Positions 1-64,000 of a DNA stretch of 64,000 nucleotides are shown piece by piece (position 1 is the first letter of the stretch; each line of letters starts with the position of its first letter). The notes beneath the pieces are model-generated. The model ran no database searches. It was not told the DNA's origin and saw only the letters and a program-made list of their open reading frames with translations. Source of the DNA: Aphanomyces cochlioides (taxonomy: Eukaryota > Oomycota > Saprolegniomycetes > Saprolegniales > Verrucalvaceae); NCBI GenBank assembly GCA_019828595.1, contig JAHQRK010000002.1:248001-312000 (forward strand). The letters run 5' to 3'. A program made the translations under genes and the position numbers.

Positions 1-340
1 GAAACACTAGCCCTGCATAAACTGGCGGGCCAAGACCATCCATGAGGTCGGCCACGACTTTCTCAAAAGCCATATGGGCATGGAGAGTAATGAGCCCATC
101 CCCTCGCCAGCTGGCGATGAGCAGTTAGCTACGCTGCGTCAGCTCCCGGCTACGGGAAAGTCGACACGCCAGGGCGGTCCTATGTCTTCCAAAGAAGATA
201 TCGGCCGTCAGGCCTTCAACAACACTTGGGAAACACCCGACGGACTGGGTTGCCTGTGTACAAGAGTAATGCCCAACGGACCGGGCTTAAAGTCTCCTTC
301 GCGAGTGCACCGACGGACCGCGTGCACGGAGACGTGATCG

Positions 341-1318
341 TTGAAGAGGATGCGTCGGAGCGCAGTCCTATACCGACGCTGCCCGTGTCTGGGCGCGTCT
401 TTGTTGAAAATGTCATTTTGTCCAATGTCGCATTGCGACTTGACTGAGCTGCCGAAGACAGCTGAAGAAATATGCAAGCTCGAAGAGATGAGCTTTGCCG
501 AGTTTAGAAGTGCTCTGCGCTCCCAGCGCATCACCAGTATCGCAGTAATACAGAGTGTCGACAAGATTGACCTCTATACGACGTCCGCGGAGGATCCGGA
601 CGTAGCTGGCGAGACACCGCCAGCACACTCTCGCATATGGGATAGGCTCCGAACGAGCCCGTTTTACCCCCTCGTGAAGGAATACGAGGATATCTTCCCG
701 GAGGAAGTTCCCGCGAGACTGCCCAAGGACAAGGGCGTGCGTCATGAGATTGACCTGACGCCAGAGACAAAGTGGTGTGTCACTCGACAGTGGCCACTAC
801 CACGTGAGCAAGTCGAGTTCATCGACTCATTCTTCGCCGCACGCAAGAAGGCGGGGCACGTACGGGAGAGTACGTCGCCACACTCGAGTCCGACCTTCTG
901 CGTCAAGAAGCCTAGCGGCTCTTGGCGAATCGTTCATGCTTATAACAAGCTGAACGCAGCCACCATCCCGGCGCAAACGCCGATTCCCAGGAAAGATGTC
1001 ATCATTGACAGCATGGGTGGCTCGACGATCTTTTCAACGATCGATCTGCGCGATGGATTCTATCAAATCCTCATGCGCGCATGTGATATTCCCAAGACAG
1101 CTGTCTCGACGCCATCGGGCATGCTGTGGGAGTGGCTGGTGATGCCACAAGGGCTCGCTAATGCCCCAGCGACCTTCAACCGAATGGTCACGCAAAAGTT
1201 ACGCCCGCTGCGCGACTTTGCGCCGTCGTATTTCGATGACATATACGTGCACAGCCGTGCAGACGGGAATCGCACCGACGTGCAAGTCCATTTTGGACAC
1301 CTGCGGCAGGTCTTTTAG
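341..1318 (+). pseudogene. Pol reverse transcriptase segment of element A
   Basis: Reverse transcriptase palm and fingers of a Ty3/Gypsy Pol. Visible motifs are the substrate-binding LRDGFYQI stretch, MPQGLANAPATF and the catalytic YFDDIYV box (YxDD class). The reading frame is entered only after a frame change near 440-447 (the upstream frame ends ...ALRLD-TGA) and closes at a TAG at 1316-1318, within what is normally continuous RT sequence just before LYANLQKC. Both the frame change and the TAG are present at the same places in element B. The first in-frame Met at 341 is probably not a true start, because Pol is normally made as a Gag-Pol fusion. Confidence 0.85.
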
Positions 1319-1336
1319 ACGCTGCGAGATGCAGGA

Positions 1337-3736
1337 TTGTACGCCAACTTACAGAAGTGTATGTTCGGCGTTGACGATATACCCGTACTCGGGGAGTACG
1401 TTGGTATCAATGGATGTCGGCCAGACCCGGCCACAGTCACCACGATTACAACTTGGCCTGTCCCGGCCACGGCGACAGAACTCCGCAGCTGGCTTGGTCT
1501 TGCGACCTACCTGCACAAGTTTTCGAAGAACTTTGCTGACATCGCGACGCCGCTGACGCGGCTACTCATGAAGGATGTCCACTGGGACTGGACACAAGAA
1601 TGTCAAGAGGCTCTTGACGGCATCAAGGCCAGCCTCACGCAAGCGCCGATCCTGGCGTTGCCTGACTTCAATCGACCATTCTCGGTCGTCTGTGATGCAT
1701 CAGTGCGAGCAATAGGTTGCTGCCTCATGCAAAAGGATGACGAGGGTCGTGACCGACCCGTCTCCTATCAGTCACGGCAGCTGCGCGCTGCTGAGCGTAA
1801 CTATCCGGTCCATGACCTCGAATTACTGGCGATGAAATACGCCTTGGTCAAATTCCGCATCTACCTTCTCGGCTCGAAGCCGTTTACGGTATACACGGAT
1901 CACGCGTCCTTGCGGACTGCTGTGAACTCGCCGCACATCTCTGACCGGATGGCCAGGTGGCTCGCGTTTTTCGCGGAATACAACATGACTGTTGAGTACA
2001 AACCAGGTCGTACCAACGTCATTGCAGACGCGCTGTCGCGCCGTCCAGCTGAGGAGGAACCTCCCTGTCTGTCTGCCATATCCGAAGTCCGTTCGGACTT
2101 GTTTGATCGCATTCGAGGATCATATAGCCTCGATCCCGCACTTCGCCGGACGATTGATGCCATAACCGCTGGCAAGTCAATCTCCACCAAGGTAGTCCAG
2201 ATCGGACGTTTCACTTTCCACGACGATTTGTTGTGGTATTCAGTCACTCCGGGGGACGCCCCACGAGTGGCTGTGCCGTGCGACCCGACTCTCCGTGCGG
2301 AGATCATCCGTGAATTACACGATACACCGAGCGGCGGCCATTTTGGCCGCGAGAAGACGTATCTGTCCGTCGCCCGTTCCTTTTGGTGGCCTCGCCTGTA
2401 TAAGGCGGTGGCACGTTTTGTCGCATCGTGTGGCGTATGTCAGGCCATCAAGGCCGCCCCACACTCACAGGCTCCGCTACAGAGCCTCGACGTCCCACTG
2501 GAACTGTGGGAGTCCGTCAGCATGGACTTCATTTTTGGCTTGCCCAGTGACAAGTCGGGCAATAGGGGTATCTTCACCCTTGTCGATCGCGCATCCAAGT
2601 ACCTGATCGCGCTGCCTGTTAAGGCATCCATTACGGCGGAGCAGTCAGCTCGCCTTTTCTTTGACAACGTCTATTGTCATTTTGGACTCCCGTCCAGTAT
2701 CGTCTCGGATCGAGACCCTCGGTTTACGTCCCATTTTTGGCGAGAGCTGCTCGCGCTCTGCGGGACGACGTTAAACATGTCCAGCTCGGACCATCCAGAG
2801 TCTGATGGTCAGACCGAACGCGCGAATCGCGTTCTCGAAGACATCCTTCGAAGCTATGCCTTGTCTAGGCCGAAAACATGGAGTTCCATGTTGCCAACAG
2901 CGTGTTTTGCTTACAACACGTCTGTTCATGCGTCAACGGGCTTTACGCCCTTCTACGCGGTGCATTTGAAGCACCCACGGCTTCCCACGGACGTGGACCG
3001 TCCTGTTTTAAGTGTGGGAGGAATCTCCGATGACGTTCCGCGGTGGACAGCCGCTTCTGTCGAACATTTCGCGTCGTCACGCGAATCATTGTTACTGCGC
3101 CTACACGAGAATATCGCCAGTGCTGAAGCGAAACAGGCCCGTCAGGCCAACAAACACAACCGAGGAAATACAAATGTGTATTCGGTTAGCGACCTAGTCT
3201 ACGTGCATCGGTCGGTCGTCAAAGGACCTCGCGGCCCTTCGAAGCTTCGCTGCCCTTGGTTGGGGCCATTCCCTATTCGAAAAGTTATTAGTCCAGTCGA
3301 CTACGAGGTCGAACTGCCCGATGACTGGGACATCCATCCCGTCATCTACACGGGCAAGCTCAAGAGACACATACCTCAGGACGCAGTTACCCCTTCTTCA
3401 GTTCCTCGAACGGAACGTAGTCCTGTCGGATCTTCGAGTAGAGCGCTTGGAGATGCGCGTCCACACGATCTCTCTCCTTCGCGAGACGCTCAACAAGAAC
3501 CTCGAGCTCCGAGCTCTTCTTGTAAAAACACTCGCGATGAATATCCATCGCGCGGGCCCAGTTCTTCAAGCCCTCGGCGGTCGCCGCGTGTTGCTCGCAG
3601 AGCTTCGACATCTTCTCAACGCGCGATTGCAAGTCGCGACGTTTCTCGCGCTCAGTCTGGAGCTTGTCTTGAAGGTCCTGAAGCCGACCTTCAAACTCCT
3701 GTTCGGAGTAACCAAGTTGGCAGGTCAGCTCCGTAA
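1337..3736 (+). pseudogene. Pol RT thumb, RNase H and integrase segment of element A
   Basis: Continues in the same frame as the RT segment, directly after the TAG at 1316-1318. In order: RT thumb; RNase H with the VVCDAS and TDHASL motifs; integrase zinc finger (HDTPSGGHFGREKTY to CGVC); integrase core with the SMDFIFGLP aspartate, SDRDPRF aspartate and SDGQTERANR glutamate (D,D-35-E); then a C-terminal GPF/Y-like module around LGPFPIRKV. The last 120 codons or so are rich in Ser, Pro and Arg, differ greatly from element B and overlap an antisense ORF. The C-terminal tail therefore probably runs into sequence whose coding strand is the other one. Catalytic residues are intact. Confidence 0.88.
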
Positions 3737-4454
3737 TTTCATCACGCAGCTGGTACACATCTTCGTCCAGCGCATATCGCGGGCGGTCCCGATTTGGACT
3801 ACACCCCGCCTCTCGGCGCGAACATTTTGCCTCAGGCTCGGTCGAGCGAGAGCCAGAACGAGGGGCGCGATGACGGCGTGCGGATTGTCGCGCAGCGCTG
3901 GGGCCAGCACGGCCGCGAGTATCGCCTCCTGGCGCGAAATTCGAATGCGGCTCCTACGAACACATGGGTGAGAGAAGCGGACCTTGGTCCAGACTCACAT
4001 AGACTACTTTCAGCTTTTGGTACGCGACAGCGATCGCTCCGACGGTCTCGGCAGCGAGGCATACCTTCAGGCCATGGCACTCGCGCGCAAAATTAACAAC
4101 ACGCTCTTGGAACTTCGCGTAATTGTGGGGCCACGTCGTGGTGTCATGCGTACGCGCCAATATTCGGTTGGCCCAGATGGCCACGTACTCAAATTTAGTT
4201 TCGTCCCGCAAGGAGGAAACAGGAACAAACGCGCGCATACCACCAAAGCGGCGCTGGTCTTGTCGGATCGAAGGCCATTCGGTCATATCGACGATGACGG
4301 GGTTGCAGGTCTCCCACAACGTGACTGCAAAGGCAACCCCCGACGCAAAATCATTTTTAGAATCGCCGTGCAGGCGTGAAGGTAATTGCGCCAACAAATC
4401 TCGAAACTTGTCCGGATCGGGCGTGCCACTGCGAGAGGCTGTGAAGTCTGGCAT
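3387..4454 (-). pseudogene. Antisense coiled-coil ORF of element A
   Basis: On the minus strand a single frame stays open from at least 4454 down to 3387, about 355 codons, broken only by one TAG at 3954-3956. The first part (166 codons) is a mixed-composition globular-looking protein containing TWPHNYAKFQERV. The middle is Arg/Ser-rich, and the last 120 residues are a heptad-rich coiled coil beginning YALDEDVYQLRDEITEL. It starts about 240 bases from the 3' LTR and reads back towards pol. In the same frame element B keeps a shortened relative of the coiled coil with clear amino-acid similarity, despite three TAGs. I do not recognise the family. Frame openness upstream of 4454 means the true start may lie nearer the LTR. 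Confidence 0.6.
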
Positions 4455-4696
4455 TTGATCAATGTTCAGTTCGCATGCTGTGTTGGATGCCTGAAACCGT
4501 GCGTGTAAACCACCGCCAAGTCGAGTTTGGCCCTCACGGATCCCAAAGGTTCTCGAGGTACTTGGCGCGCCCCTGCGCCCGCGCTGTGTTTAGTTGGAAC
4601 ACCCCAGTCCTAGTTCAGACGGGACTGTGAAGGGATTACCCCCAGCGAGGGACGTATCTCTGCAAGCTTATGGGCTTTCGCCCAAGTGTGGGAGGA

Positions 4697-4958
4697 TGTA
4701 ACCGTGCCATGCCTGGCAGGTACATACGATGAGGGCGCGGTTTGCGCATTGACCTGGCGCCCTGCAGTAGCGGTTCCCCGCGCCCTGCGGTGTGAACGAC
4801 TGGCCTTGGGAGGCCACAGAAGTTGAAGCTCTTAGCGAGGCTTGCGATAGCCAACGAAAAACAAGACAGGAATGAGACTTAGGTTGCTTTAACTTTAATT
4901 CACTCTTACACTTCAGTCGCAGTTCACACGCGCCTGACATCCTCTGCGCCCGGTTACA
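4697..4958 (+). repeat. 3' LTR of element A
   Basis: A 262-bp LTR that begins TGTAACCG and ends CGGTTACA, giving 8-bp terminal inverted repeats. It matches, in reverse orientation, the two 263-bp LTRs of element B. The polypurine stretch GTGGGAGGA directly precedes it. Confidence 0.93.
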
Positions 4959-5162
4959 GAAACGTTGGGAGGCCTTGCGTACCACTCTTGTCTCCTTTTC
5001 ACTCATAGATCGGTAGCAAATTACAAAGTGAATCAACGTTTCATACCGCAGCAACTCGAGTTGTGGCTATGACGCGTGGTGCTGTCCAACGAAGTTGACA
5101 GGACAGTTGTCTCAAATTTTCAGTTCCGAACGTTATGAATTTCTATTGAGATTGATTCCGCC

Positions 5163-5965
5163 ATGGCAGCATCGTTGACGACTTGTTTTCCGTCGCACGC
5201 TGATACTTTCCGCATGACTTTAGTTCCTTCAAATGACAAACTTACCATTCGCCTCCAGTCCATGCGAACACTTCAAATTTGGTAAGGAAGCCCGCTACAA
5301 CTTTCATTTTATTAAGTGAATACTGGGAAGGCGACATCATGGAGCTCAAACCTCGGGAGCAAGTCTCTCCGCCTTTGGCATTGCCAGAGTTTACGAATCT
5401 CGTAGCCGCTGCCATGATTCACCAGGTTCCTGAAGCTCAATCCTTGGTGCAATGGGATCTAAAACTAGGTCCCCATGGCAGCCTCCACCTTCTTGTGGCT
5501 ATAATCCGCTCTGCGGGAGAGCGAGTTGGAGGATATGGATTTCGTTTGAATGCATGCAAACTCATTGAACAACCGACTTTGACAGCAGCAAGCGATGCTG
5601 TGCAGCGTCAAAAAATCGACAAGATGAATGGTGAGATCAAAACATTGAGCGATGGTATTTTCCACCTTAGAGCGCCTCACACACTTGTCACACTGACTGC
5701 TAAGCCAAAGAAGAATAGCCGAGATGCAGATAAGAAGTATAGATTTTGGGAACACGACGAAGAATCGCTGAAGGGAGCAGTGGGGTTGACGCCTCTGAGA
5801 GGGCAAAGTCAGTCCCGAGAGCTAGAGAGTATTTAGTTTGCGGTGTCAATAATTATTGCACAGACATGACATTATTTGGCAGTGATGATAAGCTCGCGCA
5901 AACGCAGGAATTAGACAAGCGGTGTGGGTTTTGCGACGATTGTCCTGCAAAAGCAGACTCCAGAT
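5163..5965 (+). pseudogene. Array family copy 1 (head-coil-jelly-roll protein), frameshifted
   Basis: Exon 1 (5163-5281) encodes the head motif FPSHADTFRMTL and ends at the conserved intron site; the intron is 5282-5316. Exon 2 from 5317 gives an open frame to 5836 with the second half of the head (VQWDLKLGPHGSLHLLVA, then GYGFRL) and a short coiled coil (KIDKMNGEIKTLSDG). The C-terminal jelly-roll domain then continues in another frame (REYLVCGVNNYCTDMTLFG, about 5823-5900) and fades out. A frame break near 5780-5820 therefore separates coil and C-terminal domain. The codon spanning the splice site would be Cys, where intact copies have Trp. Function unknown. Confidence 0.7.
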
Positions 5966-6149
5966 TGATTCTTTATATCAAACGATTAACGAAATTTGTT
6001 CTTCTAAGTAATTTGTTATCGTTCAGACAGTTGGTTCATCGCAATGAAGCGACAAGAACTCAGTTTATTAACTGTAGGAAAGGTATCATTCTTCATCCTC
6101 GCATCCTGGTATCAAGAAGAAATGGTATCGGCTTGTGCATACCAAGTGG

Positions 6150-6580
6150 TGGAGCCTCCAAGTGAGATTGCTGCAAAAAGACTTAGTGACAAGATCAAAC
6201 TGAGTAGTCAATTTTTGAACTCGAAGCCATCTCAAATCCTCGCATCACTTCAGGCCAAACCAAAGTGATACGACTGGGACGAGGCTATATGCTGGCTGCC
6301 CGAGACGAATGTGGACTCCCGATATGTCACCGTGGATGCCACTGAAACACGCCTGATCATTATGAAAAGCGGGGTCTATGTACTTCGCGGTTGCGGGCTT
6401 GCAGAGAGCTATTTAGTGATGTATATTGGTGACAAGGAGCACGCGCGTACCGAGTCAAGCGGGGCCAAGCAATATTTAGCTTGTGTTGTGCGCATTGTCG
6501 ATGTTGGCGCGATCAAATTTCGAAATCCCATCGCGAATCTGGTTCGTTCATTTGAACTTTCAATTGAAGAAATGGAATAG
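6150..6580 (+). pseudogene. Array family copy 2, 5' truncated, one in-frame stop
   Basis: Only the second half is recognisable. A coiled-coil stretch (PPSEIAAKRLSDKIKL) is followed by an in-frame TGA at 6266-6268, then in the same frame the C-terminal jelly-roll: KSGVYVLRGCGLAESYLVM, through to RSFELSIEEME and TAG at 6578-6580. No head exon is found upstream. The bases before it (5900-6130) resemble the spacer at 8740-8880 and the segment joined to it across element D (11498 onwards), which shows that gene plus spacer duplicated as a unit. It is most similar to copy 7 (19158-19743), which has the same C-terminal ending. Confidence 0.7.
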
Positions 6581-6928
6581 CAACACTAATGACGTTAAAA
6601 TATGCACTGTACGTTAGCTGATCTCCATTTCCTGGCTCTTCCAACCAAAACCATGACCATTTCGCTGATTCATTTCAATACAAACGCAGATTGTTTGAAA
6701 TCGACCGATTAGCAAAGGAACCTTGTGCAGCCAAACAAATGGCTTTATGGGGCTTTCACGTGTATTTTTACGTTGAAGCAAGCTGCAATCTGAAAGCTAA
6801 CAGCACGCAGACGATGACAATTCGTGTGTTCGAACTCAAACTTGAAATATTCACGTGAGCTTTATTTCCACGAGTTTTAACGGTATGAAAGAGAGTCTCT
6901 CGTTTTCGGAATTGAGTTTGATTCTCCC

Positions 6929-7467
6929 ATGGCAGCATCGTCGCTTTCCATCTCACGCTGATACTTTCCACTTGACTTTCGTCCCATCGAATGAGAAACT
7001 TACTATTTGCCTTGAATCCACTTGAACACGTCAAAATGGTAATGAAAAACATGAAAACTTCCATTTTAAGTGAATGCAGGAAGTCCACATTTTGGAGCTC
7101 AAGCGTGAAGGTCAAGGCTTGGTGTAATGCAGTTCTAGCTCTACGTGATGGATTGTCCTTTTGCCATTATAGCAGCTATGAACGAATGAGTGGGAAGACG
7201 GAATCTATGGCTTTTGATGTGATTGCAAGGGTTGGTGTCGCTGCAAAAGAAAATGTGCTTTTGATAGCTGGCGAGTATCGCATCGAAGGAATCGGCTACG
7301 ACTGTGGAAATATGATGCTATTCAAGGGCACTGACGACCTCGCTTTGAACGACGAGCTCAAGGCATTCGAAAGGACAATTACAATAACCCCTGCGGCTGT
7401 CTTGTGTGTTCTCCCTTTGACGATTGAACAATGGCCTAGCGATATGGAAGATCATACAATCGGTTGA
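6929..7467 (+). pseudogene. Array family copy 3, degenerate
   Basis: The head exon begins with the same ATGGCAGCATCG as copy 1, but has lost bases, so FPSHADTFHLTF is out of frame with that ATG. A TGA follows before the splice site. After the intron, a frame open to 7467 carries a scrambled middle part and a recognisable C-terminal domain (LLIAGEYRIEGIGYDCGNMML). Its closest relative is copy 5 at 11562-12060, and the spacers downstream of the two are also alike. Confidence 0.65.
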
Positions 7468-7662
7468 ATGCATTAGATTACTCTATGATTTCAACACACA
7501 GCCGTGAAATTCTCGACGTTCCTGGTTGTTCGTTTGCAGCTCATGACATAAAACGTCAAAAGAATGGATGGTTGTAGATCTCTCATCTATGCGCTAATAA
7601 CTGTGAGATGTCAACTGCCTTTCTTGGCAATTCTCCATTCTGTAATTTGTAAGCCGAAGAAG

Positions 7663-8505
7663 ATGACAACGTCCCAAGGCGATTTGATTGTTCAGTTCCC
7701 TTCGCATGCTGATACATTTCGAGTAAAGACGACATTGACTCGGATGGCAGACAAACTGACAATCCAGCTTCAGTCGATGCGAACTCAGCAGCTCTGGTAC
7801 ATCCATCCCAACGAATGGTCTATCTAAATCTAAGTAGGGAATGTCAAGCAGGGTTGAAGGAACGAAAAACTACTGGGTGCCTGTAGATTTTGAATGCACA
7901 TTACTGTCTGCGATGAGTTGGCCAAGTGCAGTTGATCGAAACTTTGCGCAATTGGACATCAAGATGGATTTCCAAGGCAACCTGCATTTGCTCGTGGCGA
8001 CAACACCATTGAGTGAGGACAAAATCGACGGACATACATTCAAATTCACTGAAAAGTCGTCTTGTGGTAGTTCACAGCGTCAATCGATCAAATTGGTCAT
8101 GGACACATTGCGGGCTGAGATCAAAGAGCAGAGTAACGAAAGAAAGCGTCTCGCTTACTTATAACACTGACCGCTATGCGACAGCAGTACGGTCAAGATG
8201 CGCCTCTGCTTTGGCACGAGGAGGACACTGCTCAAAGCAACTGTTTGTGTGTGGCTGGGGCTGAAATTGTGCTTTTGAAAGCCGGGGTGTATCTTGCGCG
8301 TGGTCGCGGCATTGCCTTCGATCGATTGGCATTGTTTCTAGGCGATGATGAAATCGCGCGAAGTCTACCCAACGGAGCTATGGAGCATTTTGCGTGCATT
8401 TTCACACTAAAGCAAGTTGGGATTCTAAGAGTTAAACCCACAAGGAGTACGGCTGGCGTCCGCTCCTTTGAGCTCACGCTTCAAGAACTGGAAAGAAGCA
8501 TGTAG
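7663..8505 (+). pseudogene. Array family copy 4, nearly complete, frame breaks
   Basis: Exon 1 (7663-7796) encodes MTTSQGDLIVQFPSHADTFR and ends at the conserved Trp. With the standard acceptor at 7837 the next exon is out of frame with the rest; a later AG at 7847-7848 would restore it. The remaining head (DFECTLLSAMSW, then LDIKMDFQGNLHLLVA) and coil run to about 8160. The C-terminal domain (EIVLLKAGVYLARGRG to RSFELTLQELERSM) lies in another frame from 8176 to 8505. It is therefore one or two single-base changes from an intact gene; whether these are mutations or sequence errors cannot be told here. The sister copy is copy 6. Confidence 0.7.
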
Positions 8506-8882
8506 CATTTGTGGCTCATGTAAAAAAAGCAAAATAAGTATGATGTGCCAAGATGAAGTATTTTTGCTGAGAGCACCAGAGGATACAAGAACAGACATCT
8601 TCATTTCAAACTATCGCTGACGGAGCCATGGGATCTGTGCCCCTAACAAGCCGGTGCATATTTAATTCGTCGTTGCAATAACGATTATGAATTATATATT
8701 ACGGTGAAGGTAAACTTCGACGCACGATGTTTGTTTTGTGCGCAAAAGCTGACTCTGGGGTTTGATTCTTTTTATCGACGATTGAGGATCTTTTGATTTC
8801 ACGCCTTGACCCTTTGAATTGTTCACACGGTTGGTTGATAAGAGTTCACAAAGCAGAAGCGACAAGACAAAGTCTTTCCTTA
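8506..8882. other. Spacer of the tandem array
   Basis: No gene seen. The part from about 8740 resembles 5930-6060, so it is the duplicated 5' flank of the next array copy (copy 5). That flank was split by element D: the flank resumes at 11498. Confidence 0.5.
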
Positions 8883-8907
8883 GAGCATCCGCACCGCTAC
8901 ACTGGAT
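8883..8907 (+). repeat. Left terminal inverted repeat of element D
   Basis: A 25-bp repeat, the exact reverse complement of 11470-11494. Similarity continues inward imperfectly for about 20 further bases. Confidence 0.95.
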
Positions 8908-9162
8908 CTGACTCAGAAACTGGATAAAATTCAGTTTTCGACAAAAACAAGTTGCACCGCAACACTTGTTTTGACACGTAAACTGGATTTTCCATCCCGG
9001 GCACGGGATTTGGAGCTCCAAACACGGAGTATTTCACGAAAACTCAGTGTCTGGGAGCCACCCGGACTTTGGAATTTAATGTTGGGTTATATATAGTATA
9101 CAAATTGAAAGACGCACATTATTTCACCACTCGAAAAACTCGACCAGTCCGAGTTTTTCGCC

Positions 9163-9940
9163 ATGTCAGTATGGATGAACGACGTTGAGAATGAACTGCT
9201 GTGCAAATCTTGGGTATTTGTGTCTGAAGACCCTCAAGTTGGAACGGGGCAAACGTCTGCAACCTTTTGGGAGTCGATTCCAAACTTTTACAATGCAAAC
9301 AAGCCTGATGGCCGACCGCAAAGAACGGCACGGGCACTGGAAACCAAATTTGGTGTAATCAAGCACGACGTAGGGATTTTGTGGTTGCTTTGCCCAAGTA
9401 ATGGACTTGAAAACGAGTGGAACAAACGTCGATGATGTCATACAACAAGCAAAGAGGCTGTACTCCGACGATTGTGTTGACAAGAGTGGCAAACACCAGA
9501 GTTTCAAATTCATTGAATGTTGGCAATATCTATCAGACAAGCCAAAATGGGAAAGCTACCGGAACACTACATCAAAAGCAAAGTCAAGAATATCATCAGC
9601 GGAAGATGACGTGTTAATGCTACCTTCATGTTCAGTTGATGGTATTTCTGTGACGACAAAACCTATCGGTGTAAAAGCAGCGAAACGTCAAAAGATTGAA
9701 GAGAAGAAACAAAAGAACGACGATTCAAAGCTTGCTCAAGCAACGATGGATATTGCAGCCGCCATGGAGAAGAAAGCTGAGGCACAAACTATTCTCGCAA
9801 ACCTTCAAGTCTTTACAATGCCAACTGACAACTTGACCCCACAAGCTCGTCGCCTTTTGAATCTACAACAAGCTGAAATCATTGCGAATTTAGAAGCTAG
9901 AGCAAAAGCTCGTGAAAGCACTCAAGTAGCATACGCCTAG
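9163..9940 (+). pseudogene. Harbinger accessory SANT/NAM-type DNA-binding protein (element D)
   Basis: The first segment (9163-9435) starts MSVWMNDVENELLCKSW, a trihelix/SANT-like start (acidic residues followed by LCKSWV). The second (9401-9940) reads VDDVIQQAKRLY, then a Lys-rich linker and a helical C-terminus, as in the 'NAM-associated' C-terminal region that accompanies Harbinger transposases. The two segments join only across a frame change near 9370-9400. In this family the accessory protein imports the transposase into the nucleus and helps bind the element ends. A short intron is not obvious at the join, so a frame lesion is more likely. Confidence 0.65.
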
Positions 9941-9981
9941 ATTAGACTATATTGAGTAAAGCTTAGTCTAAGTCAATGAAT

Positions 9982-11411
9982 CTACTCATCGAGTCTGCTC
10001 TCTCCAAGAATCGACCACAAGTGCTCAATAATATCGTTCCGAAGATCGTAATGAGCACGCTCGTTTTTGAGAGACTTCTTAATCTCGACGTATTTGTTGA
10101 AAGAGATTGGCTCACGTTGCAAATCACTTGGCCATTCAGTGCTTTCAATACTTGTGTCCGTCTCGTCCTCAATGATGATATTGTGCAAGACAATACATGC
10201 CTTCCAAACTGCATGCATTGTATCTCTACTCCAAAAGCGACCAGGATTGGCGAGAATATGAAATCGCCCAAACAAAACGCCAAAACAGCGCTCTACATCC
10301 TTTCGCAATGCCGCTTGTCGCTTGGTGTAGAGTTTTTGTTTGTTTCCCACAGGATTGCTGATCGGCTTTTGGAAATGCGCTGTTGATGGATAGATACCAT
10401 CAGCCAGCAAATACATGGTTGAATATGTCGTTTGATTAACCTAGTTGGGTTGTAGAAGCTATCGAATGCACACAAAGAAGCTCATACCTTGAACTCAACT
10501 TGCCTAGATGCAGCGTTTATCAATTTTACAAGTAATGTAGAGCGATCAAATACGTTGACATCGTTGTTTGACTCTGGGACACCAATAAATGCGTGCCATA
10601 TCCAAAGATTCTGGGTTGCAATTGCTTCTAAAATGATGGATCGCTTGCCCTCACGATCTTGGTATTGAGCTTGCCATGCAACAGGGCAGTTTTTGTGTGC
10701 AATCTATTGAGCCAAACATTCCAGGAAAGCCACGGGCGGCATTTTGGTCGAGATGATGCTGAATATCGTCATCAGATGGCTCACGAAGATATGTAGAGCC
10801 AAGGACATTTACAATTGCATCGACAAATTGTTTCAACGACTTCATGGATGTACTTTCGCCCAAACGACAATATTCATCGGTAGCGTCAGCAGATAAGCCA
10901 TACGCAAGAATGCGCATTGCTGAAGTACATTTTTGAATATGTGAGAGCCCTAATTGTAGAGTTTTAGCTTCTTAAAGATGTATAATGGACCACCTTTCTT
11001 TCCTATCGCGTCACGCTTTTGCACAAAGTAGCTGTCATATTCGACAACAGAGTGAACGATGCGAAGGAATAGATCTCGCCCCATTCGGAAACGCCGGCGA
11101 AAGGTACGGTCAGAGTAAATCGATGGGTTGTTTCCTTGCCCAAAGTAGTCTCGAATGATACTTTCATGTCCTGCAAGACGCCTGTGGTCAATATTGCCAG
11201 ATTTACGGGCTTCTCGGGTAGTTTTCACTTGCCTGGACCGTATGACTTGCACCAATGCCATTACCACGTGATCGTCATCGTCATCGGACGAATCCATGGC
11301 ATTACAGCCATGTCCTTCTTCCACTTCTTCATTGATCATCACAGCAACTGCCAAAATATATATTGATTTTAACAGTAATCTGACTCTAAAAGACAAAACG
11401 AAGACTGACAC
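9982..11411 (-). pseudogene. Harbinger DDE transposase (element D)
   Basis: Read on the minus strand. The N-terminal segment (11411-10950) has a helix-turn-helix-like part around YSDRTFRRRFRMGRDLFLRI. Next comes a segment to 10651 with the first catalytic Asp in GMFGSIDC. The second Asp is in PESNNDVNVF near 10580, and the last segment (10416-9982) has the Glu in ERCFGVLFGRFHIL. The DDE residues can all be found, but reading frames change near 10930 and near 10680. A probable short intron follows EFK at about 10490 and ends just before VNQTTYSTMYLL. It belongs to the plant-transposase/DDE_4-like group common in oomycetes. It is probably inactive. Confidence 0.75.
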
Positions 11412-11469
11412 GTAAACTGAGTTTTTGGCTCGGAGTTTGAGCTCTGAAAAAAGTCAGACTCTGAGTTAA

Positions 11470-11494
11470 ATCCAGTGTAGCGGTGCGGATGCTC
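11470..11494 (-). repeat. Right terminal inverted repeat of element D
   Basis: The exact reverse complement of 8883-8907, followed by the TTA target duplication. Confidence 0.95.
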
Positions 11495-11561
11495 TTAACA
11501 TTAGAAAAAAAGCGCTCATCAGGTCAAGCAAAGAAGGATTCTTGATTTGGTATCAAGAGGA

Positions 11562-12060
11562 ATGGTCCAAGTGGTGAAGTTTCTATCGCATTGTGATACG
11601 TTTTAGATGACATTGACGCCAACTGTTGCAAAGCTCACGATTCGACTCCAATCAATTAACGCATGTCGAATATGGTAAGAGCAATATAGACGCAACCCAA
11701 TCGCTAACTAAATTGTCTATTGATATGTCTTTGACATGGTGGAAAAGACAGTTAATCTGAAGCTTGAAACACCTCAAAGTGAAAAAGAACAAAAAATACT
11801 TGGTGACGCGGTCAAACTACTGAGTGGAGTTTAAGAAATTGTGCTTTTGAAAGCTGGCAAATATCGCATAGAAGGAATTTGCTATGACTGTGATGTTGTT
11901 CAATGGCGATCACGACATCGCTTATCCAGAAGAGAACGACGAAGAACCCATGAGATTTGAAAGGACGATTACAATCACCTCTGTAGCTGTCTTGGGTGTG
12001 CTTCCTTTTGGCGAAACGCAACTTGGCTCCTTTCAATTGACGATTGAGAAATTGGCCTAG
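11562..12060 (+). pseudogene. Array family copy 5, degenerate
   Basis: The head exon from ATG 11562 (MVQVVKFLSHCDTF) has a TAG directly after DTF. The remaining head runs to the conserved splice site (INACRIW, then GTAAG). The middle is mostly deleted, leaving a coil stretch (ETPQSEKEQKILGDAVKLLSG) and a TAA. The C-terminal domain starts EIVLLKAGKYRIEGICYDCD and ends near GSFQLTIEKLA at 12060 through further frame changes. It is a sister of copy 3. Its 5' flank is separated from the spacer at 8880 by element D. Confidence 0.65.
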
Positions 12061-12586
12061 AGAGATCCAAGATCATAAAATTGGTTGAATATATTGTCGG
12101 TTTGCTCTATATTTGCCAATTTGGAGGGATCCCTCGAATTGATCACAAGAATATGAGAGCTTTTGATTGGCTAATTTTATTCACCGTGGAGATACCGAAC
12201 ATCATTTAAGCATTTTGATTGGTCAAAATTTCGAAAATTTGTATATTGGCCAATGGGATCGATTTGGGATCTGTTCTCCGATCCAGCAAAATCGATAATA
12301 ATACTACATAGTACTTGATATCTGAACAATTTCAACCCCCAGCATTGAAATTCTCGGCATTTCTTGTTTATCTAACTGGTGCGTTCAATGTCTATGATGC
12401 CAAGCGTCAATAGAATGGACGGTTGTAGAGCTGTTCTATGTGCTAGCTAATATTGCCAACAAAGTCAGTTCACATCTCACTGGTTAATAATACCTGTGTG
12501 CACATTGCGTCGATTTGAGGATTAATCTCGATGAAACATAGATAATTGCATCTAAATCATGTGTCCTATCCTATATATATGCCATT
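12061..12586. other. Spacer of the tandem array
   Basis: No gene seen. About 12340-12480 resembles 7500-7640, the spacer between copies 3 and 4. The pair copy 5/copy 6 was therefore duplicated together with its spacer, before element E inserted at 12587. Confidence 0.5.
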
Positions 12587-12845
12587 GGACGACTGCCAAA
12601 AATCTCGCAAACGCCTTTCGCATTTAAATTTGTGTGTCCGGATACAGTAGAGCATTCCGTAAAGTCGTGGAACTGAACGTGTATAGATGCTGAGTTTTGC
12701 GAAAACTCCCCATGGCTTTCAGTCGACATCCATATGATTTGAAAAGTCGCTATGAAACTAAAAATACCACATGAAACGAGGCAAAAAATATTTCATGCTT
12801 TGTTTTCTCACCATATCAGTTCTCTCGCCCGACAAGACGTTAAGA

Positions 12846-13595
12846 ATGGAGTCGCCCTCATCAAGCAAGAGATCAAGTGACAGCGATATCAACACTGAAG
12901 AGAAAACAACATCCAAAAAGCAGAAAACATCACGACAGATAGTTGATTCTCTCCATTTGAGTGTCTTAGTCGCCTCTTATCGTAATCACTTCAGCGAGTA
13001 CAGCAAAAGCCACTCCAAAGTGACTCAGCTTGTGCCGAGCAAGGTATGGAAAGATGTGTACAAGGAGTATTGCATGATTTATCCTAATTCTCAATTCACA
13101 CAAGAAACTCTAAAGATACGTCTACGTGGGGAGCTCTCCTCGCTAAAGACTGGAACAAGCAATCCATCGAATGGCAAAGCTATCCTTCAATCCAATGATG
13201 TCTTGGAAGAACTAAGGATGACCAACGGGCATGCCAAAAGAAATGTCTTGATTGAACGATCGAATATCGTTCATGGCACCCCCTCGAACAACCTTCCGGA
13301 TCAAACCGCAGCCAAAAGCGACGCAACAATATGCGGTTCACCCCACATTAGAGATGGCAATGCAAAAGGAACACCGGACAAGCGAGTGACGAAAGCAGAT
13401 CTTCTTCAAAAGCAAGTCAGATCAATTGAGTCCATGTCATTGGCATTTCAAGAAAGCCAAGCTGATCGCAAGAAATACACAAATGCAAAACTTGCCCATG
13501 TGAAGTTATCAAGCTTAACCGAGCTCAAGGAACTAGGTATCATTACGGAAGATGAATACCAGTCAAAGGCAAAAGCCATTTACGAATCTCTTTAA
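12846..13595 (+). CDS. Harbinger accessory SANT/NAM-type protein (element E)
   Basis: An uninterrupted frame with Met at 12846; an earlier Met at 12771 is also in frame. The N-terminus is Ser/Lys-rich with a likely nuclear signal (EKTTSKKQKTSRQ). A helical DNA-binding-like region follows (LVASYRNHFSEYSKSHSK, then VWKDVYKEYCMIYPN), then a linker and a C-terminal helical part with EYQSKAKAIYESL. Gene order and convergence with the transposase match element D, although the sequences differ. The likely role is to assist binding and nuclear import of the transposase. It could also bind the element's subterminal repeats. Confidence 0.65.
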   Translation: MESPSSSKRSSDSDINTEEKTTSKKQKTSRQIVDSLHLSVLVASYRNHFSEYSKSHSKVTQLVPSKVWKDVYKEYCMIYPNSQFTQETLKIRLRGELSSLKTGTSNPSNGKAILQSNDVLEELRMTNGHAKRNVLIERSNIVHGTPSNNLPDQTAAKSDATICGSPHIRDGNAKGTPDKRVTKADLLQKQVRSIESMSLAFQESQADRKKYTNAKLAHVKLSSLTELKELGIITEDEYQSKAKAIYESL

Positions 13596-13766
13596 TAAAA
13601 TTGATTGTATTGCCATCGAGCTAGGATGCAGTCATAACTCGAATCAATAGTCTGAAGTATAGGCTGGCAATTTACATTGCTAGCATTGTTACCATGATCA
13701 TGCAAGATTAACGCACTCATGAAAATCAACCAAGTATATTACGAGATTAACCAACCCAACAATCAA

Positions 13767-14884
13767 TTAAAAGTCGCCTTCCCATCCAAAGTCACCAACT
13801 TGTCTTTGGCCAACGATGTTGAATTCGTAGTTTCTTTCACGACGACGTATAAAATTGGTCATGATGCAGCCAGCTGTGAACATGAAAGGGAACCTCTCCC
13901 TCGTTGAGTCAAAGACCTTCATGAGTCGCCCCCATTTGCGTTTGAGACCTCCGATACCCCATTCGACTTGGATTCTGCATCCTGCATGCATTTTGTTGAA
14001 CAAACGAATACTTGATATATCGGCATCTTCATGAACTTCCCGATCTCCAATTCGTCGCATGATAAACATTTCTTCGCCGATATATCCTGGATCGCCAAGC
14101 AAGTACTCGAAATAATCATCTTCAATGGTAAAATAGTCACGCCAACGTTTGTACAAGTTTGATTGTCTCAAGATATTGACATCATGATACTTTCCAGGAT
14201 ACCCATTGTCTTCATAGATGAACAATCCATTGTGGTCAACAACAACAGTGTTGTTGAAACAGTACTTGCTTTTGCGGCCATTATACCAGTTTCTACTTTG
14301 TGGATTGTTGTAGGGCCGACGTATCTCGCACAATGTACCATCTATAAATCCAATGCAGCCAAGAAATCTACGCAGAGTAGATGCTAGCTGTAGTCGTTCC
14401 TGTTTCATTATAACATCATATCACTGCTAACATACCTGTTGGGCCATCTTATTTCGTCTCTACAAGCAACATTTATACAAGATGCAATGAATTGAGTATC
14501 GTCGTTTGCTGATGATCGAGCCCAATTCCACTGAACAGATTCAAAGGTTGTAGTGTTGCCGTGCTTAAGATGAAGTACGAAGGCCAATAGACGTTGTTGT
14601 GGAGAAAGCTTAAGTGGACGTCCACTCTTTGATGGTAGAGCCAAACCAGTCGAACGAGCATGCGATAGGATAACTGGGCAAACTAATTGGCAGAACTCCT
14701 CGAAGTGTGTTGCTGTGAAGTTTGTCATCGTTTTGAAGATGTATGGCGACGCGGATAGAATGGCCATCATGTCTCGAAGTGGCATCGACGTGTTTACGCA
14801 GCTTTGAGCTTCGTCTGCCTCTTGAAGAGACAGGAGGTGGTCAGTACTGCTTACTATTGCAGCAATTGCTTGAATGAGCTGCAC
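13767..14884 (-). CDS. Harbinger DDE transposase (element E)
   Basis: Two exons on the minus strand. The first, from about 14884 (Met at 14782; the frame stays open further upstream), ends ...RWPNR at 14436. A 36-base intron with GTATG and ACAG ends spans 14400-14435. The second exon, 14399-13767, carries the catalytic Asp in CIGFIDGTLCEI, the second Asp in GKYHDVNILRQS, the motif LLGDPGYIGEE and the Glu in VEWGIGGLKRKWGRL. All three catalytic residues are present with no stop in the core, so this transposase may still be functional, unlike that of element D. The exact start is uncertain because no strong Met is seen before 14782. Confidence 0.78.
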
Positions 14885-15800
14885 CTGGCTGTTGTCTTCT
14901 TCATCTGACGACGAAGAGTCGATAGAGTCAAGGTATCTGTCTGTGAGATCTGTCTGTTATGTTTGTGGGACTACATATCCGGTCATTATCCGTATAAACT
15001 CGTGTCGAGTTTCCATTTCTCTCTTGTTCTGGTCGACTTCACGGATGGCTCAAAAACACATCGTGATACAGACTTCGTTACATGAAACTCGGCATCATGC
15101 TGTGTTACTTTACGGAAATCTCTAGTGTATTTTTTTCTTTACCAGTCCAATTTGGGATGAAAAAATCCAATGATTTCCACCAAAATCACACAAATTACAT
15201 ATTTTCATTGGATAACAATATGACTATAGATTTCTATTGGCTACATTATCTGGTAGCGAGAGCGGTGTCGCTTCTTGTCCAGGCCTTGCTCTTTTACGAT
15301 GCTCAGGCTACGTGAAATGTTGCGTGAAAGAAACTTCATAAATTCAGGTGCCCTTCTCAAAAATCAGCAGGATTCTGCTTGGTTCACAATGTATGGGTCG
15401 CAGGACGAGTCCTACTTCATCGCTACTGTTTCTCCTCCACTTTTTCCCAGCCATTCCTCCCTAGTGGATGGACGAACTTTGTTTGTTCTGGTAGAACGTC
15501 TACAGAAAGCCCACGCCACGCTTTGCCCCACCCACTTTCCTTGGCCACGATGACAATCAACGCCGTTCAGAAAACGAATTCCCTCAAAACTAGGTTTTGT
15601 ATATTAAATTTGGGAGTATAAAATGCGTGAGTCTCTCGCAAATCGCAAATTTTGCGAAGACGATTTTTTGTGTTGTGTCTGGAATTTGCTTGACACAAGA
15701 AAAGCACACTTTTATTGGTTAAAATTTATCAATCTTTGGTTGACCAAACGTTGGAGACATTGGTCTTTTGTCGAACGAGGAGCTTGGCGGAGACTCCTGA
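14885..15800. other. Non-coding part of element E and left edge of the nested Crypton
   Basis: No gene supported. The bases around 15648-15663 (ending in TTTGCGAAGAC) form a short inverted match with 17920-17935, which may mark the Crypton edges. Cryptons often lack clear terminal repeats, so this is only a guess. Confidence 0.35.
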
Positions 15801-17717
15801 TCATGGACAAGAGCCGAAGCTGCGAGACCGCTTACTGGGTATACTGCCACACACCATCTCGAGGTACTTTCCAACCACCAAGAACGACTCACTCACACCT
15901 TCCTCCGTACAGAAATGGTCATTTTCAAAGCCACACACGCGACATACACGCTCGAATTCGCTCATCACGAACTTCCATTGAGACAGAATCCTTTGATGCT
16001 TGTTTGGCAAGTCACGCGGAGAAATGAAGCGGTAAGCTGGCTCGGCTCTTCTTGAATTCCCCAACCACCACAGACGCCACGCCGTGGCGCAATCGACAGG
16101 CGGGAAGGTAAATGTTTCGGGAAAGATTGAAAGCCGGCCGTTCCATGAATACACGCGTGTATTCACAGCACTGTTGTCATCATCGCAAACGGCTTCTTCT
16201 CGACATTGCACTGTGGGCTTATGCTTCTCAAACATTGTTTCCAGTATAGATTCGAGCATTTGACGCGTTATATTTCCACCCATGACTCCTGAATCATTCA
16301 AAATGCATTCTACGTTGCGTGAGATTGTATTTGGTAGTCGTTCGATAGCTGAGAGATTTGGATCGATTGCCTCGTAGAGCGCAATGTGGGGAGGGATTCC
16401 AGTGGGTTTGAGAGTTTCAGATTTAATTGTTGAGAATGGCTTCAATTGAGACAATACACGCGTACTTGCGAACAATGGCGATGAGAATAGAGGATGCTCC
16501 TTGGGTAGCTGGGCAAGAAGAAAGTCTGAGTGAAACACAAGAGAAGCAAGCACAAGGGAGAGGACTCCAAACAAGCTGTCCTCTCTAGCCAAACATGGAA
16601 ACACAATTTCAATTGCCCATTTGAGACTGGTCGGATCCAAATTGGAGAAATGGGGTGGCAATACGGCAAAGGAAGCGTTGTTTGTGGGTAGACCAGCCAC
16701 GATGCGGCCAAGATATTGATCTCCAGCCCTCTCATAATGAATATACCTCTCCAGTACATGACCCATTGTCCATCCACATCGCAAGCAAACACTAGCCATG
16801 GAGGGGCCACAAGTACTTCCAGAGCAAGCGAATGTTGCGACCCCTTTACGAATAGAGTGTGTACCATAGTTCGAGTTGCTTGAGCCATGCTCTTGACCAA
16901 TTAATCGAGATAAAATTTTTCCAAATCTATCGCGTTGATTACCACCAGGAAACAGTTGAAGTGGCTCCAATTGACGATGACTTGCCAGATAGACACCAAA
17001 CGCCAAGAATACACAAGTCGAGGGATTAAATGGATTGGCATACAGGTGCCTTGGGTCGCGTGATTTATCACCAGCCTGGTCAGTTTTACTCTTGCAAAAC
17101 AAGATTCCAATAGCATCTTCTTCAAAAGACAAGTGATCAAACTGAATCGTTTGGGTGGACATTGAGCGACACATGAGATTCCAAGAGAGAGTCAAGAACA
17201 AGTGACCAAATCCACCATCCAAATTCATCAACGACGATCTGCAGAGAGATTCATAGAGAGATATACCTAGCGGACGCTTTCCTAAATCTTTAACAGTGCC
17301 TGATTGTTCAAGCTCGGCGTGAATTCGTCGCATTCCTGATTAGTTTAGCTAGATTCAACATAGTGAATGTCTTACCACGAAAAATATCAGTCATTTCAGT
17401 GTCGTATTCGACAGGCAGGGGGATTTTCTCTCGTTTGTACTGGTCCTTGATTGCCGAGCGATAACTTGAGATTGTGCCAGGCTTATTCGACGTATTTTGA
17501 AAAGTCCAAGCGATGAACTGAATGAATTGTTCATGGGTGAATACCTCTAAATTGATGCTACCGTCGCTCTTAAGCATGTCACTTGACCCGTGGTTCAATA
17601 TCCACTTCTTGATTTGGTTCAGGCCACTTTTGTAGCCTGATTTTGTTGATTTGGACACACGCATGCCTCGGATTTCGTCAAGCGTTGACACTTGGCGTGC
17701 GTTCCCTGTGCTCATGG
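15801..17717 (-). CDS. Crypton tyrosine recombinase with C-terminal GCR1-like region
   Basis: Minus strand: exon 1 17717-17376 (ATG with first base at 17715), a 40-base intron 17375-17336 (GTAAG, branch-like CTAAACTAAT, CAG), exon 2 17335-15801; about 624 residues. The N-terminal core-binding part has the SAM-like run KSGLNQIKKWILN. The catalytic part has the first Arg in WNLMCRS, then the HSIR box (HxxR) in THSIRKGVATF, the GWTMG turn and the Tyr in ERYIHYE. The C-terminal region with FPPVDCATAWRLWWLG resembles the GCR1_C-type DNA-binding tail of Cryptons. In this class the recombinase cuts and rejoins circular DNA intermediates without target-site loss. The gene looks intact. Confidence 0.82.
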
Positions 17718-18140
17718 TGGCTTTTTTGCTTTTGACCAATGACAGCGGAAATTCGACTGCTTGACACGTGTCAAGCATTCTATCGCTATAATACTGAAAA
17801 AAACTATATTTGGAATTTGTATCGAATTTGGTTTGTTCTATTGATTTGAAAGGAAATTGCTTGACTTGGTCAAGCAATAAGCACAACAACCGGACATAGG
17901 CCAAGCAAAAACCGGATTATGGTCTTCGCAAATTTGTGTGCGTACTTTTATTTGAAAAATGTCTCACGAAAAACCGGAAGAAATTTTCATTTGCGAGATT
18001 TTTGGCAGTCGTCCATTGACTGTCCTGTATATAGGACAATGTGTCTGGGGAATAGAGGTTAACCTGTGAGATGTGAACTGACTTTGTCAATTCTGTAGAT
18101 CTGCCAACATTTCCATTGTATAATTTTCAATCCAAAGAAG

Positions 18141-18996
18141 ATGAGTGCATCCCAAGGCGATTTGATCGTTCAGTTCCCTTCGCATACTGATACATTTCGA
18201 GTGAAGACGAAATTGACGCCAAAGGGTGAAAAACTGACAATCCAGCTTCAGTCGATTCGGACTCAACAGCTCTGGTACATCCCAACGAATGGTCTATCTG
18301 AATCTACGTAGGGAATGTGAAGTGACTGAACTAAATGCACGAGAAAAAATTTGATTGCCAACAACACTTGTGGATTTTGAATGTGCATTGCTGTCTGCGA
18401 TGGGTTGGCCAAGTGAAAATGCTCGGAATTTTGTGAAATTGGACATCAAGATGGACTTCCAAGGCAACTTGCATTTGTTCGTGGCGACATCGCCAGCAAC
18501 CGAGAACAAAGTCGACAGATATGCCTTCATACTCACTGAAAAACCGACTTTGAAAGTTGGTGATGTACAGTGTCAAATGATCAACGAGATCAAAGATTCA
18601 TTGCATGCTGAAATCAATGCATTGAGAGATGGAATTCGCGAACCAAGCGCGTCTCGCTTTTTTGTAAAACTGCCTGCTCAGCCAAAGAGCAACGGACAAA
18701 GTCGATCTCTGGTTTGGCTAAAGGAAGCGATTGCTCCAAACAACTATTTGTGTGTGGCTGAAATTGTCCTTTTGAAAGCCGGGATGTATCTTGCGCGTGT
18801 TCGCGGCAGTGCCTCTGGTCAAAGATTTATTTTGCTTCTAGGTGGTAGTGAAATCGCACGAAGTCAATCCAACAATGGACCAATGGAGAATTTTGCGTGC
18901 ATTTTCACGCTGAAGAAAGTTGGAATTCTACAAGTTCAGGCCGAGTGGGAGTTTAACAATGTCTCCTTCAATCTCACACTGGAAGAATTGGAATAA
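18141..18996 (+). pseudogene. Array family copy 6, complete apart from one TGA
   Basis: Exon 1 18141-18274 (MSASQGDLIVQFPSHTDTFR, ending at the conserved Trp), a 37-base intron 18275-18311, exon 2 18312-18996, all in one frame. The only break is a TGA at 18352-18354, 13 codons into exon 2. After it come the second half of the head (DFECALLSAMGW, FVKLDIKMDFQGNLHLFVA), the coil (MINEIKDSLHAEINALRDG) and an entire jelly-roll (EIVLLKAGMYLARVRG to VSFNLTLEELE). It could be a freshly dead gene, or could start internally. This is the best template for the domain layout among the array copies. Confidence 0.75.
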
Positions 18997-19157
18997 AGCA
19001 AATAGCATTTGTGCCTAATTTACAAAATATCCACGACATTCCAAACAAGCTGAAGTCTTCTTGCTAGAAGCGCAAACTAGGCTGTGTGAATGTATTATTC
19101 AAGCGCTTGGAGGACAAGCAATGCGGCAGATTATCGCACAGAGAAAATAAGCTCGCC

Positions 19158-19743
19158 CATGTCTCTCACTGAATTTTGTGTCGATGGAGACGACTGCAAT
19201 GACTCTGGAGCCATTCAGATTGTTTTGCATGCAAAAGCCGGCTCTTCAATGGATTATTGAGGAACTTGAGCTTCTAATATATGAGCTCTTTGGTCTTCGG
19301 ACAGTAGACCTGACAACATCGCCGAATTGGATCTCAAAGTGGATGGCGATGGTATCTTGCATCTTCTCGTAGCGACTACACTTCCCACTGGGATATGTAA
19401 TCGACTTTGTCGAAAAGACAGCTCATGTCAATCTGGAAACTCCTCCAAGTGAGATTGTTGCAAAAAGGCTTGGTGACGAGATCAAACTACTGAGTAGTTA
19501 ATTTTCGTCCTTGAAGCCGTCTCAAATACACATATCCAAACCAAAACGATATGACTGGAAAGAGGCTATTTGCGGGTTGCCAGAGAAGAATGTGAACTCC
19601 CGATATATCATCTTGGATGTCACTGAAACACGCCTCGTCATTGCTTGTGCTGTCCGATTGAAGAAGTTGGTGCGATCAAAGTTCCAAGTCCCATGGCGAA
19701 TCGGGTTCGGTCATTTGAACTTTCAATTGAAGAAATGGAATAG
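19158..19743 (+). pseudogene. Array family copy 7, head exon missing, many breaks
   Basis: Begins at sequence matching the middle exon of copy 8 (LTEFCVDGDDCN in one frame, DNA similar to 20250-20300). It continues with LDLKVDGDGILHLLVATT, the coil ETPPSEIVAKRLGDEIKL with a stop (TAA near 19500), then PKRYDWKEAICGLPEKNVNS and, after an internal deletion, RSFELSIEEME with TAG at 19741-19743. Several frame changes. Most like copy 2. Confidence 0.65.
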
Positions 19744-20030
19744 ATGTTGCTACACTAAGGTTAACATGTATGATGGCTGGCATCCGCTTCATGGCATTGT
19801 GCTCAACACTGACCGAATGTCTCTGAGGGTAGGTAGCAGTCGTGCAGGCAAGCAAATGGATCAATCTATGAATTAAGCTTCAAGTTAAGACTATGGAGAC
19901 GATTACTATTTGCTCATTCAAACTCGACCAACAGTTCACTTAACAGTTTGTTCCTCGATAATTCAACTGTCGCATCGAGCTCTAACTGCTGTGTTTCTTT
20001 TATTCTTCAATTTCAAAAGACTTGAGAAGC

Positions 20031-20853
20031 ATGGCAGCGCAAGTTCATACCAGTTTAGCCGTGAGATTTCCGTCCAACTCGGATATATTTCGATTAAGTT
20101 TGACGCCGACGAGCGATGTGCTGACCATTCAACTTCAATCCATGCTCACGCTCAAGATTTGGTATGAAAGATTGTGCTCATAGTGTTTTCAAGCACTCTT
20201 AGGGAATGCAAGGTCTCAGATATGAATCCACGAAAGGGTTCATGCTCGGCGATGCCTTTCACTGAATTTGCATCGATCGTCACCGCTGCAATGACTCTAA
20301 AGCCTTCTGCAGAGGAACATTCAGTGCAGTGGGATCTTCACAAGGATACCAAAGGCTCTCTACATTTGCTGGTGGCCATAGAACGCTCAATCGACAGACA
20401 AGTTGACGGATTTTCGTTTGAGCTCATGGAGAAGCGCATGAAGAAAGCTGTCTGCGGTGAAATATGGAAATCTTGAAATCCCGTCTTCCCCGATTAGAGC
20501 CGTCCTGTTTGAAATTATCTTTTCAAGCTATCAGTCGCCATTACCTCAGCGGTGAAATGTTGATTTGGGAAAAAGAGGAACAGTCTCACGACGGGGGTTA
20601 TGCGATCAGTGACTCTGGGTGTGAAATCGCATTACTGAAAGCTGGCGAGTACCTGATTTGTGGCCGTGGCAACGATTGTGCTCACATGACATTGTATTGT
20701 GGCGGTGACGAGATCGCGAAGACGGAATTGCGAGGATCAACAAAGCGTTTCGGAAAGGTCATTACGATTCAAGGCATTGCCGTGCTGAGTCTTGTCGTTC
20801 AGACGAAAACCAATGTTCGATCCTTTCAGTTGACAATTGATGAATTGAACTAA
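20031..20853 (+). pseudogene. Array family copy 8, nearly complete, one frame break
   Basis: Exon 1 20031-20161 (MAAQVHTSLAVRFPSNSDIF, ending at Trp), intron 20162-20202, exon 2 from 20203 starting ECKVSDMNPRKG. The head completes with VQWDLHKDTKGSLHLLVA and GFSFELMEK. A single frame change near 20460 separates this from the coil (MEILKSRLPRLE) and the jelly-roll (EIALLKAGEYLICGRGNDC to RSFQLTIDELN, stop at 20851-20853). The splice-site codon is Trp followed by ECKVSD, as in the intact copies 11 and 12, which fixes the gene model for the family. Confidence 0.72.
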
Positions 20854-21330
20854 GGTGGTGGAGTGCCACGATCTTTCTAAAATACATTCACACAGATCCA
20901 GCAAGTCAATATATTGCGTTCTTGGAAAGGAGTCAGTCAAAACAACAAGAAATGGGATCAAGAGGGAAAAGAGGCGTTCTCTCCATCGAGGGTAGTGGGA
21001 ACACTTCGCCACGCTGCTGCGGCTGTTATCGCTACCGTTCAATCTTGCAATTGTAGTTCTTCTGGGTTAATTAAGTTGTCGAGAGCAGGGACGATACGTG
21101 AGCATCCACCGTTCTAACTCCATCGACGGGGCATTTACCGCCTCCACATGACAGAGACTATGTGGATTCTGCAAATCTCGGAAATGTCATTACCAGTTGG
21201 GGTGATAGTCATTGCGTCTTGATTTTCATTGACAGATCAAGACAAGTTTAGCGAGAGACTGGGGTCTTCTATTCTGTTCTGTCAATAGCTCTTGATAGGG
21301 CACTGACTGGAAGCTCCCTCATTGTCAAAT
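20854..21330. other. Spacer of the tandem array
   Basis: No gene, RNA or repeat recognised. It separates copies 8 and 9 and is less similar to the other spacers than those are to each other. Confidence 0.4.
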
Positions 21331-22200
21331 ATGTCGGAGAGCGCATCCACGGCGTCGAACCTCTCACCTCGCATCAAGCCCTTCGAGGTGAATTGCGTTT
21401 ACTTTCCATCCCAGCACGAAGTATACCCGTCAAGGGGACTCCATCGACAGATGGAGTGTGTCTCTGGATACAGTCAATGCAATCAGGATTGGAATGGTAC
21501 ATTTATCGAAAACAAGTGCCAGTCTAACCGAAGAGTGCGTCTCAAGGAATGCAAAGTTGGCGATTTATCTGCACATGCTGTCGATGGAGCAAATGGAGCA
21601 TGCCCTCTCAGTGTGTGGTTACTGCTAAGTGTACGCATCGGCATTGATATGATTGTGATTGATCAATTGTAGATGGCATTGGAAAACAAATCTCCATGCG
21701 CTCTTGTGGATTTAATCCACGACAAGAAGGGCCAACCGACCTTGCTGTTGTCAATTCAGACTGCGGATGGTGCTGTGAATAGCTACATTTTTGCATGGTG
21801 TCAGTAGCTAGAGAACTCAACTCCAACTTGGTCTCAATGATGAAGAACCTTGTGCAAAGTGTCGGCAATGTTGGTGGTGAACGCCACGAAATGAGACTTG
21901 TGCCGTTGGAAGTCCTGAAATCGTCGTACAGAGTGAAGTGGACAGTCGTAGCTGGGACTGTCTGAACATCCATTCATCCACTGCAATTCCTATTGCACGG
22001 CTATCTGTTTTTTGAAACCTGGATGGTACCATGTCTCGATCGAAGGCAGAGGCGACTTTCAACTTGAGCTATGCGTGAACGACAAAGAAATTGCAAAAAG
22101 CAAAACCTTCCAAGGAAAGCTGACATTGGCCGCGAGTTTGGAGCTACAGTATACAACGTCATCAAGAATCTCGGTGATTACTCGTAAATGGCAATGGTAG
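21331..22200 (+). pseudogene. Array family copy 9, diverged and broken
   Basis: From ATG 21331, the head fragment IKPFEVNCVYFPSQHEVY leads to a Trp site and to ECKVGDLSAHAVDGANGAC, which matches the start of exon 2 in other copies. A possible second intron ends near 21672; then LVDLIHDKKGQPTLLLSIQ (second half of the head) and a coil (ELNSNLVSMMKNLVQSVGN). The C-terminal domain KPGWYHVSIEGRGDFQLELC runs to TAG at 22198-22200. Frames change between these parts and a TGA stands at about 21961. It is more diverged from copies 1-8 than they are from each other and closer in style to copies 11 and 12. Confidence 0.6.
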
Positions 22201-22465
22201 ATTCCATCATGATGACAATTCTGGAATAAATTGCATCATAATTTCATGCATTGATATATATTCAATTGTGTTTCCAATGATTTCACGAAGACATCGAAAC
22301 GAAACAGTCTGGAGGCAAAATTGGCGAAATGGACTAGTCAAAATTGCCAAGTAGACGTAAGCTTGGAATATATTGCTAACTTGGCTAGTTGGAATACAAC
22401 CTACTTGACAACGCCACGGTGAAATCTCAAAGTCAAGAGGACATATTTCGATTTGCCTGAGATCT

Positions 22466-23374
22466 ATGGCGTCCTTTGAAACACGTCGGATGGTGCAATT
22501 TCCATCGCACTCTAATACGTTTCGTATTGTTGTGACTTCCGGGCGACAACAGCAGTCGAACACGCGAGATGGAGAGAATGGCACTTGATTAGATCGCTGT
22601 GAATTCCAAACTAAGGCTAGAAACATATCTGCCCTACAACGACTCAGGACAACCAGTCCAATCGACGTACTATCATGATAAAACTGCCGCCTAGTCACTG
22701 ACCTCGTTTACTGGTTCCAGCTGTACACACAGGCTAGGCCGAGAAGATGACACATAACAAAAGGATCGGAGCATGATGTAGCGCCCGACACAACACGTAT
22801 GACGCTGATGGCAACAGCCGACAAACTCAAGATTCGCCTCGAGTAGGTGTATTCACAACGAACGAGGTAAGCTCGATCAACTAGCCAAGTCTCCCATCCT
22901 ACATGTCAAGGGACTGCGCAGTGAAAGTGCTTGAAACACGTGAGAAAAGCAAAACGAATGGCAGTTTAGTGCCTCCTTGTGCCGTCTCAAAGCACTCCTG
23001 GAGATCAAGTGGAAGGGTTTAAATTTGAATTGAATGACTTCCAGAGTCAACCAAGTCAATTCGAAGAGCTTCCGAGCAATACTGCGCTGAAGGCGCTTCA
23101 TGCAGAGCTTGAAGCATTAGGCGATTCCATGACGAAACCAACGCCTACCCGTTTGTGCATGACGTTTTATGCTATTGTAAAAACTTGGCTTCAATATGAC
23201 GAAGCGCTGTGTTGGATGCCTGTGTTTTCTCCTTTTCATCGACATCTTTGCATGGGAACCTCTGGGAAAGAAATTGTCATCTTACAAGCTGGACTTTACC
23301 TTGTCCGAGGCTGCGGTCAAGTGAGCAAAGCTGCATTGCTCCTTTCTACTCTCTCAAGAAGTCGCTTAGTCTAA
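22466..23374 (+). pseudogene. Array family copies 10/10b, overlapping remnants
   Basis: Two head remnants are visible: MASFETRRMVQFPSHSNTFR from ATG 22466, which dies quickly, and DTTRMTLMATADKLKIRLE with a TAG at about 22790-22845. From 22979 an open frame to 23374 continues with GDQVEGFKFELNDF, a coil (ALKALHAELEALGDSM) and the start of a jelly-roll (EIVILQAGLYLVRGCGQ), which breaks off. This is probably one head from one copy and the body of a second after a deletion. The array ends here; element C begins 210 bases further on. Confidence 0.58.
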
Positions 23375-23584
23375 AGCACAGGAATTCATCATTTGACTTG
23401 CATTTTAACAACTCAACGCGTTACAATCGTTTTTCTCTGTTGAAAGGGAGCAAAAAGGAGAGATTCAGGGCAATGCAGACATCAGCTTATCGGTTGCAGT
23501 CTCGAAGTTAGCAGTATACTAAGGGAGAGTTAGAACAGCCTTCTACAAACTTGTCACTGTAAAGTCAGTTGAATCAAATATATA

Positions 23585-24342
23585 TGTGGGATGGACGGAT
23601 CAGTGAAGTCCGAGCTTCTCGCCGCAAGAAAAAGGGAGGGGGGTGGAAGGTTAGAGGTCACCTGGGGCTTTTAGGTGAGCCAGACGCGATCGAAGGAAAT
23701 GGAAAGGCACGACTGTGGGTTGAAAGTCCGCAGTAGTTGACCGCTGCTGGGGGGATGGACGGAGGGGAGGACCGGAAAGGGGGTTGATTGCTCGGTTGCC
23801 CACGAGCTACGCCTAGCGTTGACTGGCGTTGGTGAGGGCGATTGACGGTGCGGGTTTTCGACAGACCCACGGAACTCCTGCAAACTTCTTGGCGCTTAAA
23901 CTCTCTCGACGGGACACCACAAACTTAGAGGTTCATTCAACGCCAGCCAAAAAGAGCTCTGTCTAACTATTGCCTCTGTTTCCTAAGCTACTCCTACTTC
24001 GCACGCACGCTCTGTAATTGTCTTCGTCTCGCTCCACGATTGTCTCCGACCTTTACGCACTCACTCAATTGGCCATAAGTCTTGGCAGCACGCTCGCAGC
24101 GGGCCACCACACTGACTGCAAGCCTGGTTGGCTGCCCTCCATTGGTGGCCACTGTTCCGGCTCGTTGGGCTCTGCTTTTCCACTCGTACTGCTTGCTCCT
24201 TGGTCATAATCCCTTGACAATCCGGCACTGTAATCCACTCGTAACCCGTCGCGATTGGTGACCTTCCAGCCAATAGTTCATCGCTCTTTGTGTCAACCTA
24301 TGCGTTGGATCGGTTTCGCGAGTGGCGACCCGCTTTGCCACA
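23585..24342 (-). repeat. 3' LTR of element C
   Basis: A 758-bp LTR, identical to 39325-40082 except at about three positions (for example 23595 region A/T and 24328-24330 ACC versus GCT). A polypurine-like stretch lies directly inside it at 24343-24353 on the minus strand (AGGGGTGGTTT). Confidence 0.93.
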
Positions 24343-24432
24343 AACCACCCCTGGCAGCTCGTGACGCCACGGGCACAAACGGCTGCCAACCGATGAGCGA
24401 CACTCGCTGGGCTTCGTTCCTTTGGTCCATAA

Positions 24433-25238
24433 GTGCTTTTGATATGGGGTTCAGCTTCAACAGTCATCGCCCACACTCGTATCTGTCAAGCGACTCTTCG
24501 GATCTCGGGCCAAAGCGATCGTTCGCCGCCAATCGTAAGCCACAAGTCGTGCGCCGCAAGGACAAGATCATTCGAGAGTCAATCACTGCCATCGCCACCA
24601 TTGCCCGAGTCGTCGCTACAAAGGCCAGGCTCACCACAAGATGTTTCATCGGTAGCACCGCTTCCCGGAATTTTTTTGGTGTCGGGCAAACTGGGGGACC
24701 ATGCCGTCAACTCGCCGGAGCATTCTTCACTGCCACAGGACAACGAGTCCGATGATGAGACCCCGTTTGATGCAAGCACTCCTGGGCCGTTCAGCAGCGA
24801 CCCCATCGAGGAGCTCAAAAACCAGGTGAACCACATCAATCACATTCTGGCACGGATTGACAAACAGGACGCGGCCATCATTGAGATGAATGAACGAGTG
24901 GCTACACAAACCACCGCCGCGGAGCAGCTCAACAGCCGACTCACTCGACAAAAGGCATCCGTCGACAATGTAGCAAGCAGTGTGGTTCAATATGGGCGAG
25001 CTGTGTCAAGCTCGCAGCCGACTTGGACAACCTTCGGCTTGCGGTGCAATCGCAGGGGCGCTCGCCACGCCGTCGCCCAGACGTCGAACTGTGCGGCATG
25101 TTGACAAACAAAGGCCATCCTTGTCGCAACTCCTTGGCGCGCTGTCCATACCGTCGCTCTGGGATGCATCCGGCCCAGCCAACTGACAGTCCATCATCCT
25201 CACAAACTGAATCTTCACCGGACGAGCAAACGGACTAG
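24433..25238 (+). pseudogene. Antisense ORF 1 of element C: coiled coil plus Cys motif
   Basis: Plus strand, opposite to gag-pol. A Pro/Ser-rich start leads to an acidic stretch (DNESDDETPFDAS), a coiled coil (IEELKNQVNHINHILARIDK, then ATQTTAAEQLNSRL) and, after a frame change near 25000, a C-terminal part with CGMLTNKGHPC, then x6-C-P-Y at 25092-25155. The arrangement C-x9-C-x6-C-P looks like a small zinc-binding motif. It begins about 90 bases from the 3' LTR. Similar motifs recur in antisense ORFs 2 and 3. I do not recognise a named family. Confidence 0.5.
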
Positions 25239-25689
25239 CCATCATAGTCAATTCTCTGAGCAACACAACATCTTCTTTCTTCTTCATTTCCCTTTTCACC
25301 ATCGTTGTCGCTCATCTTCTTCCGGTCATGGCTCTCAACAACCAAAACAACACTGATCGAATGCATCAAGTGATCGCGGCGGCCAACCAGCAGCTGGGAC
25401 AGGCGCTTCGAACCCTTCACACCCACCTGGACGACCACAAAACCGAGGTGCAGGCGCGTATTCGGGAAGCCCATCACCAACAAGACACGTTCAGCCACAC
25501 AATCGCCAAGCACGCTCAACTGTTCCGTCAATTGCGGCACCAGATCGCGCTGAAGGACCGTGAAATCCGCCAACTGCAAGAGCGTCATACCGAGCTCGCC
25601 CAGGGTGTCATGCGACTGAATGAGTTGCTGGCACAGCACTTGAAGCAATATCCCCTGGAACATCGCGATGCCTATCGAGACATGAGGGG

Positions 25690-25952
25690 TGTAACCGGGC
25701 GCAGAGGATGTCAGGCGCGTGTGAACTGCGACTGAAGTGTAAGAGTGAATTAAAGTTAAAGCAACCTAAGTCTTGTTCCTATCTTGTTTCTCGTTGGCTA
25801 TCGCAAGCCTCGCTAAGAGCTTCAACTTCTGTGGCCTCCCAAGGCCAGTCGTTCACACAGCAGAGCGCGGGGGAACCGCTACTGCAGGGCGCCAGGTCAA
25901 TGCGCAGACCGCGCCCTCATCTTATGTACCTGCCAGACATGGCACGGTTACA
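25690..25952 (-). repeat. 3' LTR of element B
   Basis: 263 bp, read on the plus strand as TGTAACCG...CGGTTACA. The internal side shows the polypurine tract (minus strand GTGGGAGGA) right next to it. Confidence 0.95.
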
Positions 25953-26067
25953 TCCTCCCACACTTAGGGCGAAAGCCCATAAGCTTTGCAGGGACACCTC
26001 TCTCGCTAGAGGCAATCAATTCATAGTCCCGTTTGAACTGGGACTGAGGTCTATTCTGAATCAACTG

Positions 26068-28470
26068 TCACATGGCTCTCGCTGAGCCAACTTGGTCACT
26101 CCGAATAGGAGTTTGAAGGTCGACTCCATGACCTTCAACGTGAGCTCCAGATGGAGCGCGAGAAGCGTTGCGTGTTGCAAAAGCACTTTGATCAGACGGC
26201 GCAGTCATGCGCGCCACACATGGCGACCGCCGAAGGCTTGGAGGACTGGGCTCGCGCGACGGATGTTTAGACCCAGGATTTTCACAAGAAGTGCTCATAG
26301 CTTGAGAAACTGGTCGCGCGTCTCCGTGAGGAGAAAGATCGCATGGACGCGCACCTTCGAGCGCTCCATCAGAGGGTCCACCAGGATTCAAAGTATTTCG
26401 AGGAGCTGGAGGTGGGAAGCCCTCAGCCTGAGCTATGTGTCTCTTGAGCTTGCCCGTGTAGATGACGGGATGGATGTCCCAGTCATCGGGCAGTTCGACC
26501 TCGTAGTCGACTGGACTAATAACTTTTCGAATAGGGAATGGCCCCAACCAAGGGCAGCGAAGCTTCGAAGGGCCGCGAGGTCCTTTGACGACCGACCGAT
26601 GCACGTAGACTAGGTCGCTAACCGAATACACATTTGTATTTCCTCGGTTGTGTTTGTTGGCCTGACGGGCCTGTTTCGCTTGAGCACTGGCGATATTCTC
26701 GCGTAGGCGCAGTAACAATGATTCACGTGACGACGCGAAATGTTCCACAAAAGCGGCTGTCCGCCGCGGAACGTCATCGGAGATTCCTCCCACACTTAAA
26801 ACAGGACGGTCCACGTCCGTGGGAAGCCGCGGGTGCTTCAAATGCACCGCGTAGAAGGGCGTAAAGCCCATTGACGCATGAACAGACGTGTTGTAAGCAA
26901 AACACGCTGTTGGCAATATGGAACTCCATGTTTTCGGCCTAGACAAGGCATAGCTTCGAAGGATGTCTTCGAGAACGCGATTCGCGCGTTCGGTCTGACC
27001 ATCAGACTCTGGATGGTCCGAGCTGGACATGTTTAACGTCGTCCCGCAGAGCGCGAGCAGCTCTCGCCAAAAATGGGACGTAAACCGAGGGTCTCGATCC
27101 GAGACGATACTGGACGGGAGTCCAAAATGACAATAGACGTTGTCAAAGAAAAGGCGAGCTGACTGCTCCGCCGTAATGGATGCCTTAACAGGCAGCGCGA
27201 TCAGGTACTTGGATGCGCGATCGACAAGGGTGAAGATACCCCTATTGCCCGACTTGTCACTGGGCAAGCCAAAAATGAAGTCCATGCTGACGGACTCCCA
27301 CAGTTCCAGTGGGACGTCGAGGCTCTGTAGCGGAGCCTGTGAGTGTGGGGCGGCCTTGATGGCCTGACATACGCCACACGATGCGACAAAACGTGCCACC
27401 GCCTTATACAGGCGAGGCCACCAAAAGGAACGGGCGACGGACAGATACGTCTTCTCGCGGCCAAAATGGCCGCCGCTCGGTGTATCGTGTAATTCACGGA
27501 TGATCTCCGCACGGAGAGTCGGGTCGCACGGCACAGCCACTCGTGGGGCGTCCCCCGGAGTGACTGAATACCACAACAAATCGTCGTGGAAAGTGAAACG
27601 TCCGATCTGGACTACCTTGGTGGAGATTGACTTGCCAGCGGTTATGGCATCAATCGTCCGGCGAAGTGCGGGATCGAGGCTATATGATCCTCGAATGCGA
27701 TCAAACAAGTCCGAACGGACTTCGGATATGGCAGACAGACAGGGAGGTTCCTCCTCAGCTGGACGGCGCGACAGCGCGTCTGCAATGACGTTGGTACGAC
27801 CTGGTTTGTACTCAACAGTCATGTTGTATTCCGCGAAAAACGCGAGCCACCTGGCCATCCGGTCAGAGATGTGCGGCGAGTTCACAGCAGTCCGCAAGGA
27901 CGCGTGATCCGTGTATACCGTAAACGGCTTCGAGCCGAGAAGGTAGATGTGGAATTTGACCAAGGCGTATTTCATCGCCAGTAATTCGAGGTCATGGACC
28001 GGATAGTTACGCTCAGCAGCGCGCAGCTGCCGTGACTGATAGGAGACGGGTCGGTCACGACCCTCGTCATCCTTTTGCATGAGGCAGCAACCTATTGCTC
28101 GCACTGATGCATCACAGACGACCGAGAATGGTCGATTGAAGTCAGGCAACGCCAGGATCGGCGCTTGCGTGAGGCTGGCCTTGATGCCGTCAAGAGCCTC
28201 TTGACATTCTTGTGTCCAGTCCCACTGGACATCCTTCATGAGTAGCCGCGTCAGCGGCGTCGCGATGTCAGCAAAGTTCTTCGAAAACTTGTGCAGGTAG
28301 GTCGCAAGACCAAGCCAGCTGCGGAGTTCTGTCGCCGTGGCCGGGACAGGCCAAGTTGTAATCGTGGTGACTGTGGCCGGGTCTGGCCGACATCCATTGA
28401 TACCAACGTACTCCCCGAGTACGGGTATATCGTCAACGCCGAACATACACTTCTGTAAGTTGGCGTACAA
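26068..28470 (-). pseudogene. Pol RT thumb, RNase H and integrase segment of element B
   Basis: An 800-codon frame nearly identical to 1337-3736 of element A, with only a handful of substitutions up to the GPF/Y module. It holds RNase H (VVCDAS, TDHASL), the HHCC finger and the integrase D,D,E residues (SMDFIFGLP, SDRDPRF, SDGQTERANR). After KLKRHI the two copies lose protein similarity, which marks where Pol really ends. It follows, in frame, a TAG shared with A at about 28489-28491. Confidence 0.88.
26084..26440 (+). pseudogene. Relic of the antisense coiled-coil ORF in element B
   Basis: Plus strand, antisense to pol. One frame gives residues alignable with the antisense protein of element A (EFEGRLHDLQRELQMEREKR, MATAEGLEDWARA, EKLVARLREEKDRMDAHLRA). 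Three TAG codons interrupt it. Its N-terminal two thirds are absent because of the deletion next to the 3' LTR. Protein similarity in this frame is clearly better than in the sense frame, which suggests that this was the coding strand. Confidence 0.55.
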
Positions 28471-28488
28471 TCCTGCATCTCGCAGCGT

Positions 28489-29469
28489 CTAAAAGACCTG
28501 CCGCAGGTGTCCAAAATGGACTTGCACGTCGGTGCGATTCCCGTCTGCACGGCTGTGCACGTATATGTCATCGAAATACGACGGCGCAAAGTCGCGCAGC
28601 GGGCGTAACTTTTGCGTGACCATTCGGTTGAAGGTCGCTGGGGCATTAGCGAGCCCTTGTGGCATCACCAGCCACTCCCACAGCATGCCCGATGGCGTCG
28701 AGACAGCTGTCTTGGGAATATCACATGCGCGCATGAGGATTTGATAGAATCCATCGCGCAGATCGATCGTTGAAAAGATCGTCGAGCCACCCATGCTGTC
28801 AATGATGACATCTTTCCTGGGAATCGGCGTTTGCGCCGGGATGGTGGCTGCGTTCAGCTTGTTATAAGCATGAACGATTCGCCAAGAGCCGCTAGGCTTC
28901 TTGACGCAGAAGGTCGGACTCGAGTGTGGCGACGTACTCTCCCGTACGTGCCCCGCCTTCTTGCGTGCGGCGAAGAATGAGTCGATGAACTCGACTTGCT
29001 CACGTGGTAGTGGCCACTGTCGAGTGACACACCACTTTGTCTCTGGCGTCAGGTCAATCTCATGACGCACGCCCTTGTCCTTGGGCAGTCTCGCGGGAAC
29101 TTCCTCCGGGAAGATATCCTCGTATTCCTTCACGAGGGGGTAAAACGGGCTCGTTCGGAGCCTATCCCATATGCGAGAGTGTGCTGGCGGTGTCTCGCCA
29201 GCTACGTCCGGATCCTCCGCGGACGTCGTATAGAGGTCAATCTTGTCGACACTCTGTATTACTGCGATACTGGTGATGCGCTGGGAGCGCAGAGCACTTC
29301 TAAACTCGGCAAAACTCATCTCTTCGAGCTTGCATAATTCTTCAGCTGTCTTCGGCAGCTCAGTCAAGTCGCAATGCGACATTGGACAAAATGACATTTT
29401 CAACAAAGACGCGCCCAGACACGGGCGGCGTCGGCATAGGACTGCGCTCCAACGCATCCTCTTCAACAA
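28489..29469 (-). pseudogene. Pol reverse transcriptase segment of element B
   Basis: Matches 341-1318 of element A nearly residue for residue, with LRDGFYQI, MPQGLANAPATF and YFDDIYV. It is bounded upstream by the frame change also present in A and downstream by the same TAG. The Met at 29469 is unlikely to be a true initiation site. Confidence 0.85.
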
Positions 29470-29470
29470 T

Positions 29471-30236
29471 CACGTCTCCGTGCACGCGGTCCGTCGGTGC
29501 ACTCACGAAGGAGACTTTAAGCCCGGTCCGTTGGGCACTACTCTTGTACACAGGCAACCCAGTCCGTCGGGTGTTTGCCCAAGTGTTGTTGAAGGCCTGA
29601 CGGCCGATATCTTCCTTGGAAGACATAGGACCGCCCTGGCGTGTCGACTTTCCTGTAGCCGGGAGCTGACGCAGCGTAGCTAACTGCTCATCGCCAGCTG
29701 GCGAGGGGATGGGCTCATTACTCTCCATGCCCATATGGCTTTTGAGAAAGTCGTGGCCGACCTCATGGATGGTCTTGGCCCGCCAGTTTATGCAGGGCTA
29801 GTGTTTCTCCAACCAGCCCATGCCTAGGATGAGGTCCCAGCGCTCATCTAGGTCTATAACGAAGTAGTCTTCAAGACTACTGAACGTGCCAACCTGTGTT
29901 AACAGGCGCACTAATCTCTTGGGTGCGGTCACTACCGACCCATCACCCAACTTGACGCGCACAGTCTCAGTCAGAGACGTGCCGCTGTCGACCTCGGCAT
30001 AGAGGCTCGATTCTCTTCGAGCGTCTGTCGACGGGCAAAATTCTTCGACGCTTCACAGTCGACTAAGACTCGGAGCTTTCGGTTGAAGCCCTCCACGGGC
30101 ATCTCTACATGCAGCATCGTAGTATGCTGTCCCGGTTGACACAGTAATGTGTCAGAGGCTAGGTTCTGACGAACAGGCGGTATGCCGGAACGCTCTTCAT
30201 CAGAGCCTAGAGTTGTCCCAGTAGGTCGCCCCGCGC
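29471..30236 (-). pseudogene. Protease region of element B pol, degenerate
   Basis: Minus strand after gag. The flap and active-site region reads VLVDCEASKNFA, where a retropepsin normally has D-T/S/C-G-A; the Gly is replaced by Glu, so the protease should be dead. Further on are FVIDLDERWDLILGMGWLEK and a TAG (29798-29800), which is also present at the start of element A (8-10). Reading frame changes occur near 29970 and again before the RT segment. Confidence 0.65.
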
Positions 30237-31376
30237 CTACTGGGAGTTCTCTTTCCCCTGGCGATGGCCGTAGCCACGCCCACGCCCACGATAGGCGCCA
30301 CCGCGCGAGCGGTGTGGGGAGTAATTCGGATTCTTCCTCGCCTGTGAAGGCCGAGGGCATCTTCTTGCAAAGTGACCAGTCTGGCCACAATTGAAACAGC
30401 GGCGCTCGTCACCAGAGGCCGCTTCCATTCGCGAGATCTCCATGTCTGCTGAGACATCGGGGAATCCGCCGGAAGAGCGCGCCAAACCGCGCGAATGTTC
30501 CGTGTTCAGCGCGATGCTGATTGCCTCATTGAACCTTTGAGGCTGCAAACGGAAAAGCTCGTCACGAGCTGGGCCTTGATTCAGGCCGTACATAAAGACC
30601 GAGACTCGACCGATCTCGTCGATCTTGTAGGAGTTCTCGAAGGACCCGAGGATGGAACGAAGTTCGTTCACAAACTCCTGAATCGTTCCCTTGCCTTGCT
30701 TGGCTTGGTTGAACTTTGCGCGATAGCGCATTTCGACGTTCGAGTGGACGTACTGCTCCTTGAGTTGTTCAATCAAGGATTCGAACGTGGGGAAGGCCTC
30801 GTCGTCCAACATGTGGAGGTTGTAGGCCCAATCCCGGGCTCAACCTTGCAAGTGGGATAGCGCGAAAGCAACGCGCAGTGTCTCGTTCGTTACGAGCTGG
30901 GCGCGAAGGGCGAGTTTCACTTCGGAAACCCAGCGGAACAGGTGCTCGTCCGCGGCACCGCCATACTTTGACACTTCGAGCTTCAGAGGTCGGTCACGCG
31001 ACACTCTGGAGTCGATGAAGATGTCGTCAATTCCCGGTAAGGGGTTTTCGGATCGTCTGGCTTGGTCAGCCAGGTCCCTGTTGGACTCTTCAAGACTGGC
31101 GATCTTCGCCGTGGCCTTCAACAGGTCTGCTTCGTAGAGCAACGCCGCCTCTTCTTGAGTGCGTTGCGCAGCGGCATGGGCCGCTGACTGCGCGGTTGCT
31201 TCGCCATGCAGGCGGAAGCTCTCAATGATTATGATCTGGTCTTGAGGGTTCACCCCACTGAACAATCCCCGAACGATGTTCTCGGGGATCAAGCGAAGCA
31301 GCTCGGTCAGAGTAGCTTGCTGTACGGGTGAGAAGTGCGAAACGTCGATTGTCGACGTCGCGGGCGCAGCTTGCAT
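30237..31376 (-). pseudogene. Gag of element B, one in-frame stop
   Basis: Starts at ATG 31376 (MQAAPATSTIDVSHFSPVQQ), 30 bases after the 5' LTR. One frame runs to 30237, interrupted only by TGA at 30840-30842 within HLQG-stop-ARDWAYNLH, a typical gag position where most relatives have a coding residue. The second half holds a capsid-like helical region and a CCHC zinc knuckle (CFNCGQTGHFARRC), followed by an Arg/Gly-rich tail. Gag packages the element RNA into virus-like particles in the cytoplasm. Confidence 0.85.
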
Positions 31377-31385
31377 GGTCCAGGA

Positions 31386-31403
31386 CGAACTAGAGTGCTA
31401 CCA
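31386..31403 (-). other. Primer binding site of element B
   Basis: On the minus strand, two bases inside the 5' LTR, TGGTAGCACTCTAGTTCG would pair with a tRNA 3' end finishing ...GTGCTACCA. Starting with TGG directly after a two-base spacer is the standard layout. Which tRNA it matches cannot be decided here. Confidence 0.6.
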
Positions 31404-31405
31404 GG

Positions 31406-31668
31406 TGTAACCGGGCGCAGAGGATGTCAGGCGCGTGTGAACTGCGACTGAAGTGTAAGAGTGAATTAAAGTTAAAGCAACCTAAGTCTTGTTCCTATCT
31501 TGTTTCTCGTTGGCTATCGCACAGCCTCGCTAGGAGCTTCAACTTCTGTGGCCTCCCAAGGCCAGTCGTTCACACAGCAGAGCGCGGGGAACCGCTACTG
31601 CAGGGCGCCAGGTCAATGCGCAGACCGCGCCCTCATCTTATGTGCCTGCCAGGCATGGCACGGTTACA
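31406..31668 (-). repeat. 5' LTR of element B
   Basis: 263 bp with the same TGTAACCG...CGGTTACA ends as 25690-25952 and about five differences from it. The AGGGG target copy follows at 31669-31673. Confidence 0.95.
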
Positions 31669-31961
31669 AGGGGGCACATGGGCGCACCATGTTTGGGGGT
31701 TACGCCAGGAGATGTGCCTAACACGCCATCATGCTCCCATTACAAGGATGAGTGCCCCTTCGGATACAGCTATCACATCGACGGCCATGGCCCTCGCATT
31801 GACTTCCCCGCGCTGCCCCTCGACTGATCGGCTCGCTTGACACGTTTAGAATCTTCGTAGTATAATCCCATTGGCCGATAATACAGGAGCGTTTGTTGAT
31901 CGATTTCATGAGTCAGTTTGTTCGCGGATTCTGTGCACCGTCCTCGCTAATCAACTGACCG

Positions 31962-33182
31962 ATGCCATCAAAGGGTTCAGACGGAGCCAAGCCATCGGGC
32001 TCACAATCTAACCAGCTCGCACCCCAGCCAGCCGTCATGTCGGCCTTTCAAGCCACTTTGAGTATAGCCGCGTCAGAGCTCAACACCGAGCTTGGAAACC
32101 ACACGCCTCCGAGGGGTCTTTCCTGGTGCCGCCGCTCCGTTAGCCGACCTCCCTTCGCTTGCGCACGCGGCTGTTGATACGCTCGCCAACTCCCGGCAGC
32201 TGATCAGACGCGACGCTCGAGGATGGATTCACGATTCGACGACACGCCAAGAATTCATCTCCATCGCCCATTCTTTGCTACTCAGGAGCAGCCACCAACT
32301 TGTAGCAAGCGTCCTAGCCACTGCACAAGCGACGCAGCGAATCAGCGTTCTCGAAGAGCAAGTGGGGGCCCAAGCGAATCTCATTCAACTACAGGAGAGC
32401 CGCATTGAGGCGCAAGGGCGGCAAATCGACGCATTGGAGGCTCTGGTACTAACACTCACTCGCCCTTGTTGAAACGACTCATGTAGCTGAAGACCTTGTC
32501 GGAGGCGAAGGGGTCTAAGGCCTTGTCAAGCAACGTTGTCGCGCCTGCCAGTGGCCAGGATCTCTCCAGCGCTGGTGTTGACCTCGGTCCACCCATAGAC
32601 ACGCCACCAAGCTCACCTGTCGCGCGCATACGCGAAGCCATTCGGGAGTCTGTGACGATCGATTCTGACGGAGCAGCCACACCGTCAGCTGGCCAAGATG
32701 ATGATCTCTTCGCGGCCCCCGCCTCACCCGTGGTGGACAACTCCGATGACTCCGACTATGAGATAGTGGAGAACCCGGGATCCGCGGCGAAGTCGTACTG
32801 GTTGTTCGAGGACGAAACGTCAGTGGAAGCTCAGCGCTACCGCCAAGCCATGAACGAGGAGATGTGTGACCACCGCTACACCGGGAAGGAAGACCGGCAC
32901 TACGCTCTACCGCTGGCGGATTGCATGGAACGTAGACTTGGTCACCATGGAGAACAATGCCGCTGGATCACGACGAAGCATATGGCTCGCTGCAAGGCCC
33001 CAATCAAGCAATGTTCCCAACATCGTCAGTGGGCGCCGCAACCACCTCCGGGCTCATTGTGTCGTCGCGAGTTTTCCACCCGTCCAAAAGGGATCGTAGC
33101 TTGGCGCTTCTATCTCTGCGAATACCAATCTTACAAGCAGGGGTCCACGGGCCCAAGCAAAAAGAAGCCACGTGTCATCTAG
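31962..33182 (+). pseudogene. Antisense ORF 3 of element C, frame breaks
   Basis: Plus strand, opposite to pol. Three frames join: MPSKGSDGAKPSGSQSNQ from 31962; a helical and coiled-coil part (ISVLEEQVGAQANLIQLQES) ending at 32472; and an acidic C-terminal part from 32490 to 33182 (DNSDDSDYEIVE, then CRWITTKHMARCKAPIKQC and SQH). The Cys pattern C-x10-C-x6-C-x2-H resembles that of antisense ORF 1, including the L/I-T-x-K core. Together the three antisense ORFs look like related coiled-coil proteins ending in a small zinc motif. Two frame changes (about 32090 and 32480) prevent full translation as given. Confidence 0.5.
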
Positions 33183-33526
33183 CTTGAACCAACAACCAAG
33201 TTTGGGGCCATCGAACTGGAAGTGTAGCTCTTCGTTGTAGCATAGCGTAATGATTAATGCTCCACCATCTTGTTCATCCAATTTTCTTCATAAATCACAT
33301 GTAATTAAATGCATAACACGCACGTTCCCATCACAAAATCAATCAATTTCGATTCCATCACCAACAATCGGACCATTCGATCCACCTGCACATCGTAAAG
33401 CCAACCATGCCAAAGTAATCTCAACCAAATAAAGCGTCACAAAACCGGATAAATGTCAATGTCGGGGGCCTCCGAACCGGAATCTCGGGATATCGCGATC
33501 CATTTCAAGTGCCGTTGGACTAGGAT
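33183..33526. other. Gap between antisense ORF 3 and the pol end in element C
   Basis: AT-richer than its surroundings, with no coding signal. It is the point where sense and antisense genes of element C converge, so it may hold polyadenylation signals for both. No specific signal is claimed. Confidence 0.35.
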
Positions 33527-35905
33527 TTACGCTTGATCGTCGTCCTTCGTCTCCTCTTCGATCGGGTGGAGCTCTTCTTGGACCATCATCGCAAGCCGAT
33601 CAAACCCGAGGCGCACTCGCTCTAATTCGTAAATCAGCTCAGACGGCGGAATGTTGACGAGCGCTTCCCATATCCACGGTCCACCCCGGTAAAATTGGAC
33701 TTCGTATTCCTTCGTGCCTTCCGTGTATCGCACGTTTCGCACAGCCACGATTTGCGGGCGCAACCCAGTACATCGTCGCGGTCAGGTCGTCCGCCAAGGA
33801 ACGAGTCGTCGGGTAAAGCTAGTTCTTCGTCAAAGTCAATTTCCGGCACGCTTTGCAACAGTTCCACTGGTCGCTCTAAGTAAACCCGTCGCGGCTTCAG
33901 TTGAGAGTCGTGCACAACCGCGTGGAACCGATAGACCTTCCCCGTGTGATGCACACGAGACTCCAGTTCGCTCGAGTAATCATTGGGACGCGACAACACG
34001 CGGAATGGGCCATGCCAGCGGTGAGCTAACTTGACTTTCACGCCGGGCTTGACCTGGTCGATGTACAGCCACACTGCATCACCCACTTTGATGCGCTCGT
34101 CAACATTTTCAGGCAGTTGCTCTTTGTGGCGACGCGCACGGTTAGCGATGGCAGCAGCCGCTAAGTCTCGGTTCAGAGCATGGCAATACACTTGTTGCTG
34201 GTGGACTTGCAATCGCCAGCGATAGGCTTCCGGCTCAGCATCCCCGCGGACTGTCGGCAGGCTCGCAGTGATCGTGGTGTGCGGGTCCCATCCGTGCATG
34301 AGGAAGAACGGGGTCCCGACACGGACGTGTTCATCGCAAACACCAGTCTCTCGGCCCAGTCGTCCCAGTCTTTTTGCTTCGGATCCTGGACATAGTGTTT
34401 CACGGCACGGATCATTACTAGGATTGATCGCTCGGCAAGACCATTCGCCTGCGGTCGGTATGCAAAGGTCGGCATCTGCCGCTGCCCCAACATCTCACAG
34501 AAATACTTGAACACGTTCGACATGAAGGAGGGGTCGCGGTCATGGCGCAGTTCGCGGCAGACTCCAAAGCGGCGGAAAACGACTTCCTCGAAAGCGAGAG
34601 CGACTGTGTGAGCCGTCCGATTCGGTGTCGCCTTGGTCATGATGAACCCGTGAACACGTCGGCGAAGACAATCAGCTGGGTATTCCCTCTGAACGACGAC
34701 GGCATGTCGGTCGCAGCGTCCATGCACACCACATCCAATGGGCCTTCCGGGGTGAGGTTCCCTGGGCTCAAAGCCCGGAAGTTTGGCGGTGGTCCAGCCG
34801 TGTTGCAAACGGCACAGTTGGCCACGTAGTCCTTCGTATCGGCGTACATTAGTCTCCAATAGAAGTGGGCTCTTGCGTGCTCATACGTCCGTTGGAACTT
34901 TGCGTGTCCACCCTGAGCGTCATCATGACAATGAGCCAGCACCATCTTAACCAGGACTCGCGGGATCACCAGCTTCCATTGCATGCGCTCTTCGGGCGAT
35001 CTCTTCGACGACCACTCGACGCGGTATAGAGCCCCTCGCTCGCCGACTTCGAACTGACCGGCTAACTTGGGCAATAGGCGACACTCCTTCTCAGTCAGGT
35101 GGCTGACCTCGCCCCGCAAATAGCACTTAATATTCGCCAACTCTCTCTCTCGGTCTTGTGCCTTGCTCACTCGGTCTAGTCTCAGTGCGGCCATTTTCTC
35201 CGTCGACCTCGCTTGGAACGCCATAATCATCAGGGTTGCAGTGGCAGCGGCGGGATGCAGAAGCTCTGGCAGCAGGTTGCGTCGCTGTAGCTCTTCCAGG
35301 ACCGATTCATCCAGCACTTGCCCTCCAGTACGATCTTGCAGCGCGAGTCCAGCCAGAAGATCACCCGCGCCGTTCCATTCCCGCTTCACATGGTGAAATT
35401 CCACCCCAGTCGCTTGGTTCTTCAGCGCATGAACCCGATCGAGGCAACTCTGCAGGTGGGACTGCTTGCTCTGCATCCACCCCAGTACTTGGTGGATAAC
35501 CAAGCGCGAGTCACCGAAAATCACTGGATTTGCCAGGCTTAGACTCAAGGCACGTTCCAAGGCCGCAATCAATCCACTGTACTCCGCAAGGTTAACTGTC
35601 GCATCGGTGAGGACACCATTCTCTGCCCACAGCACGCTCCAACCAGGCAGCTGCCAGATCACAAAGCCGAAGCTGCCAAGTTTCTCCTTTACTTTGATAG
35701 CGCCGTCAAAGGCGACCACCACAGCCCGTTCGTCGGGGTCGAATTGGGGCAGAGCGGCTTGCCTCTGAGAGACCTGCATGTCCTTGGCTTTGTTGGGTTT
35801 GTACACGTCCATATCAGCCAAGGTTGACGCGTCTGGGGGGTGCAGGATGTCCATCAAGCGAATCGGCAGGGTCCATCGTTCGTCCAACTCGACCACTTGT
35901 TCCAC
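33527..35905 (-). pseudogene. Second RNase H, integrase and chromodomain-like end of element C pol
   Basis: Minus strand. From 35905 an extra RNase H: VVVAFDGAIKVKEKLGSFGF, the Glu in NLAEYSGLIAAL, the Asp in IFGDSRLVIHQ and the Asp in NGAGDLLAGLAL, a full D-E-D-D set. Then the integrase zinc finger (HCHDDAQGGHAKFQRTYEHA to NCAVC) and the core Asp in VVCMDAATDMP. A frame change near 34640 leads to ELRHDRDPSFMSN and NGLAERS (second Asp and Glu). Another frame change leads to the GPFRVLSRP module, and a last one to a chromodomain-like end (VRYTEGTKEYEVQFYRGGPW). Such an added RNase H is known from plant Tat-lineage and some oomycete elements. Confidence 0.75.
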
Positions 35906-36086
35906 GCGAATCGTTTACGGTGACAGGATTGCAGCCCACGGCAGATGATCGGCCTTGCCACGCTTGTCAGCGAGGATCCACTTCAGGAGACCATGCCTGC
36001 TGTAAACCACCAGCTGCGTGTTGCGCAACTCATAGTACACTGTAGCAGACCTTGACGGCACGCAGCAGAGCGAGAACCTCCTTTGC

Positions 36087-36830
36087 CTATTCCTCATAAC
36101 GCGGCTCGCCGCCCTTCAGAGTCCGACCACAGAACCTCACGGGATGTAATACTCCATCATAGTCCTGACAGACTGTCGCCGAAATTGCCCAAGTTGTAGT
36201 GTACAACAGGATGTGGAACTCTCGGCCAGGATCGGCATGACGAAGGAGCGGTGTCGACGAGTAGGCGGCCTTCAGGTCAGTGAACGCACGAACAGCAGCG
36301 GGCGACACCAAGCCAAGGCGTAGTTCTTCGTCCGAGATCTCGTACAGGCAGCTCACCAAAATCGAGTAATTCTCGATAAATCGGCTATAAAAATTCAGCG
36401 AGCCCAGGAACGATTGCATGTCACGGAGGCACTTCGGGCATGGCGCATCTCGACAGTGTGGAGACTCCGTGGCCTTGCCCCTGCGGGACACAACATGGCC
36501 AAGGAAATCAGTCGCAAATTTTCCGAACTTGCTCTTCAGAGCCGAGATGCTCACGCCGAAATAGGTCAAGCGAGTCAAGATACGATCGGTCAGCTCTACG
36601 ATGCCATCCCACGAATCAGCGCCGTCGCTTATGTCGTCGGCGAACGATGTGCGGTTGGCCGGTGGTGGAAGCTGCGATAAGTCGCATTTAAATCCCAAGG
36701 CAAACATATCCACCGGCTCACCATCAGCATCATCGTCGGCCACCCCTGGTGGCATGTCCACAAAGCCAAACAACGCGTTCGTAATCATCCGCTGGTATAT
36801 CATCGGCGCATTCTTGAGTCCTTGTGCCAT
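36087..36830 (-). pseudogene. Pol RT second half of element C
   Basis: Continues in frame after a TGA following HFEWT at 36831-36833. It contains MAQGLKNAPMIYQ, the catalytic TSFADDISDG (FxDD), the thumb region LGHVVSRRGK and LGSLNFYSRFIENYSIL, and the first RNase H (FHILLYTTTWAISATVCQDYDG). It ends at a TAG after EPRYEE (36087-36089); the expected continuation AKEVLALLRAV follows it in the same frame. Confidence 0.8.
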
Positions 36831-38507
36831 TCACGTCCATTCGAAGTGGCCCAACGCGCAGATGAAGGCACTGACCTTGCGCGCCCGCTTGGTTGCACGC
36901 ACGACCCAAAACCCGGATGCGTTGTCGAGTGATAAGAACCACTGCATCGCGTGGAAATTGGCTAGCATTCCATCCAGCGTCGGCATCGGTGACCGCATGA
37001 GTTCTTGGAGCTCGTTGATACCCCGGTAGTCTATACAAAGGCGGATGTCTTTGCCACCCTTCTTGAGGACCAGCACGATCGGGGAGGCCCAAGGCGAATT
37101 CGAAAAGGTGATCAGCCCAAAGTCCAACAATCCTCGCAGGAGGTCAAACAGTTTCTTCAGCAACTCCGGGCGAATGCGCCTTGCTCGTTCAGCCAGCGGC
37201 TTTGCCTCACCGACGTCGATGTCGCAGACAGCTCCCTTAGCAGGCGGCGGCAGGCCGTTGCCCGACTTGATAAAGAACTTTCGGTACTTGCGGAGGACGA
37301 CTCTCATTTTCTCCTTTTCTTCATCGCTCAATTCATCCTCGCCGACGTCCAGTTGATCAGGGTCGAACGGCTCTACCTCGCGCGGCACTTCAGGGATTAT
37401 GGCTAGCTGCTGCTCCAATTCTTCAGTTGACAAATCGATTCCTTCGCGCAGCATTACTTCTTTAGCCATCCGCCGCTGATCCAGGTTGTCGGGCATCGTG
37501 TCCATCAGGAAGATTGATGGCGGAGGCAGCGTGTCCCGAAAGTGGCAAGCATGGTAGCAGAAGACAGCATGCATCCTTGGCTCGGTGGCTTCCACCGGAT
37601 CCAGCGGCGCTTCATGGTCGTCCACCGATTGTGTAATAGGGGGCCGTTCGTCATCCACGCCGTAGTCATCGTCGCTTTCACAGGTTGTACGCAGTTTCCC
37701 GTCAGCAGTGAGCAAGTGTCTGGGCGACGGGGGTCGCGGTTCCTTCCAGCTGTTGTCGTCAGCTAACTCAGCCGCAGCTTCTTCCAGTCTCGCTCGGTGG
37801 TCATCGGGGTAACTTCCTTCCCACGCTTCCGCTTTCCACGCTTGGTATCTCAAACTGCTCGTGCGCACCATCGGCCGGCTAAGCGGTCGCTCGCCTTGGG
37901 CTGAGATTGCCCCGACAACAGTGTTGGCAGACAGAAACACGTTGCGTTCACTGACGTTTGTGATCTTGTAGGCTGCTGGTTTGTCATCGGCATCTAACGC
38001 AGTGGTAATCCAGCGCACATCGCGATGAACCCAGTATTCCAGCGTCTCTGGCATTCCTTCTCGCAGTTTGGGTAAAGGCACAACGATCGATCCACCGGGC
38101 GGGATGCTCGCATCGCGGTTCAGGCGCACGTAATTCATATAACCGCGGCTGTAGCGGACCGACTGGTCGTGCAGCTCGACGTACTCGCCTTCAGGTAGGT
38201 TCAGTTCGCGACGACTCGCATCCACCATGACACCAGCGCGGAACAGGAAATCCATCCCAAGGATGGCGTCGAAGCCAGTGTCTCCAAAGTCGCAGACGGC
38301 GATCGGGAAAACGTAAACTAGTCCGCGACCAATGGTCAACTTGATGTCTACGATGCCTTGAGTGTTCACAACGGCGGCTCCTCCAAGGCCAGCTATATCA
38401 GTCGTCTTCGTTGTGTCCACTTTCAGGCCGAGCTTCTTGACGACCATGGGATGGATGATGCTCATATTGGCGCCAGTGTCTGCCAGGACCACCACTGCTC
38501 GATCCAT
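36831..38507 (-). pseudogene. Retropepsin and RT first half of element C pol
   Basis: Starts MDRAVVVLADTGANMSIIHP with a normal DTGA retropepsin active site and the second loop DAILGMDFLF. An acidic linker follows (DDDYGVDDERPP). RT starts around CDIDVGEAKPLAERARRI and continues with NSPWASPIVLVLKKGGKDIR, IDYRGINELQEL and LSLDNASGF, where the first catalytic Asp of RT lies. The frame ends at the TGA after HFEWT, at a site where relatives have a coding residue. The frame is open over 558 codons, so decay is light. Confidence 0.82.
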
Positions 38508-38518
38508 GATTTGCGCAT

Positions 38519-39282
38519 TTAGGAATGCTTGGCGGGTGACGCATCGTGTAGTACACCTCCTGCTTTGGCACCGGACTGAGGATGTCGTTCGTCAGCTCGC
38601 AGCTGGTTGTACCAGTCTTGGACGACTCGGCCGACAGTCAGGCGGAACTTGCGCTTTGCCTCGTCGTCAGTCCATCCGCTGGCGGTCGCATTCTCTTCGA
38701 ATCGTCGGAAGAAACTTGACGCCGCATCGGTGCCGTCGGCGGATCCATTGAATCGCTGCAGCGGCTCGAGCGCGAGGATATGCAGACGGGGAGCATTGTT
38801 GGAAGGGAGCCCAACAGGCGCAACGTCCATGTGTCCATGTTCCACTCGTCAAGATCGTCCTCGTCTTCCTGCACTTGCACAGGGGACTGACCACCTTGCA
38901 ACTGCCGCAGCTGATCTTGGTTCTGTCTGACCAGCACCGCGATCAATCTCGCTTGGTCGTCGGCGGGAGCCATCAGCGATCCATCGGCATCCATGTCTTC
39001 ATCGTAGCCACCAACATCGCTGCCGTGGCTTTGGGATTCCGCGGGATTGTTTTTACTAGAGCGCGATCGCGCGTCTGGATTGGTCGTAGTGGCGTGGGTC
39101 GGTGCCGCTACTGATTGATATTGCCCCAAGACAGTTGGAGTCTGCCCGTAACGACTCCTGGATGCCGCCATCGCTTGCTTCGCTTGCTCTGACGGGTCCA
39201 ATTGCATGTCCACCGAAGTTGACGTCTGGTTGTCTGCTGACGCGTCCGACAGCAGGGTGGCAGGGTTAACAGGTCTAACCAT
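38519..39282 (-). pseudogene. Gag of element C, frameshifted and truncated
   Basis: ATG at 39282 (MVRPVNPATLLSDASADNQT), about 40 bases inside the 5' LTR. The first frame reaches DEWNMDTWT near 38850. The recognisable gag part (ASSFFRRFEENATASGWTDD, then VVQDWYNQLRADER) lies in another frame and ends at 38519, just upstream of the protease. The rest of a usual gag and the zinc knuckle are absent, so there has been an internal deletion. It could not form a normal capsid. Confidence 0.7.
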
Positions 39283-39304
39283 TTCTTCGTTCGTGTGCTC
39301 AACC

Positions 39305-39322
39305 TCCCGGTTCGTGGCACCA
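39305..39322 (-). other. Primer binding site of element C
   Basis: On the minus strand, TGGTGCCACGAACCGGGA begins two bases after the 5' LTR, the same geometry as in element B. It would pair with a tRNA ending ...CGTGGCACCA. The tRNA is not identified. Confidence 0.6.
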
Positions 39323-39324
39323 CT

Positions 39325-40082
39325 TGTGGGATGGTCGGATCAGTGAAGTCCGAGCTTCTCGCCGCAAGAAAAAGGGAGGGGGGTGGAAGGTTAGAGGTCA
39401 CCTGGGGCTTTTAGGTGAGCCAGACGCGATCGAAGGAAATGGAAAGGCACGACTGTGGGTTGAAAGTCCGCAGTAGTTGACCGCTGCTGGGGGGATGGAC
39501 GGAGGGGAGGACCGGAAAGGGGGTTGATTGCTCGGTTGCCCACGAGCTACGCCTAGCGTTGACTGGCGTTGGTGAGGGCGATTGACGGTGCGGGTTTTCG
39601 ACAGACCCACGGAACTCCTGCAAACTTCTTGGCGCTTAAACTCTCTCGACGGGACACCACAAACTTAGAGGTTCATTCAACGCCAGCCAAAAAGAGCTCT
39701 GTCTAACTATTGCCTCTGTTTCCTAAGCTACTCCTACTTCGCACGCACGCTCTGTAATTGTCTTCGTCTCGCTCCACGATTGTCTCCGACCTTTACGCAC
39801 TCACTCAATTGGCCATAAGTCTTGGCAGCACGCTCGCAGCGGGCCACCACACTGACTGCAAGCCTGGTTGGCTGCCCTCCATTGGTGGCCACTGTTCCGG
39901 CTCGTTGGGCTCTGCTTTTCCACTCGTACTGCTTGCTCCTTGGTCATAATCCCTTGACAATCCGGCACTGTAATCCACTCGTAACCCGTCGCGATTGGTG
40001 ACCTTCCAGCCAATAGTTCATCGCTCTTTGTGTCAACCTATGCGTTGGATCGGTTTCGCGAGTGGCGGCTCGCTTTGCCACA
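39325..40082 (-). repeat. 5' LTR of element C
   Basis: A 758-bp direct repeat of 23585-24342 with TGTGG...CCACA ends. Any promoter for the minus-strand gag-pol lies here; no particular box is claimed. Confidence 0.93.
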
Positions 40083-40720
40083 TATATGTCAGCGTGCAGA
40101 AAAGCTGATGTTTGGAAGCCTTTCAATTGGGATATCTAATTTGAGTCCACAGGGTGAGTGTGTCTTGCTGCAATTGATGCCGACGGATCGACGTACTGAC
40201 AAAAACAATCCCAGACGAACGTACTGTCTACGCTGGCCGCAGAGTATTTCATTGCAATCTAAATGAGTCGATCTAAATGCGTCGCCAATCGTTGTCAAGG
40301 TCAAGCGTAGCCACAAGCATTTTGGTGCAAAGCTTTCAATTCTCTCAAGAGTTCAAGAGTTCCCAGGTCGTACCGCAGAGCATCAAGACATAATGCCTAG
40401 GGTCTCCAAGCTGGAATAAAAAAATTAACATGAAGAACAATTGATCTCAAAGTCAAATCTCGACCTTAACCGAAGTCTGCAGTGTTGTCGCGCGTCCGCA
40501 GGTACTACTGAGAGACTAGAGAATTCAAAAGTGATTCATTAGCTTTAGACTTCTTCCTGCTGCATCTAAAGTCTCCGAGCTTGGGCTTGATCTTCAAATA
40601 TCGAGATCGTCGAGTGTGGGATCTGTCGGGAGGTTGTTAAGAGTTGGATCTGTTGAGAGGTTGTAAAGGCTCATTCGTCTCATACCCCATTTCGAAATGT
40701 ATTCGCTGCCAAAGTTAAAT
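40083..40720. other. Flank of element C, no supported gene
   Basis: A frame from the LTR into the flank up to 40266 contains QRAEKLMFGSLSIGISNL, which could be a scrap of the array family, but the match is too weak to call. The direct repeat GTTGGATCTGTTGAGAGG / GTGTGGGATCTGTCGGGAGG around 40614-40660 is a small local duplication. Nothing else is seen. Confidence 0.35.
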
Positions 40721-43700
40721 ATGAGTAAGACGGAGACCACGCCATTGGAGACCGAGGAGTTCGGGACCCACATAAAAGACAATCCTACATTTTTTGGAGA
40801 TGAAGACGACGATGATCTTCAAGAAAGCAACAATAGCGACATCATGGATTTCAAGAAATCACTGATTGAATTGTTCCAAGAGAGAAAGTTTTACGCCATC
40901 ACGTCAAGATTGCAAGCTGGTATCCTCACGGAAGAGGATTATTCGAGCGATGTATGCTCTTCTGTCTCATGCTTCGACTTATGGGATCTGTAGCATGGAT
41001 ATTCGATCGTATCGTACGCTGCGCAGTTGGGAAAAGAGGACATTCTACGTTTGATTCTCAAGCGTGTCAACTGCAAGAAAATTCATGACGTGAGGATTTG
41101 ATCTCAGGTTTGCATTGCTTGACTGTTGAAATGTCTTTAGTTCACGTACGACCCGATATTTCAAGCCACAAAGGAGAACCAGGTTGGCACTGTCAAGATT
41201 CTGCTTGAAAACGTTAAAGACATTGATCTACAGTCAACGTTGAATGTATTCGCCACCCCTTGTGATCGTATGAGCTAATATGCCTTGTTAGTCTGAAGGG
41301 ATGATGGTTTTGCACGCTGCTGCTGCCGACGGATTCAATGAAATTCTGGAAATACTCATTCAAGCTGGCGCACCTGTGGATGGAGTCGATGTTTGTGGTA
41401 GGACACCACTGCATTATGCAGCGTTGGTGGGCCACCGTCGAGCTGCTGAAATTTTGCTGGAAGCTGGGGCAAATATTGATAAAAAAGTCTGCGTCGAGGG
41501 GGAAGGACTTGACGAGGTAGAAGCAGATATCACAGTAAAGCTCATGTACTTACTTCTAAATAGATTGACGGTTGGACACCGATCCACCTTGCCGTAGCTT
41601 TCGAGCTCGGTGATGTCGAAAGCAGGCGTGAAATGGTGAATTTATTCTTGGGTGCCAATGCGTCATTGGATATTTGCACCAAAGACGATCAATCAGTCCT
41701 TGACGTGGCGAAATCTGAAGAATTAGCTGAATTGGTGTCTGCAGAACTTGCTTTTCGAACCGACTATCCTATCCACCGCCTTGCTCGCGACGGAAAGCGA
41801 GCAGAAATTGAAGCTTGGATTGAAGAGATGAATGGACAACATGGAGATGAATCCTCCACTCAACTTGAATGGACAGGTCAATACGAACAAGCTGGCGAGT
41901 GGAAGCACACAAGCTTCAAGACAAAAGTTATACGAGTCAATGGCGCCTACCGATTCATTGGAAAAGACAAGGATGCTGTAGGTGGCTTTTCGATCAAGGG
42001 AACATGGTCGGGCAATCGCATCGAGCTTGAAAAAGAATTTGAATGGGGTTACTGTGAGAACTATGAGGGCGATTTCGATGAAAAGACTAGCGAGTGGAAA
42101 GGTCTTTGGTCTGTCAATGGTATGGGCGGCGAATTCAGGTTTGATGTTCCTGTTTTTAATTGCCCCAACTGTGGTCACAAAATTTCTGCCGTTGAATATG
42201 AGGAATGCTTGGAGTGCGCTGGCTCACACGCAGGCATAAATGTCACCGAAGAAGAATTGGACGCCATGCGAGCTGCATTAGTCGAAAGAGAAAGCGGCGT
42301 GACCAGTACTCTCATTGAGAAAGACACCAAAGGTTTCACGGTTTTTATGCACGCTGCCATGGGATGCCACTTGGCAGTTTTGAAAGTCTTGATGCCGTTT
42401 TTGAGTGAAAGCGACTTGGCTGAAAAGGACAAGGTATCAGGGTCGAACTTACATAAATGTTATTCGCAATATCGTAGGAAGGACGTACAACTCTTGGTAT
42501 TGCCTTGGGGATGCAATTGGTCTGTGCCAAGAATGCTGAACGCCGCTCCAATGATGATTTGATTGAAATGATTAAGCTTCTCTCTGCTCAGTCAAACATG
42601 GAAGTCACGGCGTCGGATATTGTACGTGAAGCAATACTTCCTGGCATCTCACAAATTTTTAAATAGCCACGACCTACCCGGATGGTGTACGTTCCTATTA
42701 GGGATGACGACGAAAAAGTGTGCTGTGGTGATTGCCAGATGACTGAGAAGAACAAAGGCATTCAATTGATCAAGATGGCCGAGGAGAAGGAATGGGAAAA
42801 ACTCAAGACCTTGCTTACCCAACAGCTCAGCGCTGATATTCTAAACAGCTCCGATAAATCTGGAAGCACAGTACTGCACCTTGTATGTGAATATGGCAAT
42901 GCAGAGGTGCTTGAACTCCTCCTAAAGCAAGACCAAATAAATCGTTACCCAATGAACAGAGTACGAATTTTCACATGTTGGGATAATTTTATTTGAAACA
43001 GCTCGGCGAATATCCACTGCTTGTTGCAAAGAACCATAAGCGCGTGAAGTGTGTCCGTATTTTGCTGAAAGATGGCGCGCCTCCTCTGAAGCTTCGTGAC
43101 GAAGATTTCGATAAGGTGAAAAAATAATGCACACCATCAAGCTGAGTTGAATGTTCTAGGAGATTGGGTTTGACCCTGTGAATCTAATCAATACGGCATA
43201 CCAAGCAGACAGACTGATTTTGGAGCGATTTCGCTTGCAAAAAAAATATCCACTGTACTATGAGGCAAATCTCGAAAACATTCAACAAGCGGAGAGCTGT
43301 ATTCAGGTGCTGAGATCAAAATTGCTTACCTTATGCTTAAACTGTCGTTCCAGGCGAATCAAACGCCTTTACATGCAGCAGTCCTTGGTAAGCAATCGAT
43401 CAAAGTGGTCAAATACTTGGTCGACTGCAATATTGATGTTGACAGTCAAGACATTGTACGACTATCTTCTTGCATCACCTTCCTGAAAAACTGTAGCATG
43501 GACGCACTGCCTTGATGTTTGCAGGTAAAAATGGGGATGCTGACATTGTAAGGCTATTGCTTCAACAAGAGCCGTTGGTGGATATAATTGACAAGGTACA
43601 GTGGACTCGATTTTGCGTCCAACTTGATTCATGGGAGAAAAAATAGGATTATGAGAGTGCTCTGTTTTATGCTGCAAAAGCCGGTCAAGTGGGAGTTGTG

Positions 43701-46144
43701 AACTTGTTGCTGAAAGCTCTGGCGGACCTTGATCTGACAAATATAGTACGCATTTCTGAATACGTAAGATGTGATCATGTCTCTAGGATGGAAAAACACT
43801 TTTGGACTGTGTCGATGAGGAAATTCAATCTTTGGGTGCTTGTGAAATGAGCGTCAGAGACAACCAAATCGCTGACTTTCGAAATAACTTGAAGGTAATT
43901 GCTAAATTGATCAAAGACGAGGAAAAATTACATGAAAACTCGCTTGACTACCGCGAAAGATTGGCAAAAAGCTTTGTTGGTATGGAGGCTCTGGTTGCGT
44001 TTGAACAAAATGGGTTCAGCAAAGCAGTCAACTGCAGTCCAAAGCTAGCTCGAAGCTTTTTAGACGATTGCGTCGACATGCAGCGCCACGACGTGGGCTT
44101 TGATTTAAAATCCTTGGTGTCTGTCTATGGCAAGTTCTGCAAAAACAGTGTTTTGTATGGAATTCTCAACTTGAAAGAGTCAGCTGGAAGCGAAATACAA
44201 ACTGAAGCGAAACAAGAATGTCTTGACCATGCACTGATGCATCGTGTCCTGGCGATAAAGTGGGAGTTGTTTGCTCAGCGAAAATATTTGGAACAACTCT
44301 TTATGAACATTTTGCTCTTGGTCCTGATAACTGTTTCTTCAATCATCCATGGTGACGAGCTTGCAAAGAAGACGCCATCGGTTTTCGAATTGACCACAAT
44401 ACTTGGCACGTTCACATTTTTCTTTGCAATCGTTGGTTTCATCACCACTCAGTTCTTACATCCACGTGCACTTTGGCGTCTGGCACGCTTCTTTTACGAA
44501 GGCAGCTTTAAATTTGATCCTTCCTATGACATTCCCGGATTGAAGCTGCAAAAGCAACTTGCCAAACGACGACTTGCCTTGATTGCGCTATTTTTCACGG
44601 TGCTACTTACTACCGTCGCTTTATTTTTGATAAGGCTGTTCAAATTGGACAGCAGTTACCACGACTTTATCAGCATTGTCTTGGGTGTTACTGCGTTGTA
44701 TTTTTTGTGGCAAGAGATGAAAGAAATGACTGACGAGGATTACTTCAACTCCATATTCAACATTGGTCAGCTTTTCATTTACCTGACCATATTCTTTGTC
44801 GTCGTTCCGATCAATTTGGGAATTTACAGCGCCCCTGAAGAAATTAGAAGTGGCATCGGTGCTTTTGTCACAATAACACTGTGGATTTTGTCAGTGCAAT
44901 ATCTCGAAGTTCTTCCCTCGGTCAGCTTCATGTTGCCCATGATGGCCAATATGATGAATGACGTCAAGAATTTCTTTATCTTCTTTGGCATCTTCCAAAT
45001 AGGTTTGACTGTCTCATTCTACCAGCTCTTTCGTAAGTCTGGAGATGGCTCTTTTATCTCCCTTCCCCAATCGTTCATTACCACCTACTTTGTCGCTTTT
45101 GGTAATCTTCCAACTGACTCCCTTGGCTCGCTTGTACCTGAAGGAGGGACCATGAACCCTTACCAAGAATTTTTGTATACTGTGGCAGTGATCATGATGA
45201 TGTTTCAAGCAGCAGTCGTTGTCATTATGCTCTTGAACGTGCTAATGGCTATGATGAACAATGCTGTGAGTGGTGGTTTAGAGTCGGCAAAGACTGAAGC
45301 TTTGACAAAATACGCGCAGTGTATTCTACGTCTGGAATTGGCACTTGATATGGACGAGAATGAAGTTTACGATTCCATTTATTTTGTCAAACCAGGTGAT
45401 GATCCAACGGCACCTCAGGGTGTATTGAATCCTTTGTTTCACGGGCGGTGTTCCAAGGCTGAGGTCAACATGAACGAGGAACAGGAAAAGAAAATTCAAG
45501 AGCACATAGATCGCAAAGAAGCGTGGGAAGAACTCATGGGCAAACTTGAAAAACAAACCAATTTTGAGCTCACGAAATTCGAGGATAAACTTCTTCACAT
45601 CAAGCATTTTACTGACATGGACGTGGACCAAATACTTGCCCAAGAGTTGACTCAAATTAGGAATATTCGTGACCAACTCGGAGCCATTTTTGAGCGCTCT
45701 CGAAAAGCCAAGGGACAAGACCGCGATCATGTCCTGGATCGATTGCAAAATTCGTTGAACAAGTTGTTTAACAAGCTCCAACAAGACGTGCTTCGAGTTT
45801 GGATTGCCAATAAGGACGAAGCACACAACAAATGTGTCCTTCTCTACCACATGGCTTTTCAACGTGACATGGAAACTGAGACAAATGCACTCAAAAACAA
45901 AGTAAAGACCGAGCTGGAAGAATCACTTGAGCTAGCTGGCATGATAAATTTGGTTGAGGAGCCCAAGTTGAGTGAATTGAAGCAATCCATGGATGACTCG
46001 CACGCAGCTATGTCTGAAAGCTCCCATCAAGTGGTTGCAATGGTACAAGAAGTCCAACTGGATGTTCAGACGAAATTTGACGAGTTGATGGAAATAATCC
46101 GAGAGCTCAAAGCGGACAGGAAGAAGGAGGGACAAGAAGACTAG
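40721..46144 (+). CDS. Ankyrin-repeat TRP-like cation channel, 13 exons
   Basis: Exons: 40721-40951, 40994-41089, 41141-41245, 41292-41516, 41564-42433, 42478-42621, 42667-42960, 43002-43116, 43160-43306, 43354-43455, 43497-43595, 43647-43745, 43787-46144; all introns are 41-50 bases, GT-AG and in phase 0. About 1627 residues. Ankyrin repeats (GRTPLHYAALVGHRRAAEIL) surround a beta-rich insert and a zinc ribbon (CPNCGHKI...CLECAG). The last exon has six or more membrane segments, a pore-like loop (SFITTYFVAFGNLP), the S6-like LLNVLMAMMNNAV and a long coiled-coil tail. This fits a TRP-class channel. Exon 8 has one extra base: a C in the run at 43080-43082 breaks LLKDGAP/PLKLRDEDF. An in-frame Met also exists at 40697. 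Confidence 0.85.
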
Positions 46145-46518
46145 CCATGTGTAAAAATTTGGAATTGACCGAAAGGAACTTCAGTGTAATACAACTGCAG
46201 TTTGGAGTGTTTTCTTTCGTCATGATGATCGCCTCCATGAAGAGGATAAACGCTTTGTTTGGCGAGTATTTTTGGGGGCATGGCATGGCATCGCTGGCAG
46301 GGAGACACTATTAATAGTACCTCGAAGATCAGCTGAAATTGCAAAACTTCAACGCATTGTTGTGACGATCTCTGGTGTTTCACATTTTTGAAATGTGTCC
46401 TCATATTGACATCCAATCAAAAGTAGTTTTCTCACCGCTTTCTCATTGGTTGCTGTTTCCGAATACTGGATCCTATTCGGATATCATCCTATTCTCTCCA
46501 TTTTGGATCAGTTCAAGG
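46145..46518. other. Intergenic region
   Basis: Holds the 3' end of the channel gene and the promoter side of array-family copy 11. No repeat or RNA gene seen. Confidence 0.4.
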
Positions 46519-47515
46519 ATGGACGAACATATCAAAGCAGAATCACCGGCGACAAGAGCTAATTCCATGGAGCTTGTGAACCTACGTTTTCGATCGCATC
46601 CTGACACCTTCAGATTGGCCATTGACGCTTGCGAAGAAAGCACTTTGCCCATGACAATCACGCTGGAATCCACAAGAACCAAAGGGAAATGGTAAGGCAT
46701 TCCACAATCAACAGTTGATGACACTTGTGCTCATAGGGAATGCCTCGTGTCTGACTTGAAACACCATGCCTCTAAAGATTCGCATTCACAGGTTGTTGCG
46801 TCGAGTGTCGTGTCGGCTCTTCAGGTAAAGCAAAACGTTGTCAACTGAGCCTGACGCACGAGGTTAGAAAGCACTTCTCGCTTTGCAGGACGAGAAGAGT
46901 ACCTGGAACGAATCCAAAGTGGACCTGAAGCACTGTCATTCCGGCTCGATGCATCTCATGCTCGTCATGGTGATTCCGTCAGGGGCTGCAATTGGATTTA
47001 CATTTGACATGGTGCCTTTCGCTATGTCCACGGATGATGTGTTGGAGATAAAGATGCGTGATCTTATGAAGGATATTGATCGCGCTCGAAAAATGCCAGA
47101 ACCAGTCCTGATGCTGTTGTCGGAGGGTACAACAAAGCTGTTGGGAGACAAGTCATACTCGTGTTGGACAATTCATCCCAGCATCGAGCCACACTATTTC
47201 GCACTCTCAGAAGACGCAACGGAGGTTGTCTTTTTGAAAAAATGCGGATATCATGTTCAGATTCGCGGCTTGAGCTCTTGCCATGAATCTTCGACAGCTT
47301 TGGGAGCAGGTAGCAGCCTGATACCATCTACGTTTGAACTCTACCTCGATCATTTCCAATTTCCTGTCGCGACGTCTCAAGGTTACGGTAACTTTTGTCA
47401 ACTGTCATACGTTTTCAGCGTGGAGAAGACTACCGTGCTTTCTGTCGTCATCCATGGGTACCATCGAGATGCAACCAACGTTGTCTTCTTGGTTGAGCAA
47501 GTCCCATACTCCTAA
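46519..47515 (+). CDS. Array family copy 11, intact head-coil-jelly-roll protein
   Basis: Three exons, 46519-46691, 46737-46824 and 46889-47515, with clean GT-AG introns in phases 2 and 0; 295 residues. Exon 1 is the head (VNLRFRSHPDTFRLAIDAC) and ends at the invariant Trp. Exon 2 is 88 bases, starts ECLVSDL and ends in a helix. Exon 3 completes the head (VDLKHCHSGSMHLMLVM, IGFTFDMVPF) and has a short coil (LEIKMRDLMKDIDRARKM). It ends in a beta-rich domain (EVVFLKKCGYHVQIRGLSSC). Exon sizes and phases match copy 12, 5 kb away. No signal peptide or membrane segment is seen, so it is probably intracellular. Function unknown. Confidence 0.8.
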
Positions 47516-48102
47516 TCTTTCGACCATATTTTCTGTTAACTTGACATAATTTCACGTTGATCTTACAAGAAGTTCTGAAGACTGCCGTGAAGATTTTGGC
47601 TTGTAACTTACAATAAGACAGCATTATCTTGAGAAATTTTACACGCTTGAATTGTCCTTTTCTGGATTCTTGTTGGTATTAATATCATAGATGCTCATAA
47701 AGTCATACCTGCATTGCAACAGGACTCTTTCCAAAACAGAGTATGAATGCTCGTATACTAGGAAACAATGTAATTTCGGCTCGGTATTTATTAACCCAAT
47801 GTCTGCTGGTTGATTGTCGTTGCGCTGACAAAGAGGATGTCTCGATGTGGGTGTTTATGCACAATATCATCGTTCAGATTCATTCCCCCTTGAACAACCT
47901 TTGTGGACAAGAGAGCGGCATGCTTGGAGCTCTGAATGAGGAAGATTTGAAAGGATCTTTTGCATTGATCTGAGTAAATATCCCATGGCCGGAATTGCTC
48001 GCCAACTTCAAGGACCTACAACACGCATCTCACACTATTTTCCAATGTTGGTACAGCAAAACCTCTGAAACTTTGTCGAACAATTGCCATTTTGCAATAT
48101 CC
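47516..48102. other. Intergenic region
   Basis: A 76-codon open frame at 47743-47973 has no recognisable features and is left uncalled. The rest shows no gene. Confidence 0.4.
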
Positions 48103-49503
48103 ATGTTGATCCTGCGGCTGTGTCGGCGGTCGACACCATGCATGATCCGGGCATTCTCGACAAAAGAACGCCGAGAAGAAGAGAGATTCTTCTCTCTTCT
48201 TGTTGTCAACCGACCTGGTACACTGGCGCAGATTGCATCGGCCTTTGCTGCTTTGGGCTCGAACATAGGGTCGCTATCTGTGCAGCAGACTGTCGTTCCA
48301 GAATTGAGTCGCATGACCATTGCCGCGATTGTAAGTGAGCAGACAACGTCGAAGATCTTGAGACGACTGAGACGGATGGTTTGCGTCACATTCTTCCACG
48401 TCACGACAATGCAGCAATGTCTTCTGGACGAAGCCTTTGTCCTTCAGTCTCAACTTCTTCTGCGGCTTGAGTACTCGCCTGACAAGAAATCTGACGTTGA
48501 AACAATTCTCGCCAAGTACAATGGAAAGTTTATCGAAGAGAATGAGCCAGCCTTGATTGCCCCGAGTGACGATGACGATGTTCAACCAACGGCCACAGTC
48601 GTCCATTTTGTGAATGCTCCTCACTTGCTCAACACTCTGGTCCATCGATTGACACTGCAAGGTGTACGAATTGCAGAGTGCCAGTCTGCTGGCCCTTGTT
48701 TCCTGGATATATACAGCCAGTCAACATTGCAGCCAAAGCCCCTTCAAACAACCTTACCGACGACAGCACGGCCAACGTATTCAATAGCTCGACGCGATCT
48801 TCACGATCGTATAGCCGCCCAGCTCTTCTTTCCAAGTCACGTGCCATCGCATCTTGTTCGGCCAAAATTTATCTTGCTCTTGGGGATACCTGGTTCAGGA
48901 AAGACGTCCATTTTGAGTGAATTGGATCAAACTGAACGCATTGTCCTAAACGATTTCGTCAACTTTGACGTGGACGATATAATTGCATTGCTGCCTGAAT
49001 TCTACAAGGCCATGCTTAACGTGGGCTTTGGAAACTTGCAAGAAGGTGACGAAGGTGACGCCATGGATCCTCACGTTCGATACAACCAATGCCAAGACGA
49101 AGCCAAGTATATTTTGGACACGAATCTTCAACAAGCGATGCTCGAACACCGCAATATTATTCTTCATGGAAGTGGCCGATCCTTGGTAAAATATCAAGCG
49201 CTTATAAGAAGTTTGGATCGACGATATGAAGTCCAAGTCATGTGCGTCGATATTCCAATCGAGCTTGCCATGGAACGAGTTGAAAATCGAAGCAAAGGAT
49301 ACGGTCGCAATGTTCCTAAAGAGTTTGTTGAAGACGCAGCCATGAGGATTCGAGAGACTTTTCCTACCTTGGCACGGGAACTTCCTTATGCTCATGTTTT
49401 TGACAGCACAACATGGCCACCTGTATTGATTTGGAGCAAGCAGCAGAATCGTGTCGTTGTGGAGGAGCCAAAACATCCTGTCCAGCAAAAATACGGCCTG
49501 TAA
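48103..49503 (+). CDS. Acetolactate synthase regulatory subunit fused to a zeta-type P-loop kinase domain
   Basis: One uninterrupted frame, 466 residues from ATG 48103. The first 25 residues (MLILRLCRRSTPCMIRAFST) look like a mitochondrial targeting peptide. Next is an ACT domain (LLVVNRPGTLAQIASAFAAL, then NIGSLSVQQT) as in IlvH/ILV6, then the second regulatory domain (DVETILAKYNGKFIEENE, LTLQGVRIAECQSAG). From about residue 255 a P-loop domain begins: Walker A LLLGIPGSGKTS, acidic motif NFDVDDIIALLPEF and C-terminal GRNVPKEFVEDAAMRIRETF, as in zeta-toxin/UDP-sugar-kinase-like folds. The first half should bind valine and regulate branched-chain synthesis. What the kinase half does is unknown. 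No partner antitoxin gene is nearby and toxicity should not be assumed. Confidence 0.82.
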   Translation: MLILRLCRRSTPCMIRAFSTKERREEERFFSLLVVNRPGTLAQIASAFAALGSNIGSLSVQQTVVPELSRMTIAAIVSEQTTSKILRRLRRMVCVTFFHVTTMQQCLLDEAFVLQSQLLLRLEYSPDKKSDVETILAKYNGKFIEENEPALIAPSDDDDVQPTATVVHFVNAPHLLNTLVHRLTLQGVRIAECQSAGPCFLDIYSQSTLQPKPLQTTLPTTARPTYSIARRDLHDRIAAQLFFPSHVPSHLVRPKFILLLGIPGSGKTSILSELDQTERIVLNDFVNFDVDDIIALLPEFYKAMLNVGFGNLQEGDEGDAMDPHVRYNQCQDEAKYILDTNLQQAMLEHRNIILHGSGRSLVKYQALIRSLDRRYEVQVMCVDIPIELAMERVENRSKGYGRNVPKEFVEDAAMRIRETFPTLARELPYAHVFDSTTWPPVLIWSKQQNRVVVEEPKHPVQQKYGL

Positions 49504-49792
49504 TTCTGACATTGATTGTACGAGTTGCCAAGTAAAGTGAATTAGTACTTAGTGAATTGATGAATACTGTTCAGCTCCCCCTCTCCAGAATGCCGTTGGC
49601 ATTCGTAGAATAATTTAATTCGAATCACCTAAGTAGCATATTTGCCTTTTCAAATGATCACGTTAACGAAAGTTCAATCAGGCAAGAGCTGGAACAAGAT
49701 TACTTATTTGTCCCTACTGATCTGGTGGAAAGTCAAACGAATGAGATAGGTGGTCTTCTACCTTCATTTCTCCTAATGCATCATTGTTGTCG

Positions 49793-51726
49793 TTATCGAG
49801 GAATTGACACTGGTGTAGCAGTGACTTTATTGAGCAAGAGGCGACGTTTCTTTGCTGCTTGATTTGATTGCAGAATTGGCATATTGGCACAACCGGCTAT
49901 GGAGTGCTTCTTTGGGGCAGTTGATAAAGGAATTTTCTTGGGTGTTTTAGTAGTCGAAAGTTTGTCTGCAACTACAAAAGTTGACATAAAGGAGAGTGCA
50001 CTTTGTTGTGTACCTGCTTGAATTGCCTTTCGAATTAATGACCGATTAGCTTCTATACCAGTGTCAATGTACTTAAGTTTCATGTCAGATGCAATTACCG
50101 TCAATAATGACCTTGTACCCGTCAAATGCAACTTCTTGTTCCATATCGATGAGCTTTTCATTATGCATTCGCATAAGGACAGATTTAGCGAAATACATTG
50201 ACCACGAGAGGCATTTTGCCAAAGTATGGACAGATATGTGCCGCCTCATTTTGCCATGCACAAGGTTTATGGCCTCTAGAAAGCAAGAGTCAAAACCTAC
50301 AATTAAATGCCTTGCAGTACCATAGTAGAACTGACTTTGATGGGCACACACGCTATACTCCGAATTATTCCCCTCAACAAACACGTTATCGCCGCACAGC
50401 TAGGAACTCCACTGGGTAAAACGAATTTGAAGCTACAATACCTCATCCAGATATTTTTTCACAATGATAGAGTCAAGTCCAATTGCTTCCTCAATTCTAA
50501 GTGAATATGATGATTGCACAATATTCAGCAGTCACCTACCTGGCAGGGACAACTGTCTCAAACTGCACACAGAAACGAATTAAACTGTCCTTCATGACCG
50601 CGGGACTGCGAAGATCCCGCTGGAATGACTGAGTATTCGTATTTGGCAATGCCGGATTCGCTTGAGATGTGGAAATGTCTTCGTCGGTTGTATTTGACCT
50701 GTTGAGCTCATTCGATAAATTTGGCTCGTTCGAATCAATATTCATTTCAGAGAGAGGCTCGACCACGTCACCAAGGGCAACATCTCCGTTTTCAGTGGAA
50801 AAAGCATCCTCAGCTGCTTCAAGTTTCATTGATATTGAGTGAAACGGGGTAGCCATTCGACCCTACAAGTTTATTTGATCAATAATGAGTGCATCAACTT
50901 GCCACGTCTAACTTCAGGGTTGGCTTGCCGAATGTTTCTCCAAGCTCATCAGTTATCGCCTTGAAATATTTGGGTTGCCAACCAGAAGGACATGAATCTA
51001 AGACAATGTTACGGAGCTCACAATATATTAGTCTACCGTTGTACGTCATTTTCATTGTAATGAATCGGTTTTTCGGCAATGGTTCCAAGGTGTTAGTTAT
51101 GCTCACGAGATTTCGTATCATTTGAATTGCTTGACTTTTCACATTTTCAGGGTGTGAGTCGACTGGATGTGCTCCTGTAAAACTTGTGGAGAGCTGAGAT
51201 CCTTCGCTCGAGTTCTTGAACTTGTAGGTGTAACTACTCAGTCGAAATGGGACATCGGGTAACTTCCATGGGAAATACCTCTCGAGTAGATTCTCCGGTG
51301 TCTTGTTTTTTCCCACGGCGTAAATGCAAAAGACAGATTGTGCAAGGTATTTCTTGTCCATTGCTTCAAACATTCCAGCTTCAAGCCACTGTGTTACGCA
51401 ATATGCATCGCGCATCACAGGATCGCGGCTTCCTTCGACAGGGGCCAAACATTTTATGTGCATGTCAGCATACACGCGTTCTTTGAATACTTCCTCTGGA
51501 AAAAGATCTAATCACACGTTGCAATGCATATTACACACGATAGGCGGGTCGTACTTCTCAAATAGCAAATCTCGGACACAGAAACGCGGATCATGTTCTT
51601 GATGACGCTGATTGATTGAGTCTCTGTGATTTTCGTGGATGCTGGGGTGCGTGAATTCATGGTGGGCGTCGCATGGATTGAAGGTTTTAAGGCGATGCGG
51701 ATCTTTCCGGCTTGAGAGCTCGTCAT
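49793..51726 (-). CDS. HORMA-domain meiotic chromosome-axis protein (Hop1/ASY1/HORMAD-like)
   Basis: Seven exons on the minus strand: 51726-51555, 51509-50906, 50862-50540, 50496-50442, 50330-50099, 50052-50014, 49971-49793; about 534 residues. The HORMA domain covers exons 1-2: TQSISVIKNMIRVSVSEICY, LFPEEVF, then YADMHIKCLAP, FCIYAVGKN and TPENLLERYFPWKL. Exon 3 is a Ser/Asn-rich linker. Exons 4-5 form a winged-helix-like part (IGLDSIIVKKYLDE, RRHISVHTLAKCL). The tail is basic. One base seems missing in the A run at 51479-51482, since LFPEEVFKE and RVYADMH lie in adjacent frames. The intron 2 donor (GTGGCA) is weak. The family builds the meiotic axis and promotes interhomologue recombination. 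Confidence 0.8.
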
Positions 51727-52274
51727 GATGCCTCTTGCGTAGTCAGTCGTCTTTTCAAGAATGAGTTTGGCGCGCAATTCAAGATCGAATCCGGATGAAC
51801 CGACCAATCAAAGACATTATCCGATTAATGATTCTATCAGACAAGAAGGGATCACCTTTGATGACGATGAATTGACGCACAGGTTTTCCCGAGTGAGGAG
51901 ACGGGGATCAAGCTTCAAGAGTCCAAGATATAAGATTATTAAGCAATTTAAATGATCCACCAAGCAATTGACCTTTTGCGAAGAAAGTTAGCTGGCAATG
52001 GCTTTGGGAAAGACCTTCTAGTTAATCTACTTCAAAAAGTACTTCGCTTGCTGGCCAAAATGATGCTTATAACTGTGCAGCTCAGATCGGACACAAAAAT
52101 GCAGACCTTTCGTCGCTAATCATGGCCATTAATTATTTACAAGAATGAAGAACGGATACAACACATTTTGATGATCGAACGATAATTGCTGACAGACAAA
52201 ATGCTACCGTTGGAAACTTCGTCCCAAGGAAATCTGCTACAACTGCCTTGTAAAGCCCCATTTTGCATTCAAGC
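51727..52274. promoter_or_regulatory. Divergent intergenic region between HORMA gene and copy 12
   Basis: The two flanking genes start away from each other, so both promoters should lie in these 548 bases. No specific motif is claimed, and no repeat or RNA gene is seen. Confidence 0.4.
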
Positions 52275-53510
52275 ATGGAGAGCCCACACGGTTCAGAAAA
52301 CGCGGAATCTCCATCGAATTCACCTAAAGCGGAAGTGGATGCCACACCTCCGGCTATGGAGGTGGCCTTGGAGTTGTCAAGTGTCAAGTTTGAGAGTTAT
52401 GAACCAGCTGATGTCTTCCGCGTCCAGCTTGGTACGACCGGAAACTCGCTTCCCATCTCAATCTGGATGGAAGCCAAACGCTCGAAGCTACAATGGTTGG
52501 TTTACATCCTCAACATGAAACCACTCAAAATCGTTCCATGCACCGTAGGAAATGTGACGTTCAAGACTTTGCAAACCATGCTCCAGCAGATGCTAAGTAT
52601 GTTCTTCCAGACGCAACGGTGCTGGCGGCATTACAGGTACCAAAATTCACGTATTCCATTCTGCAAACAACGATTCTAGGCTGCGTTGACGGCTAAAACA
52701 AAGCACAAACTTGATGGAGAAAATTCCAAGGACAAATCACTGCAAATTGACATGTTCAAGGAAGGATCCGAGCTGCGATTAAGCTTGGAAATCGAAGCGC
52801 TTTTTGGAATGCATGCCCGCTACGAGTTTACTCTCAAGCAAGTCGAAGTTCAACGAATCGACATCTTGGAAGCCAAGCTACGTGACTTGACGGAGCAGAT
52901 AGAAGTCCTGGCGAAAGAAAAGAACAACCAACTCGACCAAATTGAAGAAATCAAAGTCATGGCCATAGACAAGGCAAAGCTAAATGAGCTCAGTGAACAA
53001 GTCAAGCACCTTGTTGCCGAAAAGCCAAAGCTCGAGAATTTGACTAAAGTGGTTGAGGCATTGGTGTTGAGAAAGCCTCAGCTAGACACGATGGTGTGTA
53101 CTCGCTTCCTTTCTGAGATGACAACCACCGATGAAGAAGCGGTTGTATGGAAGAGCTCGATGTGGAACTGCTCTACGCCATTCGCCAACTATTTTATCGT
53201 GGCCAACGGTGGAAATTCCATCACAATTGTTAACAATGGGCTGTATCAAATCGACTGCTATGGAAAACCAAACGATGTCAAAGCTGTTATCATACTCCAC
53301 GTGAATGGCACCAAGACTGCGTCGTCGACAAGCGATGCCGGTGGCTCATTTGTCCAAATATCGCGAAAACTGCCGTTGGTTGCCAATTCAACTCTCCAGC
53401 TTCGCCTGAGCGCTCCAGATTGTAACCACACCGACTGCGGGAATCGAAAATGCCGACATGTCTTCTTGGCCGCTGAAACCGAGCTCTGGATCACATTCAT
53501 GATGCCTTAG
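52275..53510 (+). CDS. Array family copy 12, intact, long coiled coil and C1q-like domain
   Basis: Three exons, 52275-52495, 52549-52636 and 52680-53510; introns in phases 2 and 0 and an 88-base exon 2, exactly as in copy 11; 379 residues. An acidic Ser/Pro-rich start is followed by the head (VKFESYEPADVFRVQLG, ISIWMEAKRSKLQW), KCDVQDFANHAPADA, and strands SLQIDMFKEGSELRLSLEIE. A coiled coil of about 85 residues follows (RIDILEAKLRDLTEQIEVLA). The last 120 residues resemble a C1q/TNF jelly-roll: VNNGLYQIDCYGKPNDVKAV, VNGTKTASST and FVQISRKLPL. This is the clearest member of the family. Coil plus C1q-like end suggests a trimeric stalk; XRCC4-like heads usually dimerise. Confidence 0.8.
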
Positions 53511-53729
53511 ACCTAGGATGTCACTATTTGACCAGTGAATGTCAGCAATAACTTCAATGTCACTATCTACGATACCTGATTTTAATGTCTTTAAAATAGT
53601 GACTTTCGAATTGTATGACCAAAATTCCTGTTTGAGGATTACTAAAATGTAGTGACATACCTTATAGTGACATTAAAGTCATTAAAACGAGGGAAAGTTG
53701 ATGCAGTGACAATAGACTATTTTATCCGG

Positions 53730-55649
53730 ATGGACCTTTTGGTCGAAAAGGTGCAGAAATTTGAGGAGATGCCGGCGGAGGAGCGGCGCTTTGTGTATGC
53801 GGAAGGATCGACAGAAGAGAAAGCGGGCTACATCTTTGAGAAGATGAAGGAGTCATCGTTTCTGGGGGACTGCCGCAATAAACTAAAGTCGGAGCTCAAA
53901 CGACAGCTCAATAATATGGACGAAGACGAAGAAGATGTAATCTGCAGATGTGCTTGTTCATCTCATGTCCTTTGTGCCTAGTTTCACGTGAATTTGACCT
54001 ACATGATGCAGAGACTTGGCCTTGTTCATGCTATCAAGACGTTTGTCATGGATATTCACACAGAGGGCACGAAGGATAAACGAGATGTTGGCAAACAGAA
54101 CGCCGTGCTCGTAACAATGGATCCCAGCAGGCGAGAACTTCTAGATGCAGTTGAACTAGCGCGTAAATCTTGGGAGAAATTTACTACCGACGCACTGCGC
54201 GAGTATGCACAATCCTCAGGCCTTCCACTGGTCGTGATGCACGAAAACCCAAAAGATGGCGAGAGCAAACTGGATGTGGCGACTCGTTTCCTCTTCTCGA
54301 GGTTAGTTTGGTGCAGCTTCATCATCTCACATTTTCTAGCGACGATTTTTTAGCAGCCTTGCAACGAATATCGCCGATGAATCGATCACCGCATGTCCAT
54401 TTACATCCATGGAGCTCGATCCAAGTGCTTCTGCGGACAAGTGAGCCCCAAGAGATGCAACGACGTTACACAGTACTCATCAAGGCATTTAGCCCAAGTG
54501 AATCAAGTGATTCCTGTAGGAACTCTCACCAGCACACGCTCAATATGGCCTTGATGAGGACGTGCCGAACATCCACGGCGACTACGTCTATATTGCTGGC
54601 AAAAACAAATTGGGGGACAAAGTTGTTCGTAATGGCACCGTGCCCACTGCGCGGCAATATGCCAAGACGGGTTGTCCGATCAATATTCGCCCTCACGTAC
54701 TGTACATCCTCTTCAATTCTGTGGATTGCTGAATGATTTGTAGATTTGGCGTCAAGCTCTCTCAGTCACAATTGATGCGCTGTACTTTGAGCAATTACAA
54801 GCTTCCGTGCAAAATTCAACCTTGGCTACCGATGGCTTGTTTCTCCTCGATGTCCAGCAAACTACTGACAGCTCCGACTATTTTCCATTCGAGGATCATT
54901 TACGCAGTGTCATGCTTGCATTTTCCAGAGATTTCCAAGGTGACTACCTGCTTTATTGATCAACTTAATTCACTGCTATGTAGTCGCATCGCTCGCAATG
55001 TTAACGATCCAGACACCATTGGTAGAGAACGACGTGGTGATTCCTCCAGCAAATGTCGTGCCTTACAGCGGTTTGGTCATGTTTGTCTCGCCGCTTTGTT
55101 ACTTGTACGACGACCCTGTCCATGTCTACTTTGTCTTTCGAGAAATGTATTGCCGTTATTGGTGTCAATTGACATCCATCTCGGCTCGCTCGAATTCCAT
55201 ACTTGCCCTATGCAAGACATTTGAAACCCTCATTCATCGTCACACCCCTCACGTTGTGCATCATCTCCTTGAGGTACAGATAAATTGAACCTTCTTAGCT
55301 TATGTTGGTTGACTAGCATGGCATTGAGCCCTTGAAAATTGCATTTCCATGGATCCAGAGTGCGTTTTCAGGCTTTTTGGAAATCGACCAGGTTGGTCTG
55401 CATGAAAGTTTCGTGCTTATTCTTTGCTAGGTGCTGCTCCTGTGGGATCGTGTCGTAGGCTACGACAGTGTCGAAATCATTGCAATTTTAGCCGCAGCGC
55501 TATTTACGTTTCGCTCTCACGACTTGGTCCAAGTGACAAAGTACGAAGAGGCGAAGGATCTATTCACCGAAGCACTCGAAATCCAAGTCATGCCGCTCTT
55601 ACAACAGTTTCTCTTTCCGATGTACGAGTGGACAAACCACGAGAAATAA
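53730..55649 (+). CDS. TBC-domain protein, TBC1D19-like
   Basis: Eight exons: 53730-53936, 53982-54301, 54354-54440, 54520-54696, 54744-54939, 54984-55273, 55317-55391, 55431-55649. The N-terminus is helical (EERRFVYAEGSTEEKAGYIF). The TBC region runs IWRQALSVTIDALYFEQLQ, PFEDHLRSVMLAFSRDF, VVPYSGLVMFVSPLCYLYDD, FVFREMYCRYWCQL and QVLLLWDRVVGYDSVEII, ending in a helical tail. Overall order and these blocks are those of TBC1D19. The usual Gln finger (YxQ) reads PYSG here, so Rab-GAP catalysis is doubtful. The join of exons 3 and 4 needs one more base at 54519-54520 to keep frame. Probably works on vesicle traffic. Confidence 0.8.
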
Positions 55650-56226
55650 AGACTTGACTTTTGACCGTCTTGTGTCATTCAACAAGTATGGTGCACATCA
55701 GCTGAAGACTGCATTCTGGCCAATTTGATCTCACATGGTTTTATTATATTACGTAGACAGTAATAAGTTAGACCTACTGATTTTTGCGTTTAACCGATTA
55801 ATTATTTTCGAATGGTAACAGTTAGTGAAAAAGGAGTGAACAAGAGAAAAACTCGAAAATTTGTCGAAAATTATTGAATATTAAAAATTGCAATTTTCTT
55901 TGAAATTTGAGATGATGACCTCACTTTTCAATTTACCGAGTGCCAAGCAGGTGTCAAAAAAAGTCTGGGTTCCGAGTCAGTGGGCACTAGGGGGCATTGG
56001 CGGGTACTCTTAGTCTCCTTATGCCTAGGCAGGCGCCTCTCTGTTGGGACTGCGCCGCAGGGGATGGCATGGGGACCAAGGCGGGGTACGGGTTGCTGAC
56101 GGTTCGGAGCCATGAGACCCACTGAAGTCCAGCCGCCCTTATTTGTCGCCCATTGATTCCGAACGACACCTGCCACATCCAAATTCAACAAACATGTATG
56201 CCTTTATCAACTCACTGGATCTAACG
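55650..56226. other. Intergenic region with a GC-rich island
   Basis: AT-rich up to about 55930, then an abrupt GC-rich block of some 230 bases (55935-56165) that contains no clear ORF. It sits between the TBC gene and the Crypton relic. It could be a piece of a repeat, but no copy of it is present elsewhere in this window. Confidence 0.35.
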
Positions 56227-57542
56227 TTATATAGATTGGACACGCCATTCACGCTTCCGCTTCCGCTTCTCTTTTCGCATGGTTTTGTACAATGTGCTGT
56301 TGGCGACCTGCTCTGGTCTCGCGTGGCTGCCGCTCCAGTCTTCATCGTCCAGTAGCAAAGCAAAGGCTTTGTCGAACACAGAGTCAAAGTCGGCAAGTGG
56401 TAGACGTGATATATCACTGGCTCGGGGGACGAAATTATTTTCGACGCATATCTTCACAAGTTTGTCCATGACACCTTTCGCTCGTGAAAGCTGTGTTTTG
56501 CAGTTTTTATCTCTGAGGTCAGACTGCTGAAAAATTTAAACGGACCGACTCCACGACTAGGATCCCCGTGGTGCCACAAATCCCACATAGTTTTGCAGTT
56601 TATCGAAGGGAATTTCATGTCCATTGGGGCTCGATTCATTGTGCCGTTGGGACCATTGAAAGAGCTGTCCGGTAGAAGTTTGAGAGATGGTTGGAGTACT
56701 GACAATTTGCTCTGTAGGATGATTTTCTACTTGATCAGTTGGGATGTTTGTGAGTCGATCAATTGATTTAATTTCGTGCATGATGCTGTCTCTCCACTCC
56801 GAGAGACAGTGACTCATATCGTCAATTGTGACTGGTACGGCTCCTTCAATGATCAAACGGCTTTGAATTTCTATTCGTGTGGCTTTAGGAAGTTCTGCCA
56901 GCTGAATTTTAATAGCGTCAGTGCGACTCAACACAGCTTCCAAGATAGATTCAAGTCGTTGATCTATTTGAGCGTCACGAGCCTCGATTTGCTGCAAAAA
57001 AATGAGGTTTGGTGGGATGCCAGTCGCATGCATTTTCGTCACTGAACAGTAGCTTTGAGCAATGACAACACATGATTTTAACTTCTCTACGTAGCCATTT
57101 CTCCACATACGAGTTTGAAAGAGTGGGTGTTGCTTGGGCAAAGTTGCATTTAAACATTCGTTGTGATAAACAACTGAGGCCATGAGGTATGGAATGGCTT
57201 TTTTGAATGACTTTGGATAGAATCTGTAGCCAGGAATAATGTCATCCCAATCACTATCTCCAACAACGGAACGCAACGTCGTTGTAACAAAATGGGGTGG
57301 ACTTTAGGATTAGCGTAGACGTGACGTGCATATGTACGTGCTCCTTCTTGATCATTCTTTTGCTTTGGAATGCTAAAGACAAGGAAATCCATTTCCCATG
57401 ATATATGGCAAAAACGAATAGAAGCAATGTTGACACAACGAGCCATCAGATTCCATGCCAATAAGATAAAAGCATGACCGAACACCATCTCATTGAAATC
57501 ACATGCAGTCGTCAGGGCTTTCAATGCAATTCCGTTGTCCAT
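56227..57542 (-). pseudogene. Crypton tyrosine recombinase relic
   Basis: Minus strand, in three frames. From 57542: LLAWNLMARCVNIASIRFCH, KQKNDQEGARTYARHVYANP, equivalent to the SWNLMCRS and RDPRHLYANP regions of the Crypton at 15801-17717. Then, after a deletion that removes the HxxR box and the catalytic Tyr, comes LPKQHPLFQTRMWRNGYVEK and ATGIPPNLIFLQQI. From 56705 onwards the tail (FPSINCKTMWDLWHHGDPSR) matches the FPPVDCATAWRLWWLG tail of the other copy. The piece 56469-56227 (MDKLVKICVENNFVPRASDI) is probably the very end. It cannot be active. Confidence 0.7.
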
Positions 57543-58873
57543 TGTTTCGTGCTTGGAAAATATTTATTTGGCAAAAATCAGTTGTGGTGAATAGTGCTAT
57601 TCACGTATTTGTTTATCTGGAGATAAATTTTTGGAATACAATTTCCAATATGAATGAAAACAGATAAATCCAAAAAGTGCATATTCTTATTCACTCCAGT
57701 CCAAACTTGAATGCCTAGGGAAAGGGTTCCTATTCACGTTTTTTCGTTATTTTACGTTATTTAGGTCTCAAGTGGTTAAACTAAACAATATGTCCGGATA
57801 TAATAAATATACAAACATCAAGATAGACCGAACGGCCAATTTATGCCAGACTCCATACATCTTCACAGCTCAAAGCACCGACGTGAAATATCTATAACTT
57901 TTTTAGTTTTCATCGGATTGAAAAACCAAGCGATAACTTCTCTTCGTCTTGTCCAGCACTAACGATTTTGTGGTCTTACATACCTGAATATGCACTTTCA
58001 AAGGACTTATAGCGATAGGCGTTAGGCTATAAATTTCGCTGTCTTCAGCTGATGTGCACCATACACCCAGAACAATTGCTCAAACAACGTACAGTGATAC
58101 ACGTGGACAGTCCATTGTTCTATTTCGGAGTACATGTACTGGTACAGTACCATGCACTACCACTGACAACTTAAAATCCACATCGACATGAAATATCTTC
58201 GTCCTCTTGCAAAGGTACTTCCTAGTCCTCTTGATGTCAATGCTGTATGATCTGGCGCATCAACATCGAACAGTATATCGTGATGATGAAACGCCTTCTC
58301 CCAGTCTTCTTGCGGTCATCGTCGTATTTCTTTCCTGTGGTTTGTTGCTCGATCATGATCGCTTGTGTCATTTAATATCACCAGAATCAAATGTCTCACC
58401 TAGTATCAATGTCAATTCACCACCAAATGTCTTGTCTGTTAATACAAGACTTTTGAGAAAATATTGATATATTTTGTATCATTATCTTTATCGAAATGAT
58501 CCTTTTTGGCTCACAAATGATACTTTTCTGGTGAGTACTTTCTGAGGTTTTGCAGTACATTGCATGGCATGACATGGTTGGTGGTCGTCAATTGTTGTAA
58601 GTGCAATCTACAGCTTGCTTCCTTTGACCCCCACGAGTAGCACAGCAATCGAGAAAGTTGAAGGGCATCATGGCTACAAGAAGCCAAGTACAGCAGAACC
58701 AAACAGAGCTTTCACTGGGTGCAATTGGTTGTCAAAAGTGAGTACTGTAACTCGACCAGCTGCCCGGTCGTAAACTATTGACTCACGTTCAATTCGCCGC
58801 ATTTCGGTCAGCCGTCGTGCAAGTTGTTGTCTTGGAGCTGCATTTAAAGTTTTCCCCTGGAACGCAGATTGAC
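57543..58873. other. Long AT-rich intergenic region
   Basis: No supported gene. A short imperfect palindrome (GTGAATAG-TG-CTATTCAC) lies at 57586-57603 near the 5' side of the Crypton relic. A 22-codon frame from ATG 58670 (MATRSQVQQNQTELS), followed by a GTGAGT donor-like site, might be a 5' exon of the acetyltransferase gene, but a join could not be proved. Confidence 0.4.
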
Positions 58874-59413
58874 ATGAAGACTCTGGAGTTTGCAGTACGA
58901 CGAGCGGTTCCTACCGACGTGGACGCGATTGTTGCCACCGCTGGAGACGCTTTTATGGCCGACGCTTTCTTCAAGAAACCAGAATATCACGTCCGATTCA
59001 GCAACCAGGATGTCCAGATTATGATGAAAGAGCCAAACGCAGCGTTTCTCGTCGCTGAATCGACCACGGATCATGCAATCTATGGCTGCATCTACGTCGA
59101 GTGGACCGACGACCAAGTAGGCCATTTCTCCGCCGTGAGTGTTCCAAAGGCATTTGAAAATCAACGCGTCGGCCGCGCAATGATTCAAGCTGCAGAAGAC
59201 CTTGTTGCTGCTTGCGGCTGCGAGAAAATGGAAATTACAGTTGTTAGTGTCCGCACGGATCTCTTTCCATTCTATGAACGCAAAGGCTATCAACGACAAA
59301 TTGGACCGATCCAAGAGTACACATTCTTTGCCGACATGCTCAACGACGACCACAAGCATGTTCATTTCGTCGAGATGATTAAATTCCTTGATCCTAAACC
59401 ACAGTTCGGATAA
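58874..59413 (+). CDS. GNAT-family N-acetyltransferase
   Basis: 179 residues from ATG 58874 (MKTLEFAVRRAVPTDVDAIV); an upstream in-frame extension to 58778 has no ATG. It shows the standard GNAT order: N-terminal helix (TAGDAFMADAFF), the strand AAFLVAESTTDHAIYGCIYV, the acetyl-CoA loop QRVGRAMIQAAEDL (Q/R-x-x-G-x-A), then MEITVVSVRTDLFPFYERKG, in which the Tyr of FYERKGY is the usual general acid. The substrate is unknown; small-molecule GNATs of this size are common. No targeting signal seen. Confidence 0.82.
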   Translation: MKTLEFAVRRAVPTDVDAIVATAGDAFMADAFFKKPEYHVRFSNQDVQIMMKEPNAAFLVAESTTDHAIYGCIYVEWTDDQVGHFSAVSVPKAFENQRVGRAMIQAAEDLVAACGCEKMEITVVSVRTDLFPFYERKGYQRQIGPIQEYTFFADMLNDDHKHVHFVEMIKFLDPKPQFG

Positions 59414-59417
59414 ATTA

Positions 59418-59895
59418 ATGCAGTATTCATGGACTACGTGCAGCCAACAAGCTCTTCCACGACAGGATGAGAGGATTGCCATTCGCCCGACAAGCTGTAG
59501 CGACGGCCCTCGTCTACAGATTAGCTTTCAAGCCCGCTGGATCGAGGAGGGGTGCATGTCGTGTGGATTGTATGAAATGCTCAAAGACATCCACCACGAG
59601 GACGAAATCTCTCTCTTGAAGAAATGCTCTTTCAGGTACTGTTGAAAAATTTGTAATCAAGAATGATCGATCAAGGAGGCGAGTCACATGTTGCAGATTT
59701 GGTAGGATCTTGTGTGAATCCACGCAATTCCTCGACATTTTCACAAAGATGTCATGTCAGATGCTTCATTCACTGAGAATCTTACGTAGTCGTTGGCTCG
59801 TCGCCGTTTGTTCAGAATTCACCAATGGGCTTCCAGTTGAAAACCGTGGCTTAAACGCTTGGACGAACAACCCTTTGTACAACACTAGCACGTAA
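59418..59895 (+). CDS. Possible small hypothetical protein, two exons
   Basis: ATG 59418 opens a frame (MQYSWTTCSQQALPRQDERI) to a donor at 59635. A 61-base intron to 59696 (GTACT...GCAG) keeps frame into exon 2, 59697-59895 (FGRILCESTQFLDIFTKMSC, ending NPLYNTST). 138 residues, no family recognised. It begins only five bases after the acetyltransferase stop, so it may simply be 3' untranslated sequence with a chance splice. Confidence 0.28.
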
Positions 59896-60650
59896 ATCAT
59901 ATCCTAGTCGTTCCCCTCAACTCTATGCTGAGCGGGAATTCAGTTTTATCACGGTCCCAACCAAGTTTTATAGCAAGTTGTTGGATCGTAGCTTGTAGAG
60001 ATGAGATGAGGGTCCATGGGGGGGAAGGTCGCGTTGATATAAAAAGTTCACTTGACAACATTCAATCTCTCCATCCTTTCGTTGATTACGTGGGAATCTG
60101 ACGGATGTCGACATGAAAACTTTTCAAGCCACTTTCCGCCCTTCGTGATTCTGCACGTACAGTAATATTAACATAGGCTCGGAGCGTCATGCGTGACTGT
60201 ACAATGCGTTGTCTCTTCTGCTTGGTTTATTGTGGGTGAAATCTCCATTTTCCATTTAGAATTGTAAAAAAATTGAAAGGGAAACGCTTGTCGTCCATTC
60301 GTCAAAATTGCTGACACACTCCACTGGATTTATTGTGGACTTCCTGAGAACAATTGTTTGTTCTCGACTCTGTCCACGACAAACACGCTGGGGATTGTAT
60401 TTTGTCAACCGGTGGGAGCTTCCAGACCCCACGATCGCAACTGGGGCGTATGACAGGTCTACAGCCAGGGACATCTTAATTTCACACGTTTCAAATGTCA
60501 TATGAGCACATTATGTTACGCGGCGATTGTAGCATGACTGCCACAGACTCTACACGTCGTTTGTACAGAATGAGTCCCTTGATAGAGCCCTGTGAAAAAG
60601 CAATGGGGTAGCATTTAAGTTAAACTCTAAGCTGTATAGGCTCTTGTGGA
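59896..60650. other. Intergenic region
   Basis: Between two convergent genes. No supported gene, RNA or repeat. Confidence 0.4.
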
Positions 60651-61169
60651 TTACATCGTCAAGAGAATGTTGAGAATGTCTGTGTACATTTGATCTTCGT
60701 TGGGTAGTTCAAAGTCAACGTTGGCCATGGGTTCATCGGCAGGCCACAATGCTTCGACTCTCTCTTCGAGTCGTTTACTTTCTTCTTTCATCTGCTGCGT
60801 CGTATGCCTCGCGCAGAAGCCACCTTTGCGAGCATAAGCAGTGCAGTCGGTCCATTTACACCGCCTAGAGCCACCGTGTCGAACGCATAGTTGATGCGAC
60901 TGTGCTGGTAAATCACATCCTGGTTCGAGACATTGGTTCTTGGCTTTCTTGACACCATGTTTGGAGCAGAAATTGGCCACTCGGACGCGATGCGGACATC
61001 CTGGGGACTGACACATGCGTTTGCCGCCATGTCGAGCACAGAGTCCTCGTGCATACGCTTGACTAAAGCAGTTTTCAACCGTGCATCGGTCTCGTCCCCG
61101 GTGGAAATCACACCGCCAAGTGTCGGACGTGACTGGGTTGCTACAGCTTTTGAAAAAACACTTTTGCAT
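60651..61169 (-). CDS. C/H-repeat zinc-binding protein, 'WRKY19-like', copy 1
   Basis: 172 residues from ATG 61169 (MQKCFFKSCSN). Five tandem units of about 24 residues, each with C-x4-C...C-x2-H: CFFKSCSN...CDFH, CTVENCFSQAYARGLCARH, CQSPGCPHRVRVANFCSKH, CLEPGCDLPAQSHQLCVRH, CKWTDCTAYARKGGFCARH. This repeat is common in oomycete proteins annotated by similarity to the non-WRKY part of plant WRKY19. No WRKY DNA-binding domain is present. The C-terminus is a short coil followed by an acidic helix. Probably a nuclear, metal-binding protein; DNA or RNA binding is only a guess. Confidence 0.8.
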   Translation of the reverse strand: MQKCFFKSCSNPVTSDTWRCDFHRGRDRCTVENCFSQAYARGLCARHGGKRMCQSPGCPHRVRVANFCSKHGVKKAKNQCLEPGCDLPAQSHQLCVRHGGSRRCKWTDCTAYARKGGFCARHTTQQMKEESKRLEERVEALWPADEPMANVDFELPNEDQMYTDILNILLTM

Positions 61170-63029
61170 CGAGAAAATAAAAATGACAATGCGTGCAGAC
61201 TCGGGACACGACAAACAGACGACGAAAAGAGTGTTGATTAGCCAAAGAGGCGTACAGTACACCCTGGGCAGCTCTCTGAAGGGATACGAATCCATCGTTT
61301 CAGCTCATCTCTACGTGGGAATGCATCCACAACCCAGTAGCTTGGCGAATTCGCGACGAGAACGAGAGACGACGACGGCCTGACATTTTGAACTTAGTAT
61401 AGTTTTTAGAAGTCTAACGATTTCCAATGTGAAGTTTAGTTCATGAAGGTCGTCTGCAGTCGTCCTGAAGAATAGGATCATCCACGTTTGAATTCAGTTG
61501 AAGGGACACGACATGGGGAGTGAAAATTTTTGAGGCTGCATATCGCAACAAAGGCTAACTGGGTTCACTTCGAACTACGGCAACGATTTCAAAAGCGATA
61601 ATGATGACGGCAGTCCAACCCACCGTCAGCTCGTTATGTATAGCGACGATATATATATATGCTATTGTTGAGCAAGCCATTGCATCGCGCACTGAATTGG
61701 ATGGAGAATTTGCTTTTTTCCACAATCTTTCAAATGACAAAGAAAGTTGTGACAAGAATGTTTCGTATAATTTCGAGTCATCAATTCGAGTCCATTTCAG
61801 CCAGACCTCATCATTTTACCGTACGCTTATCGAGCATAAAAATATTAGTTGCTACAATACAAATATTATAATATAATGGTTATTAATAATAAAGAAAAAT
61901 TTGTTGCAGTTTTTAAAGTTTTAGCTAAATATACGTATTATTTGATACAGGTATTATTTTCTAGGTCAGTGTATTCGAATTTGTATCTATTTGTACAGAT
62001 GATGAGCATTTGGAGAAACAGAGCTGTAGAGAACAAAGAGTTTATTCCGAGTTCTTTTGACGACACATGATGACACAGAGTGATTACTTGCACTCGACAG
62101 AACATCCTTCCACTCGGCTGGTAGCACAAATGACGATCGAAATTGTGCAGAATCGACGTTCACATTTTCACAACGGTCAAGGGCGGTATGACATTTGTCA
62201 AACGGGTCGCAGGTGCCAAGAAGATCAAAAGAATTTGAACATCGTAGCCTGTACGAAGAATATCGTGGCTAGTGCAATTGACAATGTCCAGTGGCAAAAT
62301 CGTGTCACACACAGCCGATATGTCGCCGATATGTCTCAACAGAAGGCAGCTTGGGATAACGCCAGACATGCGAGACAATATCGGCGCATTTCTTCTTTCG
62401 ACAAAGACGCCTCACCTCATTGCCACGATGGAATGACTTTGTGGCACAGGCTGCTCTGCTCGACCACATCCTCGCTCTTTCAAACGAGATCCTGGAATAA
62501 GTTTTTGCACTGTCGGTAGTTCGTCCAAAGTCGCTACGGCCTCTTTGAGTCATTATTCCTGAAAAGTCTCTAGCGCGAATACCTGCTAGAGTATTAGTGT
62601 CAACGTCGCAGGAGCTAATTAACGCCTTTAGAGTTAAGACAGGCGAGATTTCCATCGTTTGGTTTTCGAACTACGATGGAGAGCTCAAGTTGTCTTCGTT
62701 TTACTTGAAACCGACCAGATTGCATGGATATCCATCACAACTTTTACCATGTGGGCTTTTGTACGCAATTCAGGAAGAAAACAACAACCTCTCGACCACT
62801 CTTGGTGTGTGCTCGGGCTCATTATCAACTACGGTACTGTAGCTTCTTTCATCTTTTCGACCATGAATTCATTGGAGCTTCATGAAACAGATTCACTTCT
62901 GCGACTCATCTAGTATGCTCTCATTGCCTCGCCTCCTGAAATTGAAAGTAAATGACCTGATGTTCTTAGCCCCGGCGAGTAGAATAACGAACTGAACGGG
63001 CTGCAGCTAGCCAAGATGCATCATAATAA
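61170..63029. other. Long intergenic region between the two C/H-repeat genes
   Basis: 1.86 kb with no supported gene. Short open frames on both strands show no motif. A TATATATATA run lies at about 61650-61660, and 61855-61935 is very AT-rich. Confidence 0.4.
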
Positions 63030-63557
63030 TCACTTCATGTCAATGATTAGTCTTAATATGCTCTGGTCCAAAGCATCACAGTCATCGTCTTCCTCGAAGT
63101 CGAGATTGACAACCATGGATTCCAAATAGCTAACCTCCTCGTTGGATATCGCGCGAGGTGAGGGGGCGTGAACATGACGGTAGTGTTGGCTGCAATAGCC
63201 CCCTCGCCGTGCAAATGACTCGCAGCTATCGAAGATACAGTAGCGCCCGCCTCCATGTCGAACACAACAGCCATGGGCTTGAGCTTGTTTGCCGCAGTTT
63301 GGCTCTTTGCATTTAGTTGCTTGACGTTTCACGCCATGTCGGGCACAAAGTCCCCCCACTCGATCGCGGAACATACACCCTTCGACTAGGCATTTTCGCT
63401 TGCCGCCGTGACGAGTGCAGAGTTTCTTGGCATACGCTTGGCGTCTACACTGAGGAACGCTGCATCGATCTCTCCCCTTGTGGAAGTCGCAGCGATACGA
63501 ATCGGTCGTGACTAGCTGGTTGCATCCGACGAAAAAGCAGAATTTCGTGGTTTCCAT
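63030..63557 (-). CDS. C/H-repeat zinc-binding protein, 'WRKY19-like', copy 2
   Basis: 175 residues from ATG 63557 (METTKFCFFVGCNQLVTTD). The same five C/H units as the gene at 60651-61169: CFFVGCNQ...CDFH, CSVPQCRRQAYAKKLCTRH, CLVEGCMFRDRVGGLCARH, CKEPNCGKQAQAHGCCVRH, CIFDSCESFARRGGYCSQH. It ends in an acidic helix (VNLDFEEDDDCDALDQS) that corresponds to NVDFELPNEDQ in copy 1. Both genes point the same way, 1.9 kb apart, so they are a tandem duplicate. A frame extension up to 63602 lacks an ATG. Confidence 0.8.
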   Translation of the reverse strand: METTKFCFFVGCNQLVTTDSYRCDFHKGRDRCSVPQCRRQAYAKKLCTRHGGKRKCLVEGCMFRDRVGGLCARHGVKRQATKCKEPNCGKQAQAHGCCVRHGGGRYCIFDSCESFARRGGYCSQHYRHVHAPSPRAISNEEVSYLESMVVNLDFEEDDDCDALDQSILRLIIDMK

Positions 63558-64000
63558 CGAGTCAATTGCAAAATGTGGACACTCGTCTGTCCTACAAGAC
63601 AAAGTAAGGCTATCACGACACGGGGAGTGTGGAGTGTGGAGCCAAACTACAATTATTCTGATGTTTATGATATGTCTACAAAACTCCTTACGACCACGAA
63701 GATCCAGCTAATTGATTCCTCGCAAACCCAAGAGCTAGCAGCTACAGAGACCATCTAACCAGAGATAGTCGAGCTTAATAGCCCTCCTTCTATGTGCGGA
63801 CGGTCGTGGAGAACGACAAAACGACGTTGATAGCTACCTGGTTGTCGAACAGTGTTGGGTGCTTTGCATGGAATATCGAAACAATGCATTCGATGGTCTG
63901 CCTTGTTGATAGTTTCAAATTTAAAGTAGATATCGCATGAGAACGACAATCGATGTGTTATTCGTTTTTGGAATCATTTGTAGATATCTCGGTCGACTCA
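63558..64000. other. Window end, no supported gene
   Basis: Upstream flank of the second C/H-repeat gene. No coding signal, repeat or RNA gene recognised. Confidence 0.4.

Follow-up and report, generated by a model that had tools for sequence, protein, structure and literature searches.

The XRCC4 superfamily has five described members (SAS6, CCDC61, XRCC4, XLF and PAXX), each consisting of a head, a coiled coil and a low-complexity end and having roles in centrioles or in DNA repair (PMC7267773). According to the same account, the head is a seven-stranded barrel with a helix-turn-helix between strands 4 and 5, and members other than PAXX use two interfaces for assembly, one in which the heads pair weakly and one in which the coils dimerise; the head pair of SAS-6 and CCDC61 is formed by a phenylalanine of the final hairpin. 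The Protein Data Bank holds constructs in which that phenylalanine is changed. The known members form rings or linear filaments, PAXX being the exception to filament forming; CCDC61 works at basal bodies, and CCDC61 and SAS-6 are held to be paralogues (PMC7267773). A dimeric N-terminal part and a trimeric C1q end are described within one protein, Caprin-2, the dimeric part of which is the helical HR1, unrelated to the head considered here (PMC11480233). In the literature we found no description of an XRCC4-type head joined to a C1q-like tail, which is the combination predicted here for a gene family of Aphanomyces.

Aphanomyces cochlioides is an oomycete of sugar beet (PMC11653986). The window, a stretch of 64,000 bases (C12:248001-312000) from a genome of 76.2 Mb in 94 contigs, contains two intact genes of the family, here called A and B, and about eight further copies, from 5.1 to 23.4 kb, that are incomplete or have broken frames (Table 1); the initial annotation had counted twelve copies of one layout. 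Both introns of gene A (53 and 43 bases) are of the GT..AG type, and in gene B the last base of the second intron is 46867, in line with the A. euteiches protein. Products like those of genes A and B, to 96%, have been annotated by others in A. euteiches: the 379-residue product of gene A is 96% identical to P0001 across its whole length, and that of gene B is identical to P0002 at 289 of 302 residues. The 20 proteins obtained from three homologue searches all come from A. cochlioides and A. euteiches; they are named hypothetical, unnamed or uncharacterised, and none carries a precomputed Pfam domain.

The shared layout described earlier was recovered, with the same strand–coil–strand order and the G-L-Y motif. 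In a 14-member alignment (A1), Trp74 is present in every member, with its codon split by a phase-2 intron, and the [EK]-C-x-V turn that follows it is nearly as constant (Cys76 and Val78, each in 13 of 14). Because our gene finder required the split Trp, the intron is built into most of the models, and independent evidence for it comes only from proteins that others annotated. Three hidden Markov models (HMMs) made from A1, for head exon 1, the rest of the head and the tail, were run against the six-frame translation of the window. Both intact genes were recovered, with E values down to 4.6e-33; these strong matches follow by construction, because A1 includes gene B and the gene A twin from A. 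euteiches. The degraded copies, which lie outside A1, reached 1.8e-6 (head) and 1.5e-5 (tail), and the reversed window gave a best E of only 0.48 with the same three HMMs. The copy at 18355-18993 had eight genome-wide matches at E ≤ 0.001, seven of them in the window, including itself, and one at C12:200868. Judged from their sequences, the degraded copies are a diverged subfamily.

Table 1. Family features in the window (positions within the 64,000 bases).
Feature	Position	Strand	Description
Degraded copy	5163..5836	+	Head exon 1, later head/coil; frame lost before tail
Tail remnant	6224..6577	+	Found by HMM
Degraded copy	6933..7467	+	Head exon 1 by HMM; then open frame, tail-like end by eye
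Degraded copy	7663..8505	+	Middle and tail in different frames
Degraded copy	18141..18996	+	Tail frame open; splice tested contains a single in-frame stop
Degraded copy	20031..20853	+	Coil region with frame breaks
Degraded copy	21700..22179	+	Middle match weak; tail match E 1.5e-5
Degraded copy	22493..23431	+	Head and tail matches weak
Gene B exon 1	46519..46691	+	Head strands 1-4; ends within Trp58 codon
Gene B exon 2	46737..46824	+	
Gene B exon 3	46868..47515	+	Last head strands, short coil, jelly-roll
Gene A exon 1	52275..52495	+	Start, head strands 1-4; ends within Trp74 codon, phase 2
Gene A exon 2	52549..52636	+	Remainder of Trp74, head helix-turn-helix
Gene A exon 3	52680..53510	+	276-codon open frame: last three head strands, coil, jelly-roll
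Gene A head domain	52359..52844, introns included	+	Residues 29-158; predicted CCDC61/SAS-6/XRCC4 fold (model of A. euteiches twin)
Gene A coil helix	52854..53018	+	Residues 162-216; predicted structure
Gene A C1q/TNF-like jelly-roll	53088..53507	+	Residues 240-379 (predicted)
Gene A Cys/His loop	53421..53453	+	C-x-H-x2-C-x4-C within jelly-roll

The structure predicted for the A. euteiches copy of gene A agrees with the proposal that the first ~150 residues encoded at 52275-53510 are of XRCC4 type. Residues 29-158 are predicted to form four strands, a helix-turn-helix and three strands, with the coil following (strands 29-38, 47-55, 58-67, 73-78, 122-128, 134-142 and 148-158; head helices 81-84 and 95-110). 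The predicted order of elements is the same in a head-only relative, and both predicted heads have the seven strands and the helix-turn-helix of the superfamily. The coil would follow the head directly, as helix 162-216 in the gene A twin and 137-154, about 18 residues, in P0010. In structure comparison, the predicted head matches solved XRCC4-superfamily members across most of the domain. The nearest of the matches listed is CCDC61 and not PAXX, to which the head had been likened; XLF (Foldseek E = 1.2e-4) and XRCC4 also occur, about 4 to 5 Z units lower, and PAXX is named in no row among the matches listed, some rows being unnamed chains of NHEJ complexes. The full-length model has a pTM of 0.46, and the head–tail arrangement is therefore undefined; one of five head-only models had a pLDDT of 51.7.

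No sequence method (HMM or hhalign) gave significant similarity for the head. Compared with CCDC61 by hhalign, with the Trp-containing stretches aligned, the head scored a probability of 1.1% (P = 0.048) when the 14 sequences of A1 were used and 0.4% (P = 0.15) when the 18 sequences of A3 were used; compared with SAS-6, it scored about 0.1% (P ~ 0.5). This test is low in power, because the control comparison of the paralogues CCDC61 and SAS-6 was equally weak (0.1%, P = 0.5; alignments equally small). The Pfam models of XRCC4, XLF and PAXX matched nothing in the genome, a weak null because control genomes gave no match either. When mapped by eye, the pairing phenylalanine occupies the expected turn of nine of the 14 A1 members, lies one residue off in the gene A twin and is absent from gene B; head pairing may therefore persist in some members only.

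In the predicted structure of the gene A twin, residues 240-379 form a ten-stranded jelly-roll that matches solved C1q/TNF members, as had been anticipated. C1q and TNF domains are trimeric in known relatives, and the first half of a TNF-type domain carries a Trp and a G-x-Y. In A1, W260 is found in all 14 members and G290 and Y292 in at least 90%, and the W..GLY of the tail was aligned with that of CD40L; the tail combines a TNF-type W...G-L-Y pattern with a C1q-like predicted structure. Sequence support for this assignment is weak (BclA and CD40L, E = 0.03), with BclA_C reaching at best E = 0.0011, in two of 18 members, and 0.007 in one of 14. Pfam C1q had no match in the genome, and none in the control genomes either. 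The Cys/His loop is common to the gene A twin and both genes on C34 (L036), and is perhaps metal-binding in gene A and these two genes.

By HMM, gene B has the head–coil–tail layout of gene A (tail match at 47126-47506), and the order is identical in the A. euteiches proteins. Since gene A carries the end of the head, the coil and the tail in one uninterrupted frame (exon 3) and A. euteiches has the same order, a chimera of assembly or annotation is very unlikely; the other gene models add less on the fusion because the finder permitted introns only in the first part. On the models, the family very probably joins two folds, an XRCC4-superfamily head and a C1q/TNF tail, and the full series of a head nearest to CCDC61/VFL3, a coil and a jelly-roll stands as a confident prediction. 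Only the head is filed in the superfamily, because a folded jelly-roll is predicted where the known members have a low-complexity end; as modelled, the whole protein is a new architecture, with head and tail each filed as a domain.

The family differs from each of the systems that it resembles. The head is 17% identical to CCDC61/VFL3 over aligned residues, and CCDC61/VFL3 has neither a folded jelly-roll, its end being of low complexity, nor many tandem copies. The TGNFK block, common to human, zebrafish and A. cochlioides CCDC61 (invariant in A5), was not seen in A1 by eye, and the best CCDC61 match in the genome, at C4:2329050-2329375 (E = 2.1e-9 and 1.6e-8), lies outside the family; we therefore rejected orthology with CCDC61/VFL3. 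Sequence similarity to SAS-6 was not found, and two separate SAS-6_N matches lie on C2. XRCC4, XLF and PAXX are alike in head class and head–coil order, with structural scores for XRCC4 and XLF below that of CCDC61. Unlike in BclA, C1q-like proteins and TNF ligands, the tail is C-terminal to an XRCC4-class head and the twins of genes A and B have no signal-peptide-like start by crude hydropathy; the family members inspected also contain no collagen stretch.

Applied to the window and 16 fetched stretches, the three A1 HMMs gave 62 clusters (an approximate count), 30 of them with all three parts. The initial 0.7 Mb of C12 holds sixty of the 62, and the other two are on C34. An open member modelled at C12:189.5-190.4 kb starts with a related FPSH..FR, its exact splicing being unsure, and a set at C12:415-461 kb matched for head and coil with no jelly-roll match. 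The fetched stretches hold 23 open gene models, six of which lack the tail, an absence that corresponds to at least four changes on the head tree. This is a genuine multigene family, and its close paralogues show dN/dS values under 0.5 (0.26-0.43 in the 8 of 66 pairs, among 12 genes, with >50% identity; NG86, dS 0.12-1.10). The ends also vary. In L029 (C12:174.9 kb) and L030 (220.4 kb) the coil is followed by hydrophobic stretches, possibly membrane segments, with 19-residue mean hydropathies of 2.1 and 1.98; the jelly-roll is retained in L029 and none is shown by L030. L031 and L032 have basic and Arg-Ser-rich C-terminal tails by eye. First-40-residue hydropathy reaches 2.0 in P0007 and 1.5-1.7 in P0008, P0020 and L035. 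At C12 ~107.2-123.5 kb (L026, L027), several family genes lie in an inverted duplication, which is a palindrome of recent origin or else an artefact of assembly; the products modelled at 108.3 and 122.2 kb are identical.

Our overall explanation, which we consider reasonably probable, is that the Aphanomyces family consists of assembly proteins, probably intracellular. The lack of significance in HMM and hhalign comparisons, and a pairing phenylalanine that is not kept in all members, would suit convergence, that is, an unrelated sandwich-plus-helix with the same strand order but without shared ancestry or pairing; we regard this as improbable. Descent from CCDC61/VFL3, with an accessory role at the basal bodies or flagella of zoospores, would fit CCDC61 being the nearest head among the matches listed, as well as the separate CCDC61-like gene and SAS-6_N matches elsewhere in the genome. 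Dozens of diverging tandem copies are, however, ill-suited to a structural part of a conserved organelle, and a TNF-like domain has no role known to us at basal bodies or flagella, which leaves such a function unlikely. It is highly improbable that the family acts as a scaffold in DNA end joining, as XRCC4, XLF and PAXX do: XLF and XRCC4 do appear among the head matches, but at lower Z than CCDC61, the null result with the Pfam models points weakly the same way, and to our knowledge no repair factor has anything like this copy number and a TNF-like tail.

The C1q and TNF domains known so far are mostly extracellular, and a secreted or surface recognition protein with a tail that binds outside ligands would be in keeping with the hydrophobic stretches of L029 and L030 and with some moderately hydrophobic N-termini. 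The starts of the gene A and B twins speak against it, as do the described members of the head class, which act at centrosomes or in DNA repair (PMC7267773), and we think it quite unlikely. A relic family of decaying, functionless duplicates would be in keeping with the window, where broken or partial copies outnumber intact ones; given dN/dS of 0.26-0.43 in the eight pairs computed, the intact state of genes A and B, which a second species carries at ~96% identity, and the 23 open gene models, there is very little likelihood that the family is such a relic.

If these are assembly proteins, as we prefer, the jelly-roll would trimerise like its relatives and the heads would pair weakly like those of SAS-6 and CCDC61. 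Two-fold head contacts and three-fold tails would then produce a branched, multivalent scaffold that gathers partners, and its caps or anchors would be the members that lack a tail or have hydrophobic segments. We place this mechanism at slightly under an even chance. A more tentative idea, and on the whole a doubtful one, is a third use of the XRCC4-superfamily head, in addition to centrioles and DNA repair, in which a C1q/TNF trimer creates three-armed, head-pairing nodes that build intracellular nets or cages, the head having spread by tandem duplication with interchangeable ends. Those ends would be the jelly-roll, the hydrophobic segments and the basic or Arg-Ser-rich tails, and the fast-changing family would perhaps serve to recognise or trap an intracellular target. 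Within the class, a large family of tandem genes whose products end in a folded and probably trimeric domain would be architecturally new, and it would offer a natural test case for how tail symmetry affects the assembly built by the head; it would also place a C1q/TNF-type domain in an oomycete protein of seemingly intracellular kind.

The window contains several other features. Retroelement frames lie between the two units of a 758-base direct repeat (23585-24342 and 39325-40082; 99.6% identity), which are likely to be the long terminal repeats of a young element, and two copies of a pol region, Ty3-like by eye, are 97% identical in opposite orientation (1-3721 and 26086-29807). At 41292-46144 (+), ankyrin repeats precede a 785-aa frame that has several hydrophobic stretches and, by eye, resembles a TRP-type channel; this 785-aa part had no Pfam match at E 0.001. 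An unusual pairing occurs in one 509-aa frame at 47974-49503 (+), which combines an ACT domain like that of the AHAS small subunit (E = 5.4e-10) with a Zeta-toxin-like kinase (E = 3.4e-17). WRKY19-type zinc fingers (Pfam PF24906) are encoded on the minus strand at 60654-61304 and 63033-63707 (E = 5.5e-21 and 4.5e-12).
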